From NCBI GenBank assembly GCA_028554795.2, contig CM068828.1:12048314-12112313 (forward strand): 64,000 nucleotides of DNA, given 5' to 3'. The notes under the pieces are model-generated. The model did not search any database and had not been told where the DNA came from. It was given only the letters and a program-made list of their open reading frames with translations. The translations under genes and the position numbers were made by a program. Each line of letters opens with the position of its first letter. Positions within the stretch are counted from its first letter, which is position 1. Shown here piece by piece: positions 1-64,000 of this stretch. Origin of the DNA: Sinohyriopsis cumingii. Lineage: Eukaryota; Mollusca; Bivalvia; Unionida; Unionidae.

Positions 1-3000
1 TCTGGGCGCTAACATATCGGTTCATATATGTGCAAGTCGTCGGTGGTTTTCCATTTCCGGCAACACAATCTTGAACTTCGGCATGCTAATCGTTTTATCC
101 TCGAAAGTTATCGAGTAGAATTTACTAATCAAAATGAGATTATTTTTTGCGTGCCGCAGTGACAAGTTTTGAATAGTCACATATTCGAAAATGTAACAGT
201 AGCGAAATTATTCTACCACGAATACCCGCGATACCTGTTTACTATCAATATAGTTCGGATAGCAATTCCAATTGGTACTGCCATAATAGTCAATGTGGTT
301 GAGATTCCCGCCGCACCCAAACCAACGGGGGTTGCTGTGACGATTCCACAAATTTATTTAATCTCGCAGCTGTTCCGCTTCGATTATATTTTCGTGTTGG
401 TTATTAGGAGGGTTATCATGGTTCTGCTATTAATAATGTGATCGCGAAGTTTAATTGCTGAACAGGCTGGCCTTGTAAAGGTACAGCACACAAAGACATT
501 TCTAATCGATTACCATTTTTGTATACTTGTGCAACTGCTTGGAGAAGAAAGTATAAACTGTCGGTGCCACATGTTAGGAACAAGATCTTGCGTACAAAGC
601 ATCAAGTGACATCCGTGCGGGTCAACACTGAGAAAGAATCGCCAGATGGATAATCAAAGGAGGTGCGAAGGCTATGATTCTCGCTGAAGGTTAAACTGTA
701 ATATAAAGAAACATGACTTCCGAGCGGACATTGTCTGCAGTACACTAAATTCCGCTTGGATTTTCGATGAGTGAAGCTGCTGTTGAAATGTTAGCAAGCG
801 CAGCAAAAATTACCCACGAGGTCGTTCTAACATGGCTAGCTAAACAAGCATTATGGCAAATTAATGTACCAGGACTAAGAAAGATTTCCCTTGGCTGATC
901 ATTTGATTTCTGCACAATATTGGGTACGAGGACGCACATGCAAGTACGCGTAAATGATGTCAGTAGATGCAAGGCTCCTGAGCCGTTGACGTCAAAAACT
1001 GTAGCGATTGTCGCAGACGCGCTTAAACGTTCATCACTTAAACGTTCATATCTAACATGGCCACGGTTGTTGCAGGTCGAACAGGGCAAATAATTTCTCA
1101 GAGCTGTTGATGTGTTGTTACCAAAACATAAGGCGCTGTTCGTTCTGGAGACGTCTGCAAACACTCTTCTCACGCTAAATTGGGTGACACGATTTCGCTC
1201 GGTTATGGAAACGTTGAGCAATGAAGCCACACTCATAATTGGATTAAAGTCCGCTGAGGCGACTCCAACCACAAAACAATTTTATAACATCCGTTTTATT
1301 AGACTCTTTTGGAAGTAGGACCAGGGGAGCTTGAGAGCGGGTAACATAGTGTTCCTGACCCGGTATGGTCTATTGATACATTTACAATCTGGGACTGGGT
1401 TGATTTTCAGAGACAACCAAGACGTTAATATCTAGCGCCTTTTGGTGAATAAGCAGAGCATAAGAGCGAAAGGAATTGCAAGTAATTCACATGAATATAG
1501 AAATACAAGCATGGTCTATTTTAAAATCGTAAGTTGATTCATAAGCGCGTGGATCCCGTAGGCATACAAAAGTGATTCTAATGGGGTAACATTTATCGCA
1601 TGGTGTCAAGCGGGGACAAACTTACTTTGGTGCAGCAATAAACACCCATACGACGTTTCTTTGACTGGATCAGATGTGTGTGCGAATTTATATCACTCGC
1701 AAAGACATTCCACATACATATGCTGAAGATCATTCGCGACAACAAATCGTAGTCATGTAGCCTTTTTAATGTTTTTACATGGAACAACTGCGATGGTTTA
1801 TATTTTGGAACACAGTCTCACATAGTCTTCGAGTAGCATTCCCCGAGGACTCATCGTTGAATTACCAGTACCTTTTTGCTGGGATTACTAAAACAGCGAA
1901 TGATAATTTAGATACTCGCTTGTGTTAAATTCATCTACCAAACATGTTTCGGCCATATTCGAATACACATCATCATTTGTGCCATGCATTAGCAGAGAAG
2001 TTATATCTGCGTACCACATCTTAATGTTGTCACCGTTCCGCGATTTCATCTCATCGTAATAAAACTCGGGCATTAATAATTTGGATATATCCAGCATTGA
2101 TGCGCCAACGTATAGACTTTTTCAGCTTCAGTTTTGATGTTTTTACTGCCAACAGCAATGAATCCGCTGTCGAACAGATTGTGTGATTCAACATGGCTTC
2201 AGCAACGAGCCTGTGAAGTTTATCTTGTTAGTTGTCCCTAACAAAATCAACAACGATTAGCTTTAACAAATTCTCCACTGTTTTCCAGAATACAGCATTG
2301 TTCATGAGTTTAACGAAGTCCTTTTAAAACCAGTGTGTGTGTGTGTGTGCGCGCGCGCGCGCGCGCAGTTGTGGGATCGATCCAGTGAAACCTTTCAACA
2401 GGCATGGACTGTATCATTGCCTAACCTTATAAACTATTATTGTAAGAAACATTATGCAACTATTTCCTAGAGCGGATTGTTGACCCTTTCATACAGGCGA
2501 CTCGACATCGATATACCGTCATGGATTCCTCTTTCGACAAACAGATGGTAATATATGTCGGTCGGTGTCGGTGGATATTTCCAATTCGACCTTGGTTTTA
2601 TACAACAATGCGTTCCCAGCCATTCCCGGTAATATGTAATATGCGGGATCTAGCTTATTCACCCGCATAGCACTGTCACGTAACGCAACAAAGACGTCTT
2701 CGAGTTAAAGTTCTCTTTTCACGTGTACAGATCGTGGTAATCGCCAAGATTTCAGAAATTGAACACAACGTATGCGTTATTAGATTGCTCAGAATCTTTG
2801 TTAAACAATTTCCTCGAAACAATGACGAATAAAAGCTTCATTCGGTGCAACCTAATTTCGACAATCCTTTTGTGATCACTCATATTTTCGTGAGGGTAGA
2901 TTTCTTAATTACAGAGCAATCATTACCATTTACTTGTCTAGGCAGTCATTTAAAAAACTGCAGTAAGTCAATAAACTGCAATTATCCCGTTTCTAAACGT

Positions 3001-3822
3001 CAAGTATTTGTCCATGTTGTTGGGGATCACGTTATTGGTACTACCGCGACCTCATGCACTATTATGTGACCATCATAACAGATCAGGTTATGAAGCACCG
3101 CAGGGATTTTTGTTTTGCAAGGATAAATTCATTGCTGTAAATTGCATGCGTTGCACACCCTTCGGCATCAGTCCTAATGTCTGTAATGGACAATCACAGA
3201 TCCAGCAATTAGTTGCCTCAGAAAAATCGAGGATTGCGGGTTATGCGTTTGCGGGTTAAGAGAGCTGCTATCGGATTTCGCTGTAACCTCGAGTGATTTA
3301 AGACCCACATCATCTGGCTACGATACGACATTGGTAGCTCAGTCGCTTCGATGTATCTGACAACAGTGTAGCAAGTAGCAAAGCCTGCATGGGACTTGTT
3401 AAGCAACTTGCGTTGTATTCGACTGAACCTCTGAGTTGATGTTTACCGTAACGTCGCAGCATTGGAAGGCCGCGGAGATAAAATATACGGGACTTTATTT
3501 TTCGTTGCACTGTTGTAACTCTGAGAATGTTCTTGCCAATGTTGTAGCATGATTGTACGCTTCGACTTTTCACCAATTATACGGCAGTACAAGTCAGGTT
3601 CGCTAAGCAGCTGTTGCGTGTTGAATAATTACAGGCAACGTCGACAAGGAATTTTTTTATACTAATGGTGCTTGCTGTGACGGTTAAGCAACTAAATATT
3701 TTTGTCCACATGTAATGATACCGTGACTCTTAACCATTTATGTTGCAGATAACACATCGACCCGGGGCCGCACATGATTAAGAAAATACTTTCAGTATTA
3801 ATATAACAATGACATCCGCACT
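1..3822. other. No recognised gene; repeat-like unique DNA
   Basis: I find no convincing coding region. Open frames up to 175 codons exist on the minus strand (for example 745-1272 and 3310-3576) but none shows a domain I recognise, and the surrounding frames are full of stops. A short GT then GC dinucleotide tract lies at about 2334-2366. A segment at about 3285-3345 is related to one at about 4250-4315 (shared core GATTTAAGACNCACNTCATCTG and a following CATTGGTAGC), so part of this block is probably an old duplicated or mobile sequence. Confidence 0.4.
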
Positions 3823-3830
3823 AATCTACC

Positions 3831-3831
<1 letters not shown>

Positions 3832-3862
<31 letters not shown>

Positions 3863-4169
3863 TTTAGATTCTAACGTAGCTTTAACAATTTTTCGGTCAT
3901 ATAGCTACAATGTCTGCAGTGTGGCAGTTTATAGTGATGTCTAGTACTGGGACATCATGCCGCAGACATGTAGCATGATGTCCCACCCAGTCACATTATC
4001 CGGACACCAGGCCGACCAGTCATAACAGTAACCTCTTAATGCTGAGCGCCAAGCGAGGCAGCTGTTAGTACCATATTTGTAAGTCTTTGGTATGATTCAG
4101 CCGGGGATCGAACCCACAACCTCCCGCATCCGAGGCTGACGCTCTAACCATTAGGCCACCGGAGTGGTC
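3832..4169 (-). mobile_element. tRNA-derived SINE, family A copy 1
   Basis: On the minus strand this begins with a tRNA-like head containing an A-box-like GTGGCCTAATGGTTAGAGCG and a B box (GGTTCGAT variant near 4100), runs through a conserved body (GCGCTCAGCATTAAGAGGTTA, split here by variants), and ends in a CA dinucleotide tail (the GT run at 3832-3860). It is flanked by an 11-bp direct repeat, AATCTACCTTG, at 3823-3833 and 4170-4180. Two further copies lie at 10,936 and 44,306. Confidence 0.85.
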
Positions 4170-4180
4170 AATCTACCTTG

Positions 4181-5763
4181 AGAAGAGATACGAAAAGATT
4201 TAGAATGATGAAGAAGAAACACAGATGGCCATACGGAATGATTGCTGTTGTGAGCTCGAAGTGATTTAAGACACACGTCATCTGACTCCTGGATACGATA
4301 CAACATTGGTAGCAAATTGTTGACATATATGAGCGTAAACGTGATAAGTTGTTTTACCCTGTTTAGAAACAAGGAAACAATTTGCTATCGCTGGTGATGT
4401 ATTCACTATATTCCCTATATTCGACTCATGACTCGGTTAATGTCAGCGAACTTAAATTTTTGCTGCTCAATATTATACAGTGACGTTTCTAGGCATTATT
4501 TTTAAATACATAAGCTTCACGGGGTTTACGTCGTTGTTCTTACACTACAATTCCTAACTTGAATAATTTATCAAAACGTTCCAGATCCATATTTAAAAAA
4601 TTCGTATAGCAACGTTTGAGACTCTGTAATAAATCTGTATGGCAATTTAAGCGAAATACCGATTTAGTCTCATATGTGACGTTATATTCACTCCATTGTC
4701 TGGGCAATATGATTCCCGCATTAAATAACTCATACATCATTTCAAAAATGATGAAAACACATGGATGGAGAATTTGGCATAAATGAAAATATCACAACCT
4801 ACCCGATGCAGCCTTGTCGGCATTACAGCTTGTCATTAAATTTACACCCGACTTAAAGTTAGCGCTAATATCTACCCAAGTAATTACATTTTTTTAAAAT
4901 TATCTTTATTATTATTATTATTATTACTATAGTTTTTGTCAATGATCCAGACACATAATTATATTACTCTTTTTCCGTGAAAACCTCCTTGCATAATCCT
5001 ACTGTTATAATTCCTGACTCTAACCTCTCATCACGCTTTATCTTGTCCTTTGTTCTTAACTTAGAATTGGGTCACAGCATACTAACTGGTTCGTTATGTG
5101 ATAGACACAAGAATCCGCTCATCTATTACTACTGTATAACTTTATTTTGTTGTATCTCTTGTTATAAATTGCCCCTACTGATCCTAACCTATAGGAGTCT
5201 AGAATATTTCGCAGGTTTTGTGTTAAGTGTTTGTTTTGCATATTTTTTTTCCTACCCTGACGAACATCTTCCCTAGCCCGAAACGTTGGGGAACCGTTTT
5301 GAAGTTGCGCCGTTATCACTTTTTGTGTATGCATATATCGGGATAATTTTCTAGCAAAATATATATTCCCAGGTAAAAGGAAACTATCTATAGCATGTAA
5401 CGGGGTATAAAATTCCTTTACCTAAATTACGAAGAGTTATCTAAGACGTCTATTGTGATACCACTCCATCGTTTTCATAGTCGGGATAAACTCAGTGGAA
5501 GACGAATAACATAATTTTGTCACGACAAGACGTAACTCTTTGGGAAAATATGAATGACGTATTGTTATGTCGTCCGAGAATGTCTTAGTCTTCTTTATTT
5601 TTCAGTGAAATGTACATCCATCTATGCATCTATTTTCAAGGAAAGGTCTGTAAATACGTGCAATAATTATTGCATTTGCTCTAATACTTTCTTTTCATCT
5701 TTAATGTCGCCTTTAAATAGTGCAGGTGTGCTCCTTCTGCTTTCACCTCTCCCCCCTCTCTCT

Positions 5764-5765
<2 letters not shown>
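4181..5765. other. No gene recognised
   Basis: AT-rich sequence with scattered short frames. Nothing coding, structural or repeated stands out except a short (TTA)n-like tract near 4905-4927. Confidence 0.4.
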
Positions 5766-5813
<48 letters not shown>

Positions 5814-5866
5814 TATAAATGCGAACAAGCTATGATAAATTGTGCTATGACACCTTTCTCGAGATA

Positions 5867-5892
<26 letters not shown>
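5766..5892. repeat. Two (CA)n microsatellites in a local duplication
   Basis: CA runs at about 5766-5811 and 5869-5893. Each is followed by a near-identical unit (TAATATAAATGCGAACAAGC, then CTATGATAAAT), so the array and its flank were duplicated together with a period of about 84-100 bp. Confidence 0.85.
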
Positions 5893-5897
<5 letters not shown>

Positions 5898-6207
5898 TAT
5901 AAATGCGAACAAGCTATGATAAATGATGCTATTTCACCTTTCTCGAGATGGGTTTACATAACAATCCTATATAAACCTATACCACTCAGCCATCTGCGAC
6001 AGCCCACCTGAGGTAGGTGTTGCATGCTTACCTTTGGTGTATAGAGTAGCCTGAGGTCAAGATGTGACCTAGCATTTCTTATTAAGCTGTTTCACACACA
6101 AAATGTCACAGCCCTCGACAACTATATACTAGTATGTTATAGTGGTCAAACTGTGCGCATGTTAAGTACTTTTATATTTATACTGAAAAGTGAAGAAGGA
6201 ATAGTAC

Positions 6208-6279
6208 ACACACACACGCACGCGCACACACAAATGTATGTATGTATGTATGTATGTATGTATGTATGTATGTATGCAT
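6208..6279. repeat. CA/CG-rich tract and (TATG)n microsatellite
   Basis: A short CACACACGCACGCG tract is followed by about eleven TATG units at about 6234-6279. Confidence 0.85.
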
Positions 6280-6988
6280 GTCGTCTAATACTGGAATCTA
6301 CAAAAGTACACCATTTTATCCATATTATATCACAGTGCTCACACGGGTATGGGAATTCACAACGTCCTAATAGTACTATCGTTGTATCCTTGTTATTGCT
6401 GAGTTTATTTACTTGCTACCATTCCAGCTATATAAAAAACGTACATACTAATAAAACTAATCAACCAAATAAGTGAAGAAAGCAATTAAGGATGGAAGAA
6501 GGAAGGAATATAGAAAAGAATATACGGGTATGTAAGCAAGGCAAGGGAGAAAAACTAACTAAAAAACAAAACAAACTACCTTATTCTGTATTTTAATAAA
6601 AGCTTTATAATTTCACTATAGACAGAACTTTCTAAAAATTTGTGAAATATATGTACCAAAAATAGTCAAACTCCTGAAACCGAATCTCAGAATTCCGAAA
6701 TCCTCTCAAGAATGAATTGTTTTCAGACCAGATTTTTTTTCCTTTGTTGAAATCATCCTTTATTACACAGTAAACCGAAAGCTATCATCTGGGAAAATGT
6801 CCCAAGGGCATGCGTGGTTACAACAATACTTGACACACATGCGCTGATGCAGATTACGACTGACGGTTGGCTAATCCTAAGTCTGTACCATACCAAAGAG
6901 ACGAAAGAGACAGCGTGTAATGCTTGTAGATTAGGAACTTTATAACGACCACGTTTATTTACCATTTATCTATTTGCGATTGATGCTG

Positions 6989-6993
<5 letters not shown>

Positions 6994-7047
<54 letters not shown>
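6994..7047. repeat. (TA)n microsatellite
   Basis: Uninterrupted TA dinucleotide run of about 54 bp. Confidence 0.9.
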
Positions 7048-7053
<6 letters not shown>

Positions 7054-7149
7054 GATCAACAGAACATAGTTTGCTTGTCGTTGTTCTGGTTTAAAAAAAA
7101 GAAATATAAAGTCTTTCTTAACCAGGTTAACCTCACTGTTGGAGCTTTG

Positions 7150-7151
<2 letters not shown>

Positions 7152-7224
<73 letters not shown>
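7152..7224. repeat. (TA)n microsatellite abutting a SINE head
   Basis: Uninterrupted TA run of about 73 bp that ends directly at the head of SINE family B copy 1. Confidence 0.9.
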
Positions 7225-7226
<2 letters not shown>

Positions 7227-7450
7227 GGGCCCCGAGTGGCCGTTACGGATTACTACCATCTCACCTCTGTCTGCGTGGGTTCGAGTCTCAGATTAAGCCA
7301 ATGTGGGTATGTGAGAAAGCCTGCCAGTAGCTTCTCGTGGGTCGGTGGTTTTCTCCGGGGGTTTTCCCGGCTTCTTCCTCCACCATTAATACTGGCCGCC
7401 ATGTATAGCCTATCTTGTGCTGAAAAATGGCGTTAAACCCTACAACAACA

Positions 7451-7452
<2 letters not shown>
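7225..7452 (+). mobile_element. tRNA-derived SINE, family B copy 1
   Basis: The head holds a B-box-like GGTTCGAGTCTC. The body contains the family signature GTGGGTATGTGAGAAAGC, then GCCAGTAGCTTCTCGTGGGT and a C/T-rich TTCTTCCTCCACCA. It ends GGCGTTAAACCCTACAACAACAAC. A GT microsatellite of about 32 bp follows at 7453-7484. Related copies lie at about 12,090, 54,095, 58,675 and 59,159. Confidence 0.85.
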
Positions 7453-7484
<32 letters not shown>

Positions 7485-7487
<3 letters not shown>

Positions 7488-8313
7488 GATAATATGAATA
7501 GACAACTTGGGTATAAATTTGATATATCACCGTCCTTACAATAACATCTATAGCACACAAATAAGATAGCAACAACACACATAGCAAACACAGGAATTCG
7601 GAGATTCTTTGGCAAAGATCACAACTAAACACAGGGGAAGGGAATTCGCCTCGGACAACGAAGTCGCTAGCCGGATGAACAACTTAAAAGAACCAGCCTG
7701 GGCTCTTGAATCACTAGCGAAAGGTACCCGCTTGAAAATATATCTAATAAACTTTTGTGGAAAGTTTTATTTATTAAAAAGGCACAACACAACAGACCTT
7801 AGGGGATACACAAACATAAAAACGTTTTCTTTTTTTGGCAGTTAAGTGGATCTGTCTGCCGCCCCCCCCCCCCCCAAGTTTGATTCTTAATGACATGCCA
7901 TGAAATTTCAGATCATATACGGAGATTAAGAAAACTTTGCGACTGATAAGGATGCGCGTAATTTGAATACGGCACAGTAAAGGGAGTCATTAACACAATC
8001 CACATTAGTAATAGAAATATATAACAAAAAGTAAGCAGACAACGCCCCAAACCGTCTTCGGTCGATGCTCTTGAACTATGATTATTATGAATTATACGAA
8101 TATTTAAACAGTGTGGAGTATCAATGATAGTTTTATTGGACTAATTGTAAATTTGTAACAGTATCTCGTTTCTCGGATGTTTCTTGTGACGAGGACTGTA
8201 TTTCTGTTTGACAATTGTACTTATTCATCTGACATGATATGATTTATGGAAGGAACTCAGCTTTCATCAACTTTGCACAGTCTTACATTCAGACACCGAG
8301 GCTCTCATGCTTA

Positions 8314-8358
<45 letters not shown>

Positions 8359-10922
8359 ACATAAACACTTCGAAAAGACTTTTTCTCACATCTGCAAAAG
8401 CCGAAAATATCTCCAAATCGAACCATTTGGGGGTGTCCAGGGGTTTTCGATTTCGAGGGCTTTCACTGTAGCACATTATCTGTTAACCTTCGTGATGCAT
8501 TTACCGATAAGTTGAAGTAAAGATAGGTATAACATATTTTAGCAGAACTCTTCCCCACATCATTAGCATAGTTATTTATTTAAATCGGGGTTTTCCTTTG
8601 TCGGCAGCGAATACGTTACGATTTACCAAGACGTCTATTGTTAACGCCATAAACACAATTGCGGAAAAATACACTTTAATGATGTCGTATCATTTAAATA
8701 TGCATGACACGGCTTCTATCCGTATTTTGCCAGTTACCTTCTGGACCAGGACCGCTGACAGAATTTGTGGGCCCAAGGAAAAATTCTCCAGTAGGCCCCT
8801 ATGAATTACAGATTGTGACGCTCCCTGACTGTTGTGGGCCCCCGGAATTTTGTTCTAATTGTCCTGCCCTGTCAGCCTACCTGATCTAGACTATTGTTTT
8901 ATGACGTTTCAGTCCAATATATTTCTTTACATTTATATTGTCATTATAATCGTCAGATGTGAAGATTCTAAAAATATTACGTTTTACTCAGAGTAAATGT
9001 TTAAAATGTTCAGAAATTATATCGTTATAAACCTGCTAAAACACTGAAATGTTATAATTTTTTAAATATTTTGATATTTTTCTTTCTTACATTTCAGATT
9101 GAATCTGGGTTGCCCAAATAACATTTTCTTTGAATTCTCTAAAAACAAGAGGTAAGAATGAAACCGTAATAGAATCATGTATGCCTGTTAACATCGGATC
9201 ACGATTACACTGATATTAATTATAAGGCAGAGGAGACCCTCACTCGACGACTTCATGAATACGTAGTCCTTGACACGTAAATGAAGTACCGTAAATATGC
9301 GAATATAATACGTGAGTTATCCAAGTTTTCTTTACCACGTACCTCCTCCCTTGTGGAGCATATATGTCCGAGTGTTTTGTCACGTTGCTTGTGGGGAAAA
9401 TTTGCTGATCTTCATGTATACACATATCTTCTTATAGTTAATTGATGGTTAAGGGCACCTGGCATAATGTCAATACGTGTTAAGCAAGATTACGACAATA
9501 GACCCGATTTTGGACACAAACCGCCTGTCTGTTGCTTAACCATTACGCAATGACCCGTTCGAGGTTAAGTTCAAAGGGAATTCTACGATCAGGTAGTGAT
9601 GCCTTTTCTTGTTTTGCACTCAGTCATTTATGTCACGACCAGCTTGGAGCAAGTTCGGGCTTTTGGTGACCGGAAACCCTGGACAACAGGTAAATGTTAA
9701 TTACCCCAGGGCAGTTTTCAAAGAGACCAGACCGTATCCAATCGGAACTGAGAGATTCGAATCTAGGGCGGATTCTCAATAAGCAATTTGTACGGATTAC
9801 GTCCATTTTCCCATCAGCACTTGTGCGAACGTCGCCAGATGTGGATCGAAGAGAAGTTGGAAGGCATTAGACTGTACTCCGCGTAGCCGAAGTTGTGCGC
9901 TGTTTCAAAGGCGTGAAGGAATTTTAGAGGAATTCTAGTTTGGATTTGCGGACAAAGGCTTCTTGAGGAAGTTTTCCGGGAGGGTGTGAGAGGCGATACC
10001 CGAAAATCGGAGAGAGAGAAAACACGTTGAGAGCACGTCTATTGTAACGTCAGTAGTTGTGTGAAGGCGGAGTGCCAGAAGGAACCGTGGAAGAGAGTAC
10101 CGGAAGTGTCAGAAGGACGGATCCGGAAGTGCCAGGACAGCACGTAGTCAATGGTACCGGAAGTACCAAAACAGAAATAAGAGGCTGATAGATGAGCAAC
10201 AGAGACAACAATGAAGGGAAACACTCTCATTTAAGACCTTAAATTCATATGATGAAATAGTAAATGGCGACAGTGAATAGGTCATTGTTCGTATTTGTTC
10301 GAAAGAAATTGCAGTTGAGAAATTTTAATATATTTTATCAAATGGTTATTCTTCTCACCTTGAGTTATTTATATAACTACACTGTCGGCATTGCAGACTG
10401 GGGGGCTAGGAGCTATTTAAATTTTAATTGTCCACCTTTTCAGGTGTTAAAACTAACTCCGTAGGAGGCACGTGACAAAGTTATACAATTTGATTTTTAC
10501 TCGTATTACCGCGTTTTATAATATTTTAAAAGGCTAATTTTCTATTTTAAACAACGCACCAAGTTAGAAATAGTAAGCCATTTTAATATTGATCATACAA
10601 TTATGTTTTACATTTCAGCTACATTTTTCAAAGTTTAAGGACGATATAATAACAAGAAGATAAGATCAACGTAATAAAATCAGCATCTTCAGTTTAATAT
10701 TTAACTAATTTATGAAGAGTCTTAAAGTCTTAAACTGCCATGGATGGGTCTGATTCTCTGTTGTAGTCGGTTTCAGAACTACCGTAGACTAGTCGACTTC
10801 CGCAAGAATTTCACATTTCCGGAATCCATTCCGAATAGTTGCCAGTGTTATTAGTGTGTGAGGTAAAATCAGAAGGAGTGTAGTTCATGCCATCCGGCGA
10901 TTATGTAAGGGTAGGTGACTAT
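7485..10922. other. No gene recognised; microsatellites and a possible decayed LTR
   Basis: The block holds a C15-like run at 7861-7876 and a (CT)n tract at about 8312-8354. At 9,640-10,260 GTACCGGAAGT-like words recur several times before TGGCGACAGTG at about 10,264; that last word resembles a gypsy-type primer binding site, so a solo or decayed LTR is possible but unproven. No coding region is supported. Confidence 0.4.
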
Positions 10923-10933
10923 TTTATTGATTT

Positions 10934-10935
<2 letters not shown>

Positions 10936-10983
<48 letters not shown>

Positions 10984-11287
10984 TATATTTTTAACGTAGC
11001 CTTAACAATTTTTCAGTCATATCGCTACGATGTCTGCAGTGTGACAGTTTATAGTGATGTCTAGCACTGGGGCATCATGCCGCAGACATGTAGCATGATG
11101 CCCCACCCAGCCACATTATCCTGACACCAGGCCAACCAGTCCTAACACTAACCTCTTAATGCTGAGCGCCAAGCGAGGCAGCTGTTAGTACCATATTTGT
11201 AAGTCTTTGGTATGACTCGGCTGGGGTTCGAACCCGCTACCTCCCGCATCCGAGGCGGACGCTCTGATCACTAGGCCAACGGAGCGG
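10936..11287 (-). mobile_element. tRNA-derived SINE, family A copy 2
   Basis: Same architecture as the copy at 3,832: CA tail (GT run at 10,937-10,980), shared body and a tRNA-like head with a GGTTCGAAC B box on the minus strand. The 13-bp target duplication TTTATTGATTTTG is perfect (10,923-10,935 and 11,288-11,300), which points to a fairly recent insertion. Confidence 0.9.
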
Positions 11288-11300
11288 TTTATTGATTTTG

Positions 11301-12084
11301 AATTACCGGTAATGGATAGGCGCGACTTTGGTCCTACATTTAATATTTGGTCCTACTGCTCAACTTAAGAAGAGGGAACTAATTATGAATTGACACAATT
11401 TGGTTGAAATGGTTCTACTGTGGTTCAGTGGTAAATAGAAAGGATGATTCACCATACCCTACTATTTTCTACTATGTTTATAATGCAAAGAAGCCAACAC
11501 AGATTTTGGTCGTTTGTTATTTTTTTAAAACAAAAACCTGCAGGTTATATACGTCGACTAGTAATCTATTATATTGTTTTTTTTTTTTGTTTTTTTTTTT
11601 AAATAACACAATAGAAAAACTGCGATTAATACACGAGAGCATGTTATACTTGGACGCATATTATATTCGCTAACATACGGTCAGTAAACTGATCCTGAGT
11701 CGGACAGTTCTTAACTTTGCCTTTCACTAGCGCACATGACGGTCTCACCTGTTATCTAGTGAATAATAATGGACATATCATATTTTCGTATGTTACCGGT
11801 AGTTGCCACCATTCATGCCATAATCAAGCTCTAGGATACATTAGCCATTCATAAAAGGCATTTGGAGCTGGATGAGCACGATCATATGTAGAACAGCGAC
11901 CTTTGAGTTACTGTATAACTTAATAGGTGGCTGTACAACAATTAAAGTGTTATACAAGCTGGTGGCAAAGGTGACATTCACACATTATGTTGTTCATTAT
12001 TAGTTTCCATTGCTTAAAAGGGAGAAAAAAAAAGAACAAAGAATTTTGAGACATGGTAAACTGTTCTTGAATCGGACAGTTTTA
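11301..12084. other. No gene recognised
   Basis: AT-rich sequence with a T-rich stretch at about 11,575-11,600. No coding or regulatory feature can be supported. Confidence 0.4.
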
Positions 12085-12385
12085 CTTTGACTCTGGTATT
12101 GGTGTGGACACATCAGTACTGGGTAAAATCGGTTCTCGGGCGTCGGAGTGATCTAATGAGGTCTCCTTATTACTGATCTCAGACTCGGCCAACTTCGGTA
12201 TGTGAGAAATCTTATCACTAGCTTCCTGTGGATCTGTGGTTGTACCCGGTGTTTTCCATGGTTCTGAATATACAATCATGTGATTAAAAAATGATGTTAA
12301 ACTAACAACATCAACTAATATAAATTTTATATTTATATTAGTTGATGTTGTTAGTTTAACGCCATTTTTGGAAAGGTAACTCTTT
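12085..12385. mobile_element. Two SINE family B copies joined tail to tail
   Basis: 12,085-12,320 is a diverged plus-strand family B copy (GGTATGTGAGAAATC, CTAGCTTCCTGTGG, GGTGTTTTCCATGG). It ends in a 29-bp arm (12,296-12,324) that is repeated in inverse orientation at 12,332-12,360 across a 7-bp spacer. The second arm continues as the reverse complement of the family's 3' end (AAAATGGCGTTAAAC). The palindrome is therefore explained by a second, truncated minus-strand copy. Confidence 0.65.
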
Positions 12386-13376
12386 CATACTTAAACAACA
12401 TTTTCTTTTTACAGTTGTGGTTCTTGGATGTTTTTAGCATATAGTTTACATCAAAAATATTGCGTGACATAAAACGTATTTGATTCTTGATCATGTCAGA
12501 CTTTTTATTTGGGTGAATTTCGGTTCCATTCTTCTATTCAGCATATATTTATATATTTATAAAGGGTTTTAAACTATCTTACGGTCCATATACACTCTGG
12601 CGATTGGGGTTGCTATAGGTTATTTCTTCCTTTTCTACACTGTTGTCATCATTTTCTTCTTCCTATTCTTCCACTCAATTCACAAATGTTCTGCATTGTT
12701 AAGATGGTATTAATACGTACATAAGACAATGAAACTGTTCTCGAATTTATGAAATCATCACGAGGCAGAATGAAAGAAAGAATGAATGAAAGAGAGAACA
12801 GCAAGAAAAGTTTAAATTTAATTTTTTTGTGGAGGCGCAAAGTTGAATCAGCAGATGTATATCCGTCGTATTTTCTTTTTTATTCCAAGTTTCACTTAAC
12901 ACACGGATCGATACTTATAGAATATATGTTATAGTTTGCTTCGAGACAACAAGGAAATCCCAGCCAAGGGGCTACAATATTTGCTTCTCCACGAGGCTAG
13001 ACAAATAAAGATTACGCTGCGACTAGGATTTTCTTGTCTTGGTACAAACTCTGAAATAGATCCTTTTTTTCCATCCATGTGACAGAGAAATCTACCTGAT
13101 TTGTTAATCTATCTTTTCTTATCTCAATCTGGTTGTCTCAGCCCGGTTGTTTCAGTCAGAGTGACGCATTATGAACTATTTTTGAAAAGAAGAAACCCTT
13201 GTTTTCTTCTGCTGTGCCAGACGGAGTTATTACAAATTCAAGCAGCAACAACAAGCTCTTGTTGTTTTCTTCTGCGCCTTGCGGAGTTATTATAATATCA
13301 AGCAACAACAACAGCAAAGGATGTAAGCAGTATATGGGGACACACTAGCCCCTATGCAAATCCCAGTCAAAAAGGC
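12386..13376. other. No gene recognised
   Basis: Low-complexity AT-rich DNA with a GAAAG-rich patch near 12,765-12,800. A short imperfect duplication around CAAGCAACAACAA occurs at about 13,235-13,315. No coding sequence is supported. Confidence 0.4.
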
Positions 13377-13475
13377 CGTGAGCAACTCTTGCATCGAGGG
13401 TTTTTGAAAGATTGTGGGCAATTTTAGCCTCAAGGGTTTTTGAAAGGTCGTGGGCAACTCTGGCGTTAATGGGAA
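13377..13475. repeat. 36-bp tandem repeat beside the old Maverick remnant
   Basis: About 2.7 units built on GTGGGCAA, CT or TT, then AGGGTTTTTGAAAG. The last unit runs into AATGGGAATTTAACAAGG, which resembles the TIR subrepeat of the young element (ATGGGAATTTAACATGG). This may be a remnant of the older element's left TIR. Confidence 0.45.
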
Positions 13476-14373
13476 TTTAACAAGGAGAATATTGGGCCTG
13501 TATACTTTTCCAAGCTTTCTACGCTTGGTACCAGACTCACACCTCAGACCCCTTCGACTTTTAGGAAGAAATGTTAAAGTATTGTCGTTCCGACGTGGAC
13601 ATTTTACGGCGCTGCTGTGGAAAATTTCGAGAAGTGTTCATGGAACACGGAGGGATTATTCCTTTGAAAGTATCCTGCACCATTGCCAAAGCGTATTCCT
13701 TAGTGTACCGCCAACGATTCATGCCCGAAAACACCCTCGCTGTCATCAGCCCGCAAACGACGAACTTTGTCAAACGTTAATACTCGGTCAAAGCCCTACG
13801 CTGGCTACATTACTTATGTGACAATAAAGACAAATGGATCCAACATCCTCGCAACGGAGGAGGCGACAAGATCATCAGAAGGTATTTGGTGGATGTCTGG
13901 GACTTAAGAAACTCCAATATCGTGTACGAGTTTAACGGTTGCTTATTTCACGGATGTTCCCTCTGCTGTCATCAAGGTGATACTAAAAATCAGTTTTTAT
14001 AACATACCGTGGAAGACTTGTACGAGGTCACTTCTCAGCGACGCTTGAAATTAGAACAGCAAGGATACCAAAAGGTGGAAATGTGGAAACACAAGTACGG
14101 TGACCGTTTGAAAACCGATCCAGATTTTAAACGTATCGTGGAAAGTTTCAACTTGATGGACCCTCTGAACCCGCGGAAGAGTTTGTACGAAGGACGGACG
14201 AATGCCACCTGTTTGCTGTACCACACGGACGATGAGAAAGGAGAAGAAATCAAATACTTGAACGTGTGTTCGCTGTATCCATACGTGTACAAATATTGCC
14301 TCTTTCCCGCAGGGCACCCACAATTTTGATGACGGAACACATCGACTTGCACAACATTCGACAATACGACAAT

Positions 14374-14448
14374 AAAACTGACAAACAATTAAATTGAAAT
14401 AAATATATATTAAATCAGATATAATTAAATCAATTATACATAACACTT
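14374..14448. mobile_element. Terminal fragment of the gypsy-like LTR inside the polymerase remnant
   Basis: About 75 bp match, essentially identically, the LTR end at 38,981-39,058 (AAAACTGACAAACAATTAAA at the start, ATACATAACACTT at the end). It replaces roughly 30 bp of polymerase sequence. Only the LTR terminus is present, with no primer binding site or coding sequence. Confidence 0.85.
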
Positions 14449-15367
14449 GCTTCCCACTGAATTGTACTATCCCGTTCTACCTCAACGTTGCCAAGGAAAA
14501 CTGATGTTTCCCATGTGCCGTACTTGTGCCAAAACGTGCAATCAAGACCGACATTGTCAATACACCCAGGAAGAACGCGCCTTGACGAGAACGTAGGTCA
14601 GTGTGGACTTGTTCAAAGCTCTGGACATGGGATATCAACATTTAGAAGTGTATGAAATTTACCATTTTCCCAAGACAGAACAGTACCACAAGGGTGACGA
14701 GACACAGAAATTCATTTTCGCAGACTACGTGGATGCCTTTTTGAAACTTAAACAAGAAAACAGCGGCTATCCATCCTGGTGCCACACTCCCGAAGACCAA
14801 AATAAATTCAAAGAGAAAAACTGAGAGCAGGAAGGCATCGCTTTAGACCACGTGGAGAAAAAACGAAGGAAGGCGATCGTTTGCCAAAGTGATGTTAAAT
14901 TGCTTGTTGGGTAAAATGGTACAACGACCGTGTTTACGCAAGACGAAGTATTTGACAAACCTTTCCGCTACTTCCAGATGATTCACGATAAAACCAAATA
15001 CATGAAACAGGTGGACGTCGTTCGTGAGGACACGATATTAGTCAATTACATAGAAGAACTGAACGTTGTAGAAGCGATTTTGGAAATATCATCGTTGCGG
15101 CTTACATGACAGCCCATGCTCGCTTAAAATTGTACGAAGCTTTAGAACTGTTAGGAGATCGCGTCATGTACTTTGACACGGACAGTGCTTCTGCATCGAT
15201 CGCCTGGGTCAACGTCACATTGACATCGAAGGAGACCGTTTAGGAGCCTGGACGGACGAGCACCCCGGCGACAATATTCTACGTTTTGCTAGTGATGTTC
15301 CTAAAAATTACGGTTACGAATACCAGGACAAACAAGGAAAAGTGCACACAGAGTGTAAAGTGAAAGG

Positions 15368-15373
15368 ATTGAC
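15368..15373. repeat. Target-site duplication, left (ATTGAC)
   Basis: ATTGAC directly precedes the left TIR and is repeated at 35,753-35,758 after the right TIR. Six base pairs is the usual length for Maverick integrases. Removing one copy and the element restores the reading order of the old polymerase DNA at this site. Confidence 0.95.
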
Positions 15374-15753
15374 AGTAGTGAAGGGGGATCCTATAGGGTC
15401 TATGGGATTTATCATTAAAAATACCCTTGGGACAATATAGGGTCTATGTAAATTTAACATGGAGAAAAATCGTGGGACAATATAGGGTCTATGGGAATTT
15501 AACATGGCCAAAAATCGTGGGACAATATAGGGTCTATGGGAATTAACATGGCCAAAAACCCTTGGGACAATATAGGGTCTATGTAAATTTAACATGGCCA
15601 AAAAAACCCTGGGACTGTATAGGGTCTATGTAAAATTGAAACAGGGAGGGTCTCCATTTTAAAAAAAATAAAAAATAAAATAAAAAAAGGAGTAGGCAAT
15701 GGTAAGGCTATCTCTTTTCGAGATATATGGCTGGCCCTGAAAAGGGCCTTTGG
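15374..15753. repeat. Left terminal inverted repeat
   Basis: 380 bp, the inverse of 35,373-35,752, with about three mismatches by eye. It contains six subrepeats centred on TATAGGGTCTATG with a period near 46 bp (TGGGACAATATAGGGTCTAT, then AATTTAACATGG and AAAA), an A-rich tract, and at its inner edge a histone-type stem-loop read on the minus strand. Confidence 0.97.
15733..15748 (-). terminator. Histone-type 3' stem-loop, left TIR
   Basis: On the minus strand the sequence GGCCCTTTTCAGGGCC forms a 6-bp stem with a TTTC loop, followed by AGCCA and then the purine-rich box TCTCGAAAAGAGAT. It lies 22 bp after the stop codon of the minus-strand ORF 15,771-16,001. The layout matches the metazoan histone mRNA 3' processing signal. 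Confidence 0.75.
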
Positions 15754-15770
15754 TTTATGTTAATATGCCC

Positions 15771-16001
15771 TTAACATAAAGGGCATTTGCGACATCTTCT
15801 TGTCCTCAAACTTCGTCTTACAGCAGGGCCATACATCAGAGTTCTCTTGAGGCAACCTTGTCTCTCTATATAGACTCTTCTTATCCACAGGCTGCTGCTG
15901 GTCCTGTGGACAACGGTCCACTTGGATCGGACATACATGAGCATGTCCGTCCTGAACATCATTGTTGACACAAGGGTTGAAGATTCAACGTCTGTCCACA
16001 T
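15771..16001 (-). CDS. Small basic Arg/Cys protein, leftmost gene of the young Maverick
   Basis: A 76-residue ORF with no family I recognise. The N-terminal half is mixed and the C-terminal third is strongly basic (RRSLRTRRCRKCPLC), so nucleic-acid binding is plausible but only inferred. The ATG is about 45 bp downstream of a minus-strand TATA box (TATAAATA, 16,046-16,053), a good distance for a short leader. The stop codon is followed by the stem-loop in the left TIR. Its position between a TATA box and a 3' signal is the main reason to call it a gene. Confidence 0.55.
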   Translation of the reverse strand: MWTDVESSTLVSTMMFRTDMLMYVRSKWTVVHRTSSSLWIRRVYIERQGCLKRTLMYGPAVRRSLRTRRCRKCPLC

Positions 16002-16045
16002 GTTGAGGCTCCGACAATAGGTGAATCAATGCAGTGAACTGCGCT

Positions 16046-16173
16046 TATTTATAGGGACAGAAAGGATTGAAACGGATTGAGTTCATTCACCAATCCGAAC
16101 ACGCGTTACAGAATTCAGTCAGCCCGCATCCAATCTGAAGAGAGCAGTCTGTGACGTCACGTAGTCTATATAG
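16046..16173. promoter_or_regulatory. Divergent TATA promoters with a CRE-like site
   Basis: A minus-strand TATAAATA (16,046-16,053) drives the 76-aa gene. A plus-strand TATATAG (16,167-16,173) lies about 54 bp before the 194-aa gene, with an initiator-like TGCAGTCAAT near 16,191. Between them is a perfect TGACGTCA palindrome at 16,152-16,159, the consensus site of CREB/ATF bZIP factors. Confidence 0.7.
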
Positions 16174-16220
16174 ATTCGCTAGCGCTTGTGTGCAGTCAAT
16201 CTATGCGACAGTGATTCAAC

Positions 16221-16805
16221 ATGACGGGAACTCAGAAAACGATCCAATGGGGTGCACAAACAGGGGAGACCGCCCAAGGGAACCCGGACTTACTTTCAGA
16301 AGAGGTGAATTGGGATTTTGTGGATTTTCTCTCCTCGCAAGAATTTGTTCCGGAACCTTCGTTACCTTCTTCATTACCGCAAGTGGAAAATTTTAGACAG
16401 AGACAGAAAGAAGAATTGGAGAAATTTATACAACGACAAAAGGAAGCGGAACAGGCTTTTCTCCTACAGCAACAGCAACAAGAAGAAGAGGTAAGAAAAA
16501 AACAACTGCAACAACAGCAAGAAGAAGTAGCAGCAAAGAAACAAGAGGGTGAAAATCAAACGGTCACGGTACTGTTGGACATTTTAGCGGAGTTAAGAAG
16601 TCTGAAACAAATGTATCAGACTTCTTTATCACGACCGAAGAGAATACGACCTTCCCGAGCTAAACACGTCAACCCTGTGACTAAGCCTATCGTACCACCC
16701 TTAGTGATTTCAACCCAATCATTATCATCATCATCAACATTACGCAGTCCAGAAGTAGGCCTTGGCCGTGGCAAAGGCATAAGGCAGTTAAAGTTGATTG
16801 CTTAA
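16221..16805 (+). CDS. Gln-rich coiled-coil protein with histone-type 3' end
   Basis: 194 residues. An acidic N-terminus (residues 1-55, with EEVNWDFVDFLSSQEF) precedes a long Gln/Glu/Lys coiled coil (about 58-115), a short leucine-rich helix (LLDILAELRSLKQMY), and a basic, Ser/Pro-rich tail (PKRIRPSRAKH). I recognise no family. TATA, initiator and ATG are well spaced, and the stop is followed at 27 bp by a histone-type stem-loop. It shares the coiled-coil style and the 3' signal, but not the upstream box, with the three right-end genes. A structural or DNA-associated role is possible; no function is claimed. Confidence 0.8.
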   Translation: MTGTQKTIQWGAQTGETAQGNPDLLSEEVNWDFVDFLSSQEFVPEPSLPSSLPQVENFRQRQKEELEKFIQRQKEAEQAFLLQQQQQEEEVRKKQLQQQQEEVAAKKQEGENQTVTVLLDILAELRSLKQMYQTSLSRPKRIRPSRAKHVNPVTKPIVPPLVISTQSLSSSSTLRSPEVGLGRGKGIRQLKLIA

Positions 16806-16831
16806 ACTCACCCCTTCACCATGAAGAAAAA

Positions 16832-16869
16832 GGCCCTTTTCAGGGCCACCCACATTTCTCGAAAAGAAA
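16832..16869 (+). terminator. Histone-type 3' stem-loop plus downstream purine element
   Basis: GGCCCTTTTCAGGGCC (16,832-16,847) forms a perfect 6-bp stem with a TTTC loop. ACCCA follows immediately, and GAAAAGAAA starts 8 nt further on. The upstream flank is A-rich. All parts match the animal histone mRNA signal recognised by SLBP and U7 snRNP. An AATAAA further downstream (near 16,898) could act as an alternative. Confidence 0.85.
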
Positions 16870-17008
16870 TACAATTTCAATTTGCCAATAACTCAAAAAA
16901 ATAAACCCCACCCATTTTACCCTTATAGTACGTGTCTGTGTATGAGTGCGTGAGTGTAGCTTCTTATTTTAAAATCAAAACTCAAAGACACTTACCTTAT
17001 ATCATTAA

Positions 17009-17014
17009 TTTATT
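17009..17014 (-). terminator. Polyadenylation signal for the zinc-knuckle gene
   Basis: AATAAA on the minus strand, about 190 bp beyond the stop codon of the zinc-knuckle gene. It sits in AT-rich sequence that converges on the end of the 194-aa gene. Confidence 0.55.
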
Positions 17015-17201
17015 CTTTTCTCCATTTTTTACAATCCAATTCACAATTCACAACACAACACTTTAATTAAAAGTTCATTGACTTCTTCTTTCTCCTTGTT
17101 TAGTCTCTCTGTTTTTTGAATTTCTTCACCGTCTTTTCCTCATTTTCTTCCCTTCTTCTTTCCTTCTTCTCCTGTTTCTTTGCCTCTTGTAAATAGAATT
17201 G

Positions 17202-17573
17202 TCATTTTTCTTCCTCTTCTTCCTCTGAAGAATCCCTCTCTTCTTTCGAAGAATCCCTCTCTTCTTCTGAAGAATCCCTCTTTTCTTCTGACTCCTCTTG
17301 TTTCTTTTTTGGGCAATCTGGAGACCAATGTCCTTTTTCTTTACAATAATAACAGGTATCTTGACTTTTGTCTTTTTTAGTCCCTGTTTTTGTTCTTTTT
17401 TGACGGTCTGGACACTCTGAAAACCAATGCCCTTTCTTCTGACAGATATAGTAAGTATCTTGACTTTTATCTCTAAAGGAAGGAGAGTAGTCCGTAGGCT
17501 GGTCTGAAGAGAATTTTCTAATGACCCCTCGCAAAGCTCTGACGAAACGTTCCATCTGGTTAGTCTCTTCCAT
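17202..17573 (-). CDS. Zinc-knuckle (CCHC) protein with acidic tail
   Basis: The frame opens at 17,621, but a minus-strand TATA box (TATATAAAAGGG, 17,626-17,637) is too close to that ATG. The ATG at 17,573 fits better and gives 123 residues. One complete retroviral-type knuckle is present (CYYCKEKGHWSPDC, CX2CX4HX4C). An upstream near-copy (YYICQKKGHWFSEC) has lost its first cysteine. The C-terminus is a run of Glu/Ser repeats. Such knuckles bind single-stranded nucleic acid or RNA in Gag, CNBP and related proteins; the role here is inferred. It is transcribed divergently from the polymerase gene. An overlapping minus-strand frame (17,126-17,623) is a shadow. Confidence 0.75.
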   Translation of the reverse strand: MEETNQMERFVRALRGVIRKFSSDQPTDYSPSFRDKSQDTYYICQKKGHWFSECPDRQKRTKTGTKKDKSQDTCYYCKEKGHWSPDCPKKKQEESEEKRDSSEEERDSSKEERDSSEEEEEEK

Positions 17574-17625
17574 GGTTGTGCTCGGTTTGAGAGTGAAATG
17601 AATAGTGAAAGGACAAGACACACAC

Positions 17626-17660
17626 CCTTTTATATACGCTGGTCTGCTATGACTATAAAG
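17626..17660. promoter_or_regulatory. Divergent TATA boxes: zinc-knuckle gene and polymerase
   Basis: TATATAAAAGGG on the minus strand (17,626-17,637) and TATAAAG on the plus strand (17,654-17,660) lie back to back 16 bp apart. They serve the zinc-knuckle gene and the polymerase, suggesting linked early expression. Confidence 0.7.
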
Positions 17661-17707
17661 AAGCTCATGGTGTTTGAACTTGAGTCATTTGACTTTTTGC
17701 TTTCAAG

Positions 17708-20700
17708 ATGAAACGATCTAATTCATTCGAGAAGAAAGAAGAAGAAAGTAAGAGGCAGAAACGTGATCTATCGCCTCGAACCAGGGCTGAAATCTTGGCA
17801 CAAATTCATGCCAGTGATTTTGAAGAGGACATGAGTGAACCAGAATTTGAAACCTCTAAACCAATTTCACCACCCTTAGTCAACCCTGAAAAATACTATT
17901 CCATTCGAGAGACGGAAAAGCGTTCCTCTAGAAAATTTAGAACCACGGCTTACAAATACACGGTGAAGTTTAAAGATTTCAAGTCCGAAGTACCGCTAGA
18001 GAAAGCAGAAGGGTTCATCACCGGAGTGTGGGATTCTCTGCTCACTTCACTCAAGCGACAATGTCAACCCAAAGAAGACGATCGCTTGAGACTTTCCATA
18101 CAACACGACGGTTTGAAATCCCCTGTTTGGATCGAGTTTAGCACCCCTGCAGAATTGACCGCTTCCAAAGTCATGGACAAGATTCAACACGTGCAACAAT
18201 CTAATGACCAGTTTGACATCACCGATGGAAAAGCCACATTGGACATGACCCACGTCTCTCCTCCTCAAGGGACCGGACGCAAAAAGATGTTATTGGTGAA
18301 TGACCTTCGCAGCATTAAGCGTAGCCTTGTCCAAATTCACAATCCTCATGACCAGATGTGTTTAGCCCGTGCCATCGTGGTGGGACGAACCTATGTCAAC
18401 AAGAACGACACGGCAGAATGGAAAAGAGACTGGGAGAACATTCGACAATCGGACCGAGCCAAACAACGAAGTGAAGCAGAACTCCTGTTACGACAAGCTG
18501 GCATGTCCAAAGACACACCCTGTGGCATTCCTGAGATGCAAAAATTGCAAGATGCCCTAGCTCCACGATACACTTTGAAAGTGCACCCTCAAGAAGTGCG
18601 CGGGTCTCTGTTGTTTCGAGGGCAAGATTTTAAGGACGGAAAATACATTCACGTTTATCATCACGATGACCATTTCGATACCATTACCAGTATCACCGGA
18701 TTCCTGGGATACGGTTATTACTGTGAGAAATGTGACCATGGTTATAATAATCGAGAGCAACACAAGCATTGTGGATCGAAATGCACAGGATGTTTGGCCT
18801 CTTCACCCTGTCTGAGCGAAGAACCAGTGCCTTGTTCGACTTGTCTGCGCACGTTTGTCAGCCCTACCTGTTACCAACAACATTTGAAGACGCAAGGTTC
18901 ACAGAAGAAATGCGCTTGTCAACTGCTGAGATTGTGCTCTACGTGTGAACAAGTCATACGTACCAATAATACCAAGGCACACGTATGTTCAGGAAAGAAA
19001 AAATGTCACATTTGTCACCACATCGTGGACTTGGAACACCAATGTTACGTGCAAAAATACCAACCCCCATCAGAGAAAGAGGACGGTCACAAGAAGAAAG
19101 GCAATTTCATCTTTTTCGATTTCGAATGCATGCAAGAGACCGGCATTCACATTCCTAATTTCTGCGTGGCTCATCGAGCGTGCGAGAAGTGCATTCAAGA
19201 ACCTATCTTCAGTCATTGCCCTCACTGCAGCAAGATTCCCGGAGGGCGTGAAAAAATCTTTCGGGGGCCGAACACGTTAGCCGATTTTGCCCAATGGGTC
19301 TTAGACCCCGTCGACAAGACGTGGAGCCAAGAGGATATCGAAAGTTACGGAGATTGTCATCGTCATGCCACGGTGATGGCTCACAATTTCTCCGGATACG
19401 ATGGACAGTTTCTTTTGAGGTACTATACGGAACAAGGCACCGAGCGTCCTAAAGTGACTTTGAACGGAGCCAAAATCATTTTCATGCAAGTGGGACAAGT
19501 ACAGTTTAAAGATTCGATGAGTTACTTGGCCATGCCTTTGAGTCGAATGCCTAAAACGTTTGGAATGACAGAAATGGCTAAAGGGTACTTTCCACACTTT
19601 TTCAATACGGAAGCCAATCAACACGCCATTCTACCCCATTTACCTGAGGCTCACTATTACGACCCCGACAACATGCGTAGCGAACAACGAGAAGCTTTCT
19701 ACGCTTGGTACCAGGCTCACGCCTCGGACCCTTTCGACTTTCAGGAAGAAATGCTAAAGTATTGTCGTTCCGACGTGGACATTTTACGGCGTTGCTGTGG
19801 AAAATTTCGAGAACTGTTCATGGAACACGGAGGGGTTGATCCTTTGAAAGAAGCTTGCACCATTGCCAAAGCGTGTTCCTTAGTGTATCGACAACGATTC
19901 ATGCCTGAAAACACCGTGGCTGTCATCAGTCCTCAAACGACCCACTTTGTCAAACGTCAATACTCGGTCAAAGCCCTACGTTGGTTACATTACTTGTGCG
20001 ACAAGGAAGACAAGTGGATTCAACATGCCCGCAACGGAGGGGGCGAAAAGACCATCGGAACGTATTCGGTCGATGGCTGGGACTTAGAAAACCCCAAGAT
20101 CGTGTACGAGTTTAACGGTTGCTTATTTCACGGATGTCCCGTCTGTTACCCTGACCGTGGCACTAAAAATCAGTTTTTGCAACGAACCATGGAAGACTTG
20201 TACCAGGACACTTGTCAGCGGCGCCTAAAGTTAGAACAGGAAGGATACCAAGTGGTGGAAATGTGGGAACACGAGTACGATCACCGTATGAAAACCGATC
20301 CCGAGTTTAAACGCCTCGTGGAAAGTTACCAGTTCATGGACCCGCTGAACCCGAGGGATAGTTTGTACGGACGAAGGACCAATGCCACCTGTTTGCTGTA
20401 CCAAACCGACGAAGAGAAAGGAGAAGAAATCAAATACTTGGACGTGTGTTCGCTGTATCCCTACGTGTGCAAATATTGTCGCTTTCCTGTAGGGCACCCG
20501 CAATTGTTGACGGAACACATCGACCTGAAAAACATTCGACAATACGAAGGCTTGATCAAGTGTAAAGTTTTGCCTCCCACGAACCTATACCATCCCGTCT
20601 TACCTCACCATTGTCAAGGCAAACTGATGTTTCCCTTGTGCCGTACTTGTGCCGAAACGTGCAACCAAGACCAACCTTGTCAGCACAGCCAGGAAGAACG

Positions 20701-21757
20701 TGCCTTGACGGGAACCTGGGTCAGCGTAGAATTGTTCAAAGCTCTGGACATGGGATACCAACTGTTAGAAGTGTACGAAATTTGCCACTTTCCCAAGACA
20801 CAACAATACCACAAGGGTGACCCTACTCAGAAAGGCATTTTCGCAGACTACGTGGATGCCTTTTTGAAACTGAAGCAAGAAGCCAGCGGCTATCCGTCCT
20901 GGTGTCACACTCCCGAAGACCAAATAAAATTCAAAGAGAAATACTACGAACAAGAAGGCATCACTTTAGACCACATCGAAAAAAACGAAGGCAGGCGATC
21001 GTTTGCCAAAGTGATGTTAAATTGCTTGTGGGGTAAAATGGCACAACGACCGTGTTTACCCAAGACGGAATATTTGACAGAACCTTCCCGCTACTTCCAG
21101 ATGATTCACGACAAAACCAAATACATGAAACACGTGGACGTCGTTCGAGAGAATTTGATCTTGGTCAATTACGAAGAAGATCTGGACTTTGTACAAGACG
21201 ACCCTTTTGGAAATGTCATCATTGCGGCTTACGTGACAGCCCATGCTCGCTTAAAATTGTACGAAGCTTTAGAACTGTTAGAAGAACGCGTCCTGTACTT
21301 TGACACGGACAGTTGCATTTACATCCATCACCCGATTCAACATCACCCTAACATCGAAGGAGACCGTTTAGGAGCCTGGACAGACGAGCATCCCGACGAC
21401 AAGATTCTAAGTTTCGTCAGTGGTGGTCCCAAAAATTACGGCTACGAATACCGGGACAAACAAGGAGAAGTGCACACGACGTGCAAAGTGAAAGGACTGA
21501 CTCTGAATTATCGTACCAGTCGAGTGGTCAACTTTGGGGTATTGAAAGAAGCCTTGCAATCGGGAGAGGATGGAAACTTTAAAGTGACCACCTATCAACC
21601 GAACAAGATTGTACGTTTACCCACTCACCACATCGTCAGTCGACCCTTGGAAAAAGTCTATCAAATCGTGTACCAGAAGCGAGTGCGACTTCCCAATCAT
21701 TTCACCTTACCGTACGGTCACGTCGGTATTGGTCTGTATATAAAAAAGGAACCCTAG
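17708..21757 (+). CDS. Protein-primed family B DNA polymerase
   Basis: 1,349 residues, intact. The N-terminus has a domain (about 75-200) that recurs as a separate piece in the old element, then a Cys/His-rich zinc-binding region (about 340-450). The exonuclease motifs follow: Exo I DFE (D471, E473), Exo II AHNFSGYD (558-565), Exo III YCRSDVD (685-691). The polymerase motifs are A DVCSLYP (912-918), B KVMLNCLWGK (1101-1110) and C FDTDS (D1199, D1201). This is the Maverick/adenovirus-type polymerase that copies a linear genome from a protein primer; a wide gap between motifs A and B with a Cys-rich insert fits that class. The terminal codons overlap the TATA box of the next gene. Replication takes place in the host nucleus by analogy with relatives. 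Confidence 0.97.
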   Translation: MKRSNSFEKKEEESKRQKRDLSPRTRAEILAQIHASDFEEDMSEPEFETSKPISPPLVNPEKYYSIRETEKRSSRKFRTTAYKYTVKFKDFKSEVPLEKAEGFITGVWDSLLTSLKRQCQPKEDDRLRLSIQHDGLKSPVWIEFSTPAELTASKVMDKIQHVQQSNDQFDITDGKATLDMTHVSPPQGTGRKKMLLVNDLRSIKRSLVQIHNPHDQMCLARAIVVGRTYVNKNDTAEWKRDWENIRQSDRAKQRSEAELLLRQAGMSKDTPCGIPEMQKLQDALAPRYTLKVHPQEVRGSLLFRGQDFKDGKYIHVYHHDDHFDTITSITGFLGYGYYCEKCDHGYNNREQHKHCGSKCTGCLASSPCLSEEPVPCSTCLRTFVSPTCYQQHLKTQGSQKKCACQLLRLCSTCEQVIRTNNTKAHVCSGKKKCHICHHIVDLEHQCYVQKYQPPSEKEDGHKKKGNFIFFDFECMQETGIHIPNFCVAHRACEKCIQEPIFSHCPHCSKIPGGREKIFRGPNTLADFAQWVLDPVDKTWSQEDIESYGDCHRHATVMAHNFSGYDGQFLLRYYTEQGTERPKVTLNGAKIIFMQVGQVQFKDSMSYLAMPLSRMPKTFGMTEMAKGYFPHFFNTEANQHAILPHLPEAHYYDPDNMRSEQREAFYAWYQAHASDPFDFQEEMLKYCRSDVDILRRCCGKFRELFMEHGGVDPLKEACTIAKACSLVYRQRFMPENTVAVISPQTTHFVKRQYSVKALRWLHYLCDKEDKWIQHARNGGGEKTIGTYSVDGWDLENPKIVYEFNGCLFHGCPVCYPDRGTKNQFLQRTMEDLYQDTCQRRLKLEQEGYQVVEMWEHEYDHRMKTDPEFKRLVESYQFMDPLNPRDSLYGRRTNATCLLYQTDEEKGEEIKYLDVCSLYPYVCKYCRFPVGHPQLLTEHIDLKNIRQYEGLIKCKVLPPTNLYHPVLPHHCQGKLMFPLCRTCAETCNQDQPCQHSQEERALTGTWVSVELFKALDMGYQLLEVYEICHFPKTQQYHKGDPTQKGIFADYVDAFLKLKQEASGYPSWCHTPEDQIKFKEKYYEQEGITLDHIEKNEGRRSFAKVMLNCLWGKMAQRPCLPKTEYLTEPSRYFQMIHDKTKYMKHVDVVRENLILVNYEEDLDFVQDDPFGNVIIAAYVTAHARLKLYEALELLEERVLYFDTDSCIYIHHPIQHHPNIEGDRLGAWTDEHPDDKILSFVSGGPKNYGYEYRDKQGEVHTTCKVKGLTLNYRTSRVVNFGVLKEALQSGEDGNFKVTTYQPNKIVRLPTHHIVSRPLEKVYQIVYQKRVRLPNHFTLPYGHVGIGLYIKKEP
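21737..21748 (+). promoter_or_regulatory. TATA box of the BIR gene inside the polymerase C-terminus
   Basis: TATATAAAAAAG encodes the last residues of the polymerase (YIKK) and lies 55 bp before the BIR gene ATG. Confidence 0.7.
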
Positions 21758-21802
21758 GCAAGATCGATAGTTCATTGGGACTACCAAGACCGAGCGAACA
21801 AG

Positions 21803-22546
21803 ATGAATACTTTGAAAGAGACATCGTTCCAGTTTGGGGATTGTAAAAAAGTTGTATCTTCCTCTAGTGTGACTAATACTGGATGGATAAGACCCAGGCA
21901 TTGCGACGGAAAATGTCCGGAAGGAAACTGCGATTGTCCATGTGGTTACCATTGTAATTGCGTAACGGAGTTTGCAGACGAGTGCGATTGTGAGCCTTGC
22001 GATGTGTACGATGCTGTACGTTGTGACCTGAGCGATGCCGTAAAGCATCATGGGAACTTTAGTGTCCCTACCCCTATCATGGAAAGGGATGCTGTGCGTG
22101 TCAAACCTGAGGGATGCGAAAGTGATGCCGCTCGTCCTCTTGGACATTTTACTGGGTTTCGTTTTAAAGGGGAATGTCCACCTTCACGTCTACCCCCTTA
22201 CGGATATCATCCAGCCCTGAGCAAACTCCTACCTATGTCACTTAACCCTCATCGAAACGAACCTGTGAAAGACGAATATTCGTTCCCTGTGCGTTTGTCG
22301 GAATACTGCGACTTTGAAAATCGTCTTCAATCGTTCAAAGGAAAATGGCCAAAGTATCTGGGAGGACCGACCCCCGAAGAATTAGCCAGAGCCGGATTTT
22401 TCTACTTGGGTGAAGGAGATAAAGTCAAGTGCTTCAGTTGCGGTGTGTCACTTCACCACTGGGAACCGCAAGATTCGGCCTACGTAGAGCATGCTCGATG
22501 GTCACCGAATTGTCATTACTTACCCTTAGTGGGACCGAGACATTGA
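21803..22546 (+). CDS. BIR-domain (IAP-like) protein
   Basis: 247 residues. The N-terminal half is unusual: a cluster of short Cys motifs (about 34-75, for example CDCPCGYHCNC) with no family I can name. The C-terminal part (about 172-241) is a single type II BIR domain, with the zinc ligands C210, C213, H230 and C237, the core GDKVKCFSCG and the usual W and P positions. BIR domains bind IAP-binding peptides in caspases or their regulators, and viral copies are generally taken to delay cell death. No RING finger follows, so it is not a full E3-type IAP. It opens the accessory cluster between the polymerase and the ATPase. Confidence 0.9.
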   Translation: MNTLKETSFQFGDCKKVVSSSSVTNTGWIRPRHCDGKCPEGNCDCPCGYHCNCVTEFADECDCEPCDVYDAVRCDLSDAVKHHGNFSVPTPIMERDAVRVKPEGCESDAARPLGHFTGFRFKGECPPSRLPPYGYHPALSKLLPMSLNPHRNEPVKDEYSFPVRLSEYCDFENRLQSFKGKWPKYLGGPTPEELARAGFFYLGEGDKVKCFSCGVSLHHWEPQDSAYVEHARWSPNCHYLPLVGPRH

Positions 22547-22557
22547 AGTAACTTACC

Positions 22558-22959
22558 ATGTCGTTGACGAAGAAGAAACCAGATTGGCTAGGAGTCAAAT
22601 GTTGGACATCACCGAGACCAGTATTTAAACTTCATTTCAAAAACGATATTGAATCATTACCTAAAGAACTGCAAGAGAAGATTTATAAGGAAGTTTGGCA
22701 GGGGTTTGCCAGAGTGAAATCTCAATGGGTCACTGTAGAACTTTTGTGTCGAGAAATTCATAAGAGGAAAGTGAAAAAAGTCAACCAGTGTGTTAGATTT
22801 CTTTGGGTCAAGGTTGCATTCATCCTATTATATCGCTTTAGACCGTTTACATCAAAAGAGTTCAGTGACATTCTTGGACGTTACCCTGAATGGCAGTGGT
22901 CAGAAATTACTCACTATGTGGATTACTTTTGTGAATTGTACAGACTGACCTATTCATGA
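22558..22959 (+). CDS. F-box-like accessory protein 1
   Basis: 133 residues, starting 11 bp after the BIR gene stop. An N-terminal stretch (SLPKELQEKIYKEV, about 36-49) resembles the core of an F-box (LPxELxxxI) and recurs in the two genes that follow. The rest is helical and aromatic-rich (WVKVAFILLYRFRPF). If the motif is a working F-box it would recruit SKP1-cullin ubiquitin ligase; this is inference from one short motif. The stop overlaps the next ATG (ATGA). It has no TATA box of its own, so it probably shares the BIR transcript. Confidence 0.7.
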   Translation: MSLTKKKPDWLGVKCWTSPRPVFKLHFKNDIESLPKELQEKIYKEVWQGFARVKSQWVTVELLCREIHKRKVKKVNQCVRFLWVKVAFILLYRFRPFTSKEFSDILGRYPEWQWSEITHYVDYFCELYRLTYS

Positions 22960-23294
22960 GTACTTTACAAGAGAACATTCGTGCTTTGCCTGTGGAGTTG
23001 AGAGAACGCATTTATCGAGAACTAGTTAAAATACAAGTGAAACGTAAAGAACAATTGCATCCGTTACGTCACCGGTGTTTGAACCACTGGTACCTGACGG
23101 CTATACAAGGACTGATTCAATTGAAAGTGTTCCATCGGACGGACATTGATCAACGATCCTCTAGTTTTAAAAAGGATTGGTTTGGTATGGACGATTCTAT
23201 CTACTACATCACTGTAAACGTACTGCATCGAATTCCAGAGGAAGAGTTAACGAATTACCAACATCTTGAACACAATGTCAACTTAGTGAAATAG
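22956..23294 (+). CDS. F-box-like accessory protein 2, cut by an in-frame TAG
   Basis: 112 residues. The first 40 residues are nearly identical to the copy at 23,427 (ALPVELRERIYRELVKIQVK). After the TAG at 23,292-23,294 the same frame stays open to a second TAG at 23,412-23,414, and those 39 codons match the C-terminal part of the 23,427 protein. The gene is therefore either a recent nonsense mutant or uses readthrough. It overlaps the previous gene by ATGA. The two genes clearly arose by tandem duplication, because the DNA before each ATG (GACCTATTCATG) is shared. Confidence 0.7.
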   Translation: MSTLQENIRALPVELRERIYRELVKIQVKRKEQLHPLRHRCLNHWYLTAIQGLIQLKVFHRTDIDQRSSSFKKDWFGMDDSIYYITVNVLHRIPEEELTNYQHLEHNVNLVK

Positions 23295-23426
23295 GAAACT
23301 TCTGAACGAATTGTAATGTGTAGATTAGTGACTCAACGATTTAAATTCGACACTGAAGTAAAACCATGTTTGTGCAAAGAGTACATTTCTTGTGTCAGAC
23401 CAAAGAGGATTTAGTATGACCTATTC

Positions 23427-23945
23427 ATGGATACTTTGCTAGAGAACATTCGTGCTTTGCCTGTGGAGTTGAGAGAACGTATTTACCGAGAGCTAGTCAA
23501 AATACAAGTGAAACGTAAAGAACAATTGCATCCGTTACGTCACCAGATCTTTAACCACTGGTACCTGAATGGTATAAGAGAACTGATTCGTCAGAAATTC
23601 TTTCAATGGTCAGACATTGTTCGAAACTTTGAGGTCGCTAATGATCGACATGTTCATGATTATGGTTACTTCGAGATTCACCTAGTGCAACGCATTGAGG
23701 AAGACAAGTTAAAGGATTACAAACATATTTTACGTGGAATCTGCTTAGCGGAAGAGGAAACACCTAATCGAACTCTGACGTTTCGGTTACAGTATGCAAG
23801 ATTTAGATTCCCTACTGGAGAACGAAGATCTCTGGCTAGAAAGTACGTGTATTGCATCCGAAAAAAAGAGAATATAAAAACAGGCTGCCATGCCACGGTT
23901 TATGTCACATGTCATCCAACAGATTCCGTGGAAGGAACTCAATGA
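23427..23945 (+). CDS. F-box-like accessory protein 3
   Basis: 172 residues, the full-length member of the duplicated pair. The N-terminus holds the F-box-like ALPVELRERIYRELVKIQVK. Helical segments (HWYLNGIRELIRQKF) and a basic C-terminal third (YARFRFPTGERRSLARKYVY) follow. Family unknown beyond the motif. Its last 56 bp overlap the next ORF in another frame. It may be an adaptor for ubiquitin ligases or simply a lineage-specific protein. Confidence 0.7.
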   Translation: MDTLLENIRALPVELRERIYRELVKIQVKRKEQLHPLRHQIFNHWYLNGIRELIRQKFFQWSDIVRNFEVANDRHVHDYGYFEIHLVQRIEEDKLKDYKHILRGICLAEEETPNRTLTFRLQYARFRFPTGERRSLARKYVYCIRKKENIKTGCHATVYVTCHPTDSVEGTQ

Positions 23946-24114
23946 CCATATTCAAACCGTGGATCATTACCATCGATTATTACAAGAACTGTATCCATTC
24001 AGTTTGGGACGACAAGTGGTGTGTGTCTTAGTGACTTGTTTTCTGGGATTTCGTTTACCAGCCGATTCTTTGTGGACTCTTTACGATCAGTACTTACCAC
24101 CTCCATGGCCTTAA
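23890..24114 (+). CDS. Small accessory protein overlapping its neighbours
   Basis: 74 residues. The central part (QVVCVLVTCFLGFRLPADSL) loosely resembles the aromatic C-terminal part of the protein at 22,558. It could be a remnant or exon of the same family. It overlaps the end of the previous gene by 56 bp and the next ATG by 10 bp. The packed arrangement makes splicing or re-initiation likely. Confidence is moderate because of its small size. Confidence 0.5.
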   Translation: MPRFMSHVIQQIPWKELNDHIQTVDHYHRLLQELYPFSLGRQVVCVLVTCFLGFRLPADSLWTLYDQYLPPPWP

Positions 24115-24473
24115 ATGGTCACGAAAAACTCCTTTTGCTCAAAGCCTTGCGGTTTCATCTGGATACTTCTCGACCTCAACAGGAAAAAAAGATTCGTCAA
24201 CTTTTAGCTACCCAAGACGTGTATGACGATGTGTGTGTAGCTTGTGACTTACATCCCCATTGGACAGATGTCCGTGCCTGGAAAGAATGGGGTTTTGAGG
24301 CTTGGACCCAAGAAGTGGCCCAGTATGCACGAGAGTTGTTCAAGGAAAAAAGTTATTTTCAACCCGTGTTAGTGACGGTGCCAGAAGAACCCGTCACCCA
24401 GGACAGGACTGTCGTGGACAGGCCTGAAAGACCCTTTCGGGAGGACACTTGTGTGACCTTACCCCTACTATAG
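24105..24473 (+). CDS. Accessory protein of unknown function
   Basis: I choose the ATG at 24,105 (MALNGHEKLLLLKAL), giving 122 residues. The same frame is open upstream to 24,021, but that part overlaps the previous gene. Helical N-terminal half, a CVACDLHPHW segment, and a Pro/Glu-rich tail. No family recognised. It is the last gene before the AATAAA at 24,625. Confidence 0.6.
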   Translation: MALNGHEKLLLLKALRFHLDTSRPQQEKKIRQLLATQDVYDDVCVACDLHPHWTDVRAWKEWGFEAWTQEVAQYARELFKEKSYFQPVLVTVPEEPVTQDRTVVDRPERPFREDTCVTLPLL

Positions 24474-24624
24474 AACTGGTTAGAACATTACCCAAAACAT
24501 GTTGTTGTACAGACACTTGTGTTTATTCCACGTTCATAGTTATCATGTGCCTTTTATCCTTGTACTTAAGCCTTTGGCTTTTATGTATTTTTGTCTTTCG
24601 TATTCATGTTTGAAAAAAACATTC

Positions 24625-24653
24625 AATAAACGTGTTCTGAAAAAGTATATAAA
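24625..24653 (+). promoter_or_regulatory. Polyadenylation signal and ATPase TATA box
   Basis: AATAAA (24,625-24,630) ends the accessory cluster, and TATATAAA (24,646-24,653) begins the ATPase unit. It sits 48 bp before the ATPase ATG. Confidence 0.7.
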
Positions 24654-24700
24654 CTCTTGTCTTGTTTGTTTTTCGTGTCACAAGTGACATTTCTCACACC

Positions 24701-25444
24701 ATGGCTACCTCTGCTGTCTCTGCTCCCTCTTCCTCTACTGTCAAAGTCATCGACGAACACTTAGATCGTGCCAGTTGGGAGGCTTTGTATCTTCGCCATC
24801 CCTTTAACATGCTCATTGCTGGACCTAGCGGTTCAGGCAAAACCGAATTCGTCAAACGTTTGATCGAACATAAACATCATTTGATCGATCGACCCCCTCA
24901 ACGGATCGTGTGGTGTTACAAAGAGTGGCAATCGGCGTACAGCCTCTTGCGAGAAAGTCAAGGCGATTCCATCGTGTTTGTGGAAGGCATTCCTAAAGAA
25001 GACGACGGCATCGTCTCTGACTCCCGTCAAACCCATTTGGTCATTTTCGACGACATGTTAGGAGAAGACGAAGAAGAAATTAAATTGTGGTTCACGCGCA
25101 AAGGGCATCACCGTAATGCCAGTGTCATTTACATCACCCAAAATTTGTTTCAACAAAGTAAAGCCCATCGCACCATCAGTCTCAATGCACATTACGTGGT
25201 CTTGTTTAAAAGCCCTCGAGATAAATCGCAAGTGCAAGTCTTAGCCAAACAGTTAGGAACGCCTTGGCTGACTCAGGCGTACGACGATGCCACTCAAACT
25301 CCACACGCCTATTTACTCGTCGATTTGAAACCTACGACTCCCGAGGATTTGCGATTTCGTACCCACTTGTTTCACCACTGGTGCCAAGACGGAGGGCCTG
25401 TCCTGTACACGTCTCCGTCCTCGACTTCATTTCACTCCCCATAA
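24701..25444 (+). CDS. Genome-packaging ATPase (FtsK/HerA type)
   Basis: 247 residues from the ATG at 24,701. An upstream in-frame ATG at 24,662 is too near the TATA box to be the usual start. Walker A is GPSGSGKT (G41-T48), Walker B is HLVIFDDM (D117, D118), and a polar YITQNLF follows as in this family. These ATPases pump DNA into capsids with double jelly-roll shells and are a hallmark of Mavericks, virophages and adintoviruses. The two TATA-like runs right after its stop belong to the next gene. Confidence 0.95.
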   Translation: MATSAVSAPSSSTVKVIDEHLDRASWEALYLRHPFNMLIAGPSGSGKTEFVKRLIEHKHHLIDRPPQRIVWCYKEWQSAYSLLRESQGDSIVFVEGIPKEDDGIVSDSRQTHLVIFDDMLGEDEEEIKLWFTRKGHHRNASVIYITQNLFQQSKAHRTISLNAHYVVLFKSPRDKSQVQVLAKQLGTPWLTQAYDDATQTPHAYLLVDLKPTTPEDLRFRTHLFHHWCQDGGPVLYTSPSSTSFHSP

Positions 25445-25450
25445 AAAAAT

Positions 25451-25460
25451 CTATAAAAAC
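25451..25460 (+). promoter_or_regulatory. TATA box for the 86-aa gene
   Basis: CTATAAAAAC, followed at a suitable distance by an initiator-like CTCAGTG (near 25,489) just before the ATG at 25,500. Confidence 0.65.
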
Positions 25461-25499
25461 CTCAGACCCTTTTTCGTCTGTCTCACTCTCAGTGCGAAC

Positions 25500-25760
25500 A
25501 TGACGTCCCTTCAGTCGCATCTTCCCGTCAAATTGATTCGTGCCTTGTATGGCATCAGTCGAGAAAAAGATCCACGAACACGAGCTCGTGTCTTAGAAGC
25601 TAGTCTCAAAGAAGTCTTACGATGGTTCACGGTGACGGCACGTCAATTACTCCAAGGAATCATTCAGATTCCTCATCAAACCAAACGCTTTTTCGATCGA
25701 AACAAAGTCGCTTTGGTCCAACTGGCCGATTCTCGCATCGACACTCAAACCAAAAAATAA
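25500..25760 (+). CDS. Small basic Maverick protein, possible readthrough into next frame
   Basis: 86 residues, basic, with helical segments (VLEASLKEVLRWFTVTARQL). No family recognised. TATA box and initiator are close upstream. Its TAA (25,758-25,760) is followed in the same frame by a long open stretch without an early ATG. The two may be one gene with a stop, a readthrough product, or two genes where the second starts at an internal ATG. Confidence 0.6.
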   Translation: MTSLQSHLPVKLIRALYGISREKDPRTRARVLEASLKEVLRWFTVTARQLLQGIIQIPHQTKRFFDRNKVALVQLADSRIDTQTKK

Positions 25761-25766
25761 ATCATT

Positions 25767-26453
25767 TTGAAACCTGGAGGGAGCGGTACTCTAGGAGGGG
25801 TCATCATTCGCTCACTCTTAAGATGGGATCCTAATGCCCCCAAAGTTATCCCTAAGACAAAAGTCCAACGAAGCCCCAAGAAGAAAAAGAAAAAGACCAG
25901 GTCCCCAATGAGAAGAACTTCTCCAGTGGCGGGACCCTCCTCTTACCAGACACCACCCCGGAAAAAGAAAAGAAGCCCCAAGAAAAAGAAACAGAGAAAA
26001 AGTCCCCAGAAAAAGAAAAGCCCACAGAAGAAAACTAGTCGCAAGAGAGGCACTGCGGCCAGGACGCAGCCTTACACTCGCAAACCACGACCTGCCACAG
26101 CGGTGACTGTGTCTCCGACAGCCTCACGTTTATCCACTTCTCCGTTGATGTCACCAGGAACTGAAGAGTACTTGGAGACGTTAATCACACCAAGAACTTC
26201 TCCGTTGATGACCCCCAAAAGAACTTCCCCAGTGGCAGGACCTTCCAATTTAGCGGCAGTGGCTGCTGCTCACAAATTACCTTCTCCCAAAATCAAAGTC
26301 CATGAAAGATCGGGCATGTTACAAAGTTTACTGGATTTGTCCAAGCAAGAACTGACTCGATTTAGTCCGTTACGTACCCCTGCACGACGTGTCATGCCTG
26401 TCATGAAGTTGATACGCCGTAAAGACAATCAGTGGCGACGCGTTCCAGTATAA
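25767..26453 (+). CDS. Lys/Pro-rich basic protein (core-protein-like)
   Basis: The frame is open from 25,761 and ends at a TAA that is part of the next TATA box. The first ATG is at 25,908, giving 181 residues. Upstream codons (GGSGTLGGVIIRSLLRW) look protein-like, so a non-ATG start, readthrough or splicing is possible. The sequence is full of KKKK, RSPKKKK and SPQKKK, with repeated TSPVAGPS and TSPLM(S/T)P. Such composition suits DNA condensation in the particle, like adenovirus core proteins or histone H1 tails; this is inference from composition. Confidence 0.65.
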   Translation: MKPGGSGTLGGVIIRSLLRWDPNAPKVIPKTKVQRSPKKKKKKTRSPMRRTSPVAGPSSYQTPPRKKKRSPKKKKQRKSPQKKKSPQKKTSRKRGTAARTQPYTRKPRPATAVTVSPTASRLSTSPLMSPGTEEYLETLITPRTSPLMTPKRTSPVAGPSNLAAVAAAHKLPSPKIKVHERSGMLQSLLDLSKQELTRFSPLRTPARRVMPVMKLIRRKDNQWRRVPV

Positions 26454-26458
26454 AAAAG
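26449..26458 (+). promoter_or_regulatory. TATA box overlapping a stop codon
   Basis: TATAAAAAAG contains the TAA stop (26,451-26,453) of the Lys-rich gene. An initiator-like ATCAGTG lies about 30 bp downstream and the pX-like gene ATG at 26,513. Confidence 0.7.
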
Positions 26459-26512
26459 GCCTGTGACCAAGTAGGGTATCAGTGTTCTTTTGGTGCTCCT
26501 AAAGACTCAAAG

Positions 26513-26899
26513 ATGTCACCCTCCAGAAAACCCCAAGGAAAGAAAAGGAAAGGACTGCCACCACGTTTAGCCAAACATGGGGACCTGTTATCTGTCCTGT
26601 CCAAAGCTTCTCCACCCCTACGAAAAAAACTCATTCAAACGGCCTCCAAAGAGGTCATCGATACCGTGTGCGAATGTTGTTTGAACGTTTTGAAAGGCAC
26701 GATCCCTTTGTCCAAACACCAGAAACAATGCTTAGGCAAACATCGTCACGTTCTTCGCCAAATGGTTCAAAAGAAAATTCCCATTCGTCAAAAAAAGAAG
26801 ATGTTGGTTCAACGTGGAGGCATTTTGCCTCTCTTGTTAGGCCCCATACTGAAAGGAGTCTTGGGAACCATGTTGGGAGGACTGATGGGAGCAAGATAA
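26513..26899 (+). CDS. Maverick conserved small protein with hydrophobic QRGG tail
   Basis: 128 residues from the ATG at 26,513. Basic N-terminus (SRKPQGKKRKG), a helical region with two nearby Cys (CECCLNVL), and a His/Lys segment. It ends KKMLVQRGGILPLLL and a Gly-rich hydrophobic tail (LKGVLGTMLGGLMGAR). A KK(x)LVQRGG motif followed by a hydrophobic C-terminus is a recurring Maverick/adintovirus protein, likely membrane-active and packaged. The stop lies within the next TATA-like box. Confidence 0.8.
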   Translation: MSPSRKPQGKKRKGLPPRLAKHGDLLSVLSKASPPLRKKLIQTASKEVIDTVCECCLNVLKGTIPLSKHQKQCLGKHRHVLRQMVQKKIPIRQKKKMLVQRGGILPLLLGPILKGVLGTMLGGLMGAR

Positions 26900-26903
26900 A
26901 AAG
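26895..26903 (+). promoter_or_regulatory. TATA-like box overlapping a stop codon
   Basis: GATAAAAAG contains the TAA (26,897-26,899) of the QRGG protein and precedes the next ATG by 45 bp. Same arrangement as at 26,449. Confidence 0.6.
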
Positions 26904-26948
26904 GCCTTCGAAAGTCCCAAGATCTCAGAATCGACCCCTGACAACCCC

Positions 26949-27650
26949 ATGGAAGGACGAAAACTAGCTTTAGTGCCTTACAAACGATGGATGGAATACC
27001 ATCGGTGGCAAGAACAACGCACCCCGCATTTACCTCCCAATCCCAATTTGAGCGAGATGTCCCAGTTACAACACGAATTGCAGTCCTTGATGGATCGCCA
27101 AGATTTGTCCGAAACAGAAAAATCGCAAAAGTACGGTCAACTCTTGCAACGACTGCAACTCATTCACCAGAAAGCTTTAGACGAAACAGCTTTACCCACT
27201 CTAAAAGATTTTAAGACCTTGATGAAAAGTCCAGCACCATCATCATCATTACCACCACTACCATCTCCAAGGGTCACCAGAGATGCTACCCCACAAAGAC
27301 CTGAGGAAGAAGAGATGCGCGAAGTGTTTCAAACACCGTCAGCAGCTCCCATTTCGAGTAAGATTGCAGCATCCTTGTTGACCCCGTCCCCTACACCCCA
27401 ACGAGAAGAAATGAAAGCTTGGGTTAAAAAGATGATGTCCACGCCTCCTTCGACAGAAGTGAAAAAGAAAGAAGGGAAACCAGAAGCGAAAAAAGAAAAG
27501 AAGACCAAAGCCATTCCATTGCCACCACCACCACCACCACCACTACCTTCGACTTCTACTCCCGTAGCCCATCGGACACGTAAATCCGTTTCCAAACCAC
27601 CCTTTCGACCCACCCAAAGTAGCATCACCGAAGAGTGGGTGACTTATTAA
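26949..27650 (+). CDS. Maverick conserved protein, LVPYxRW type
   Basis: 233 residues. The N-terminal KLALVPYKRWMEYHRW is a motif I associate with a conserved Maverick protein of unknown function. A coiled-coil-like segment follows (about 40-80, LQHELQSLMDRQDLSETEK), then a long Pro/Ser/Thr-rich, disordered region with a run of prolines near residue 195. It is placed between the QRGG protein and the integrase, as in related elements. A virion or scaffold role is plausible but not shown. Confidence 0.75.
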   Translation: MEGRKLALVPYKRWMEYHRWQEQRTPHLPPNPNLSEMSQLQHELQSLMDRQDLSETEKSQKYGQLLQRLQLIHQKALDETALPTLKDFKTLMKSPAPSSSLPPLPSPRVTRDATPQRPEEEEMREVFQTPSAAPISSKIAASLLTPSPTPQREEMKAWVKKMMSTPPSTEVKKKEGKPEAKKEKKTKAIPLPPPPPPPLPSTSTPVAHRTRKSVSKPPFRPTQSSITEEWVTY

Positions 27651-27671
27651 CACACCAACACAAAATAAAAA

Positions 27672-28785
27672 ATGGAAAAAGTCTTAGCCAGCATTTACTA
27701 CGATCCCTCACATCCTGCAGGTTACGCAGGAGTTCAAAAATTGTATCGTGCTGCCAAAACTCGACTGAAAAGTCTCCGTTTACCTCAAGTGCAACGATGG
27801 TTACAAGAACAAGCTACCTACACTTTACACAAACCCATTCGACGCAAGTTTGCCAGAAGTCGCACCCGAGTGGAAGGCATCGATCATCAATGGCAAGCCG
27901 ATTTAGCCGATGTCTCTCATTTGGCCAGCTACAATCGTGGCTACAAATATTTGTTTTGTGTCATCGACGTCTTTTCCAAATTTGCCTGGGTCGTGCCCTT
28001 GACTTCCAAATCGAGCAGCGAGTTAGTGCGAGCCCTACAACGGGTGTTGAAACAAAGCGGTCGTCACCCTCTTCGATGGCAAACGGACAAAGGCACCGAA
28101 TTTCTGAACCAAGCTTTCCAAAAAGAATTAAAGAAACGTGACATTCATTTTTTTTACCACCGAGAATCCCGAAACCAAAGCCAGCATCGTGGAACGTTTT
28201 CAACGTACTTTGAAAGAACGCATGTGGAAATATTTTACGCATCACCACACTCTGAAGTACATCGACATCTTACCGCACCTGGTGCAAGCGTACAACCAAT
28301 CTTACCATCGAAGCATCGGACGTGCCCCGCAAGACGTGACTCCCGACAACGAAGTGCTGGTGTTCGAGCGTCTGTTCGGTACGTCCCCGACGAGGGCTGT
28401 CCCCGAGAAAAGTGGAGAGTTGACCGTAGGAGATTGGGTACGCATTGGCAAAACCAAACGCACTTTCGACAAAGGTTACTTACCTAACTGGACCACCGAA
28501 TTGTTTCGTGTCACTGGACGAGTGCATGGCCGTCATCCTGCCGTCTATAAATTGGAAGACATGAACGGAGAAGTGCTCAAAGGAACGTTTTATTTACCCG
28601 AGTTACAACGTGTCACCAAAAAAGAAGACGACGTGTACGACATCGAAAGCATTCTCGAACGCAGAACCCGTAAAGTGGGCAAACGACGTGTCAAAGAAGT
28701 CAAAGTACGTTGGAAAGGATATCCACCCAGTTTCGATTCTTGGATCGACGCTTCGCAAGTCATCGACTATAAAAAGAAGAAGTGA
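27672..28785 (+). CDS. Retroviral-type integrase with chromodomain, frameshifted
   Basis: Two frames make up one gene. Frame 1 runs from the ATG at 27,672 and contains the first two catalytic Asp residues (D77 in QADLADV, D139 in TDKGTEF). The third catalytic acid (Glu, codon 28,192-28,194, in ASIVERF) lies in the next frame, which stays open to 28,785. The shift sits at a run of eight T (28,148-28,155). The Asp-to-Glu spacing of about 35 residues is right across the break. The C-terminus (from about 28,633) is a chromodomain (VRWKGYPPSFDSW), suggesting targeting to methylated histone tails. The enzyme would make the 6-bp target duplications. As read, the protein lacks its third catalytic residue unless the frame is corrected by ribosomal slippage or the run is miscounted. 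Confidence 0.92.
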
Positions 28786-28790
28786 CCATC

Positions 28791-29210
28791 ATGCCCTTTC
28801 ACACAGCAGACGCAGCTACGTCGACCACTCCTTCTTCACCTAGTTCTTCTGTGCAAGATTTACAAAAACAACCCTTGTGGGTGTGGTGTGGAGAACGTGT
28901 GCCTAAAACGCAAATCGTCTTTTTCTGCCAAATCTTCGTGGTGTATTGTGTCATCGGGGCAGCCATTGCCAATTTGAGTTTGCAACAAGGAGACAAACAA
29001 TTGTGGACCATTTTATTGAGCAGTTGCATCGGTTACCTGCTTCCAAATCCCTCCCTGAAATTCTCCTCGAACGGGAACCACGGGAACCTCGTGTCCAGTG
29101 CCAGTGTCAGTCACCAGTCCAACCACAACCAGAACCCCATTTTGGGCGGAGACACGCCTCTGACGTCCAGTAATATCCCCTCGGACAGCCACAGAACTCT
29201 GGAATTATGA
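28791..29210 (+). CDS. Maverick two-TM membrane protein
   Basis: 139 residues from the ATG at 28,791, which follows the integrase stop by only 5 bp. After a Ser/Thr-rich N-terminus come two hydrophobic segments (FFCQIFVVYCVIGAAIANL and LWTILLSSCIGYLLPNP). VPK(S/T)QI...LLSSxxGYLLPNP is a pattern I know from a conserved Maverick membrane protein. The tail is polar and Ser/Asn-rich. A TATA box (CTATAAAAAG) lies within the integrase C-terminal codons. The stop overlaps the next ATG (ATGA). Confidence 0.8.
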   Translation: MPFHTADAATSTTPSSPSSSVQDLQKQPLWVWCGERVPKTQIVFFCQIFVVYCVIGAAIANLSLQQGDKQLWTILLSSCIGYLLPNPSLKFSSNGNHGNLVSSASVSHQSNHNQNPILGGDTPLTSSNIPSDSHRTLEL

Positions 29211-30070
29211 GTCACGAAAACCAATTTTACTTAACTTTACCCAGTGACAGTTCCATGGAGGTGTTTCCCCACAACACGTTGTGCTGTTACACGGCCAAAT
29301 TACCTCAGGCCATCCCCTTAGATCACGAAGCCCATTGGGAAGTGGCTTTAGTAGAAATGATTCACCCGACCCAAGTCCTCAATGTCCTTCCCAATGAAAA
29401 TAAATTTGATGTGGAAGTTCATGACGAGCAAATGCAACAGTGGATGGATACCCATAGCAAATATGACAAGAAAACCCGTACACCAAATCTAAAGTGGACC
29501 ACCTATCACTTGTTCATTCCCCCAGGCTATTATTTTAGTGGTCAACGTTTGGTCAACACCATAGCCACCAGGTTTAATGGTGTGTTTCTGAAAGCTTTGG
29601 AAAGTGTCAATAAAAGTGTCACCCTGGAGTACCACAAAACAGCTCGTCGCTTCCTGATGAAATTTCCTGAGGGGCCCAAAATCATGTCTTTCTTATTTTG
29701 TCCTGAATTGTTTGACATGTTGGGCGGTGACATGGAGCTGGGGAAGAAAGTAGAAAAAGAAAAAGGTGAATTACCAGTCATTTCTGACAACGATTCTTTT
29801 GCCAAGTATTTTCGTACCCCGGTAGAACTGAACCAAGGACTGAATTTGATGTTCGTGTACTCCGATGTGGTGGAGTACAACGTGGTGGGACACACCTCCG
29901 TACCGTTACTACGTGTCATTCCTTTCAAAGTGGATTCTGCCGCAAACGCTGACGAGGAAGGTGGAAACACTTACCACGTCCACCGTGAATTTGTCCATCC
30001 TCACTATTTGCCTGTCAGCAAGTCGTATTTGGACACAGTCAACATTACTATAAAAGGAGATTTGGGATAA
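29207..30070 (+). CDS. Minor capsid (penton, single jelly-roll) protein, early stop
   Basis: 287 residues to the TAA at 30,068-30,070. The N-terminus (QFYLTLPSDSSMEVFPHN, then a KLPQAI element and a WEVALVEM strand) is characteristic of the Maverick/adintovirus minor capsid protein that fills the vertices. The protein ends just after TVNITIKGDLG, short of the usual last strand. The same frame stays open for 23 more codons to a TAA at 30,140-30,142, and that stretch has the expected basic, beta-strand-like composition. The stop therefore looks like a recent nonsense change, and the particle would lack a capsid C-terminus unless read through. Confidence 0.9.
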   Translation: MSHENQFYLTLPSDSSMEVFPHNTLCCYTAKLPQAIPLDHEAHWEVALVEMIHPTQVLNVLPNENKFDVEVHDEQMQQWMDTHSKYDKKTRTPNLKWTTYHLFIPPGYYFSGQRLVNTIATRFNGVFLKALESVNKSVTLEYHKTARRFLMKFPEGPKIMSFLFCPELFDMLGGDMELGKKVEKEKGELPVISDNDSFAKYFRTPVELNQGLNLMFVYSDVVEYNVVGHTSVPLLRVIPFKVDSAANADEEGGNTYHVHREFVHPHYLPVSKSYLDTVNITIKGDLG

Positions 30071-30149
30071 AATATTTCATTCACCAAAGGAAAAGTCACG
30101 GTGAAACTCCATTTTCGAAAACGGTTTTCTCACGACTCGTAAGTAAGTC

Positions 30150-30565
30150 ATGTATCCAGTGTACCGAGGGGTTGCTCGACAGCGAGGACACGGTTTAGGA
30201 GACATGTTAAAATCGGCCTTTCGTTCGGTGGCTCCGGTGTTGAACCGATGGTGACACGCGGATTGCACGCCTTGAAAGATGCGGCACTGACGCAAGGCAA
30301 AGAATTTCTCCAAAATGTCATCATCGACAAACAAAACCCTAAAGAAGCCTTCATGAGGGCAGGCAAAAATGTCTTGCTGCAAACGGGCAAAGACATTTTG
30401 GGTCGACGAGACACACCTATAAATGCCCTGCACGCTACCGAATCAGGCATTCAGCAAGGACAAGGCAGAAAGAGACGACGAAGAAAACACCCTTTCACCA
30501 GACTTCAAGCGAGAAAGGCCAAGAAAAGAAGAACCGTTCGAGACTTAGACGTTTTCGATTATTGA
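30150..30565 (+). CDS. pX/pVI-like Maverick virion protein, frameshifted
   Basis: Two overlapping frames. The first (ATG 30,150, stop 30,252-30,254) encodes a 34-residue head with the motif RQRGHGLGDMLKSAFRSV, a signature of a conserved Maverick/adenovirus-like virion protein. The second (30,248-30,565) continues with helical sequence (ALTQGKEFLQNVIIDKQNPK) and a basic tail (RKRRRRKHPF). The family normally has both parts in one frame. The switch falls at about 30,245-30,250 and is consistent with loss of one base. Such proteins coat DNA or disrupt membranes during entry in adenovirus; here the role is inferred. Confidence 0.8.
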
Positions 30566-30584
30566 GAAAGAACAGAACAAAAAA

Positions 30585-31898
30585 ATGATGCACCGAGAGT
30601 CATGCGCCTGTTCCAAGACGGAACTGGATCTGTTAGCCATGCCCCCCACCATGATGACGATGCAAGAATCCCAGTGGGTGGAATTTCACCCCGTCTCCTC
30701 ATTGACAGCCTCAGCTCCCATCGAGTTTGAAATCAAAGGACAGCCCGAAGATTACATCGATCTGAATAGCAGTTACTTGTACTTGAAAGTCAAAGTTGTC
30801 GATGAGGACAATTCGACCCTAGATGGCGATGAGGTAATAGCTCCCGTCAACAATTTCATGCATTCCTTGTTTAGCGGAGTGGACTTGTACTTGAACAACA
30901 AACTGGTCAGCAGCAGCATGGATACTTACCCTTATCGAGCGTACCTGGAAAATCTCTTGACGTACGGAATAGATGCCAAGAACACTCATCTCAATGCCTG
31001 TGTGCTATGGGAAGCTGACGAAGCAGGCCAGTTTGAAAGCTTCGAAACTGATGCAAGCAAAACACCAAACAATGACGGATTTGTAGAACGAAGAGACAAA
31101 ATCAAAAACGGACAAAGTTTAGAACTGATGGATCGTTTACATCTGGACATGTGGTTGCAAGAGAAATATTTGCTAAACGGGGTGAATGTTCGCCTGAGAC
31201 TGAATGGTAGCAGTGCCGCTTTCCATTTGATAGGTACTACTGTTTGCAAAACTGTCATCGAGGAAGCCAGGCTCTACGTACGCCGTGTGGAAGTGTTACC
31301 TAAAGTGGGTAACGACATCAGTCAGACGTTGAGCAGAACGACCGCCAAGTATCCCATACGACGCGTGGAAGTGAAAACGTTCACCATTCCCAAGGGACAG
31401 CGATCCATGATCGAAGATCATCTGTTCCAAGGACAGCTACCCAAACGTTTAATCGTTGGTATCGTCGAGAATACAGCCTTCAACGGAGCTGTCGAAAAAA
31501 ATCCTTTCTACTTTCAACACTTTGGCGTGTCCAAGATCGAAGTCAGTCGCGATGGCAAGACCTTGTGTACCCGACCTTTCGAACCTGACTTTGAGAAGAA
31601 GAATTACTTGAGATCGTACTTGTCCCTGTACGAAGCCACCGGCCAGTTAGGAACCAACACCAGTCACGGCATTACGTACGAGGATTACGCAGGAGGTTAT
31701 GCTTTGTGGGCTTTCGATTTCACTCCAGACCAAGGCAGCGACGAGGGACATTTCCACCCTATAAAATCCGGCCAAATTCGTGTGGAAATTCAGTTTGCAA
31801 ACCGAGACCCTGATGTAACGGTGAACGTCATCCTGTATGCCGAATTTGATAATACCATAGAAATCAATAGTTTGAGAGAAGTCATTCTAGATTACTAG
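30585..31898 (+). CDS. Major capsid protein (double jelly-roll)
   Basis: 437 residues, intact. Strong match in pattern to the Maverick/adintovirus hexon-like capsid protein: early strands QWVEFHPVSSLTASAPIEF and DLNSSYLYLKVKV, the NNFMHSLFSGVDLYLNNKLV segment, DTYPYRAYLENLLTYG, and the C-terminal GGYALWAFDFTPD. These proteins trimerise into the icosahedral shell. It follows the pX-like gene by 20 bp with no TATA box, and the next gene starts 6 bp after its stop, so capsid, 161-aa protein and protease probably share a transcript ending at the AATAAA at 33,090. A diverged fragment of the same gene lies at 37,321. Confidence 0.97.
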   Translation: MMHRESCACSKTELDLLAMPPTMMTMQESQWVEFHPVSSLTASAPIEFEIKGQPEDYIDLNSSYLYLKVKVVDEDNSTLDGDEVIAPVNNFMHSLFSGVDLYLNNKLVSSSMDTYPYRAYLENLLTYGIDAKNTHLNACVLWEADEAGQFESFETDASKTPNNDGFVERRDKIKNGQSLELMDRLHLDMWLQEKYLLNGVNVRLRLNGSSAAFHLIGTTVCKTVIEEARLYVRRVEVLPKVGNDISQTLSRTTAKYPIRRVEVKTFTIPKGQRSMIEDHLFQGQLPKRLIVGIVENTAFNGAVEKNPFYFQHFGVSKIEVSRDGKTLCTRPFEPDFEKKNYLRSYLSLYEATGQLGTNTSHGITYEDYAGGYALWAFDFTPDQGSDEGHFHPIKSGQIRVEIQFANRDPDVTVNVILYAEFDNTIEINSLREVILDY

Positions 31899-31903
31899 AA
31901 GCC

Positions 31904-32389
31904 ATGGAAGACTGTTATCCCTCTTTACCTAGTGGAGAAACTTTGGACATGGAATGTAAGGAGACTGTGGAAGAAGAAGAAGTGATCATGATGAAATCGA
32001 GATGGCCAGAACAAGAAGCCCATTTAGTCTCCTGTTTTGCCAAACACTTGGTCGATAAAATGACGGAATTGATCAAGAAAAATTGTTATGGATGTCAAAA
32101 CGATCATCCCAGTCAAATTCAACACGATAAATGCCTGATGTTGAGTCAAGAAGAAAAATTGGACGAGTATCTGGACGATGCTTGGAGTCTCATCTCGAAC
32201 AAAGACGTGTTGCACCAGTGGTATAAAGACTTGCGTGAACATTCTTGTCCACCATTAACCAGTCAAGAGATCCATCGTATCGAAGCTCTCCTAAATCAGA
32301 GTGAGGAAACAGAACGAATAACCGTTTATTCGTCAGACATTTTCAAGCAAAAAGTCAGGATCGAATTGACGACTTATTATTACCTGTGA
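31904..32389 (+). CDS. Conserved protein between capsid and protease
   Basis: 161 residues, acidic N-terminus (ECKETVEEEEVIMM) and a helical body with a Cys/His cluster (CYGCQNDHPSQIQHDKC, about 66-82) that could bind zinc. No family recognised. A decayed homologue sits at 41,597 in the same place, between capsid and protease, so the gene is conserved in the lineage and probably linked to particle assembly. Confidence 0.75.
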   Translation: MEDCYPSLPSGETLDMECKETVEEEEVIMMKSRWPEQEAHLVSCFAKHLVDKMTELIKKNCYGCQNDHPSQIQHDKCLMLSQEEKLDEYLDDAWSLISNKDVLHQWYKDLREHSCPPLTSQEIHRIEALLNQSEETERITVYSSDIFKQKVRIELTTYYYL

Positions 32390-32418
32390 AGAAGAAGAAA
32401 AAAACAACACAGAAAACA

Positions 32419-32979
32419 ATGGATACCTGGGAACTTTATTACCTTTTGAACCACAGTTCGTATACAGCTTCTTGGAATCCTGTCGTCTGTGCTAAAGATG
32501 AACTCCCTCATCGCAAACCTAAAGACCATCAAGCTTACGTGATCAACACGGACGACAGTCATCTCCCAGGAACCCACTGGGTAGCCGTCTACTTTCCTCA
32601 AGAAGGATGTGTGGAATATTTTGATTCGTACGGATTGCCCCCTTTGGAAGACGATATCATTGACTTTATGAGAAGAAATGCTCAAACCACCCGATTCAAT
32701 AATGTGAAATTACAAGGCACAGATTCCTTGGTGTGTGGACAATATTGTGTGTATTATCTGCATCATCGCAGCCTAGGCTATTCCTTAGAACATTTAGTGA
32801 CTCATTTTGATCCTCGTTCTTCTGCTAGAAACGATGTGAAAGTAGATCGATGGTTTTGTGACCATTATGCTTATCTTTTGTCTCAAGCTAGGAAACGTAG
32901 TGTCCATCAATGGCCTAATGATTTCCAACAGTGGAAATCACAATTTCATTCACAACGTTGTCAGCCCTGTTTAAAGTAA
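32419..32979 (+). CDS. Adenain-type cysteine protease
   Basis: 186 residues from the ATG at 32,419. The catalytic pattern is His (H53 in GTHWVAVYF), Asp (D69 in EYFDSYG), Gln and Cys (Q108 and C110 in VCGQYCVYYL), as in adenovirus protease and the Ulp1/C48 fold. It would cleave capsid or core precursors during maturation. It follows the 161-aa gene by 29 bp and ends about 110 bp before the AATAAA at 33,090. An ORF of nearly the same length and with all four residues is preserved in the old element at 42,135. Confidence 0.95.
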   Translation: MDTWELYYLLNHSSYTASWNPVVCAKDELPHRKPKDHQAYVINTDDSHLPGTHWVAVYFPQEGCVEYFDSYGLPPLEDDIIDFMRRNAQTTRFNNVKLQGTDSLVCGQYCVYYLHHRSLGYSLEHLVTHFDPRSSARNDVKVDRWFCDHYAYLLSQARKRSVHQWPNDFQQWKSQFHSQRCQPCLK

Positions 32980-33089
32980 ATTATCCATTGAGAAAAAAAT
33001 GTTAGTGATTTCAAAAACATGTTTGATGTTATAGTGTTGGATTATTGTTAAAAATGTTAGAGTTGTTGTTTAGTGTTAAGTGATTTTTG

Positions 33090-33095
33090 AATAAA
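33090..33095 (+). terminator. Polyadenylation signal after capsid-protease unit
   Basis: AATAAA followed by a T/G-rich stretch (ATGTTGTGTTTTG). The old element has the same arrangement at 42,755-42,760. Confidence 0.75.
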
Positions 33096-33222
33096 AAATG
33101 TTGTGTTTTGAAAAAAATGTCTTTGTCTTTTGTTTACCTAGAAGAATGTTTGATTGATGCTCTTTGATTTCTTACTATCCCTCTCATGACACTCACTAAA
33201 CGTTGCGACTCGAAAACCGTGT

Positions 33223-33251
33223 GGGGATGTTTTCCTTCACGTCCGCGCTTT
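33223..33251 (+). promoter_or_regulatory. Shared late-type upstream box, copy 1
   Basis: GGGGATGTTTTCCTTCACG followed by TCCGCGCTTT. An initiator-like TTCCAGTC comes at about 33,272 and the ATG at 33,314. The box recurs before the next two genes and, diverged, in the old element (42,886). Confidence 0.75.
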
Positions 33252-33313
33252 GACTTTAAGAACCGGGTTGTTTCCAGTCTAACCATCCATTGTCGACTCA
33301 TCCTCCTAAGAAG

Positions 33314-33664
33314 ATGTGCTCCAAACTAGCTAAGCTCAACGAAGCCTACGTGAATTTGCATAGGGTCAGACACAGTCTGATACCGAAGCCAGAAGAAATC
33401 GAAAATGTGAGAATGTTAAAAATCACTGAAGACCTGATAGAAGAGCTCTTCAGAGAAGAAATGAACAGGGAAAAAGAAGAATGGACAGAGAAGTACAGAC
33501 TTCAGAGACAGCAGCAACAGCAACAACAACAGCAACAACCTGAACCTGACAGAGGCTTTGTCGATTGCCGTATCGACACCAAAGAGTTCTTCTTTTCTTT
33601 CCGAAGAAGCAGACCTATCGCCAGAAAGTCTATCCTCAGAGGACATCGCATTCTTAGAAACTAA
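33314..33664 (+). CDS. Small coiled-coil protein, right-end gene 1
   Basis: 116 residues from the ATG at 33,314. N-terminal helices (LAKLNEAYVNLHRVRHSL) lead to a charged coiled coil and a polyglutamine run (about 69-78), then a basic C-terminus (SFRRSRPIARKSILRGHR). No family recognised. It shares its upstream box and histone-type 3' end with the two genes that follow, so the three look like an amplified expression cassette. A basic tail is compatible with nucleic-acid binding, but nothing more can be said. Confidence 0.75.
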   Translation: MCSKLAKLNEAYVNLHRVRHSLIPKPEEIENVRMLKITEDLIEELFREEMNREKEEWTEKYRLQRQQQQQQQQQQPEPDRGFVDCRIDTKEFFFSFRRSRPIARKSILRGHRILRN

Positions 33665-33693
33665 AAAAGAATACCATAGCAAACAAAAAAAAC

Positions 33694-33731
33694 AGCCCTT
33701 TTCAGGGCTACCCAATACTCTAGAAAAGAAA
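33694..33731 (+). terminator. Histone-type 3' stem-loop plus purine element
   Basis: AGCCCTTTTCAGGGCT (33,694-33,709) is a perfect 6-bp stem with TTTC loop. It is preceded by AAAAC and followed by ACCCA, then GAAAAGAAA at 33,723-33,731. An AATAAA at 33,774 could serve as a backup. Confidence 0.85.
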
Positions 33732-34074
33732 TAACTATTAATTTGCCAATGTGTGTAGGTAGAGTAGTGTGAAAATAAACACTAACTCTTTTAAAAAATG
33801 TGAGGGTATGTGTTGGTGTGTTTGAGTTAGTAAGAGCTCAAGTAAGTTGGTGGAGATAGTAGATTAAAATGATATCTTTTCTTAGTGTTTGAGGTGTATA
33901 TTTGGGGTTAGATTGGATTGATTTGCGTATGTGGATAGTCTATTGAAGTGATTTATAAAAAATTTTAAAATAGTGATGGGTAGCATAAAAAAGTGAGTGA
34001 GTGTTTCTTTTAGGTCCGCGCGTTGTTGTTTTTTTTTGGTCATGATCTAGGTAAGATGAATTTTATGTTATTAG
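33732..34074. other. Spacer between right-end genes 1 and 2
   Basis: Non-coding, T/G-rich on the plus strand. The part after the stem-loop (TTTGCCAATGTGTGTAGGTA, then GAGTAGTGTGAA) is nearly repeated after the next stem-loop. From about 34,013 it is also related to 34,832-34,885 (CATGATCTAGGTAAGATNAA, then TTATGTTATTAGGGGG). It therefore consists of duplicated cassette DNA. Confidence 0.7.
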
Positions 34075-34105
34075 GGGGATGTTTTCCTTCACGTCCGCGC
34101 TTTCA
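34075..34105 (+). promoter_or_regulatory. Shared late-type upstream box, copy 2
   Basis: GGGGATGTTTTCCTTCACG then TCCGCGCTTTCA, followed at once by a TATA-like AGTATAAATTG and, 23 bp on, an initiator-like GGCAGTCCAG. ATG at 34,166. Confidence 0.75.
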
Positions 34106-34165
34106 GTATAAATTGAAACTCGTTCGGCAGTCCAGCTACCCTTGTTGATTGATCAACACCAAAAA

Positions 34166-34504
34166 ATGAACACGAGACATGAGAAACTGTTGGAGCTTCA
34201 TGTGCATCTGGAATATGCCATGCGCATATTAAATGAACTGGCCGCGGAAGCCATTGTCGAGGAGGGAAGGATAAGAGAGGAGGAAAGAAGAAACAAAGAA
34301 GAAGAAGAAAGAAGATATAAAGAGGAAAGAAGAAACAAAGAAGAGGAGGAGGAAAAGGAGAGAAGAAATTTCAAAATCCCAGTTAGCGAAAATTGGGATT
34401 CTGAAGCGACATATCCTGCCTCTGCTCTCTCCCCCCAAAAGGTAAAAAGTAACTGGGGGATAAGATGTGTATGTGGCGCCAGGCCTGGAAGGTGCCACCA
34501 TTAA
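34166..34504 (+). CDS. Small coiled-coil protein, right-end gene 2
   Basis: 112 residues from the ATG at 34,166. N-terminal helix (LELHVHLEYAMRILNELAAE), a Glu/Arg/Lys coiled coil made of RRNKEEEE-type repeats, then a Pro/Ser region and a Cys-rich end (RCVCGARPGRCHH). No family recognised. A homologue in the old element (44,049) keeps the N-terminal helix and the DNA up to the 3' stem-loop. Confidence 0.75.
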   Translation: MNTRHEKLLELHVHLEYAMRILNELAAEAIVEEGRIREEERRNKEEEERRYKEERRNKEEEEEKERRNFKIPVSENWDSEATYPASALSPQKVKSNWGIRCVCGARPGRCHH

Positions 34505-34533
34505 CCAGGTGTCCATGAAGTTCCAAACAAAAC

Positions 34534-34572
34534 AGCCCTTTTCAGGGCTACCCAATACTCTAGAAAAGAAAT
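34534..34572 (+). terminator. Histone-type 3' stem-loop plus purine element
   Basis: The same 16-base hairpin as at 33,694, followed by ACCCA and GAAAAGAAA. The 100 bp around it are almost identical to the first right-end gene's 3' region, showing cassette duplication or gene conversion. Confidence 0.85.
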
Positions 34573-34815
34573 AACGATCGATTTGCCAATGTGTGTAGGT
34601 AGAGTAGTGTGAATATAAACACTAACTCTTTATTAATAGTGGAAGTGTATGTGATTGTGTGTTTGTGTTTGTAAATGTTGAAGTAAGTTTGTGTGTTTGT
34701 GTTTGTAAATGATGAAGTAAGTTTGTGTGAATAGTAGATTATGGGTTTATTTATTGATTCTTAGCGTATGTAGAGAGTATAGTTGAGGTTTATATTATAT
34801 GAAATGAGAAAGTAA

Positions 34816-34914
34816 GGGGATGTTTTCCTTCACGTACGCGCGATGTTAGTCATAATCTAGGTAAGATCAAATTTATGTTATTAGGGGGATGTTTTCCTTC
34901 ACGTCCGCGCTTTC
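34816..34914 (+). promoter_or_regulatory. Shared late-type upstream box, copies 3 and 4
   Basis: Two boxes in tandem: 34,816-34,841 (GGGGATGTTTTCCTTCACG then TACGCGC) and 34,885-34,914 (the same box then TCCGCGCTTTCA). The second is followed by a TATA-like ACTATAAGAACC and the gene at 34,972. The first is not followed by a gene and looks like a leftover of duplication. Confidence 0.7.
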
Positions 34915-34971
34915 ACTATAAGAACCCACAGTGTTCGTTGTTCAAACCATTCTGCAAAGAATAAAAAGAAG

Positions 34972-35358
34972 ATGGCGTCAAACCAAATGGACAAAATACA
35001 AACCTTGCAAGACGTTTTAGACAACTTAGGAATAATGGAACAGATGCTAATAAGACTGGTTGAAGACCATTATTCCTATAGTCCCCATCTTGTGAAGATG
35101 GAAATTAATAACTTAAGGAAAGCAAAGGACAAGATTAGTGGTGTCATGAAAGAGATCAAGGAAGAGAAGGAGGATGAAGAGGAAAGAATAAGAATACGCA
35201 AATGGAACGAAAAAATTGAAAAAGAAGAAGAAAATGAAAAGAGGAAGAAAGAAGAGGAGGAAGAGAAGAAGAAAGAAGAGGAGGAGAAGAAAAAAAAGAA
35301 AGAGAAGAAGAGTGTAGGAGATAAAATAAGAACTTGGTGGAGGAAAAGAAGAAATTAG
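34972..35358 (+). CDS. Small coiled-coil protein, right-end gene 3
   Basis: 128 residues. N-terminal helices (TLQDVLDNLGIMEQMLIRL), a conserved EDHYSYSPHLVKMEINNLRK segment, then a long Glu/Lys coiled coil (EEEEKKKEEEEKKKKKEKK) and a basic end with TWWRKRRN. No family recognised. The N-terminal 45 residues are well conserved in the old element (46,960), so that part is likely to be functional. The stop lies 14 bp before the right TIR, whose edge supplies the gene's histone-type 3' end. Confidence 0.75.
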   Translation: MASNQMDKIQTLQDVLDNLGIMEQMLIRLVEDHYSYSPHLVKMEINNLRKAKDKISGVMKEIKEEKEDEEERIRIRKWNEKIEKEEENEKRKKEEEEEKKKEEEEKKKKKEKKSVGDKIRTWWRKRRN

Positions 35359-35372
35359 AAGAAGAAGAAAAC

Positions 35373-35752
35373 CCAAAGGCCCTTTTCAGGGCCAGCCATA
35401 TATCTCGAAAAGAGATAGCCTTACCATTGCCTACCCCTTTTTTTATTTTATTTTTTATTTTTTTTAAAATAGAGACCCTCCCTGTTTCAATTTTACATAG
35501 ACCCTATACAGTCCCAGGGTTTTTTTGGCCATGTTAAATTTACATAGACCCTATATTGTCCCAAGGGTTTTTGGCCATGTTAATTCCCATAGACCCTATA
35601 TTGTCCCACGATTTTTGGCCATGTTAAATTCCCATAGACCCTATATTGTCCCACGATTTTTCTCCATGTTAAATTTACATAGACCCTATATTGTCCCAAG
35701 GGTGTTTTTAATGATAAATCCCATAGACCCTATAGGATCCCCCTTCACTACT
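35373..35752. repeat. Right terminal inverted repeat
   Basis: Inverse of the left TIR over all 380 bp, with the same six TATAGGGTCTATG-type subrepeats. It ends CTTCACTACT and is followed by the ATTGAC target duplication. Because the hairpin sits at the inner edge, both element ends carry the same outward-facing 3' signal. Confidence 0.97.
35378..35393 (+). terminator. Histone-type 3' stem-loop, right TIR
   Basis: GGCCCTTTTCAGGGCC, 19 bp after the stop of right-end gene 3. It is followed by AGCCA and then ATCTCGAAAAGAGAT, in which the purine box is itself part of a small palindrome. Confidence 0.8.
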
Positions 35753-35758
35753 ATTGAC
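35753..35758. repeat. Target-site duplication, right (ATTGAC)
   Basis: Second copy of the 6-bp duplication flanking the young Maverick. Confidence 0.95.
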
Positions 35759-36015
35759 TCTCAATTATCGCATCAGTCGAGTAGTGAACTTTGGCGTGCT
35801 CAGAGAAGTTTTGCAGTCTGGACAGGATGGAAATTTTAATGTGACCACCGACGATAAGAAAGCACAAGATTGTACGTTTAGCTGTACACCAAATCGTCAG
35901 TCGACCTTTGGAAAAAGTGTATCAAATCGTGTACCAGAAGCGAGTGCGGCTTCCCATCCGCTTCACTTTGCCGTACGGTCACGTCGATATTGGTCAGCAT
36001 GTAAAAAGGGACAAC
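35753..36015 (+). pseudogene. Old Maverick polymerase B, right part
   Basis: Resumes the polymerase coding sequence at the target duplication (TLNYRISRVVNFGVLREVLQ), in line with 21,499-21,745 of the intact gene. A frameshift occurs near 35,860 and the gene's end is degenerate. With 13,510-15,373 it forms one gene split by the young element. Confidence 0.9.
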
Positions 36016-36062
36016 TTCCACGACCGATAGTTCATTGTAACTACAAAGACCAAGCGAGGAAG

Positions 36063-36401
36063 ATGAATCTTTTCACACAGCAAGTACCGAGCGAGAGAAA
36101 ACTCGAGTGCGATGATGTGCTTAACGAGCATATCACCAATGCAGTACCATATCTTAGTTGTTTATTTACTAACGTCATGGAAAAGTATGTGCAACCAGTG
36201 GGACTTCCAGACTACAAGACTTTACCATATGAACACGGGATAACACCTATTATAAATAGGGACGACTTCCAAGAAGGACACTTCATTGCAAGGAGAAACG
36301 TCGAGGAAGATGTTGCACTCTACACAGATGAAAAAAAGAGAAGGAACACACATCATTGTCCTCTTTCACCACCATACCGTGACAGCAAAGTGCGTCAGTA
36401 G
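36063..36401 (+). CDS. Unknown ORF in the old Maverick, after the polymerase
   Basis: 112 residues in an ORF that starts where the BIR gene lies in the young element, with related upstream DNA (CGATAGTTCATTG...AAGACCAAGCGA). I see no BIR motif or other domain; the sequence includes CDDVLNEHITNAVPYLSC and RDDFQEGHFIARRNVEEDVA. It may be another accessory gene of the old element or a decayed one. Confidence 0.4.
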   Translation: MNLFTQQVPSERKLECDDVLNEHITNAVPYLSCLFTNVMEKYVQPVGLPDYKTLPYEHGITPIINRDDFQEGHFIARRNVEEDVALYTDEKKRRNTHHCPLSPPYRDSKVRQ

Positions 36402-36427
36402 ACCTAAAGGAGTATTTTAGCATCCAA

Positions 36428-36800
36428 ATGACTCATACAGCGACTTCGAGAGAAATTAGGACGACAACTTACACCTACACAGTGAAATTTAAAGACTTTG
36501 CGTCTGACGTTGCAGCCGAGGAAGCAGCAGGTTTCATCACGGACTTATTTGACTCACTGTTATTGGAACTCAAACATCATTGTCAAGTCAAAGATCAAGG
36601 TCGTTTGAGGCTATTTATGTATCAAGATAATTTGAACTCTCCTGTATGTCTCGTGTTTAGTACACCTGCAGAATTAACTTCTTCCAAACTATTGAAGACG
36701 TGCATACAATGAGAGAAAAGTTTGACATCATCGATGGAAAAGTGACCATTCATATGGCATACGTTTTACCTCCATGGGAAGAAGACAATAACCGCCATTG
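36428..36800 (+). pseudogene. Piece homologous to the polymerase N-terminal domain
   Basis: Residues 1-94 of this frame match about residues 75-165 of the intact polymerase (TYTVKFKDF, EAAGFITDLFDSLL, VFSTPAELTSSKLL). Homology continues in a shifted frame to about 36,800. In the young element this domain sits at the start of the polymerase; here it comes after the polymerase C-terminus. Either the old element was rearranged or the domain existed as a separate gene. Confidence 0.75.
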
Positions 36801-37320
36801 ATCTGTTTATCGATAAGTGCACCTAGCATGATGGATATGCCCGCAGATGTACAGATGAAAGGGAGTACGTCATGGGAAACATCTATGCTGAGACACAAAT
36901 GGTAGTTGACCAAATCTAAACGACGTGAGTGACTGATAAAAAGAAAAGCAGGAACTTTGTCCTATTTGATTGTTTGTTTCTTGTTTTAGCTTTTGGTCAA
37001 AAATGGACATTAATTGTAGTATGTCACTCTTTTATGAATGGCATATACGTTGTATATGTTTTTTTTTGTGAAGGCATGAACTTTAATTTTTACAAGTAGT
37101 TTTCTCGAACCAAGAAATAGATAACTTGTGAATGTGTTTGTTGCATGTCGAAATTTGTATGTATTAAATGGATAGTGCTTAGGCCATAAAACCCATGTAC
37201 ATGTATATATTTGAATAAATGTTTTGTACCCATACAGAAGACTTTTCTTTATGGAGTCTCTATTCTGTATGTGAGTCTCTCTTTGGGCAGAGCGGGACAT
37301 ATAACTTTATATAACGCCTG
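36801..37320. other. No gene recognised
   Basis: AT-rich, non-coding DNA between the polymerase-like piece and the capsid fragment. The ATPase-to-minor-capsid segment of the old element would be expected here and is gone. Confidence 0.5.
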
Positions 37321-38107
37321 GCGGACACTGATGAATAGTTTGCATTTAGACATGTGGTTGCAAGAGAAGTATTTGCTGAACGGAGTGGATGTCCGCTTGA
37401 GACTAAATCGTAGCAGTACCGCTTTCCATTTGATAGCTGAGTCTGCCTATAACAAAACAGTCATTCAAGAAGCCAGACTCTACGTACGACGTGTAGAAGT
37501 GTAACCTAAAGTGGGAAACGACATCAGTCACACTTCGAGCAGAACGACCGCCAAGTATCCGATACGACGCGTGGAAGTGAAAACTTTCACTATTCCCGCT
37601 GGACATCAATCCATGATCGAAGATCATCTGTTCCAAGGACAGTTACCCAAACGTGTGATCATTGGTATCGTGAAAAATACAGCCTTCATTGGAGCCTTCG
37701 AGGAAAATCCTTTTGAGTTTCAGCACTAAAACGCGCCCAAGATCGAAGTCAGTCGAGATGGCAAAACTTTGTGTACCATTCCTTAGAACCCTGACTTTAG
37801 TGACGGGAAGAATAATTACCTGAGGTCGTACTTGGCCCTGTGCGAAACCACGGGGCAGCTAGGAACCAACACCAGTCACGGTATTACGTACGAGGATTAT
37901 GCAGGAGGCTACGCTTTGTGGGCCTTTGATTTCACTCCAGACCAAGGCAGCGACGAGGAACATTTCCACCCTAAAAAAATCCGGCCAGATTCGTGTGGAA
38001 CTTCAGTTTGCAAAGCCAATACCCGTAAACAACACGGTGAATGTCATCTGTATGCAGAATTCGACAATAAAAATCAACAGTTTGAGAGAAGTCATTCTTG
38101 ACTATTA
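37321..38107 (+). pseudogene. Old Maverick major capsid protein, 3' fragment
   Basis: Homologous to residues from about 183 to the end of the intact capsid protein (HLDMWLQEKYLLNGVDVRLR through REVILDY). It carries in-frame stops near 37,502, 37,728 and 37,784 and a frameshift near 37,975. About 180 N-terminal codons are absent. Confidence 0.92.
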
Positions 38108-38113
38108 ATCTTA

Positions 38114-39055
38114 TGTCACTTGTTTATGCTGGAATAAACAGTAACACAAGAAAGTGTGAAAACAACAAGTTTTGAAAAATACAATAATTTATTTCCCTAG
38201 AACAATTCTGTAAAGATAAAACAAAAATATGAACATACGGTTTTATAGAATCAAATCCACAAAAAAAATGATCCAAAAATAATCCGATAATAAAACTTTA
38301 GTAGTCCTAATAACAAGATGTTCTACTGATTTCACGTTCGAATCCCGACGAATAATCCAAGATGGAAGACGATGACGTATGCTACAATCTGTATTGCTGA
38401 AGTCTACAGTTCCTTGTAGAAATATGAATTATCACTCCGGTTTCTGATAGCTGCATAAATTTTATAAAAAATACTGTCTTTGTTCCACAATATTACATGA
38501 GCACACGTATTTTCCAGAAAAAAATAACAGAATTAATTCTTTTGATTCCATGTAATCTGAAATAACTCCAAACCAAGTAATTTGAAATAAATCCAAACAG
38601 CACAACATACAACAAACAGTTTAACGGCCCAACTTCTACTGATTAATTCTCCAAAACATGGGTTATATGGGCTTTCTAAAACGTAAACAAGGGTCACGTG
38701 ATCATCTTCTAGAAGTTCATTTTTACTCTAAGAAATAAATATAAAATTGTTTATATCTTAAAGACAAGGTCCCATCATGACCTTGAAAACAACTAATCAT
38801 TTTAAAATAAAATAGAACTTGTTTACGAAGGTTGCTACAAATTCTGAAACAAGGTCAGGATTTAGATCAACACCTGGAGTTTATAAACTAACAGTCAAGG
38901 TCAAACTATTTTCTAAAAAAAGGTATCATCTCTAGTGAATAAATTTGCATTACAATATCATGTAATGAAAAATAAACAAATTTAAAACTGACAAACAATT
39001 AAATTGAAATAAATATATATTAAATCAGATATAATTAAATCAATTATACATAACA
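38114..39055 (-). repeat. LTR (3' LTR in element orientation)
   Basis: Direct repeat of 40,613-41,586 with scattered small indels and substitutions. Shared landmarks are AATAAACAGTAACACAAGAAAG, in two parts at the start, and the terminal AT-rich block ending ATACATAACA. Confidence 0.85.
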
Positions 39056-39177
39056 CTTCCTCCCATAAAGAAAAAGAAAGATTTATACATGAAGCTTTCT
39101 TTTTACCACAGACTAATTATACATGAGGTTTAAAAGAACTCATATAAATTACACAGTGTACATGAAATAATATATTG

Positions 39178-40199
39178 TTATACACGGGAAAGTGCGTCTG
39201 CTATTAAATTATATTTTCCCTCGATGTGCCTGATGTCAAGATTATGTTCATGTAACAACAAGCTCCACCTTAGTAGTCTTTGATTTCGATTTTTCATCTT
39301 GCCGATGAAAGTAATGGGGTTGTGGTCACTAAATACAATAATCAAAGAAGGAGCTGAACTACAAAATGTTGTAATGCCAATAGCAAAGCCAAACATTCCT
39401 TCTCGACTGTTGAATAATTCCTTTGGTGCTTATTCAATTTCTTGGAAAAATAGCACACTGGATGATCAATACCACTTTCATCTTCTTGAATCAAAACTGC
39501 TCTAAGCCCAACATCACTTGCATCAACAGACAGTTTAAAAGATTGGCTGAAATTTGGAGCTGTAAGAACTGGCGCGCTTTTAAGTATGGCTTTCAACTTG
39601 TCAAAAGCCTCCTGACATTTTTCAGTCCAAAGAAACTTGTTTTTCTTATTCAATAAATTTGTCAGCGGTTCAGCAATTATAGAAAAATAAGAACAAAATT
39701 TTCGATGGTATCCGGCCATGCCTAAAAATCGCATCAGTTTCTTTTTATTAAAAGGCACGGGAATTTCAGAGATAGCCTTGGCCTTAGCATCTATAGGTTT
39801 AACTTGTCCATGTCCCACGATGTGTCCTAGAAATGTTACACTAGCACGGCAGAACTCACTTTTAGATAAATTAATTGTCAAGCATGCATCTGTGAGTCTG
39901 TCAAATAATTTCCGAATTGTTGCTAAATGTTCTTTCCAGATATCGTTGTAGATGATGACATCATCGATGTAAGCATCACAATTGCCTAGACCAGAGGTAA
40001 TCATATTCATGAGACGTTTAAATGTACCTGGCGACCCTTTCATCCCAAACGGCATTACTTTATATTGGTAACGTCCATCTGGAGTCACGAATGCTGACAT
40101 TTCCTTTTGCATTTGCATTACTTCTATCTCTTTTTGTAACTGTATTTGTTCTTTTTGTAACTGCATTTGTCTTTCTTTCCCTCTTTCTTCCAATTGCAT
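39178..40199 (-). pseudogene. Gypsy reverse transcriptase-RNase H remnant
   Basis: The minus strand encodes RT parts: VTPDGRYQYKVMPFGMKGSP, the catalytic YIDDVIIY box, FLGHIVG, and an RNase H-like region (LSVDASDVGLRAVLIQE). A frameshift near 39,350 precedes the end of RNase H (DIRHIEGKYNLIADALSRV). The first RT domains, the protease and the integrase are missing, and the N-terminus is joined to a Gag-like Gln/Lys coil, so the element cannot move on its own. Confidence 0.9.
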
Positions 40200-40612
40200 T
40201 TGTTTTTCTTTCTCTCTTTCCTTTCTCTCTCTCTCTCCTCTTTCTCAAATTGTAACTGCATTTGTCTTTCTCTCTCCTCACTCTCTTTTTGCAACTTCAA
40301 TCGTTTTACTTCCATCTCTTTCTGAACTGCATTCGTCTTACCTCCATCTCTCTTTCCTTTTGTATCTTTTCTATCTGAAACTGAACCTGTCTTATCTCTA
40401 ATTCCAACTTTTTTAGCTGTACTTCCATTTTCAAAATTTCCAACCACTCCCGAGTAGAATTTAAGAAAAGTTATCTACCTTTGATGATATTTTAGAAAAA
40501 GCTTGCCGATTTCACTAAAATTTCAAAAACTAGGGGAATTAAAAAAAAAAGTTTTCTGAAATATTCTATCCAAAATTCAATAATATACTTAGGACGAGCG
40601 CGCAATTTCTTA

Positions 40613-41586
40613 TGTCACTTATTTATGCTCGAATAAACAGTAACACAAGAAAGAGTGAAAACAACAAGCTTTGAAAAATACAATAAATTATTTCCCTGGA
40701 AAAATTCTGTAAAAATGAAAACAAAATATGAACTTACGGTTTTATAGAATAAAATCCCCAAAAAATGATCCAAAAATAATCCGAGATTACAATTTTAGTA
40801 GTCCTAATAACAAATTGTTCTACTGATTTCACGTTCGAATCCCGACGAAGAATCCAAGATGGAAGACGATGATATATGCTACAATCTGTAGTGTTGAAGT
40901 CTACAGTTCATTGTAGAAATGAGAACTGTCACTCCGGTTTCTGATAGCTAAATAAATTTTTATAAAAACAACTGTCCTTGTTCCACAATATTACATGAGC
41001 ACATGTATTTTCCAGAAAAATAACAGAATTAATCCATTTGAATCCAAATAATCTGAAATAACTCCAAACAGCACAACATACAACGAACAGTTTAACGGCT
41101 CAACTTCTACTGATTAATTCTCCAAAACATGGGTTATATGGGCTTTCTAAAACGTAAACAAGGGTCATGTGATCATCTTCTAGAAGTTTATAGAATCAAA
41201 TACCTGTTATAGGTCACGTACACCCAGTGTGACCCTGACGAAAACCAATTATTTTTACCCTAAGAAATTTTTAACAAAATTGTTTATATCTTAAAGGCAA
41301 GGTCCCATCATGACCTTGGAAACAACCAATCATTTTAAAATAAAATGGAACTTGTTTACGAAGGTTACTACAAATTCTGAAACAAGGTCAGTATTTAGAT
41401 CAACACCTGGTGTTTATAAACTAACAGTCAAGTTCAAACTATTTTCTAAAAATATATCATCTCTAGTGAATAAATTTTCATTACAATATCATATAATGAA
41501 AAATAAAAATATTTAAAACTGACAGACAATTAAATTGAAATAAATATATATTAAATCAGATATAATTAAATCAAATATACATAACA
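40613..41586 (-). repeat. LTR (5' LTR in element orientation)
   Basis: About 974 bp, the partner of 38,114-39,055. Divergence between the two by small indels shows the insertion is not recent. Confidence 0.85.
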
Positions 41587-41596
41587 ATTAGAAATT

Positions 41597-42099
41597 ATGG
41601 AAGCCTGTAATCCTTCTTTGAATAGTCGAGAATCTATGGAAATGGAATTGGAGGATACCGTGGAAGTAGAACCCAAAGACAAAGACGAAGAGGACATAGT
41701 CATGACGTCCAGATGACCAGAACAAGAACAACACTTAGTCTCCTGTTTTTCCAAACACCTAGCAGAAAAATTACGGAATTGATCAAGAAAGATTGGTATG
41801 GGTGTCGAAACGATCATCCCAGTCAAATTCAACACGTTAAATGTCTGATGCTGAGTCAAGAGGAAAAATTGGACGAGTATCTGGACGAAGCTTGGAGTCA
41901 CATCTTAGAAGAAGCCGTGTTGCATCAGTGGTATAAAGACCTGCGTGGTCATTCCTCTCCTCCCCTGATTGCTCTAGAGATCCATCGCATCGAAGCTCTC
42001 TTGGCTCAGAGTGCGGAGACGAAGCGAAGAAACGGTTACTTGTCAGACATTTTTAAGCAAACAGTTAGGATTGAATTGATGGCTTATCATTATCTGTGA
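41597..42099 (+). pseudogene. Old homologue of the 161-aa conserved gene
   Basis: Matches the intact gene at 31,904 from its ATG (MEACNPSLNSRESMEMELED) to the end. A TGA near 41,715 replaces a Trp codon, and a frameshift near 41,765 follows. It keeps its place before the protease. Confidence 0.9.
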
Positions 42100-42134
42100 A
42101 GAAAAAAAAACAGAAAAGCAAAACAACACAAAAA

Positions 42135-42692
42135 ATGGATACCTGGGAACTTTATTACCTTTTGAACCACAGTTCGTACACTGCTTTTTGGAATCCTGTC
42201 GTGTGTGCTAAAGATGAACTGCATCATCGCAAACCTCAAGACCATCAAGCTTATGTCTTCAACACGGACGACAGTCAGCTCTCAGGAACCCACTGGGTAT
42301 CCGTCTACTTTCCCCGTGATGGTTGTGTAGAGTATTTTGATTCGTATGGACTGCCATCTTTGGAAGACGACATCATCGACTTTATGAGAAGAAATGCCCA
42401 GACGACACGATTCAATAATGTGAAAGTACAAAGCACAGATTCCATTGTGTGTGGACAATATTGTGTATATTTTCTTCATCAACACAGTCTTGGATATTCT
42501 TTAGAACATTTTGTGACTTATTTTGATCGTCACTCTTCTAGAAACGATGACAAAGTAGATCGATGGTTTTGTGACCATTATGGTTATCTTTTGTCTTTAG
42601 CTAGGAAATGTATTGTACATCAATGGCCCAATGACTTCCATCAGTGGAAGTCTAGCTTAACTTCACAACGTTGTCAACCTTATCAAAAATAG
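42135..42692 (+). CDS. Adenain-type protease of the old element, ORF intact
   Basis: 185 residues with no stop or frameshift, although its neighbours are pseudogenes. The catalytic elements GTHWVSVYF, EYFDSYG and VCGQYCVYFL are all present. Protein identity with the protease at 32,419 is high by eye. AATAAA lies 63 bp beyond the stop. Whether it is still expressed or merely spared by chance cannot be told from sequence alone. Confidence 0.85.
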   Translation: MDTWELYYLLNHSSYTAFWNPVVCAKDELHHRKPQDHQAYVFNTDDSQLSGTHWVSVYFPRDGCVEYFDSYGLPSLEDDIIDFMRRNAQTTRFNNVKVQSTDSIVCGQYCVYFLHQHSLGYSLEHFVTYFDRHSSRNDDKVDRWFCDHYGYLLSLARKCIVHQWPNDFHQWKSSLTSQRCQPYQK

Positions 42693-42754
42693 TTATTTGA
42701 AAAATGTTTGTTTGAAAAAATGTTTTATGGTTAATTGTGGTTATTTGTTGTTTG

Positions 42755-42760
42755 AATAAA
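42755..42760 (+). terminator. Polyadenylation signal of the old protease gene
   Basis: AATAAA in the same position as 33,090 in the young element. Confidence 0.65.
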
Positions 42761-42885
42761 AAATTGTTTTGAAAAAAATGCGCCTGTCGTTTGTTTTCAA
42801 TTTTTATCATTATACATGCTCTTTGACTTCTCTCTATCCCTCTCACTCAAATCAACAATCATAGCGTTCCGACTCTAAACATTAT

Positions 42886-42913
42886 AGGGATGTTTTCTAT
42901 CGCGTCCGCTCTT
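42886..42913 (+). promoter_or_regulatory. Diverged late-type upstream box, old element
   Basis: AGGGATGTTTTCTATCGCG then TCCGCTC, followed by a TATA-like CAATATAAAG and an initiator-like CTCCAGTCTG. It corresponds to the box at 33,223, but the gene that should follow has been displaced by a LINE fragment. Confidence 0.7.
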
Positions 42914-42954
42914 GAACAATATAAAGCAGGACAGTCTCCAGTCTGACATTCATT

Positions 42955-43300
42955 TACAACATATATTTAATGAGTGCCACGAATATCATGCACAACGGGA
43001 TATCTTCAAGACCAATCAAAAACACATAGGATCCCTAACAACCTACCCGGAATTTCTGTCGTCCAGTAACCCTAACATCAATTCAACGTATGATAAATAA
43101 TATCCTACTTTTCCAGAAATAAACTGGCAAACAAATAAAATTTAACCCTTAATGGTCATCCCCTCACTCCACTTAGAACTATAAACTATCAAATGATACA
43201 AATAAAAACCCTATGAAAATAAAGTAGAACTTAATCCCAACTTTATATATAAAAAACAAATAAAAAAAATAAAAATAATAATTTCATTATTATTCTTTCG
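42955..43300 (+). mobile_element. LINE 3' end 1 (reverse transcriptase C-terminus and UTR)
   Basis: The frame 42,912-43,100 ends IFNECHEYHAQRDIF, IGSLTTYPEFL and NPNINSTYDK. The second LINE piece (45,320) has the same C-terminal pattern preceded by CYHCRVPEDLTHLFNTC, the CxxC...HxxxxC tail of non-LTR reverse transcriptases. An AT-rich untranslated part with an A-rich end follows. Confidence 0.6.
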
Positions 43301-44025
43301 TTCTTTTCACTATAACTAACAGCACATATACAATCTTTCAAAATTCAGCAAGACGCTTTTTATTCTAGAAATTGGGATCTAAAGTATTTCTGGATGTCAC
43401 AAACGGCTCACCTCCTATTTATACCCCTACCGTCCTACCCTCAACTGGATATTCAATCATACTATGCTAGCACGTATTAAACCTATTAGCCCGATTAACG
43501 TGCCTTCACGATACTTGGGTAGCGCTGTAATTGGGGTGTAATCCCCCAATAAGCGAAGCAACTGATACAGACTACTAGCGATACAACTAAGTAGCACTAC
43601 CAAATAGATTAGGCAGATCCACCTTTCTACAAACAGCACAAATAATGATTTTAAAAATTAATAAATGCGGCAAGACGACACCATTTACTATTCGGAAAGT
43701 TGGGAGCAAAAATAAATGATCCCGGATGCAAGGCACCTCCCCTCCGCTCGGATCGACATCCCTTGCCTCTGCTGGACATGTATCATAGGAATGAGTGCGT
43801 GCGGTCTGCCGCCATTCACCAAGAGCCCCATGAGACAAAAATGTCTCGAAAATGGACTAATCAAATAACACACAGTGTGTGCAGTATAGCGTTGGGGAAC
43901 GTGATACTATTCCGCCCCCCTCGAAAAAATTAACCAGCCCTCCGTGAGGGTATTAACCGGTCGCACATGCCCAATGGGCGAAAGCGACCTAAATTGAAAG
44001 ATTGATTGATTGATTGTCAGTCTGG
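43301..44025. mobile_element. Probable second LINE-like 3' end with (GATT)n tail
   Basis: Non-coding block ending CCCAATGGGCGAAAGCGACC, then TAAATTGAAA and a GATTGATTGATTGATTG tail at about 44,003-44,018. A short tandem tail of this type is typical of RTE-like or SINE-like elements. Old Maverick DNA resumes directly after it (CAGTCTGGCTACCC). Confidence 0.5.
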
Positions 44026-44048
44026 CTACCCAGCGTTCACTCCTTAAT

Positions 44049-44905
44049 ATGAGCAGAATTGCAAAATTGATAGAATTTCAGATGCACACGGATTATACCA
44101 GCCGGCTCCTGGTTGAGCTGGCCATGGAGGCAATACGGGAGGAAGCCAGGCATGAGGAAGAGGAGAAGAGAAAGAAGATAGAGAAGGAAGAAAGGATCTT
44201 GCCTCATCAGATGATTAGGTCGGTGTGCGAGGTGAAGCCTCTGGTAACACCACTACTACCACCAACACAGCCACTACCTCATCCACAACCACTACCAACA
44301 GCACACACCGCTCCGGTGGCCTAGTGGCTAGAGCGTCCGCCTTGGAAGCGGGAGGTCGTGGGTTCGAACCCAGGCCGAGTCATACCAAAGACTTACAAAA
44401 ATGGTACTAACAGCTGCCTCGCTAGGCGCTCAGCACTAAGAGGTTGGTGTTAGGACTGGTCGGACTGGTGTAAGGATAATGCGACTGGGTGAGACTTCAT
44501 GTTATATGTCTGCTGCATGATGCCCCAGTGCTAGACATCACTATAAACTGCCACACTGCAGACAACGTAGCGATATGACTGAAAAATTGTTAAAAGCTAC
44601 GTTAAAAATCCTAATCACACACACACTACCACCAGCACAGAGACGCGTGGTCCCCCAAACGGAAAACTGGGAGGAGGAGTTGCGTCAGCAGGAGGTAAAT
44701 GGACCACATCATCCACGGGTGTGGAATAGGAGAATCAGGCAATAAGAAGTCTTCAGAATCCCACAAGCGGAAGATTGGGGTGCTGAATCAATCAAGCAGC
44801 CTTTGCGCTCCCAAGAACAAAACTGAACTGGGAGCAGGACTGGAGTGGACGTTGCGTGTGTGGGGCCAGACCCGGAAGGTACACACATTAAGAGGTGCAT
44901 CTGAA
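44049..44905 (+). pseudogene. Old homologue of right-end gene 2, split by a SINE
   Basis: The ATG at 44,049 opens MSRIAKLIEFQMHTDYTSRL and a charged coil homologous to the gene at 34,166. The coding sequence runs into a SINE at 44,306-44,624. Beyond it, DNA to 44,905 matches the 3' part of the gene (GTGTGGGGCCAGACCCGGAA, then GGT) and leads to a diverged stem-loop at 44,917. Confidence 0.8.
44306..44624 (+). mobile_element. tRNA-derived SINE, family A copy 3
   Basis: tRNA-like head (GTGGCCTAGTGGCTAGAGCG, GGTTCGAACCC), the shared body, and a CA tail (ATCACACACAC). A 15-bp target duplication (ACTACCAACAGCACA at 44,291 and ACTACCACCAGCACA at 44,625) has one mismatch. It inserted into the coding sequence of the old coiled-coil gene. 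Confidence 0.92.
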
Positions 44906-44916
44906 GTTCAAAATAC

Positions 44917-44960
44917 AGTCCTTTTCAGGATTAACCAAATCCCTCGAAAAGAGACTATTC
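44917..44960 (+). terminator. Diverged histone-type stem-loop, old element
   Basis: AGTCCTTTTCAGGATT (44,917-44,932) still pairs over 6 bp with one G-U pair and keeps the TTTC loop. AACCA and a CTCGAAAAGAGAC purine box follow at the expected spacing. Confidence 0.75.
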
Positions 44961-45029
44961 AAGTTGCCAATTTGTGTGAATGTGGAGTAGTGTGACTATA
45001 AACACTCACTCCTTTGCTGATGTGATTGT

Positions 45030-45295
45030 GTGTGTGTTTGAGTGTGTGTGTATTTGTATGAGTGCGTGTACGTTGTGTGAAAAGTAGAGTGTGTATTTGT
45101 ATGGGTGCGAGTACGTTGTGTGTATGTGTGTTTGTATGAGTTCGCGTACGTTTTTGTGGATAGTTGATATTGTGTTTGTTTTTTCTCCTTCCCGTGTGTG
45201 GATAGTAGATTTGGGGTTTGTTTTTCTCCTTCCCGTGTGTGAATAGTAGATTTGGGGTTGGTTTTCTCCTTCCCGTGTGTGGATAGTATATAACT
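45030..45295. repeat. TG-rich tandem repeats, old element
   Basis: A GTGTATTTGTATGNGTGCG-like repeat is followed by three to four units of TTTCTCCTTCCCGTGTGTGG plus ATAGTAGATTTGGGGTT (period about 37-50 bp). The unit's TTTTCTCCTTCCCGTGTG part loosely recalls the upstream box of the right-end genes, so these may be expanded, diverged promoter boxes. Confidence 0.55.
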
Positions 45296-45319
45296 AGAAT
45301 CTACACCGAAAAAAACTAA

Positions 45320-46920
45320 ATTGGCCAGCAGCTTTGGGCAGTACATAGGACCTCAACCCCACAACATAAATTGCTACCACTGCCGGGTTCCAGAAGACCT
45401 AACACATCTATTCAACACCTGCCACAAACTAAAGAAAGAAAGAACCAAACTAAAAATGGAGCAAAATAAGATTGGATCCCTGGAAACATACCCAGAGTTT
45501 TTAATGAATAACAACGCCAACCTTAATCTAACATATAAATATAATTAACTTTGTACATGAATCTGGGCTACAAAATAAAATATAAAACTTAAATACCATA
45601 ACTAAACTATCCGAAATACAATTGGTCATTTCACCACCGGACGCCTCTCCTGGTGTAACTGGGTGGGGAATTGGGTGTGGGGGGTAGCATACGGTTTACC
45701 ACCAGGTCCGGGTGTGTACCGTTAAGCGCGGACTGATGCTGCATCTGCTCCTATCACACACTTCAGCACCCTGGGTCATCCGGATGTATGACCCGCTAAA
45801 CAATGCAATAGGCCTTGCCAAATGTATTTGACCTGACTTTAAAATAACACCTGATTTATAACGCAACTAGGAACATAATTAGGGAGCAAAAAGAAGAAGA
45901 AAAAAACATTGCTTTTTATTTCTGTAATAAATTTTTTGTTTACACTTACTTCTCCCTTACACCATCTAAGTAACCCCTCATCTACCATCTATCTCTAAAG
46001 TCTACCTGACAGCCCCGCATGTACGTAACACAATTAATACCTCTGAGAAATTAACACTCTAGCCGAAGGTGGCAGTCATATCTATAGCACGAGCATTTTT
46101 CGGTCCCTAAAATTAGACCATATAATGTGGTCCAACACCTAGGACCATGAGGGCCCGCCGCACAAAGTGGCAAACCAATAAATAACTTTATGAAAGGAAG
46201 ACCTCAAATTAACTCCTATAAGGTGATCTAAAACACCAAAGACCATCTGGCCCAGCAGCACAAGGCCGCAAATAAAACCACGGTAATTTAGACACGTAGG
46301 ACCCTAAAAACTTAATCCAACATATAAGGTGGTCTCAAAAGTCCAAGACCATCAGGACCAGCCACACAAGGTGGCAAACTTTGCTAAAAACTGTCACCTA
46401 AGGTATCTCTCCTTAGCAAAACTCTAACTTAAAACAGTACAGAGTTTTTCATTCCAAATTGTGTAACACGACAATTTAAACCCAATACATTGGAGTCTAG
46501 GAGCACCGACCTGTGACCTTAAATCCGCCCTTTCCACCCACTCCTCCCTTTCCACAGCCGGACATAAAAATCAATCAGCGTGCAGTGCACGCCCTTAGTG
46601 CTACTGAAAATTCAGTACAATACATATGAGTGTGTGATGGGTCCATTCCCACTCATAAATACCCAGTGCAGCTAAGTAGTACCGACAGAAAAAAATTGAG
46701 TGTGTGATGGGTCTATTCCCACTCGCCTTCAAGCCCTCCATTCAGACAGTTAGGACCTCTATTAAGTCCACTGCCTGACGGCTTCAATTAAAAATTGCTC
46801 CTTGAGCACATAAATACCTGGCGGAAGTGGCTCTAATTCCTTCCCCTATGAGCAATTAAATAGCCTACCTTGTAGGCACAAATCAGAGGTACATGCTCAG
46901 AACAGCGCAAGCCTCTATAA
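45320..46920 (+). mobile_element. LINE 3' end 2 (reverse transcriptase C-terminus and long UTR)
   Basis: The frame at 45,321-45,548 encodes the C-terminal zinc motif CYHCRVPEDLTHLFNTCHKL and ends KIGSLETYPEFLMNNNANLN. It is followed by about 1.4 kb of non-coding DNA holding three diverged 95-110-bp repeats (about 46,105-46,390; TATAANGTGGTC, AGGACCATCAGGNCC, CACAAGGTGGCAAA) and a duplicated GAGTGTGTGATGGGTC motif at 46,627 and 46,697. The outer end is set by where Maverick homology resumes. Confidence 0.6.
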
Positions 46921-46959
46921 TCCAACATAGATTCGCGTTATTCTACACAGAATATTCAG

Positions 46960-47338
46960 ATGGTTTCTAATACAATTGAAAAAATGAAGACGTTGCAGGT
47001 AGTCGTGGACAATTTGGGGATAATAGAAGAGATGCTGGTCAAACTGGATGAGGATTACTATTCTTACAGTCCCCATAGAGTCAAGATGGAAATAAAAAAT
47101 TGAGAAAGACTAAGGAAAGACTAAGGGAAGCGATGAAACAAGAAAAAGAGGAGAAGGAGGATGAAGAGGATAGAAGAAGAATGAGAGCACTGAATGAAAA
47201 AATAGAAAAGAAGATGAGAATAAGAAGAGGAACAAAGAGGAGGAGAAGAAGGAGAAACAGGAGGAGGAAAAGAATGAGAAGAAGACAAAAAATGTAGGAC
47301 AGAAAATAAGAAGCTGGTGCAGAAAAAGAAGGAATTAG
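46960..47338 (+). pseudogene. Old homologue of right-end gene 3
   Basis: Matches the gene at 34,972: TLQVVVDNLGIIEEMLVKL and YYSYSPHRVKMEIKN are conserved, then a TGA at 47,101-47,103 and a frameshift lead into the charged coil. The ORF-like DNA ends at about 47,338 before the 3' stem-loop. Confidence 0.88.
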
Positions 47339-47356
47339 AAAATAGAAGAAAACAAA

Positions 47357-47372
47357 AGCCCTTCTCAGGGCC
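47357..47372 (+). terminator. Histone-type stem-loop, right end of old element
   Basis: AGCCCTTCTCAGGGCC: five or six paired bases with a TCTC loop, which also fits the UYUN loop rule. ACTCA and a degraded CCCCGTAAAGATAT follow. Same position as the TIR-edge hairpin at 35,378. Confidence 0.7.
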
Positions 47373-47400
47373 ACTCATATGCCCCGTAAAGATATTTATT

Positions 47401-48289
47401 CTCTTTGCCATATATGTGTTTGATGTTCATCAGTCTATATCTGCATGTTGTATGTGTTATATATGTATATGTCCCGCCAAGCGTTATAAGTTTTTTACTC
47501 CGTCTGTTTGGTCCAATTGAAGTCAGCCCCTTGCGACATTGTTACCAATCTTCAGTACCATGACGTCACATCACCTGTTCCATTGCTATTGTCCCTATAC
47601 AATTCCAACCTTTTGTCCGTATAAATCTTGTCCGTATACAGCCCCACGACCTTTATGACTGGATTTTACATTGTCCGTATACAGCCCACAAAAACTACTT
47701 ACGGACATAAAGCATAGCCAGTCACGTAACCATGGTTATTAATAGAGCGGATGCAAATCGCGTCAAGTCAAATAACAGAGAAAGTGGAGGCGTAAAGAGC
47801 TTACATTAATCAATTAAAGGTTTAAACTTGTCTACGTATATAAATATACTACATATGATATATTTAATGTATGCATTTGAGTAAAATGATTGATTGTTGT
47901 TATCTAAACATATTTGTTATTGTTTATTTGCGTATATCAAAATGAATTTAATAGGCCTATAAACTGTATTCCAAATTTAAACACGATAACAAGTTTCAAA
48001 GTTTAAACAATTGCTCAACAGTCGCTGTTGTGATTAGGAAATAGAGAAAATTCATATTAATAGTCATTAACGCAATTTATACTAGATTCAAAAATATCCC
48101 TATCAACGTCCTCCATTGTTAACACTCTAATGAAACTGATGCTAAACCAACCACTGAGTTTTTTTTTATATCGATTCGCACGATCACGCAATTTCTCGAG
48201 AAAGAGCGTAACGATTTGGGATTCCGAATTGAATCGTTATTCCAAATTAATGCCCAGCAGTCCGGTGCAAGGTATAAAGTGGTTATAGG
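47401..48289. other. Intergenic DNA before the TMEM254-like gene
   Basis: No coding sequence is visible. TTGTCCGTATACAGCCC-like words repeat at about 47,628 and 47,672. A TATA-like GGTATAAAGTGG lies at 48,271, just before exon 1. Confidence 0.45.
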
Positions 48290-48361
48290 ATGTCAGAATA
48301 TTTTAGATTTGCACACCCATTTTGGGTAATCACACTCGGTACTGGTCTGTATGCATTAACA
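48290..48361 (+). CDS. TMEM254: TMEM254-like membrane protein, exon 1
   Basis: Four exons (48,290-48,361; 51,341-51,444; 55,714-55,773; 58,031-58,154) join to 360 nt, or 119 residues plus stop, close to the 123 of the human protein. Exon 1 gives 24 residues, starting MSEYFRFAHPFWVITLG, and ends at a GT donor (GTAAGT) in phase 0. The joined protein follows TMEM254 along its length, including the NLGPLG-type turn (YLGPLGR here), the second helix with HIGET and the third with FLFGF. It is predicted to have three membrane helices; its molecular function is not established. The start is chosen because the N-terminal YF...FW helix aligns with the family and the frame is closed upstream. Confidence 0.85.
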
Positions 48362-51340
48362 GTAAGTTAAAGATTTACCTAAATTTAGCCGTATTAAATA
48401 ATATTTTTGTTTTTGTTTTTGCAAGTGGTATCGCGAGCCTTAAAGTTTGCGGTCGAAGAATAATAATAAAAAACTGACCCTCATGATATTATATATGTCC
48501 GTTGTTCTGTGCTATTTATGAAAATGCATTTAATTTCAAGTTTAAATGCGATGACTGGGAAACAAACGATAAACAGACGCCATGTTGATTTCAGGTTATG
48601 TAAGGGGAGTGTCCCTCTGATATCACGATAATAATGAAGAAAAATAAAATTACGATGTCATTTACTTGTCCTGACGTGGCGAACATGGCGAAGGGAATAG
48701 CGCCGGCATCGTCGCTGAGAATGGACCACCAACATCAGCATGAAAGTACATGTCGACCTCAATTGTTTAAACAACTCCTAGTGTTCCAATGAAAAGTAAC
48801 AGTGTACAACAAAGTTTTAAAATCAACACCAGTTGCGAAAACCACTAGAAATCAACAACCGCTGATACTTCAGATTTTGACTCTTATTTGCTACCATAGA
48901 TTATATATCATGGTTCTTGACAAATTTGGTAATCATGTGATCTAATGCTTGCATAACATTATTGGACATTATCAGATGACAAGCTGGTTAACCGATTTGT
49001 TGCAGTGATAGTGATTTTAAAAAGATATAGATTCTGTTTGAGAATATGGGGTACGACCGTTATTTAGAAATGGTGGTATTTGTGAGTATTTTTACCATAG
49101 TCTTCTCATCAGTAAACCCGACATTTCCCATGATACCACAGAACCCACAATGTGATAGGAAGCTACCATGCATAGTCAAAGTTTCTTCCTAGTGTTAAAA
49201 TATCCATCTAATTTTGAGTAATTATTTTGATACTCTGTTGCATGCTTGCATTCAATATAAGACAGTATAGAGTATTATAATTATTCTGTCTCTCTCTGTG
49301 CCATTAGTAATTAAACTGTAATGTCAGATAAAAGAGGTGGAGAACAACAACTGCATGATCAGTGTGCATGTAACACTACACTCGACTGTCCTAAGTTTGT
49401 TCTGTACTACTTAGGCCAATAAATCAGTCCTTCCCCTATGATGATATTGATTTTCGGTTGAGGGGTTAATATCACGTATTCATTAAAAGCTGCAATTATC
49501 TGCATCCAAATTTGGCTGCACACATCGATGTATATTTTATACACTTACCGGTATGTCTCGTGGCTGTGCAGCTACCATTGGCTGAAGGGTTCATTTGGTG
49601 ACATGTAGATTATATTTCCGGAGCAAATCATATATTTGGTGACTTGTAAATCCACCTGGAATAGCACAACCATCTGTCCTGTGGCCATTCTGAAAATTTC
49701 GCTCTTGATATGGCTGTTACCAAATAAAGGTGTCTAAAGTGTATGCGGGTTTGTTCCGGAATGATTTGCATGCAGCAAAATTGCATATTTTAATGAACAG
49801 GTCACATCAGTCCCACAACATCGTCCATCAGTATCAACACAGATTTGTGGGGTTGATTTATTGGTCTATGTACTACTCACAGTGGGTTGTCTCTCATTCG
49901 TAAGGATAGCACCTTCCACAATGATGTAAATTTGGTGGTAAATGTTACCTGAAGAAAACCGAATTCTTTGATGATTGCCTCACACTCAAATCATTTTCTG
50001 TTATTTTTTTCTACAAATATTTAGTGCAGATTGTTGAGAAGTTTACCTAATGCATTGCAGGAAAATGTCTTTACATGCAGTGATGGATTATGGATATGTC
50101 AAGATCACAAGATAGCATGTGACAACCAGCACAATATACAAACTGTCACAATAAATAACATCTGAACCACCTGATATAAGTTGTCTATAGCTCATCTTTG
50201 ATAGGATTTCAGTCTGTGATAATAGATATTAGGTAGGATCTAGTAAGTTTGTACCAATGTTATTAACCTTACTTCGTTGATGGGGTACTAAAACTCTGTG
50301 TATTAATGGAGCTGCTGGATACGCTTGACACCCAGCATTTTTTCAGCATATTATCAGAAAGTCTGCTGATCATGCATACATATCCTTAAATCAAGTAGTC
50401 TTCTTGATTAATACCAGTATTGCAGAATTTCACCACATAAACATGAGTAAAATAGCATTAATATTTTTTTTACAAAATATTCCTCTGGAGCATCCATCAT
50501 ATAAGTTCACCTAAGAACTACCAGTACATCTCCTTTTTCAGCCTTGTATTTTGATATGCCATAGAAGGACATTGCATCCTTCTATGGGAACACAAACGAG
50601 ATTGTAGTAAATATGGTATGCATTGAATATTTAATCATGGAGTATCTAATTAGCTAGCCTTATTTGGAAAGCGAATTACAGCAAGAATCTTGTGTTATCT
50701 GTCATGGTGGTTATATATACCAATGTATTTTACGCTTAATAAGTTTTCATTAAAAATATAAGTACGCTTAGGTAGTAGATTTGTAATCTTTTTGTCGTTA
50801 ATTTTAATTGCTTCATTGGAAGGACCACTTCATCGCCAACGCCATGTTGTTAATTTTGTTGTTGAACCATGGCAGGTAGAGAATAGTTCCTTTGCGATTT
50901 TTATCCCTATACATATTTGAGTAAATTAAACCGTCATAAATTTGCTAACATTTTGCATAAAAATGATTCAGATCTTTCTGTTATTTTAAATTAAAATAAA
51001 TTTAAATTAAACTAACCTTCCGTATGTTTATGAAAACTCCACCGTATTCACTTTTACTTTGAGTGAAATTACCTGTAGAATCATAGTCCAGATGGGTTTT
51101 AATGTATCCTGCCCACGCTTCTATATTTAGGTGAATTAATCAGTTTGTGTATGATGGAATTAGCCGTTTCATACTGTATTCTAAAATAAGGAATTCTGCT
51201 TGATTTAAAAGAAATATTTTATGTTAAGTTGGGACCCATTTAGATTGTGATAAGGATATACTTTTATCCTCTGAAGACCTGTAAAATGTAAAAAAAATGC
51301 TGCTAGATTGATATCATACATTTCTTCTTTATCTTGACAG
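48362..51340. other. TMEM254-like gene, intron 1
   Basis: About 3.0 kb, GT (GTAAGT) to AG (ATCTTGACAG). AT-rich. No repeat array, second gene or strong coding stretch was found. Confidence 0.6.
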
Positions 51341-51444
51341 TTATCAGTATTTGCACCACAGCATTTCACATTGGGCTACCTAGGGCCCTTGGGTAGACTG
51401 GCAACCTACCTTGGTACCCAGTATCCTGGAGGGGTCATGGCACT
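51341..51444 (+). CDS. TMEM254: TMEM254-like membrane protein, exon 2
   Basis: 104 nt, phase 0 in and phase 2 out. Encodes LSVFAPQHFTLGYLGPLG and the following RLATYLGTQYPGG. Acceptor CTTGACAG and donor GTAAGT are both strong. The GPLG motif and the spacing to the next helix match the family. Confidence 0.92.
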
Positions 51445-54400
51445 GTAAGTTAACTTGAACTATACGAAGAAACAATATTGGTAAAAGAAATTCATAGTAA
51501 ATAATCAGTAGGAATCCTAGAACAATCTCTTATGCATTTGAAACAGAAATTATAATCCATATACATATATTTGCAAGCTATGGCCACCAATGTTTGCTAT
51601 AGTTTTTGCTGCATTGCATTAAAGTGTAGGAGAGCTTGTTCAATTATATCCTTAGTTTTATACTGAGTGCTTTAATTTTTGTTGTAATCATTGGTATCAA
51701 CAAATTTAAACTGTTATGTTTAGGTCTGTTTCTTAAAACAAACTGCTTACACAGCTATGAAACTTGATATATCCAGATGTCCTGATGACTTCTATATCAC
51801 CATACCATAAGTATGTCTCTATTCAGCTTTTCATGCTTCATTGACTATTGACACCATCTGAAATTAGGTTAGTTTCTCAGATTGATGCTTGTAATTTGAT
51901 ATGTGCATGCATCACAGGATTCTCAGTAGACATGTACCCTTGGGTTTTAAAGCTTGGAATTTAAATTTGAACCATGCATGGAAATTGTAACCTGTACATT
52001 TTTATGATGCATGTTGATTTGTGCCGGAATAACAGTCTTAATTATCCAGCAATAATTTCCTACTGAGCACATGCTGTCCATATAGCTGTATGTGCCAACA
52101 GTCTACTGTTTACACCTTATTGGCCAATTATATCACACTTATGCAAATTCAGTATGAACTGGGCTGAGCTAACAGGTCACTGAAGTCATGTTTAGGTGGG
52201 CACAATGAATCAAGGTTTGATTGTTTTTAGATTATCTTTGATGTTTATGATAGTTAGAGGAAGAAGTTCAATTATGACTTGATTGGATTAACTTTCCATC
52301 ATGTATCAATGTTTGTTTGATTGGTCATCAACACACATGTAATTCTACCAGTGGTAGGACAAACAAAACAACATTTTAAAAGCTGTCTACCATACATACT
52401 GTTTTATAGTTGAAATCTACACTACTGCTTTTGAAAAATGTATTATTAATTATTATTAGACCCAAACATTTTGTATTTTTATGCATGCTATACGCAACAT
52501 TACAGAAACTAGTGGGAACCGGTCCACTGAGGATTGGAAATGTTATAGCAGTGCAAAGTGTGTGGCTGAGTAACAAGCTGTTAATTAATTACCTTACCTT
52601 TTGTAATCTGGAGAGTTTGAGGCCAAATGTGGGATGTTTTATGAAGGTGTTAGTAATAATACAGGGATCAAAGGTGATAACGGCTTTCAAGACTTTTAAA
52701 ATTGGCTGCCCTTGGTGGAGATGGGCTAAAAAAAAGATCTCAACCAAAAGACTTTCTTTGGCAGAAACACTTGAGTGAGTGTTTTTGATTTTTTGTACTG
52801 TTTTATTTTTATTGTATTGTTTAGGATATTTTTAGAGGAGTAGTTGATGTCAAAGTGCTGAGAATAAGCATAATAAATGTAATAATATGAATCTTGGGAT
52901 TAGATCTCACGTTCAACTCAGAATCTTTGTCCTCGGGATGGAATTAGATTGGAAGAGTAATGGAGAGCAGTCAGCAAACTTAAAAAGCCAGCCATAGGAA
53001 AACTGAAGTTTGAATTCTCTTTCAGGGCTGAGTGTGGTTATTTTGTCATTGCCACATTCTAATGATACAGAGAAGACATTCTCCATTCTTTACAAAATAA
53101 AGTGATTCAAGGGAAAATCTGGACCAGAAAACTATTGAGATCATGTTGAGTGTAAAAATTAATAATAACAGTTAATATCATCACATTCACCAGTCAGTGA
53201 TCTTGCGAAGGAAACTTTAAAAAGCTTTTGTCTTTTTTTTTAAAAGATCGTTGCAGTAAATTATAAGATATGTACCTCTTTTTTTTTATACACTGGTTTG
53301 TATTAAGTAATGATTCTGAGGAGAAGAAGAATAAATCTCAGAGTTGTAAGAAATCTTTTGCATCATTTTGCTCCACAAATAAAAAACAATCCCAGCTACA
53401 TGCTTATGATTTAAAAGCAAATGACTTTTGAAATTTTCATTTTGACTGATGAGATTTTCATTTTGACTCGTGAAATTTTCATTTTGACTAATGAGATTTT
53501 GGGGTCAAGGGTCAAAGGACTCTTCAGTTTTGATGTCTGTTGAGAACCCTGCATCATAAAGAATTTTCACAACCACGCCGGAAACAAATTACTATGACCT
53601 ACATTTCATCCTGTAGTGACTATATTTAAGTCAGCCTCACAGTGATGTTTGTGAAGTCCTTGCACTTGATTTGTGCATACTTTCTGAATAGCACTACAAC
53701 ACCATACCAAACAAACTTTATTGTGATTACACTTAAGTGATTTTCTACACCTTTTCAGTTGAGATAAATTGTTCATATACTCTCGCTTTGACAGTCATCA
53801 TGCAACAGTAATAACGTAAATTACTTTTACTAAAATGTAACCTGCAAGGAGTGGAAACAAAATAATGAAAGCGATATAAATTCTAACTAAGGGACATTGA
53901 ACTTGATTCCTATGCTTAATATTTGTTTTATTAAAGATTTAGTTAAAATTTTCCTTTTTTAAAAAGTTTTTTGCACGATATATGTTGCAGTTATTTATTT
54001 CAGGGTACTCGACAGAGTTTAAAGATGAGGAGTCCTGAACTCTTCAGTCATGGAGCTCAGGAGTCCCTGGCTTATTTCTGAGTCGCTTGCATAGACTCGG
54101 GGCTGGTGGTGGTAGTCTAAAGCACTCACCATTATGGATCACTGCCATCTCACCTCTGTCTGCATGGGTTCGAGTCTTAGGTTTGGCCATTGTGGGTATG
54201 TGAGAAAGCTTGCCAGTAGCTTCTCGTGGGTCGGTGTTCTTTCTGGGGTTTTTCCTGGTTCTTCCTCCACCACTTATAATGGCCACCATGTATAGCCTAT
54301 CTTGTGGTGAAAAATGGCATTACACCCTACAACAACAACAACAGCATAAACTTGGGAGACTCTTACTTTCAAAAAAATGGAAAGGATGATGACAGAGAAT

Positions 54401-55713
54401 AAAATCATTATTTTGTACATACATATCAGGATTGAATTCTTAGACATTTATAATATGACACAAAGAAGAAAATACATTTCAGTAAATACAATTTTAAGTT
54501 TAAACATTATACATGTACATTTTAAAAATTTTCTTTTACCCCTACAACAACTCTAAAAGCAAAATAAACAAAAGCAATACAATTATCTGCAGTTATTTTC
54601 AGTCCCAAGAATGATCACTTAGAATGCTGTATAGTTCTCTATGTAAGCAAATGTAACTAGCATCTCCATTCCTGCGTAAGAAAGTGACACAAGTAAAAAC
54701 CTGGCATTATACAACACCATACTGTATATATAAATATAAATTACCATCAATAAATAAAACAAAGAAGAAATGCAAAATATTACCAAGCAGAATATGTACA
54801 AAAGAATTAACTCAGAATATATATTAGTACACAGTATTAAATGCCTTTAGAGTTGCCCGAAGGATTAAAGGTGGAATAGAACATGGGGTCTTTAGAAAAA
54901 GATTAATTAATCTTAGAACAGGTACGGTACCCAAAAACATGTAACTTTAGTCTAGCAGATTTGAACTGTTGTCAGAATTAATTCACACATGCTTTAGGTA
55001 CTGATACTCAAATATCACCAGTCAAATGGAACTTTTGCATTTTTTTTCTACTTCTGTTGGCATTAGTGTCATTTTCATCACAAGTCCATTTCCCAAAAAA
55101 TGAAAAGAGATTTTGCAGACATACTTTTCTGCACTCCCATAAAAAGCCTCAACTGACACTATAGTGCCCTTTAGAAATCACACACTCTTTAATAGCAGTC
55201 ATTACTGTATTATTTTGGCATGTTGATGATTTGACAGTCCAAATCAAACTCGGAGAAAGTTTTGATTACTTTCATGATTTATATATATGTTGTTGCCTAT
55301 TTAATTTCAACACTTACAACAAAACAGGGCATTATCTATCTGCCAGTCAATTGCAGATGCTTACATACACACTAAAAAACCATGGTTTCTTTGATCTACA
55401 TTAGTGTAGCTTTATTGGAGGGTCATTCCTTTTCCCAAGATAATTGCTGTGATAAGGATTGAGTGCTAGCCACACTGGCTTCATGCTTGTTTACATATGT
55501 CTAGTCTGTATCTTTTCTGTGGATTGGCTATGGCTGACCAATATATGAGAAGGGGGGTAGGGGTGTATGCATCCTGGGGGAAAAAGAAATGTGTCATGGG
55601 GATGCATTACAGAGAGAAATAGTGAGTTTCATGCACCCTGAAGCTCATATCCCAGAGAGCCCTGTATTTTTTTGCCATCATAAGTGTCAGCAAGTTTTCT
55701 GTTTATTTTCCAG
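51445..55713. other. TMEM254-like gene, intron 2
   Basis: About 4.3 kb, GTAAGT to TTTTCCAG. It contains the SINE family B copy at about 54,095. A 122-codon open frame at 52,410-52,778 shows no recognisable protein. Confidence 0.6.
54095..54344 (+). mobile_element. tRNA-derived SINE, family B copy 3
   Basis: B box GGTTCGAGTC, body words GTGGGTATGTGAGAAAGC and GCTTCTCGTGGGTCGG, end GGCATTACACCCTACAACAA. It lies in intron 2 in the sense orientation. Confidence 0.85.
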
Positions 55714-55773
55714 GTTTGTTGTTACAGTGATTCTTCACATAGGTGAAACCATCTATTCATGGATTCTTTGCAG
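55714..55773 (+). CDS. TMEM254: TMEM254-like membrane protein, exon 3
   Basis: 60 nt, phase 2 in and out. Encodes FVVTVILHIGETIYSWILC, the second membrane helix with the family's IHVGE-type motif. Acceptor TTTTCCAG; donor GTACTG is weaker than the others. Confidence 0.9.
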
Positions 55774-58030
55774 GTACTGTTGTAGACTTTTTCTGAAAGT
55801 AATATCTTTGAAGTTATCATGAATTCCTGTTATAAATTATGAGTGGTAATTCTAGTTTTTGACCAACTTGATTGGCAAGAATTATGGGGGTGGGGGGGAA
55901 TACAATTTGCAGAATTCAAATTTTTGTTCACACTGCTGTGTAAGATTTGGGCTACTTAAATGAAATTTCACTCTTTTGCCCAACAGTGATTTTTAGCTCA
56001 CCTGGTTATAAGGCCAAGTGAGCTTTGTCTTCTGTCATCTATCTTCCAATTACAAGGGCTATTTACAACTTCCTTTTAAAAACCTCTGAACAGAACTTAT
56101 ACATATTTGAAAGAAATCAACAGGATGTGTAGAAATTTCAAAGAAATCAACAGGATGTGTACAGATTTGAAAAAAAATCAAATGTCCCCTATGGCTTTGA
56201 CATTTGTACAAATGCTGATCCTTCATTGAATATGGCCACCATTACTCAGATGGAAAAGCCAAAACACAACTAAACAATGGCTCAGCAGAATTTTACTAAA
56301 TTTGACAAAGCTTCCAGTCATATTGGGCTTTCAAAATTTATACATATGATGCCAATATATCATCCAGTTTGGCTGCCATCACTAAAAAGTGACCAAAATT
56401 TAAGTGACTTTTCAGAATATTCTTAGCATGATGTGCTCTGGTAATGAGGGCTTTTGAATTTGTACAAATGATGCTACTGCACCATTGAAATGTGCCCTGG
56501 GTTACTAAAATGGTACCTATCATACTTTTAGTAGCCATAGGGCAACCAACCAAAAAATTTTATTTGCCGTTTCAAATTTTAGGCTGCCAGGCCCTATAAT
56601 TTTGTCATGAAAGATATTGGGAGCAGAAAACGTGTGTATTGGAATTCAAGATAGATGACAAAAAGTAAAAGTTTTAAGGCAAATCAATAATCAGTTAAAA
56701 AAAAAAAATAATGGAGAAATAATTTTTAATAGTGTACCCAGATTTGTCAGATGGAATGGTAAACAGTCATCATCTATTTCATCTTTTGATTAGGCAGTAG
56801 AAATCATTGTCTAGAGTTCTCTGAACCATTTCTGCTTATATTGTCAGGCTTTTTTAATTTACTGATTAATGGCCTTAACACTCATTTTCTTCCGATGACT
56901 GGTTTGATATGAGAAGAAGCTTGTGGTGTATGTGGATGACCATTAATGTGGATGACCATTAGGCAAGGTTTGGCTGTACCTTCCACTTGTGTATCCAGAA
57001 GGATTGTTGTGTCATGTGGATGACCATTAAGCAAGGTTTGGCTGTACCTTCCACTTGTGTATCCAGAAGGATTGTTGTGTATGTGGATGACCATTAAGCA
57101 AGATTTGGCTGTACCTTCCACTTGTGTATCCAGAAGGATTGTTGTGTCTGTGGATGACCATTAAGCAGGGTTTGGCTGTACCTTCCACTTGTGTATCCAG
57201 AAGGATTGTTGTGTATGTGGATGACCATTAAGCAAGGTTTGGCTGTACCTTCCACTTGTGTATCCAGAAGGATTGTTGTGTATGTGGATGACCATTAAGC
57301 AAGGTTTGGCTGTACCTTCCACTTGTGTATTCAGAAGGATTGTTGTGTCATGTGGATGACCATTAAGCAAGGTTTGGCTGTACCTTCCACTTGTGTATCC
57401 AGAAGGATTGTTGTGTATGTGGATGACCATTAAGCAAGGTTTGGCTGTACCTTCCACTTGTGTATCCAGAAGGATTGTTGTGTATGTGGATGACCATTAA
57501 GCAAGGTTTGGCTGTACCTTCCACTTGTGTATCCAGAAGGATTGTTGTGTCATGTAACCCAAACCCATTTAAACTTAAATATTTGCCAGCCAATAAGTCA
57601 ATACTTTTTTGCTTGAAACTCAGGGCTTCATCTTATATGCCAGATCAACTTGGATGATGTCGTTCAGATTGCTATATCATGTGTCATGTAAGTTTTTGTA
57701 TGCAAAAAAAAAAAATTCTTATAAAAGTTCGAAAAATAATGTGTAAAATTAATCATCATTTTGGGAAGAGGTCGTGTACAAATTCAACTTATACTCATCA
57801 TCGACTTATAGGCTGGCAAATATGGTAGTACATTTTCAGAAAAAAAACAAGAATGCTCATCAGTTTAGACAGAACAAAGCTCTTCTATTTAAAATCAAAC
57901 CATTGCAGAACAAATCGTGGAAATTCATTGAAATTCTTTGTCTGTCTGTCTCACTGTCAGATTCTTAACTATCATATATACTAATTACAGATTTTATTAA
58001 TCATTAATCTTTTGCTTCTTGATATTTCAG
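55774..58030. other. TMEM254-like gene, intron 3
   Basis: About 2.3 kb, GTACTG to TATTTCAG. It holds the 67-bp minisatellite (56,930-57,560) and a short direct repeat (GAAATCAACAGGATGTGTA) at about 56,115-56,162. Confidence 0.6.
56930..57560. repeat. 67-bp minisatellite in intron 3, about nine units
   Basis: Unit spacing is read from CCTTCCACTTG, which recurs every 66-68 bp from about 56,980 to 57,517. Units contain TGTGGATGACCATTAAGCA, GGTTTGGCTGTACC and GTATCCAGAAGGATTGTTGT and differ by few bases. Minus-strand open frames across it are repeat translation, not genes. Confidence 0.92.
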
Positions 58031-58154
58031 AAGAAAGGCCTTAAGTTCCAGTGCTACCTTGAAATGGATGATGCAGACTTTCCTTTTTGGGTTCTCATCA
58101 TTAATGCCCCTTGCTGCATATGATCCCCATTATAAAAAGGCTGCCAAAGACTGA
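58031..58154 (+). CDS. TMEM254: TMEM254-like membrane protein, exon 4 (last coding)
   Basis: 124 nt to the TGA at 58,152-58,154. It encodes RKALSSSATLKWMMQTFLFG, then FSSLMPLAAYDPHYKKAAKD. The LKWMMQTFLFGFSSL helix matches the third helix of the family. The last codons and stop are part of a 28-bp unit repeated twice more just downstream. Confidence 0.92.
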
Positions 58155-58210
58155 GGGCAATAAAAAGACTGCCAAAGACTGAGGGCAATGAAAAGGCTGC
58201 CAAAGGGCAT
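58135..58210. repeat. 28-29-bp tandem repeat over the TMEM254 stop codon
   Basis: AAAAAGGCTGCCAAAGACTG plus AGGGCAAT occurs about 2.7 times, the first unit spanning the stop codon, the others in the 3' UTR. Confidence 0.85.
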
Positions 58211-58674
58211 GGTTTCAGCAAGGAATTATGGGACAGTAGTTAGATATGGCAAATATATGATCATGTTACCAATGTATAGTTACTTATACAAGGGTAACAC
58301 TTATTGGAAAATAGAGTGACTCAAAACAACGATACATTTATTGCGCTGTTACTCATTCAGGGACAATGATTATTGATCAACAGTGTGATTTATAACAATA
58401 TATTCATTGATGATATTTCCACATTTTATGAGCTTTAAATTGCATTCTTGATTGTTTAATAACTCTCTGAATTATTTTATTAAAGATTTTGTTATGACCT
58501 ACCTTCATTTTATTATTGAATCCACAAATTGGTTTGACCCTGAAGTTTCTTTTTGAAAGAGATGTAGTGCACACAAAAATGTCAACAAGAAGGATTTTGT
58601 TTGTCAGCTTTTTGGAAAAGTTTTGCCAGTATATTAAAGCAGTGTTAGCTTCAGATTTTGATATCATTATGAGG

Positions 58675-58932
58675 AGGGGTCCCCAAGTGGCTGAGTGGTC
58701 TAAAGTGCTCTCTGTTACGGATCACTGCCATCTCACCTCTGTCTGCACCGGTTCGAGTCTCGGATTCAGCCAATGTGGGTATATGAGAAAGCTTGCCAGT
58801 AGCTTCTCGTGGGTTAGTGGTGCTTTCCGGGGTTTTCCTGGGTTCTTCCTCCACCATTAATACTGGCCGCCATGTATAGCCTATTGTGTGCTGAAAAATG
58901 GCGTTAAACCCCACAACAACAACAACAACATT
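58675..58932 (+). mobile_element. tRNA-derived SINE, family B copy 4
   Basis: A box CTGAGTGGTCTAAAGTGC, B box GGTTCGAGTCTC, body and CAACAACAACAACAAC tail are all clear. It lies 0.5 kb past the TMEM254 stop. An AATAAA after it (about 59,003) may be the gene's poly(A) signal. Confidence 0.9.
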
Positions 58933-59158
58933 AAAAGGAAATTTAAATTATATCATTTATTTCCTGATAAAAAAAGGTTATGAACTTTTACTGTTATTGG
59001 GATAAATAAAAGTTATTTTAAAACAAAGAAGCAGATGATCAGTCTTTTTATTTCTATCCGGCCATAGAAATATTAATTTGCTGAGCCTTTTGTTTCTGTG
59101 GATGCATCAGTGCAGTATCCATTTTTGCATTACTGGTAGTTCATATAGCTGCGGAGTG

Positions 59159-59407
59159 TTGTTGTTGTTCTAGGGTTTAACACCATTTTTCAGCACAGGA
59201 TAGGCTATACATGGAGGCCAGTATAACTGGTGGAGGAAGAACCCTGGAAAACCATGGGAAGAACCACCGACCCACAAGAAGCTACTGGCAGGCTTTCCCA
59301 CGTACCCACGCTAGCTCAGCCTTGGACTCGAACCCACGCAGACAGAGGTGAGATGGCAGTGATCTGGAACAGTAAGCGCTTTAGACCACTTGGCCACTCT
59401 GGGCCCC
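59159..59407 (-). mobile_element. tRNA-derived SINE, family B copy 5
   Basis: Inverse copy of the unit at 58,675, tail first (GTTGTTGTTC, then GGGTTTAACACC), head last (TTAGACCACTTGGCCACTC). Its head borders the 29-bp array. Confidence 0.9.
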
Positions 59408-59419
59408 AGCTGCAGAGTG

Positions 59420-60715
59420 ACAGTATGCATTCTTTGCTATGTGATGTGACAGTGTGCGTTCTTTGCTGAGTGATGTGACAGTGTGCATTCTTTGCTAAGT
59501 GGTGTGACAGTATGCATTCTTTGCTGAGTGATGTGACAGTATGCATTCTTTGCTGAGTGATGTGACAGTATGCATTCTTTGCTGAGTGATGTGACAGCAT
59601 GCATTCTTTGTTGAGTGATGTGACAGTATGCATTCTTTGCTGAGTGATGTGACAGTATGCATTCTTTGCTGAGTGATGTGACAGTATGCATTCTTTGTTG
59701 AGTGATGTGACAGTATGCATTCTTTGCTGAGTGATGTGACAGTATGCATTCTTTGCTGAGTGATGTGACAGTATACATTCTTTGCTGAGTGATGTGACAG
59801 TATGCATTCTTTGCTAAATGATGTGACAGTATGCATTCTTTGCTGAGTGATGTGACAGTATGCATTCTTTGCTGAGTGATGTGACAGTATGCATTCTTTG
59901 CTAAATGATGTGACAGTATGCATTCTTTGCTGAGTGATGTGACATTATGCATTCTTTGCTGAGTGATGTGACAGTATACATTCTTTGCTGAGTGATGTGA
60001 CAGCATGCATTCTTTGCTGAGTGATGTGACAGTATGCATTCTTTGCTAAATGATGTGACAGTATGCATTCTTTGCTGAGTGATGTGACAGTATGCATTCT
60101 TTGCTGAGTGATGTGACAGTATGCATTCTTTGCTGAGTGATGTGACAGTATGCATTCTTTGCTAAATGATGTGACAGTATGCATTCTTTGCTGAGTGATG
60201 TGACAGTATGCATTCTTTGCTGAGTGATGTGACAGTATACATTCTTTGCTGAGTGATGTGACAGTATGCATTCTTTGGTGAGTGATGTGACAGTATACAT
60301 TCTTTGCTGAGTGATGTGACAGTATACATTCTTTGCTGAGTGATGTGACAGTATACATTCTTTGCTGAGTGATGTGACAGTATGCATTCTTTGCTGAGTG
60401 ATGTGACAGTATGCATTCTTTGCTGAGTGATGTGACAGTATACATTCTTTGCTGAGTGATGTGACAGTATGCATTCTTTGCTGAGTGATGTGACAGTATA
60501 CGTTCTTTGCTGAGTGATGTGACAGTATGCATTCTTTGCTGAGTGATGTGACAGTGTGCATTCTTTGCTGAGTGATGTGACAGTGTGCATTCTTTGCTGA
60601 GTGATGTGACAGTATGCATTCTTTGCTGAGTGATGTGACAGTATGCATTCTTTGCTGAGTGATGTGACATTATGCGTTTTTCGCTGAGTGATTGACAGCA
60701 TGCATTCTTTGAGAG
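59420..60715. repeat. 29-bp minisatellite, about 44 units
   Basis: Unit GTATGCATTCTTTGCTGAGT plus GATGTGACA, repeated with very few changes (GTGTGCA, GTATACA, GCTAAATG variants). Because 29 is not a multiple of three and no unit frame holds a stop on the minus strand, all three minus-strand frames stay open and give 142-340-codon pseudo-ORFs of a 29-residue repeat. Confidence 0.95.
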
Positions 60716-61169
60716 AAGAAGATTTAATTTGGAACAAGACAAAAAAAATTGGAAAAATACAGAATACAGCAATGTGATTAAATTAATCACTAGAATGCTT
60801 TGAAATGGAAGATAGGGACCAAAGATTACAGTCAAGTTGTGAAATGATAGTGTTGTTTCTTTGTTTGCATAACCAGGTGTTTCTGTTTTCACATTAGGAT
60901 GAGTACATAATAGTAATAATGATGAAGCCATCACAAATTGTCTGTTATTACATATCCATTTAGTCATATTGCTTCATCAGTCTTTAATACTTATGCTCAA
61001 TCCATATTTATGTAACACAAACACAGATTGGAACAAGAAAAAGATTGGTACTGTACCAAGACAGGACATACGAGTAATGACATGTAACAAAGCTGTAACT
61101 TAGAGCAGTACTTACACATGAAATGTGTGAAAAGGAAGGAAATATTTCACACATAATCACTTTAAACTA

Positions 61170-61170
<1 letters not shown>
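60716..61170. other. No gene recognised
   Basis: AT-rich sequence between the 29-bp array and a TA microsatellite. Nothing coding is supported. Confidence 0.4.

Positions 61171-61236
<66 letters not shown>
61171..61236. repeat. (TA)n microsatellite
   Basis: TA run of about 66 bp ending in ACACACC. Confidence 0.9.
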
Positions 61237-61241
<5 letters not shown>

Positions 61242-62935
61242 CTACCTGCAAATCAGGATATGTGTTACTTATTATACTTATTGCTCCTAGCAAACTGGAC
61301 AGACCCAGATCTGACAGCTCATTAAGCGTATTATGCGATGGCAGGTATGGATCTGTGCAGTTTGCAGCTGGACTCTTATTTTAAGTGAGTATATATGGTT
61401 GTTTGTTGCATAGAATTCATAGAATTATTTTGTATGTTATTTTTAACATACTTTATACATAAGTGGTAATGTTTTTCAGTGCAGGATAGAAATGTCTTAT
61501 ATTTGGTATCACATTCTAGAATGTTTTATAGTTGCGTAGAGAAGTGTGTGATAGAAACAGAAGTAAAACAAAAAATTGTAATTACACAAGGGATAAGTAA
61601 CTTTTATACGTTGCCCTGTAAGTATACATTCCATGAAATAAAGCTGAATGGAAGAACTTAACATAAGTACATAAGAATAAACAAAAGGCGAAGATGAAAT
61701 ATAAGTACATGTATGTCTATTAATTGTGAAAAATGTAACTGGAGAGTAGGGCATGTCTGCTACGACATCAGATTTTACAATTTCAACACTAAATGAGTTA
61801 AGGTTTTTAAATGTTTAAAAGTCAATAATAGCAAGGAAATATTTAAGATGCATTATGACACCAACTACACAACATCTAATGCTATTTATTAGATGACTTG
61901 TAAAAAGAAATATGTTGGACAAACTCCTCAGCCAGTGTCAAAATGCATGATGAAAAAGATTTGACATAAATAACTTTATCATTCCATTGTTTTACTCTCG
62001 TATGTCAGCACACTTTGACGACAACTTCCATGATTCATAGGATCTTTCATTTAAAGCAATTGTTAATTCATAACATCTGTTTGAAGAAGAGTATATCAAA
62101 AAATAAATTGCCACATTTCCCTACTGTTCTGTGTGTGTGTGAGTTTGTGTATATATGATGAAAATTGACTAATTGATAGCAATGGAGTTGAAATTGTATA
62201 ATTTGTTATTTGTGGAAAACACAAAAACATCAATACAAAAGTATTTAAAATTGTTCCATCCCCTCTATGGCCATTCTTAGAATTGTTTATCATTATTATT
62301 ATTACTAATTCTAAAATAAAATTTTACCATCTTAAAATCATTGTACAATAACTTGTACCAAGGGGCATAATTCAGCATTAATTCTGAAATGGAATGTCTA
62401 CTAAAGTAAACATTGGATTCACTGTTTGGATACTGTCAGACATATCTGAAAAGTTTAGAGTATACAGTTATTTACAGTCATCATTGATACATTCATAATG
62501 TTTAATCAGTTATGCATATTTTCAGGGAAATAAAACTCACAATCTCTTTATATATGTTCTATCAATAAGAAAGAAGAACTTGTATCTAAGCAACACTGCA
62601 TCTAGTGTCTAGTATATTTTGTTTTCAACATTAACAAAACACATAAACTCTCTGGATGATGTTCTGAACTTGCTCAGCAGTTCACAAAGAAGACTGAAGG
62701 GAATCCGGTTGTTTAACACCTTGGTAAATAAGCTATTCTATGTCTATCTTTACTCTACTCAATTTACGGGGTGTATTATGGATATTCAACTATTACATTT
62801 TATCATTTTGTGTAAGTATGACAAAGATAGTCCATCAAAGGAAATACTCATTTTCTTGAAGAATAAAAATAGCCTCAAAAACTCTTGAATCCCATAAAAC
62901 AAATATAATGAAGGGCATGTTTTATAGTCCACCAA
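61237..62935. other. No gene recognised
   Basis: AT-rich DNA with short open frames only. A 62-bp stretch at about 61,292-61,353 is flanked by AG and GT and open in one frame, but too short to call an exon. Confidence 0.4.
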
Positions 62936-64000
62936 CTTTTACAGATGTCATTTTTGATGTCTGCACATTCAGTATTTTTAGATGTCATCTTTGATGCCTG
63001 CACATTAAATATTTTTGGATGTCATCTTTGATGCCTGCACATTAAATATTTTTGGATGTCATCTTTGATGCCTGCACATTCAATATTTTTGGATGTCTTC
63101 TTTGATGTCTGCAGAGTCAATATTTTTGGATGTCTTTGATGTTTGCACATTCAATATTTTTGGATGTCATCTTTGATGTCTGCACATTCAATATTTTTGG
63201 ATGTCAAATTTTGATGTCTGCACATTCAATATTTTTCGATGTTTTTGATGTCAGCACATTTTTTAGATGTTGTCTTTGATGTCTGCACATTCAGTATTTT
63301 TGGATGTTGTTGATGTCTGCACATTCAATATTTTTAGATGTTGTCTTTGATGTCAGCACATTCAATATTTTTTGATGTTGTCTTTGATGTCAGCACATTC
63401 AATATTTTTGGATGTTGTCTTTGATGTCAGCACATTCAATATTTTTTGATGTTGTCTTTGATGTCAGCACATTCAATATTTTTGGATGTTGTCTTTGATG
63501 TCAGCACATTCAATATTTTTTGATGTTGTCTTTGATGTCTGCACATTCAGTATTTTGGATGTTATCTTTGATGTCTGCACATTCAGTATATTTGGATGTC
63601 TCTGATGTCTGCACATTCAGTATTTTTGGTTGTCGTCTTTGATGTCTGCACATTCATTATTTTTGGATGTTGTCTTTGATGTCTGCACATTCAGTATTTT
63701 TGGATGTCTTTGATGTCTTCACATTCAATATTTTTAGATGTCTTTTTTTATGTCTACTCATTCAAAATTTTATGTCTTTGATGTCTGCACATTCAGTATT
63801 TTTGGATGTCATCTTTTATGTCTGTACAGTCACTATTTTTGGATGTCATCTTAGATGCCCGCACATTCAATATTTTTGCATGTTGTCTTTGATATCTGCA
63901 CATTCAGTATTTTTGGATGTCTTCTTTGATGTCTGCACATTCAATATTTTTAGATGTCTTTTTTATGTTTGCTCATTCAAAATTTTATGTCTTTGATGTC
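62936..64000. repeat. Degenerate 31-37-bp minisatellite, continues past the window
   Basis: Unit GATGTCTGCACATTCAATAT plus TTTTGGATGTCATCTTT, with frequent 3-6-bp deletions (for example GATGTCTTTGATG) and TCAGCACA variants. More than 30 units to the window edge. The open frame at 63,667-63,996 is repeat translation. Confidence 0.92.

Follow-up and report, generated by a model that had tools for sequence, protein, structure and literature searches.

Histone-type 3′-end signals follow the terminal genes of a Maverick element in the mussel Sinohyriopsis cumingii

Results

We found that terminal small genes of a Maverick/Polinton element in the mussel Sinohyriopsis cumingii are followed by a signal that is, judged by its letters, a close copy of the host's own replication-dependent histone mRNA 3′-end signal, and we propose that these genes probably employ the SLBP/U7 pathway of host histone mRNA processing. 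The textbook examples of animal mRNAs without a poly(A) tail come from replication-dependent histone genes. The window, by which we mean the whole stretch of DNA analysed, covers 64,000 nt (assembly GCA_028554795.2, contig CM068828.1, 12,048,314-12,112,313, forward strand), and all coordinates below are positions within it.

The element and its hairpin-bearing genes

The window contains the Maverick/Polinton gene set (type B polymerase, PF03175; RVE integrase core, PF00665; chromodomain, PF00385), together with a packaging-type ATPase (Pox_A32), terminal inverted repeats (TIRs) of 388 nt and a capsid-type protein with bivalve relatives. The capsid-type protein matched no Pfam family and takes its putative capsid label from homologues named F54H12.2-like; the polymerase is presumably protein-primed (pPolB). 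The element family is very abundant in the mussel genome, with 28,047 first-look genomic candidates for the gene at 16221 alone. The repeats, the hairpin-bearing genes and the associated upstream motifs of the young element are as follows.

15374-15761, unstranded: left TIR of the young Maverick, 98% complementary to 35365-35752
35365-35752, unstranded: right TIR of the young Maverick, with a histone-type hairpin at its inner edge
15771-16001, minus strand: basic ORF of 76 aa, with tblastn relatives at 53-87% identity in loci L013, L018, L024 and L026
16221-16805, plus strand: coiled-coil gene of 194 aa with a basic PKRxRPSRAK patch; 20 protein-database homologues, and the best 150 of 28,047 genomic candidates scored
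33314-33664, plus strand: terminal small gene of 116 aa, with a copy in L016 at 98% identity
34166-34504, plus strand: terminal small gene of 112 aa, with relatives in L016, L013 and L025
34972-35358, plus strand: terminal charged gene of 128 aa, an ORF
33224-33251, plus strand: 28-bp promoter-like motif upstream of the 33314 gene
34076-34103, plus strand: 28-bp promoter-like motif upstream of the 34166 gene
34886-34913, plus strand: 28-bp promoter-like motif upstream of the 34972 gene

The promoter-like motif is common to all three right-end terminal genes. No histone identity was found for the four plus-strand hairpin-bearing genes, which matched no Pfam family at E ≤ 0.01. The modelled structure of the 16221 protein is essentially a single long helix (pLDDT 68), and a viral fold search returned nothing useful (best E 2.9). 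Its alignment used 19 of the 20 homologues (P0140 was omitted); one of these, P0132, reads beyond the usual end in a frame that matches the hairpin, the purine box and TTGCCAATTT. An internal stop is listed for 4 of the 150 scored copies, a level of integrity that is unrepresentative because these were the best-scoring of the first-look candidates.

IMG/VR viral contigs yielded no relatives when queried with the MCP, the MCP alignment, the 16221-protein alignment and PolB. One bacterial MAG locus (L001, 8.4 kb) encodes a Maverick capsid-type protein; RF00032 gave no match in this locus at E ≤ 1, and none was seen in its assembly among the 150 scored of 354 candidates.

Histone-type 3′ ends in the window

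The preliminary description of this DNA had reported seven hairpins with the full histone-type layout, five in the young element and two in an older one. The corresponding features, with the site names used below, are these.

15708-15753, minus strand: histone-type 3′ end (site 15733; stem 15748-15733 plus purine box) within the left TIR, downstream of ORF 15771-16001; RF00032 35.6 bits
16827-16871, plus strand: histone-type 3′ end of the 16221 gene; RF00032 41.2 bits, E 9.6e-09
16881-16889, plus strand: third conserved block, TTTGCCAAT
33689-33734, plus strand: histone-type 3′ end of the 33314 gene (site 33694); RF00032 31.0 bits
34529-34574, plus strand: histone-type 3′ end of the 34166 gene (site 34534); RF00032 31.0 bits
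35373-35418, plus strand: histone-type 3′ end of the 34972 gene (site 35378), within the right TIR; RF00032 35.6 bits
44912-44957, plus strand: histone-type 3′ end in the decayed old element (site 44917), homologous to 33694/34534, with stem pairs kept through a G-U pair and a two-sided change
47352-47397, plus strand: histone-type 3′ end in the old element (site 47357), homologous to 35378; RF00032 28.6 bits, outer pair lost

The signal proved real, with RF00032 detecting 6 of the 7 sites and 3 of them above the gathering score of 34 (cmscan, Rfam 15, whole window), but site 44917 was missing from the matches at E ≤ 10 and sites 33694, 34534 and 47357 reached only 28.6-31 bits. The number of independent hairpins is also smaller than had been claimed. 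Because the TIRs span 15374-15761 and 35365-35752, the hairpins at 15733 (minus) and 35378 (plus) are one TIR sequence in two copies, and 95% identity between 33684-33791 and 34524-34631 makes sites 33694 and 34534 recent duplicates. The retention of pairing in the old element through a G-U change, proposed at the same time, applies to 44917, where the six-pair stem includes one G-U and a pair changed on both sides from C-G to U-A, but not to 47357, where the outer pair has become A.C and five pairs are left.

A strict pattern (6-bp stem, TYTC loop, CCA within 6 nt, GAAAAGA), composed only after the sites were known, occurred 6 times in the window (47357 fails) and was absent from 200 sequences of 128 kb simulated with a first-order Markov model, with stem and loop alone expected 0.64 times. 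A looser stem pattern allowing two mismatches was not significant in the window (15 observed against 9.6 expected, a count equalled or exceeded in 7 of 100 shuffles). The signal was restricted to terminal small genes in the window, and the stem began 26, 29, 29, 19 and 22 nt past the stop codon in the five young-element hairpin genes (22 nt for the minus-strand ORF 15771-16001). Since a hairpin sits at the inner edge of each TIR, a gene acquires a histone-type ending whichever end of the element it occupies.

Likeness to the host histone genes

A host histone repeat unit (L050) contains five histone 3′ ends (H4, H2B, H2A, H1 and H3), whose stems are GGCCCU/AGGGCC, or GGUCCU/AGGACC in H1, nearly the same stem as at the element sites. 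Like animal replication-dependent histone 3′ ends, those of the element combine a 6-bp stem and a UUUC-type loop with an A-rich 5′ flank, an ACCCA-like 3′ flank and a GAAAAG downstream element 13-14 nt after the stem, in letters nearly those of the five host genes. GAAAAG lies 13 nt after the stem in all five window gene ends and 13-14 nt after it in 5/5 host histone genes; stop-to-stem distances are 19-29 nt in the element versus 27-38 nt in the host. Covariance model R1, built solely from the seven window sites, recovered 5/5 host histone ends (36.8-53.4 bits) with no further match in L050 at E ≤ 1; its matches within the window are no test because the model contains those sites. RF00032 gave 10 matches at E ≤ 0.1, 6 of them above gathering, in sampled host DNA (7 loci scanned). 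The earlier assignment of the hairpins to the animal histone type was therefore borne out in stem, purine box and spacing. Unlike animal histone 3′ ends, the element signal lies downstream of non-histone genes in a virus-like element, has an A-U outer pair in some stems and is duplicated at both ends via the TIRs.

This likeness bears on whether the hairpins might instead be a DNA-level feature of element ends, serving as origin, terminal recognition or packaging site and resembling the histone signal by chance. Each TIR does contain one hairpin; the other hairpins, however, are internal, oriented with their genes and placed 26-29 nt past a stop codon, and their purine box and spacing equal those of host histone genes, which makes a DNA-level role extremely improbable.

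Recurrence and constraint in other element copies

The hairpin signal occurs after the same genes in other elements, with several element lineages represented. Among 20 blind 10-kb stretches (ten contigs, each sampled at two set positions), R1 gave 8 matches of at least 32 bits in 3 stretches, the next best being 17.7 bits. Stretches at the expected Maverick ends beside L004, L005 and L018 gave two R1 matches each, with 4/6 stems intact. Conservation in related elements, for which a survey had been proposed, was found: 10 of 14 non-window matches retain all six pairs, G-U included, and the broken stems in the other four are consistent with old copies. The hairpin is intact in L018, though its two left-end hairpin proteins are only 60-66% identical to those of the window, and the L016 copy of the 34972 gene has its stop 28 nt upstream of the stem. 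Of two stem-loop pattern searches, one returned 0 matches and the other 1, in L003, which we regard as chance; it falls within an ORF of 784 aa, and its RF00032 match (21.3 bits) covers the stem-loop part alone.

We also assessed constraint at the 3′ end of the 16221 gene in 20 copies, hand-picked across the list of 150. The exact 16-nt stem-loop was present in 19, and in the 20th a C-to-U substitution leaves a wobble pair; the purine box was about as constant as the stem. Variable columns were fewer in the block than in the flanks (5/59 vs 24/89; Fisher p 0.006, which overstates independence because the copies are related), as were gapped columns (0/59 vs 17/89). The two young/old pairs in the window by themselves showed no clear extra conservation of the hairpin, which was kept at 13/16 and 14/16 positions, somewhat above the 50-74% of its surroundings.

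Covariation among sites was suggestive only. An alignment of 19 of 21 sites (the two omitted were identical across the 46 nt used) had 18 distinct rows and 90.7% of cells paired. In the search for compensatory changes that the preliminary description had proposed, 2 pairs showed two-sided changes, and the covariation score and paired cells exceeded 500/500 shuffles, but the pair count was equalled by 98/500 shuffles and the type count by 486/500, and these measures are the safer ones for related rows.

Because element ends closely resemble host histone ends, capture of a host sequence is their likely origin. That an ancestral element picked up a piece of histone 3′ UTR, which has since been carried unused, would fit the unclear covariation by the safer measures, but is very improbable given the intact signal in the diverged L018 element and the constraint on the block relative to its flanks in the 20 copies. 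Both passive carriage and a DNA-level role are disfavoured.

Polyadenylation signals downstream of the hairpins

Hairpin genes had been contrasted with accessory and capsid-protease units ending in AATAAA. This division holds at the ends of two blocks, where the final ORFs carry a hexamer (24105 at 152 nt, the protease at 111 nt), but not gene by gene: AATAAA/ATTAAA occurs within 600 nt of the stop in 5/17 other plus-strand ORFs, and also follows three hairpin genes (16221 at 95 nt, 33314 at 110 nt, 34166 at 456 nt).

Some host histone variants have both a hairpin and downstream polyadenylation. The hexamers past the 16221 and 33314 genes, and those at 110 nt in the L016 copies of 33314 and 34166, could likewise mean that the hairpin is a real SLBP site serving translation or stability while most mRNAs are polyadenylated at the downstream AATAAA. 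We consider this unlikely. The 34972 gene and its L016 copy lack AATAAA/ATTAAA within 600 nt of the stop, and the 20 copies of the 16221 end keep the hairpin in 20/20 but a downstream hexamer in 6/20 (160 nt covered). The constancy of the purine box also argues against it, as this box is required for cleavage and not for translation. The host H4 gene itself has AATAAA at 65 and 120 nt past its stop, so a downstream hexamer is no argument against histone-type processing; copies with a downstream AATAAA could nevertheless yield a polyadenylated form.

Discussion

Under processing by the host histone pathway, which we favour, the stem-loop, flank, GAAAAG purine box and TTTGCCAAT-like block 19-29 nt past the stop of terminal small genes would act as one signal. 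Host SLBP would bind the element stem-loop in the S-phase nucleus, the purine box would be recognised through pairing with the U7 snRNP, and cleavage by the histone machinery would follow past the ACCCA-like flank. The resulting mRNAs would be non-polyadenylated and made and kept mainly during DNA replication, when the element copies its own DNA. On balance we lean towards a broader reading, namely that a virus-like element lineage took over the host histone mRNA pathway, that terminal genes with histone-type ends, partly in the TIRs, and a right-end promoter motif form a poly(A)-less, S-phase-restricted class matched to the element's own replication, and that this lineage spread to very high copy number.

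If so, a DNA element would be coupling its gene expression to host S phase in a new manner, and it would be understandable that poly(A)-selected RNA sequencing could overlook its transcripts. The element would also provide a natural experiment on which components of the histone signal are sufficient away from histone genes. Histone-type 3′ ends on terminal genes set this element apart from known Maverick/Polinton elements, and, in line with the preliminary description, no account of such ends in Mavericks was found in the open-licence literature. A scan of PLV/virophage genomes lists histone 3′UTR stem-loops (n = 6) as an unexplained entry (PMC12220804), so that related protist viruses share such matches with the mussel element; the list there is a bare count, and for the mussel element gene context, purine box and host comparison are at hand as well.

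A search for the host U7 gene with RF00066 and two sequence patterns gave none that was convincing. The best RF00066 match, at 29.3 bits, fell short of the cut-off, showed weak pairing to the boxes of the element and was rejected. The first pattern gave 0 matches, and the ten candidates from the looser one were set aside for want of a convincing 3′ hairpin (a backward control gave 3). Candidate U7-pairing sequences are CUAGAAAAGA / CUCGAAAAGA.

Histone-type hairpins follow the terminal genes of a nested Maverick

Within the window, a 20-kb Maverick/Polinton (15374-35752) interrupts the polymerase gene of an older Maverick that has decayed, a nesting indicated by polB matches on both sides of the young element (13512-15373 and 35755-36072). 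Seven hairpins with the layout of histone mRNA 3' ends had been reported here, at 15733(-), 16832, 33694, 34534, 35378, 44917 and 47357. A search of the window with the Rfam histone 3' stem-loop model (RF00032) matched six, three of them over the gathering score, with 44917 the only site lacking a match, and the complete layout occurred six times in the window compared to none in 200 simulations. The sites are real, but the independent cases are fewer than seven: the hairpin sits at the inner edge of each terminal inverted repeat (TIR; 15374-15761 and 35365-35752), so that the two terminal-repeat hairpins are one sequence. At 44917, in the decayed copy, all six pairs still form; one of them is G-U, and one pair differs on both sides from that of the homologous site.

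The young element has five hairpin genes, in which the stem starts 19-29 nt past the stop codon and GAAAAG, the purine box, starts 13 nt past the stem. A third block follows, TTTGCCAAT or a variant of it, which we do not know as a component of the animal histone signal.

16881-16889 and equivalents: third block TTTGCCAAT, past the purine box, with hardly any variation among 20 copies

These genes are the outermost of the element, namely a 76-aa basic ORF (15771-16001, minus strand) and the 194-aa gene 16221 on the left, and the small genes 33314, 34166 and 34972 on the right. Neither RF00032 nor R1, a covariance model built from the seven window sites only, matched any central gene in the window, consistent with hairpins confined to small terminal genes. 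The promoter region of the left pair is divergent and contains CCAAT twice, TGACGTCA and TATATA. The three right-end genes have an exact 28-bp upstream motif in common.

33224, 34076, 34886 (plus strand): promoter-like motif GGGATGTTTTCCTTCACGTCCGCGCTTT, 28 bp, exact, before the three right-end hairpin genes
34817, 42887: weaker GGGATGTTTTCCTTCACGTCCGCGCTTT occurrences, with a relic in the old element at five mismatches

The 16221 protein was modeled as essentially a single long helix, and its family has a basic patch.

Constraint and recurrence in the host genome

At least 150 genomic copies encode the 16221 protein at 95-100% identity (the best 150 of 28,047 first-look candidates in the 2.9-Gb host assembly), with a stop in four of these best-scoring 150; the family is a very large recent expansion. 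Among the 3' flanks of 20 copies, which are related to each other, the stem-loop was exact in 19, and the change in the 20th preserved a wobble pair. Variable columns were fewer in the signal block than in the flanks of these related copies (5/59 vs. 24/89, p = 0.006), as were gapped columns (0/59 vs. 17/89), and low variation spanned the stem through TTTGCCAAT before climbing. A poly(A) hexamer lay downstream in just 6 of the 20. One of 19 aligned database homologues (P0132) reads through the usual stop, such that the signal block is visible in its protein sequence, where one residue implies that the top pair of the stem is gone.

We scanned a blind sample of twenty 10-kb stretches of host DNA with R1. 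Eight matches of at least 32 bits were confined to three stretches, and Maverick genes were present in six. Fetching the expected end of three of these Mavericks yielded two matches each; two of the three, L004 and L005, had shown no hairpin in the first stretch. Wherever the gene was recognizable, hairpins followed relatives of the same genes, extending the preliminary description to other elements of this genome. Locus L018 has both left-end genes (60 and 66% identity) with an intact hairpin. In L005/L024, whose polymerase pieces match at 44-70%, the hairpin of the 16221 relative retains six pairs, two of them wobbles, and that of the minus-strand ORF relative has lost three. Six pairs, counting G-U, were kept in 10 of 14 non-window matches and broken in four, and RF00032 alone recovered the same ten intact sites (E ≤ 0.1). 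Across 18 distinct rows, two pairs changed on both sides, and the covariation score and paired cells exceeded all 500 shuffles, but the number of two-sided pairs was reached by 98 shuffles and that of pair types by 486, such that stem covariation across elements is only suggestive.

Similarity to host histone genes

A host H4 search gave 114 matches, and many of these belong to ~8.3-kb tandem units. One unit (L050) encodes H4, H2B, H2A, H1 and H3 on one strand, each followed by an RF00032 match over the cut-off. Stems are GGCCCU/AGGGCC, except in H1 (GGUCCU/AGGACC), and purine boxes are CUAGAAAAGA in four genes and CCCGAAAAGG in H2A. Host stems begin 27-38 nt past the stop, compared to 19-29 nt in the element, and boxes lie 13-14 nt past the stem, compared to 13 nt. 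Look-alikes of the third block occur in four of the five genes (H2A TTTTGCCA, H3 TGCCAT, H1 GGCCAT, H4 TTTGTCAT) and not in H2B. R1, trained on element sites only, found all five host ends. The element signal therefore closely resembles that of the host histone genes in its parts, their order and their spacing; judging from sequence, capture from a histone gene would be the simplest origin. Host H4 also has AATAAA 65 and 120 nt past its stop.

In animal histone mRNAs, the stem-loop is bound by SLBP and the purine box base-pairs with U7 snRNP; cleavage falls 4-5 nt past the stem and is not followed by polyadenylation, and this takes place mainly in S phase. By analogy, mRNAs of the hairpin genes may be timed with DNA replication through the histone pathway, and their coiled-coil or basic proteins would perhaps be required in step with element DNA. 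Location within the TIR provides genes at either element end with a histone-type ending. A search for the host U7 gene returned candidates, none convincing.

In text searches of open-licence PMC papers, no account of histone-type 3' ends on Maverick genes turned up. One section of PMC12220804 lists six histone 3'UTR stem-loops in a PLV/virophage collection and does not discuss them there. Primers for another bivalve, Lucina pectinata, include the complement of AACGGCCCTTTTT (PMC6210712); with these letters read as stem, that species probably shares the GGCCC stem.

Gene content and neighboring sequence

The young element encodes a type B polymerase (PF03175), a BIR protein, a Pox_A32-like ATPase, an RVE integrase core, a chromodomain and a capsid-type protein. 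The last has 1050 database relatives; among the 120 listed, every one with an animal name is a bivalve, and one of the 120 comes from a bacterial metagenome-assembled genome (MAG). An 8.4-kb contig (L001) of a Breoghania sp. MAG codes for a Maverick capsid-type protein and is probably animal DNA in the bin. The 34972 protein has a single database match, in Sinanodonta woodiana (86% identity), which makes a freshwater mussel the probable host. Sequence of the old Maverick lies at 13512-15373 and 35755-47400, and locus L016 likewise has a young element adjoining an older one. Within the old element, ORF 39342-40199 (minus strand) resembles part of the reverse transcriptase/RNase H region of a retroelement. 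A 320-bp repeat with a tRNA-like match is possibly a tRNA-derived SINE.

21803-22546: gene of the young element with a BIR (inhibitor of apoptosis) domain
44310-44382 (plus strand): tRNA-like match, 33.3 bits, in the 320-bp repeat; inverted copy at 10971-11288, 90% identical
59316-60967 (minus strand): overlapping tandem-repeat ORFs, MHTVTSLSKECILSHHSAKNAYCHITQQR-like, minisatellite
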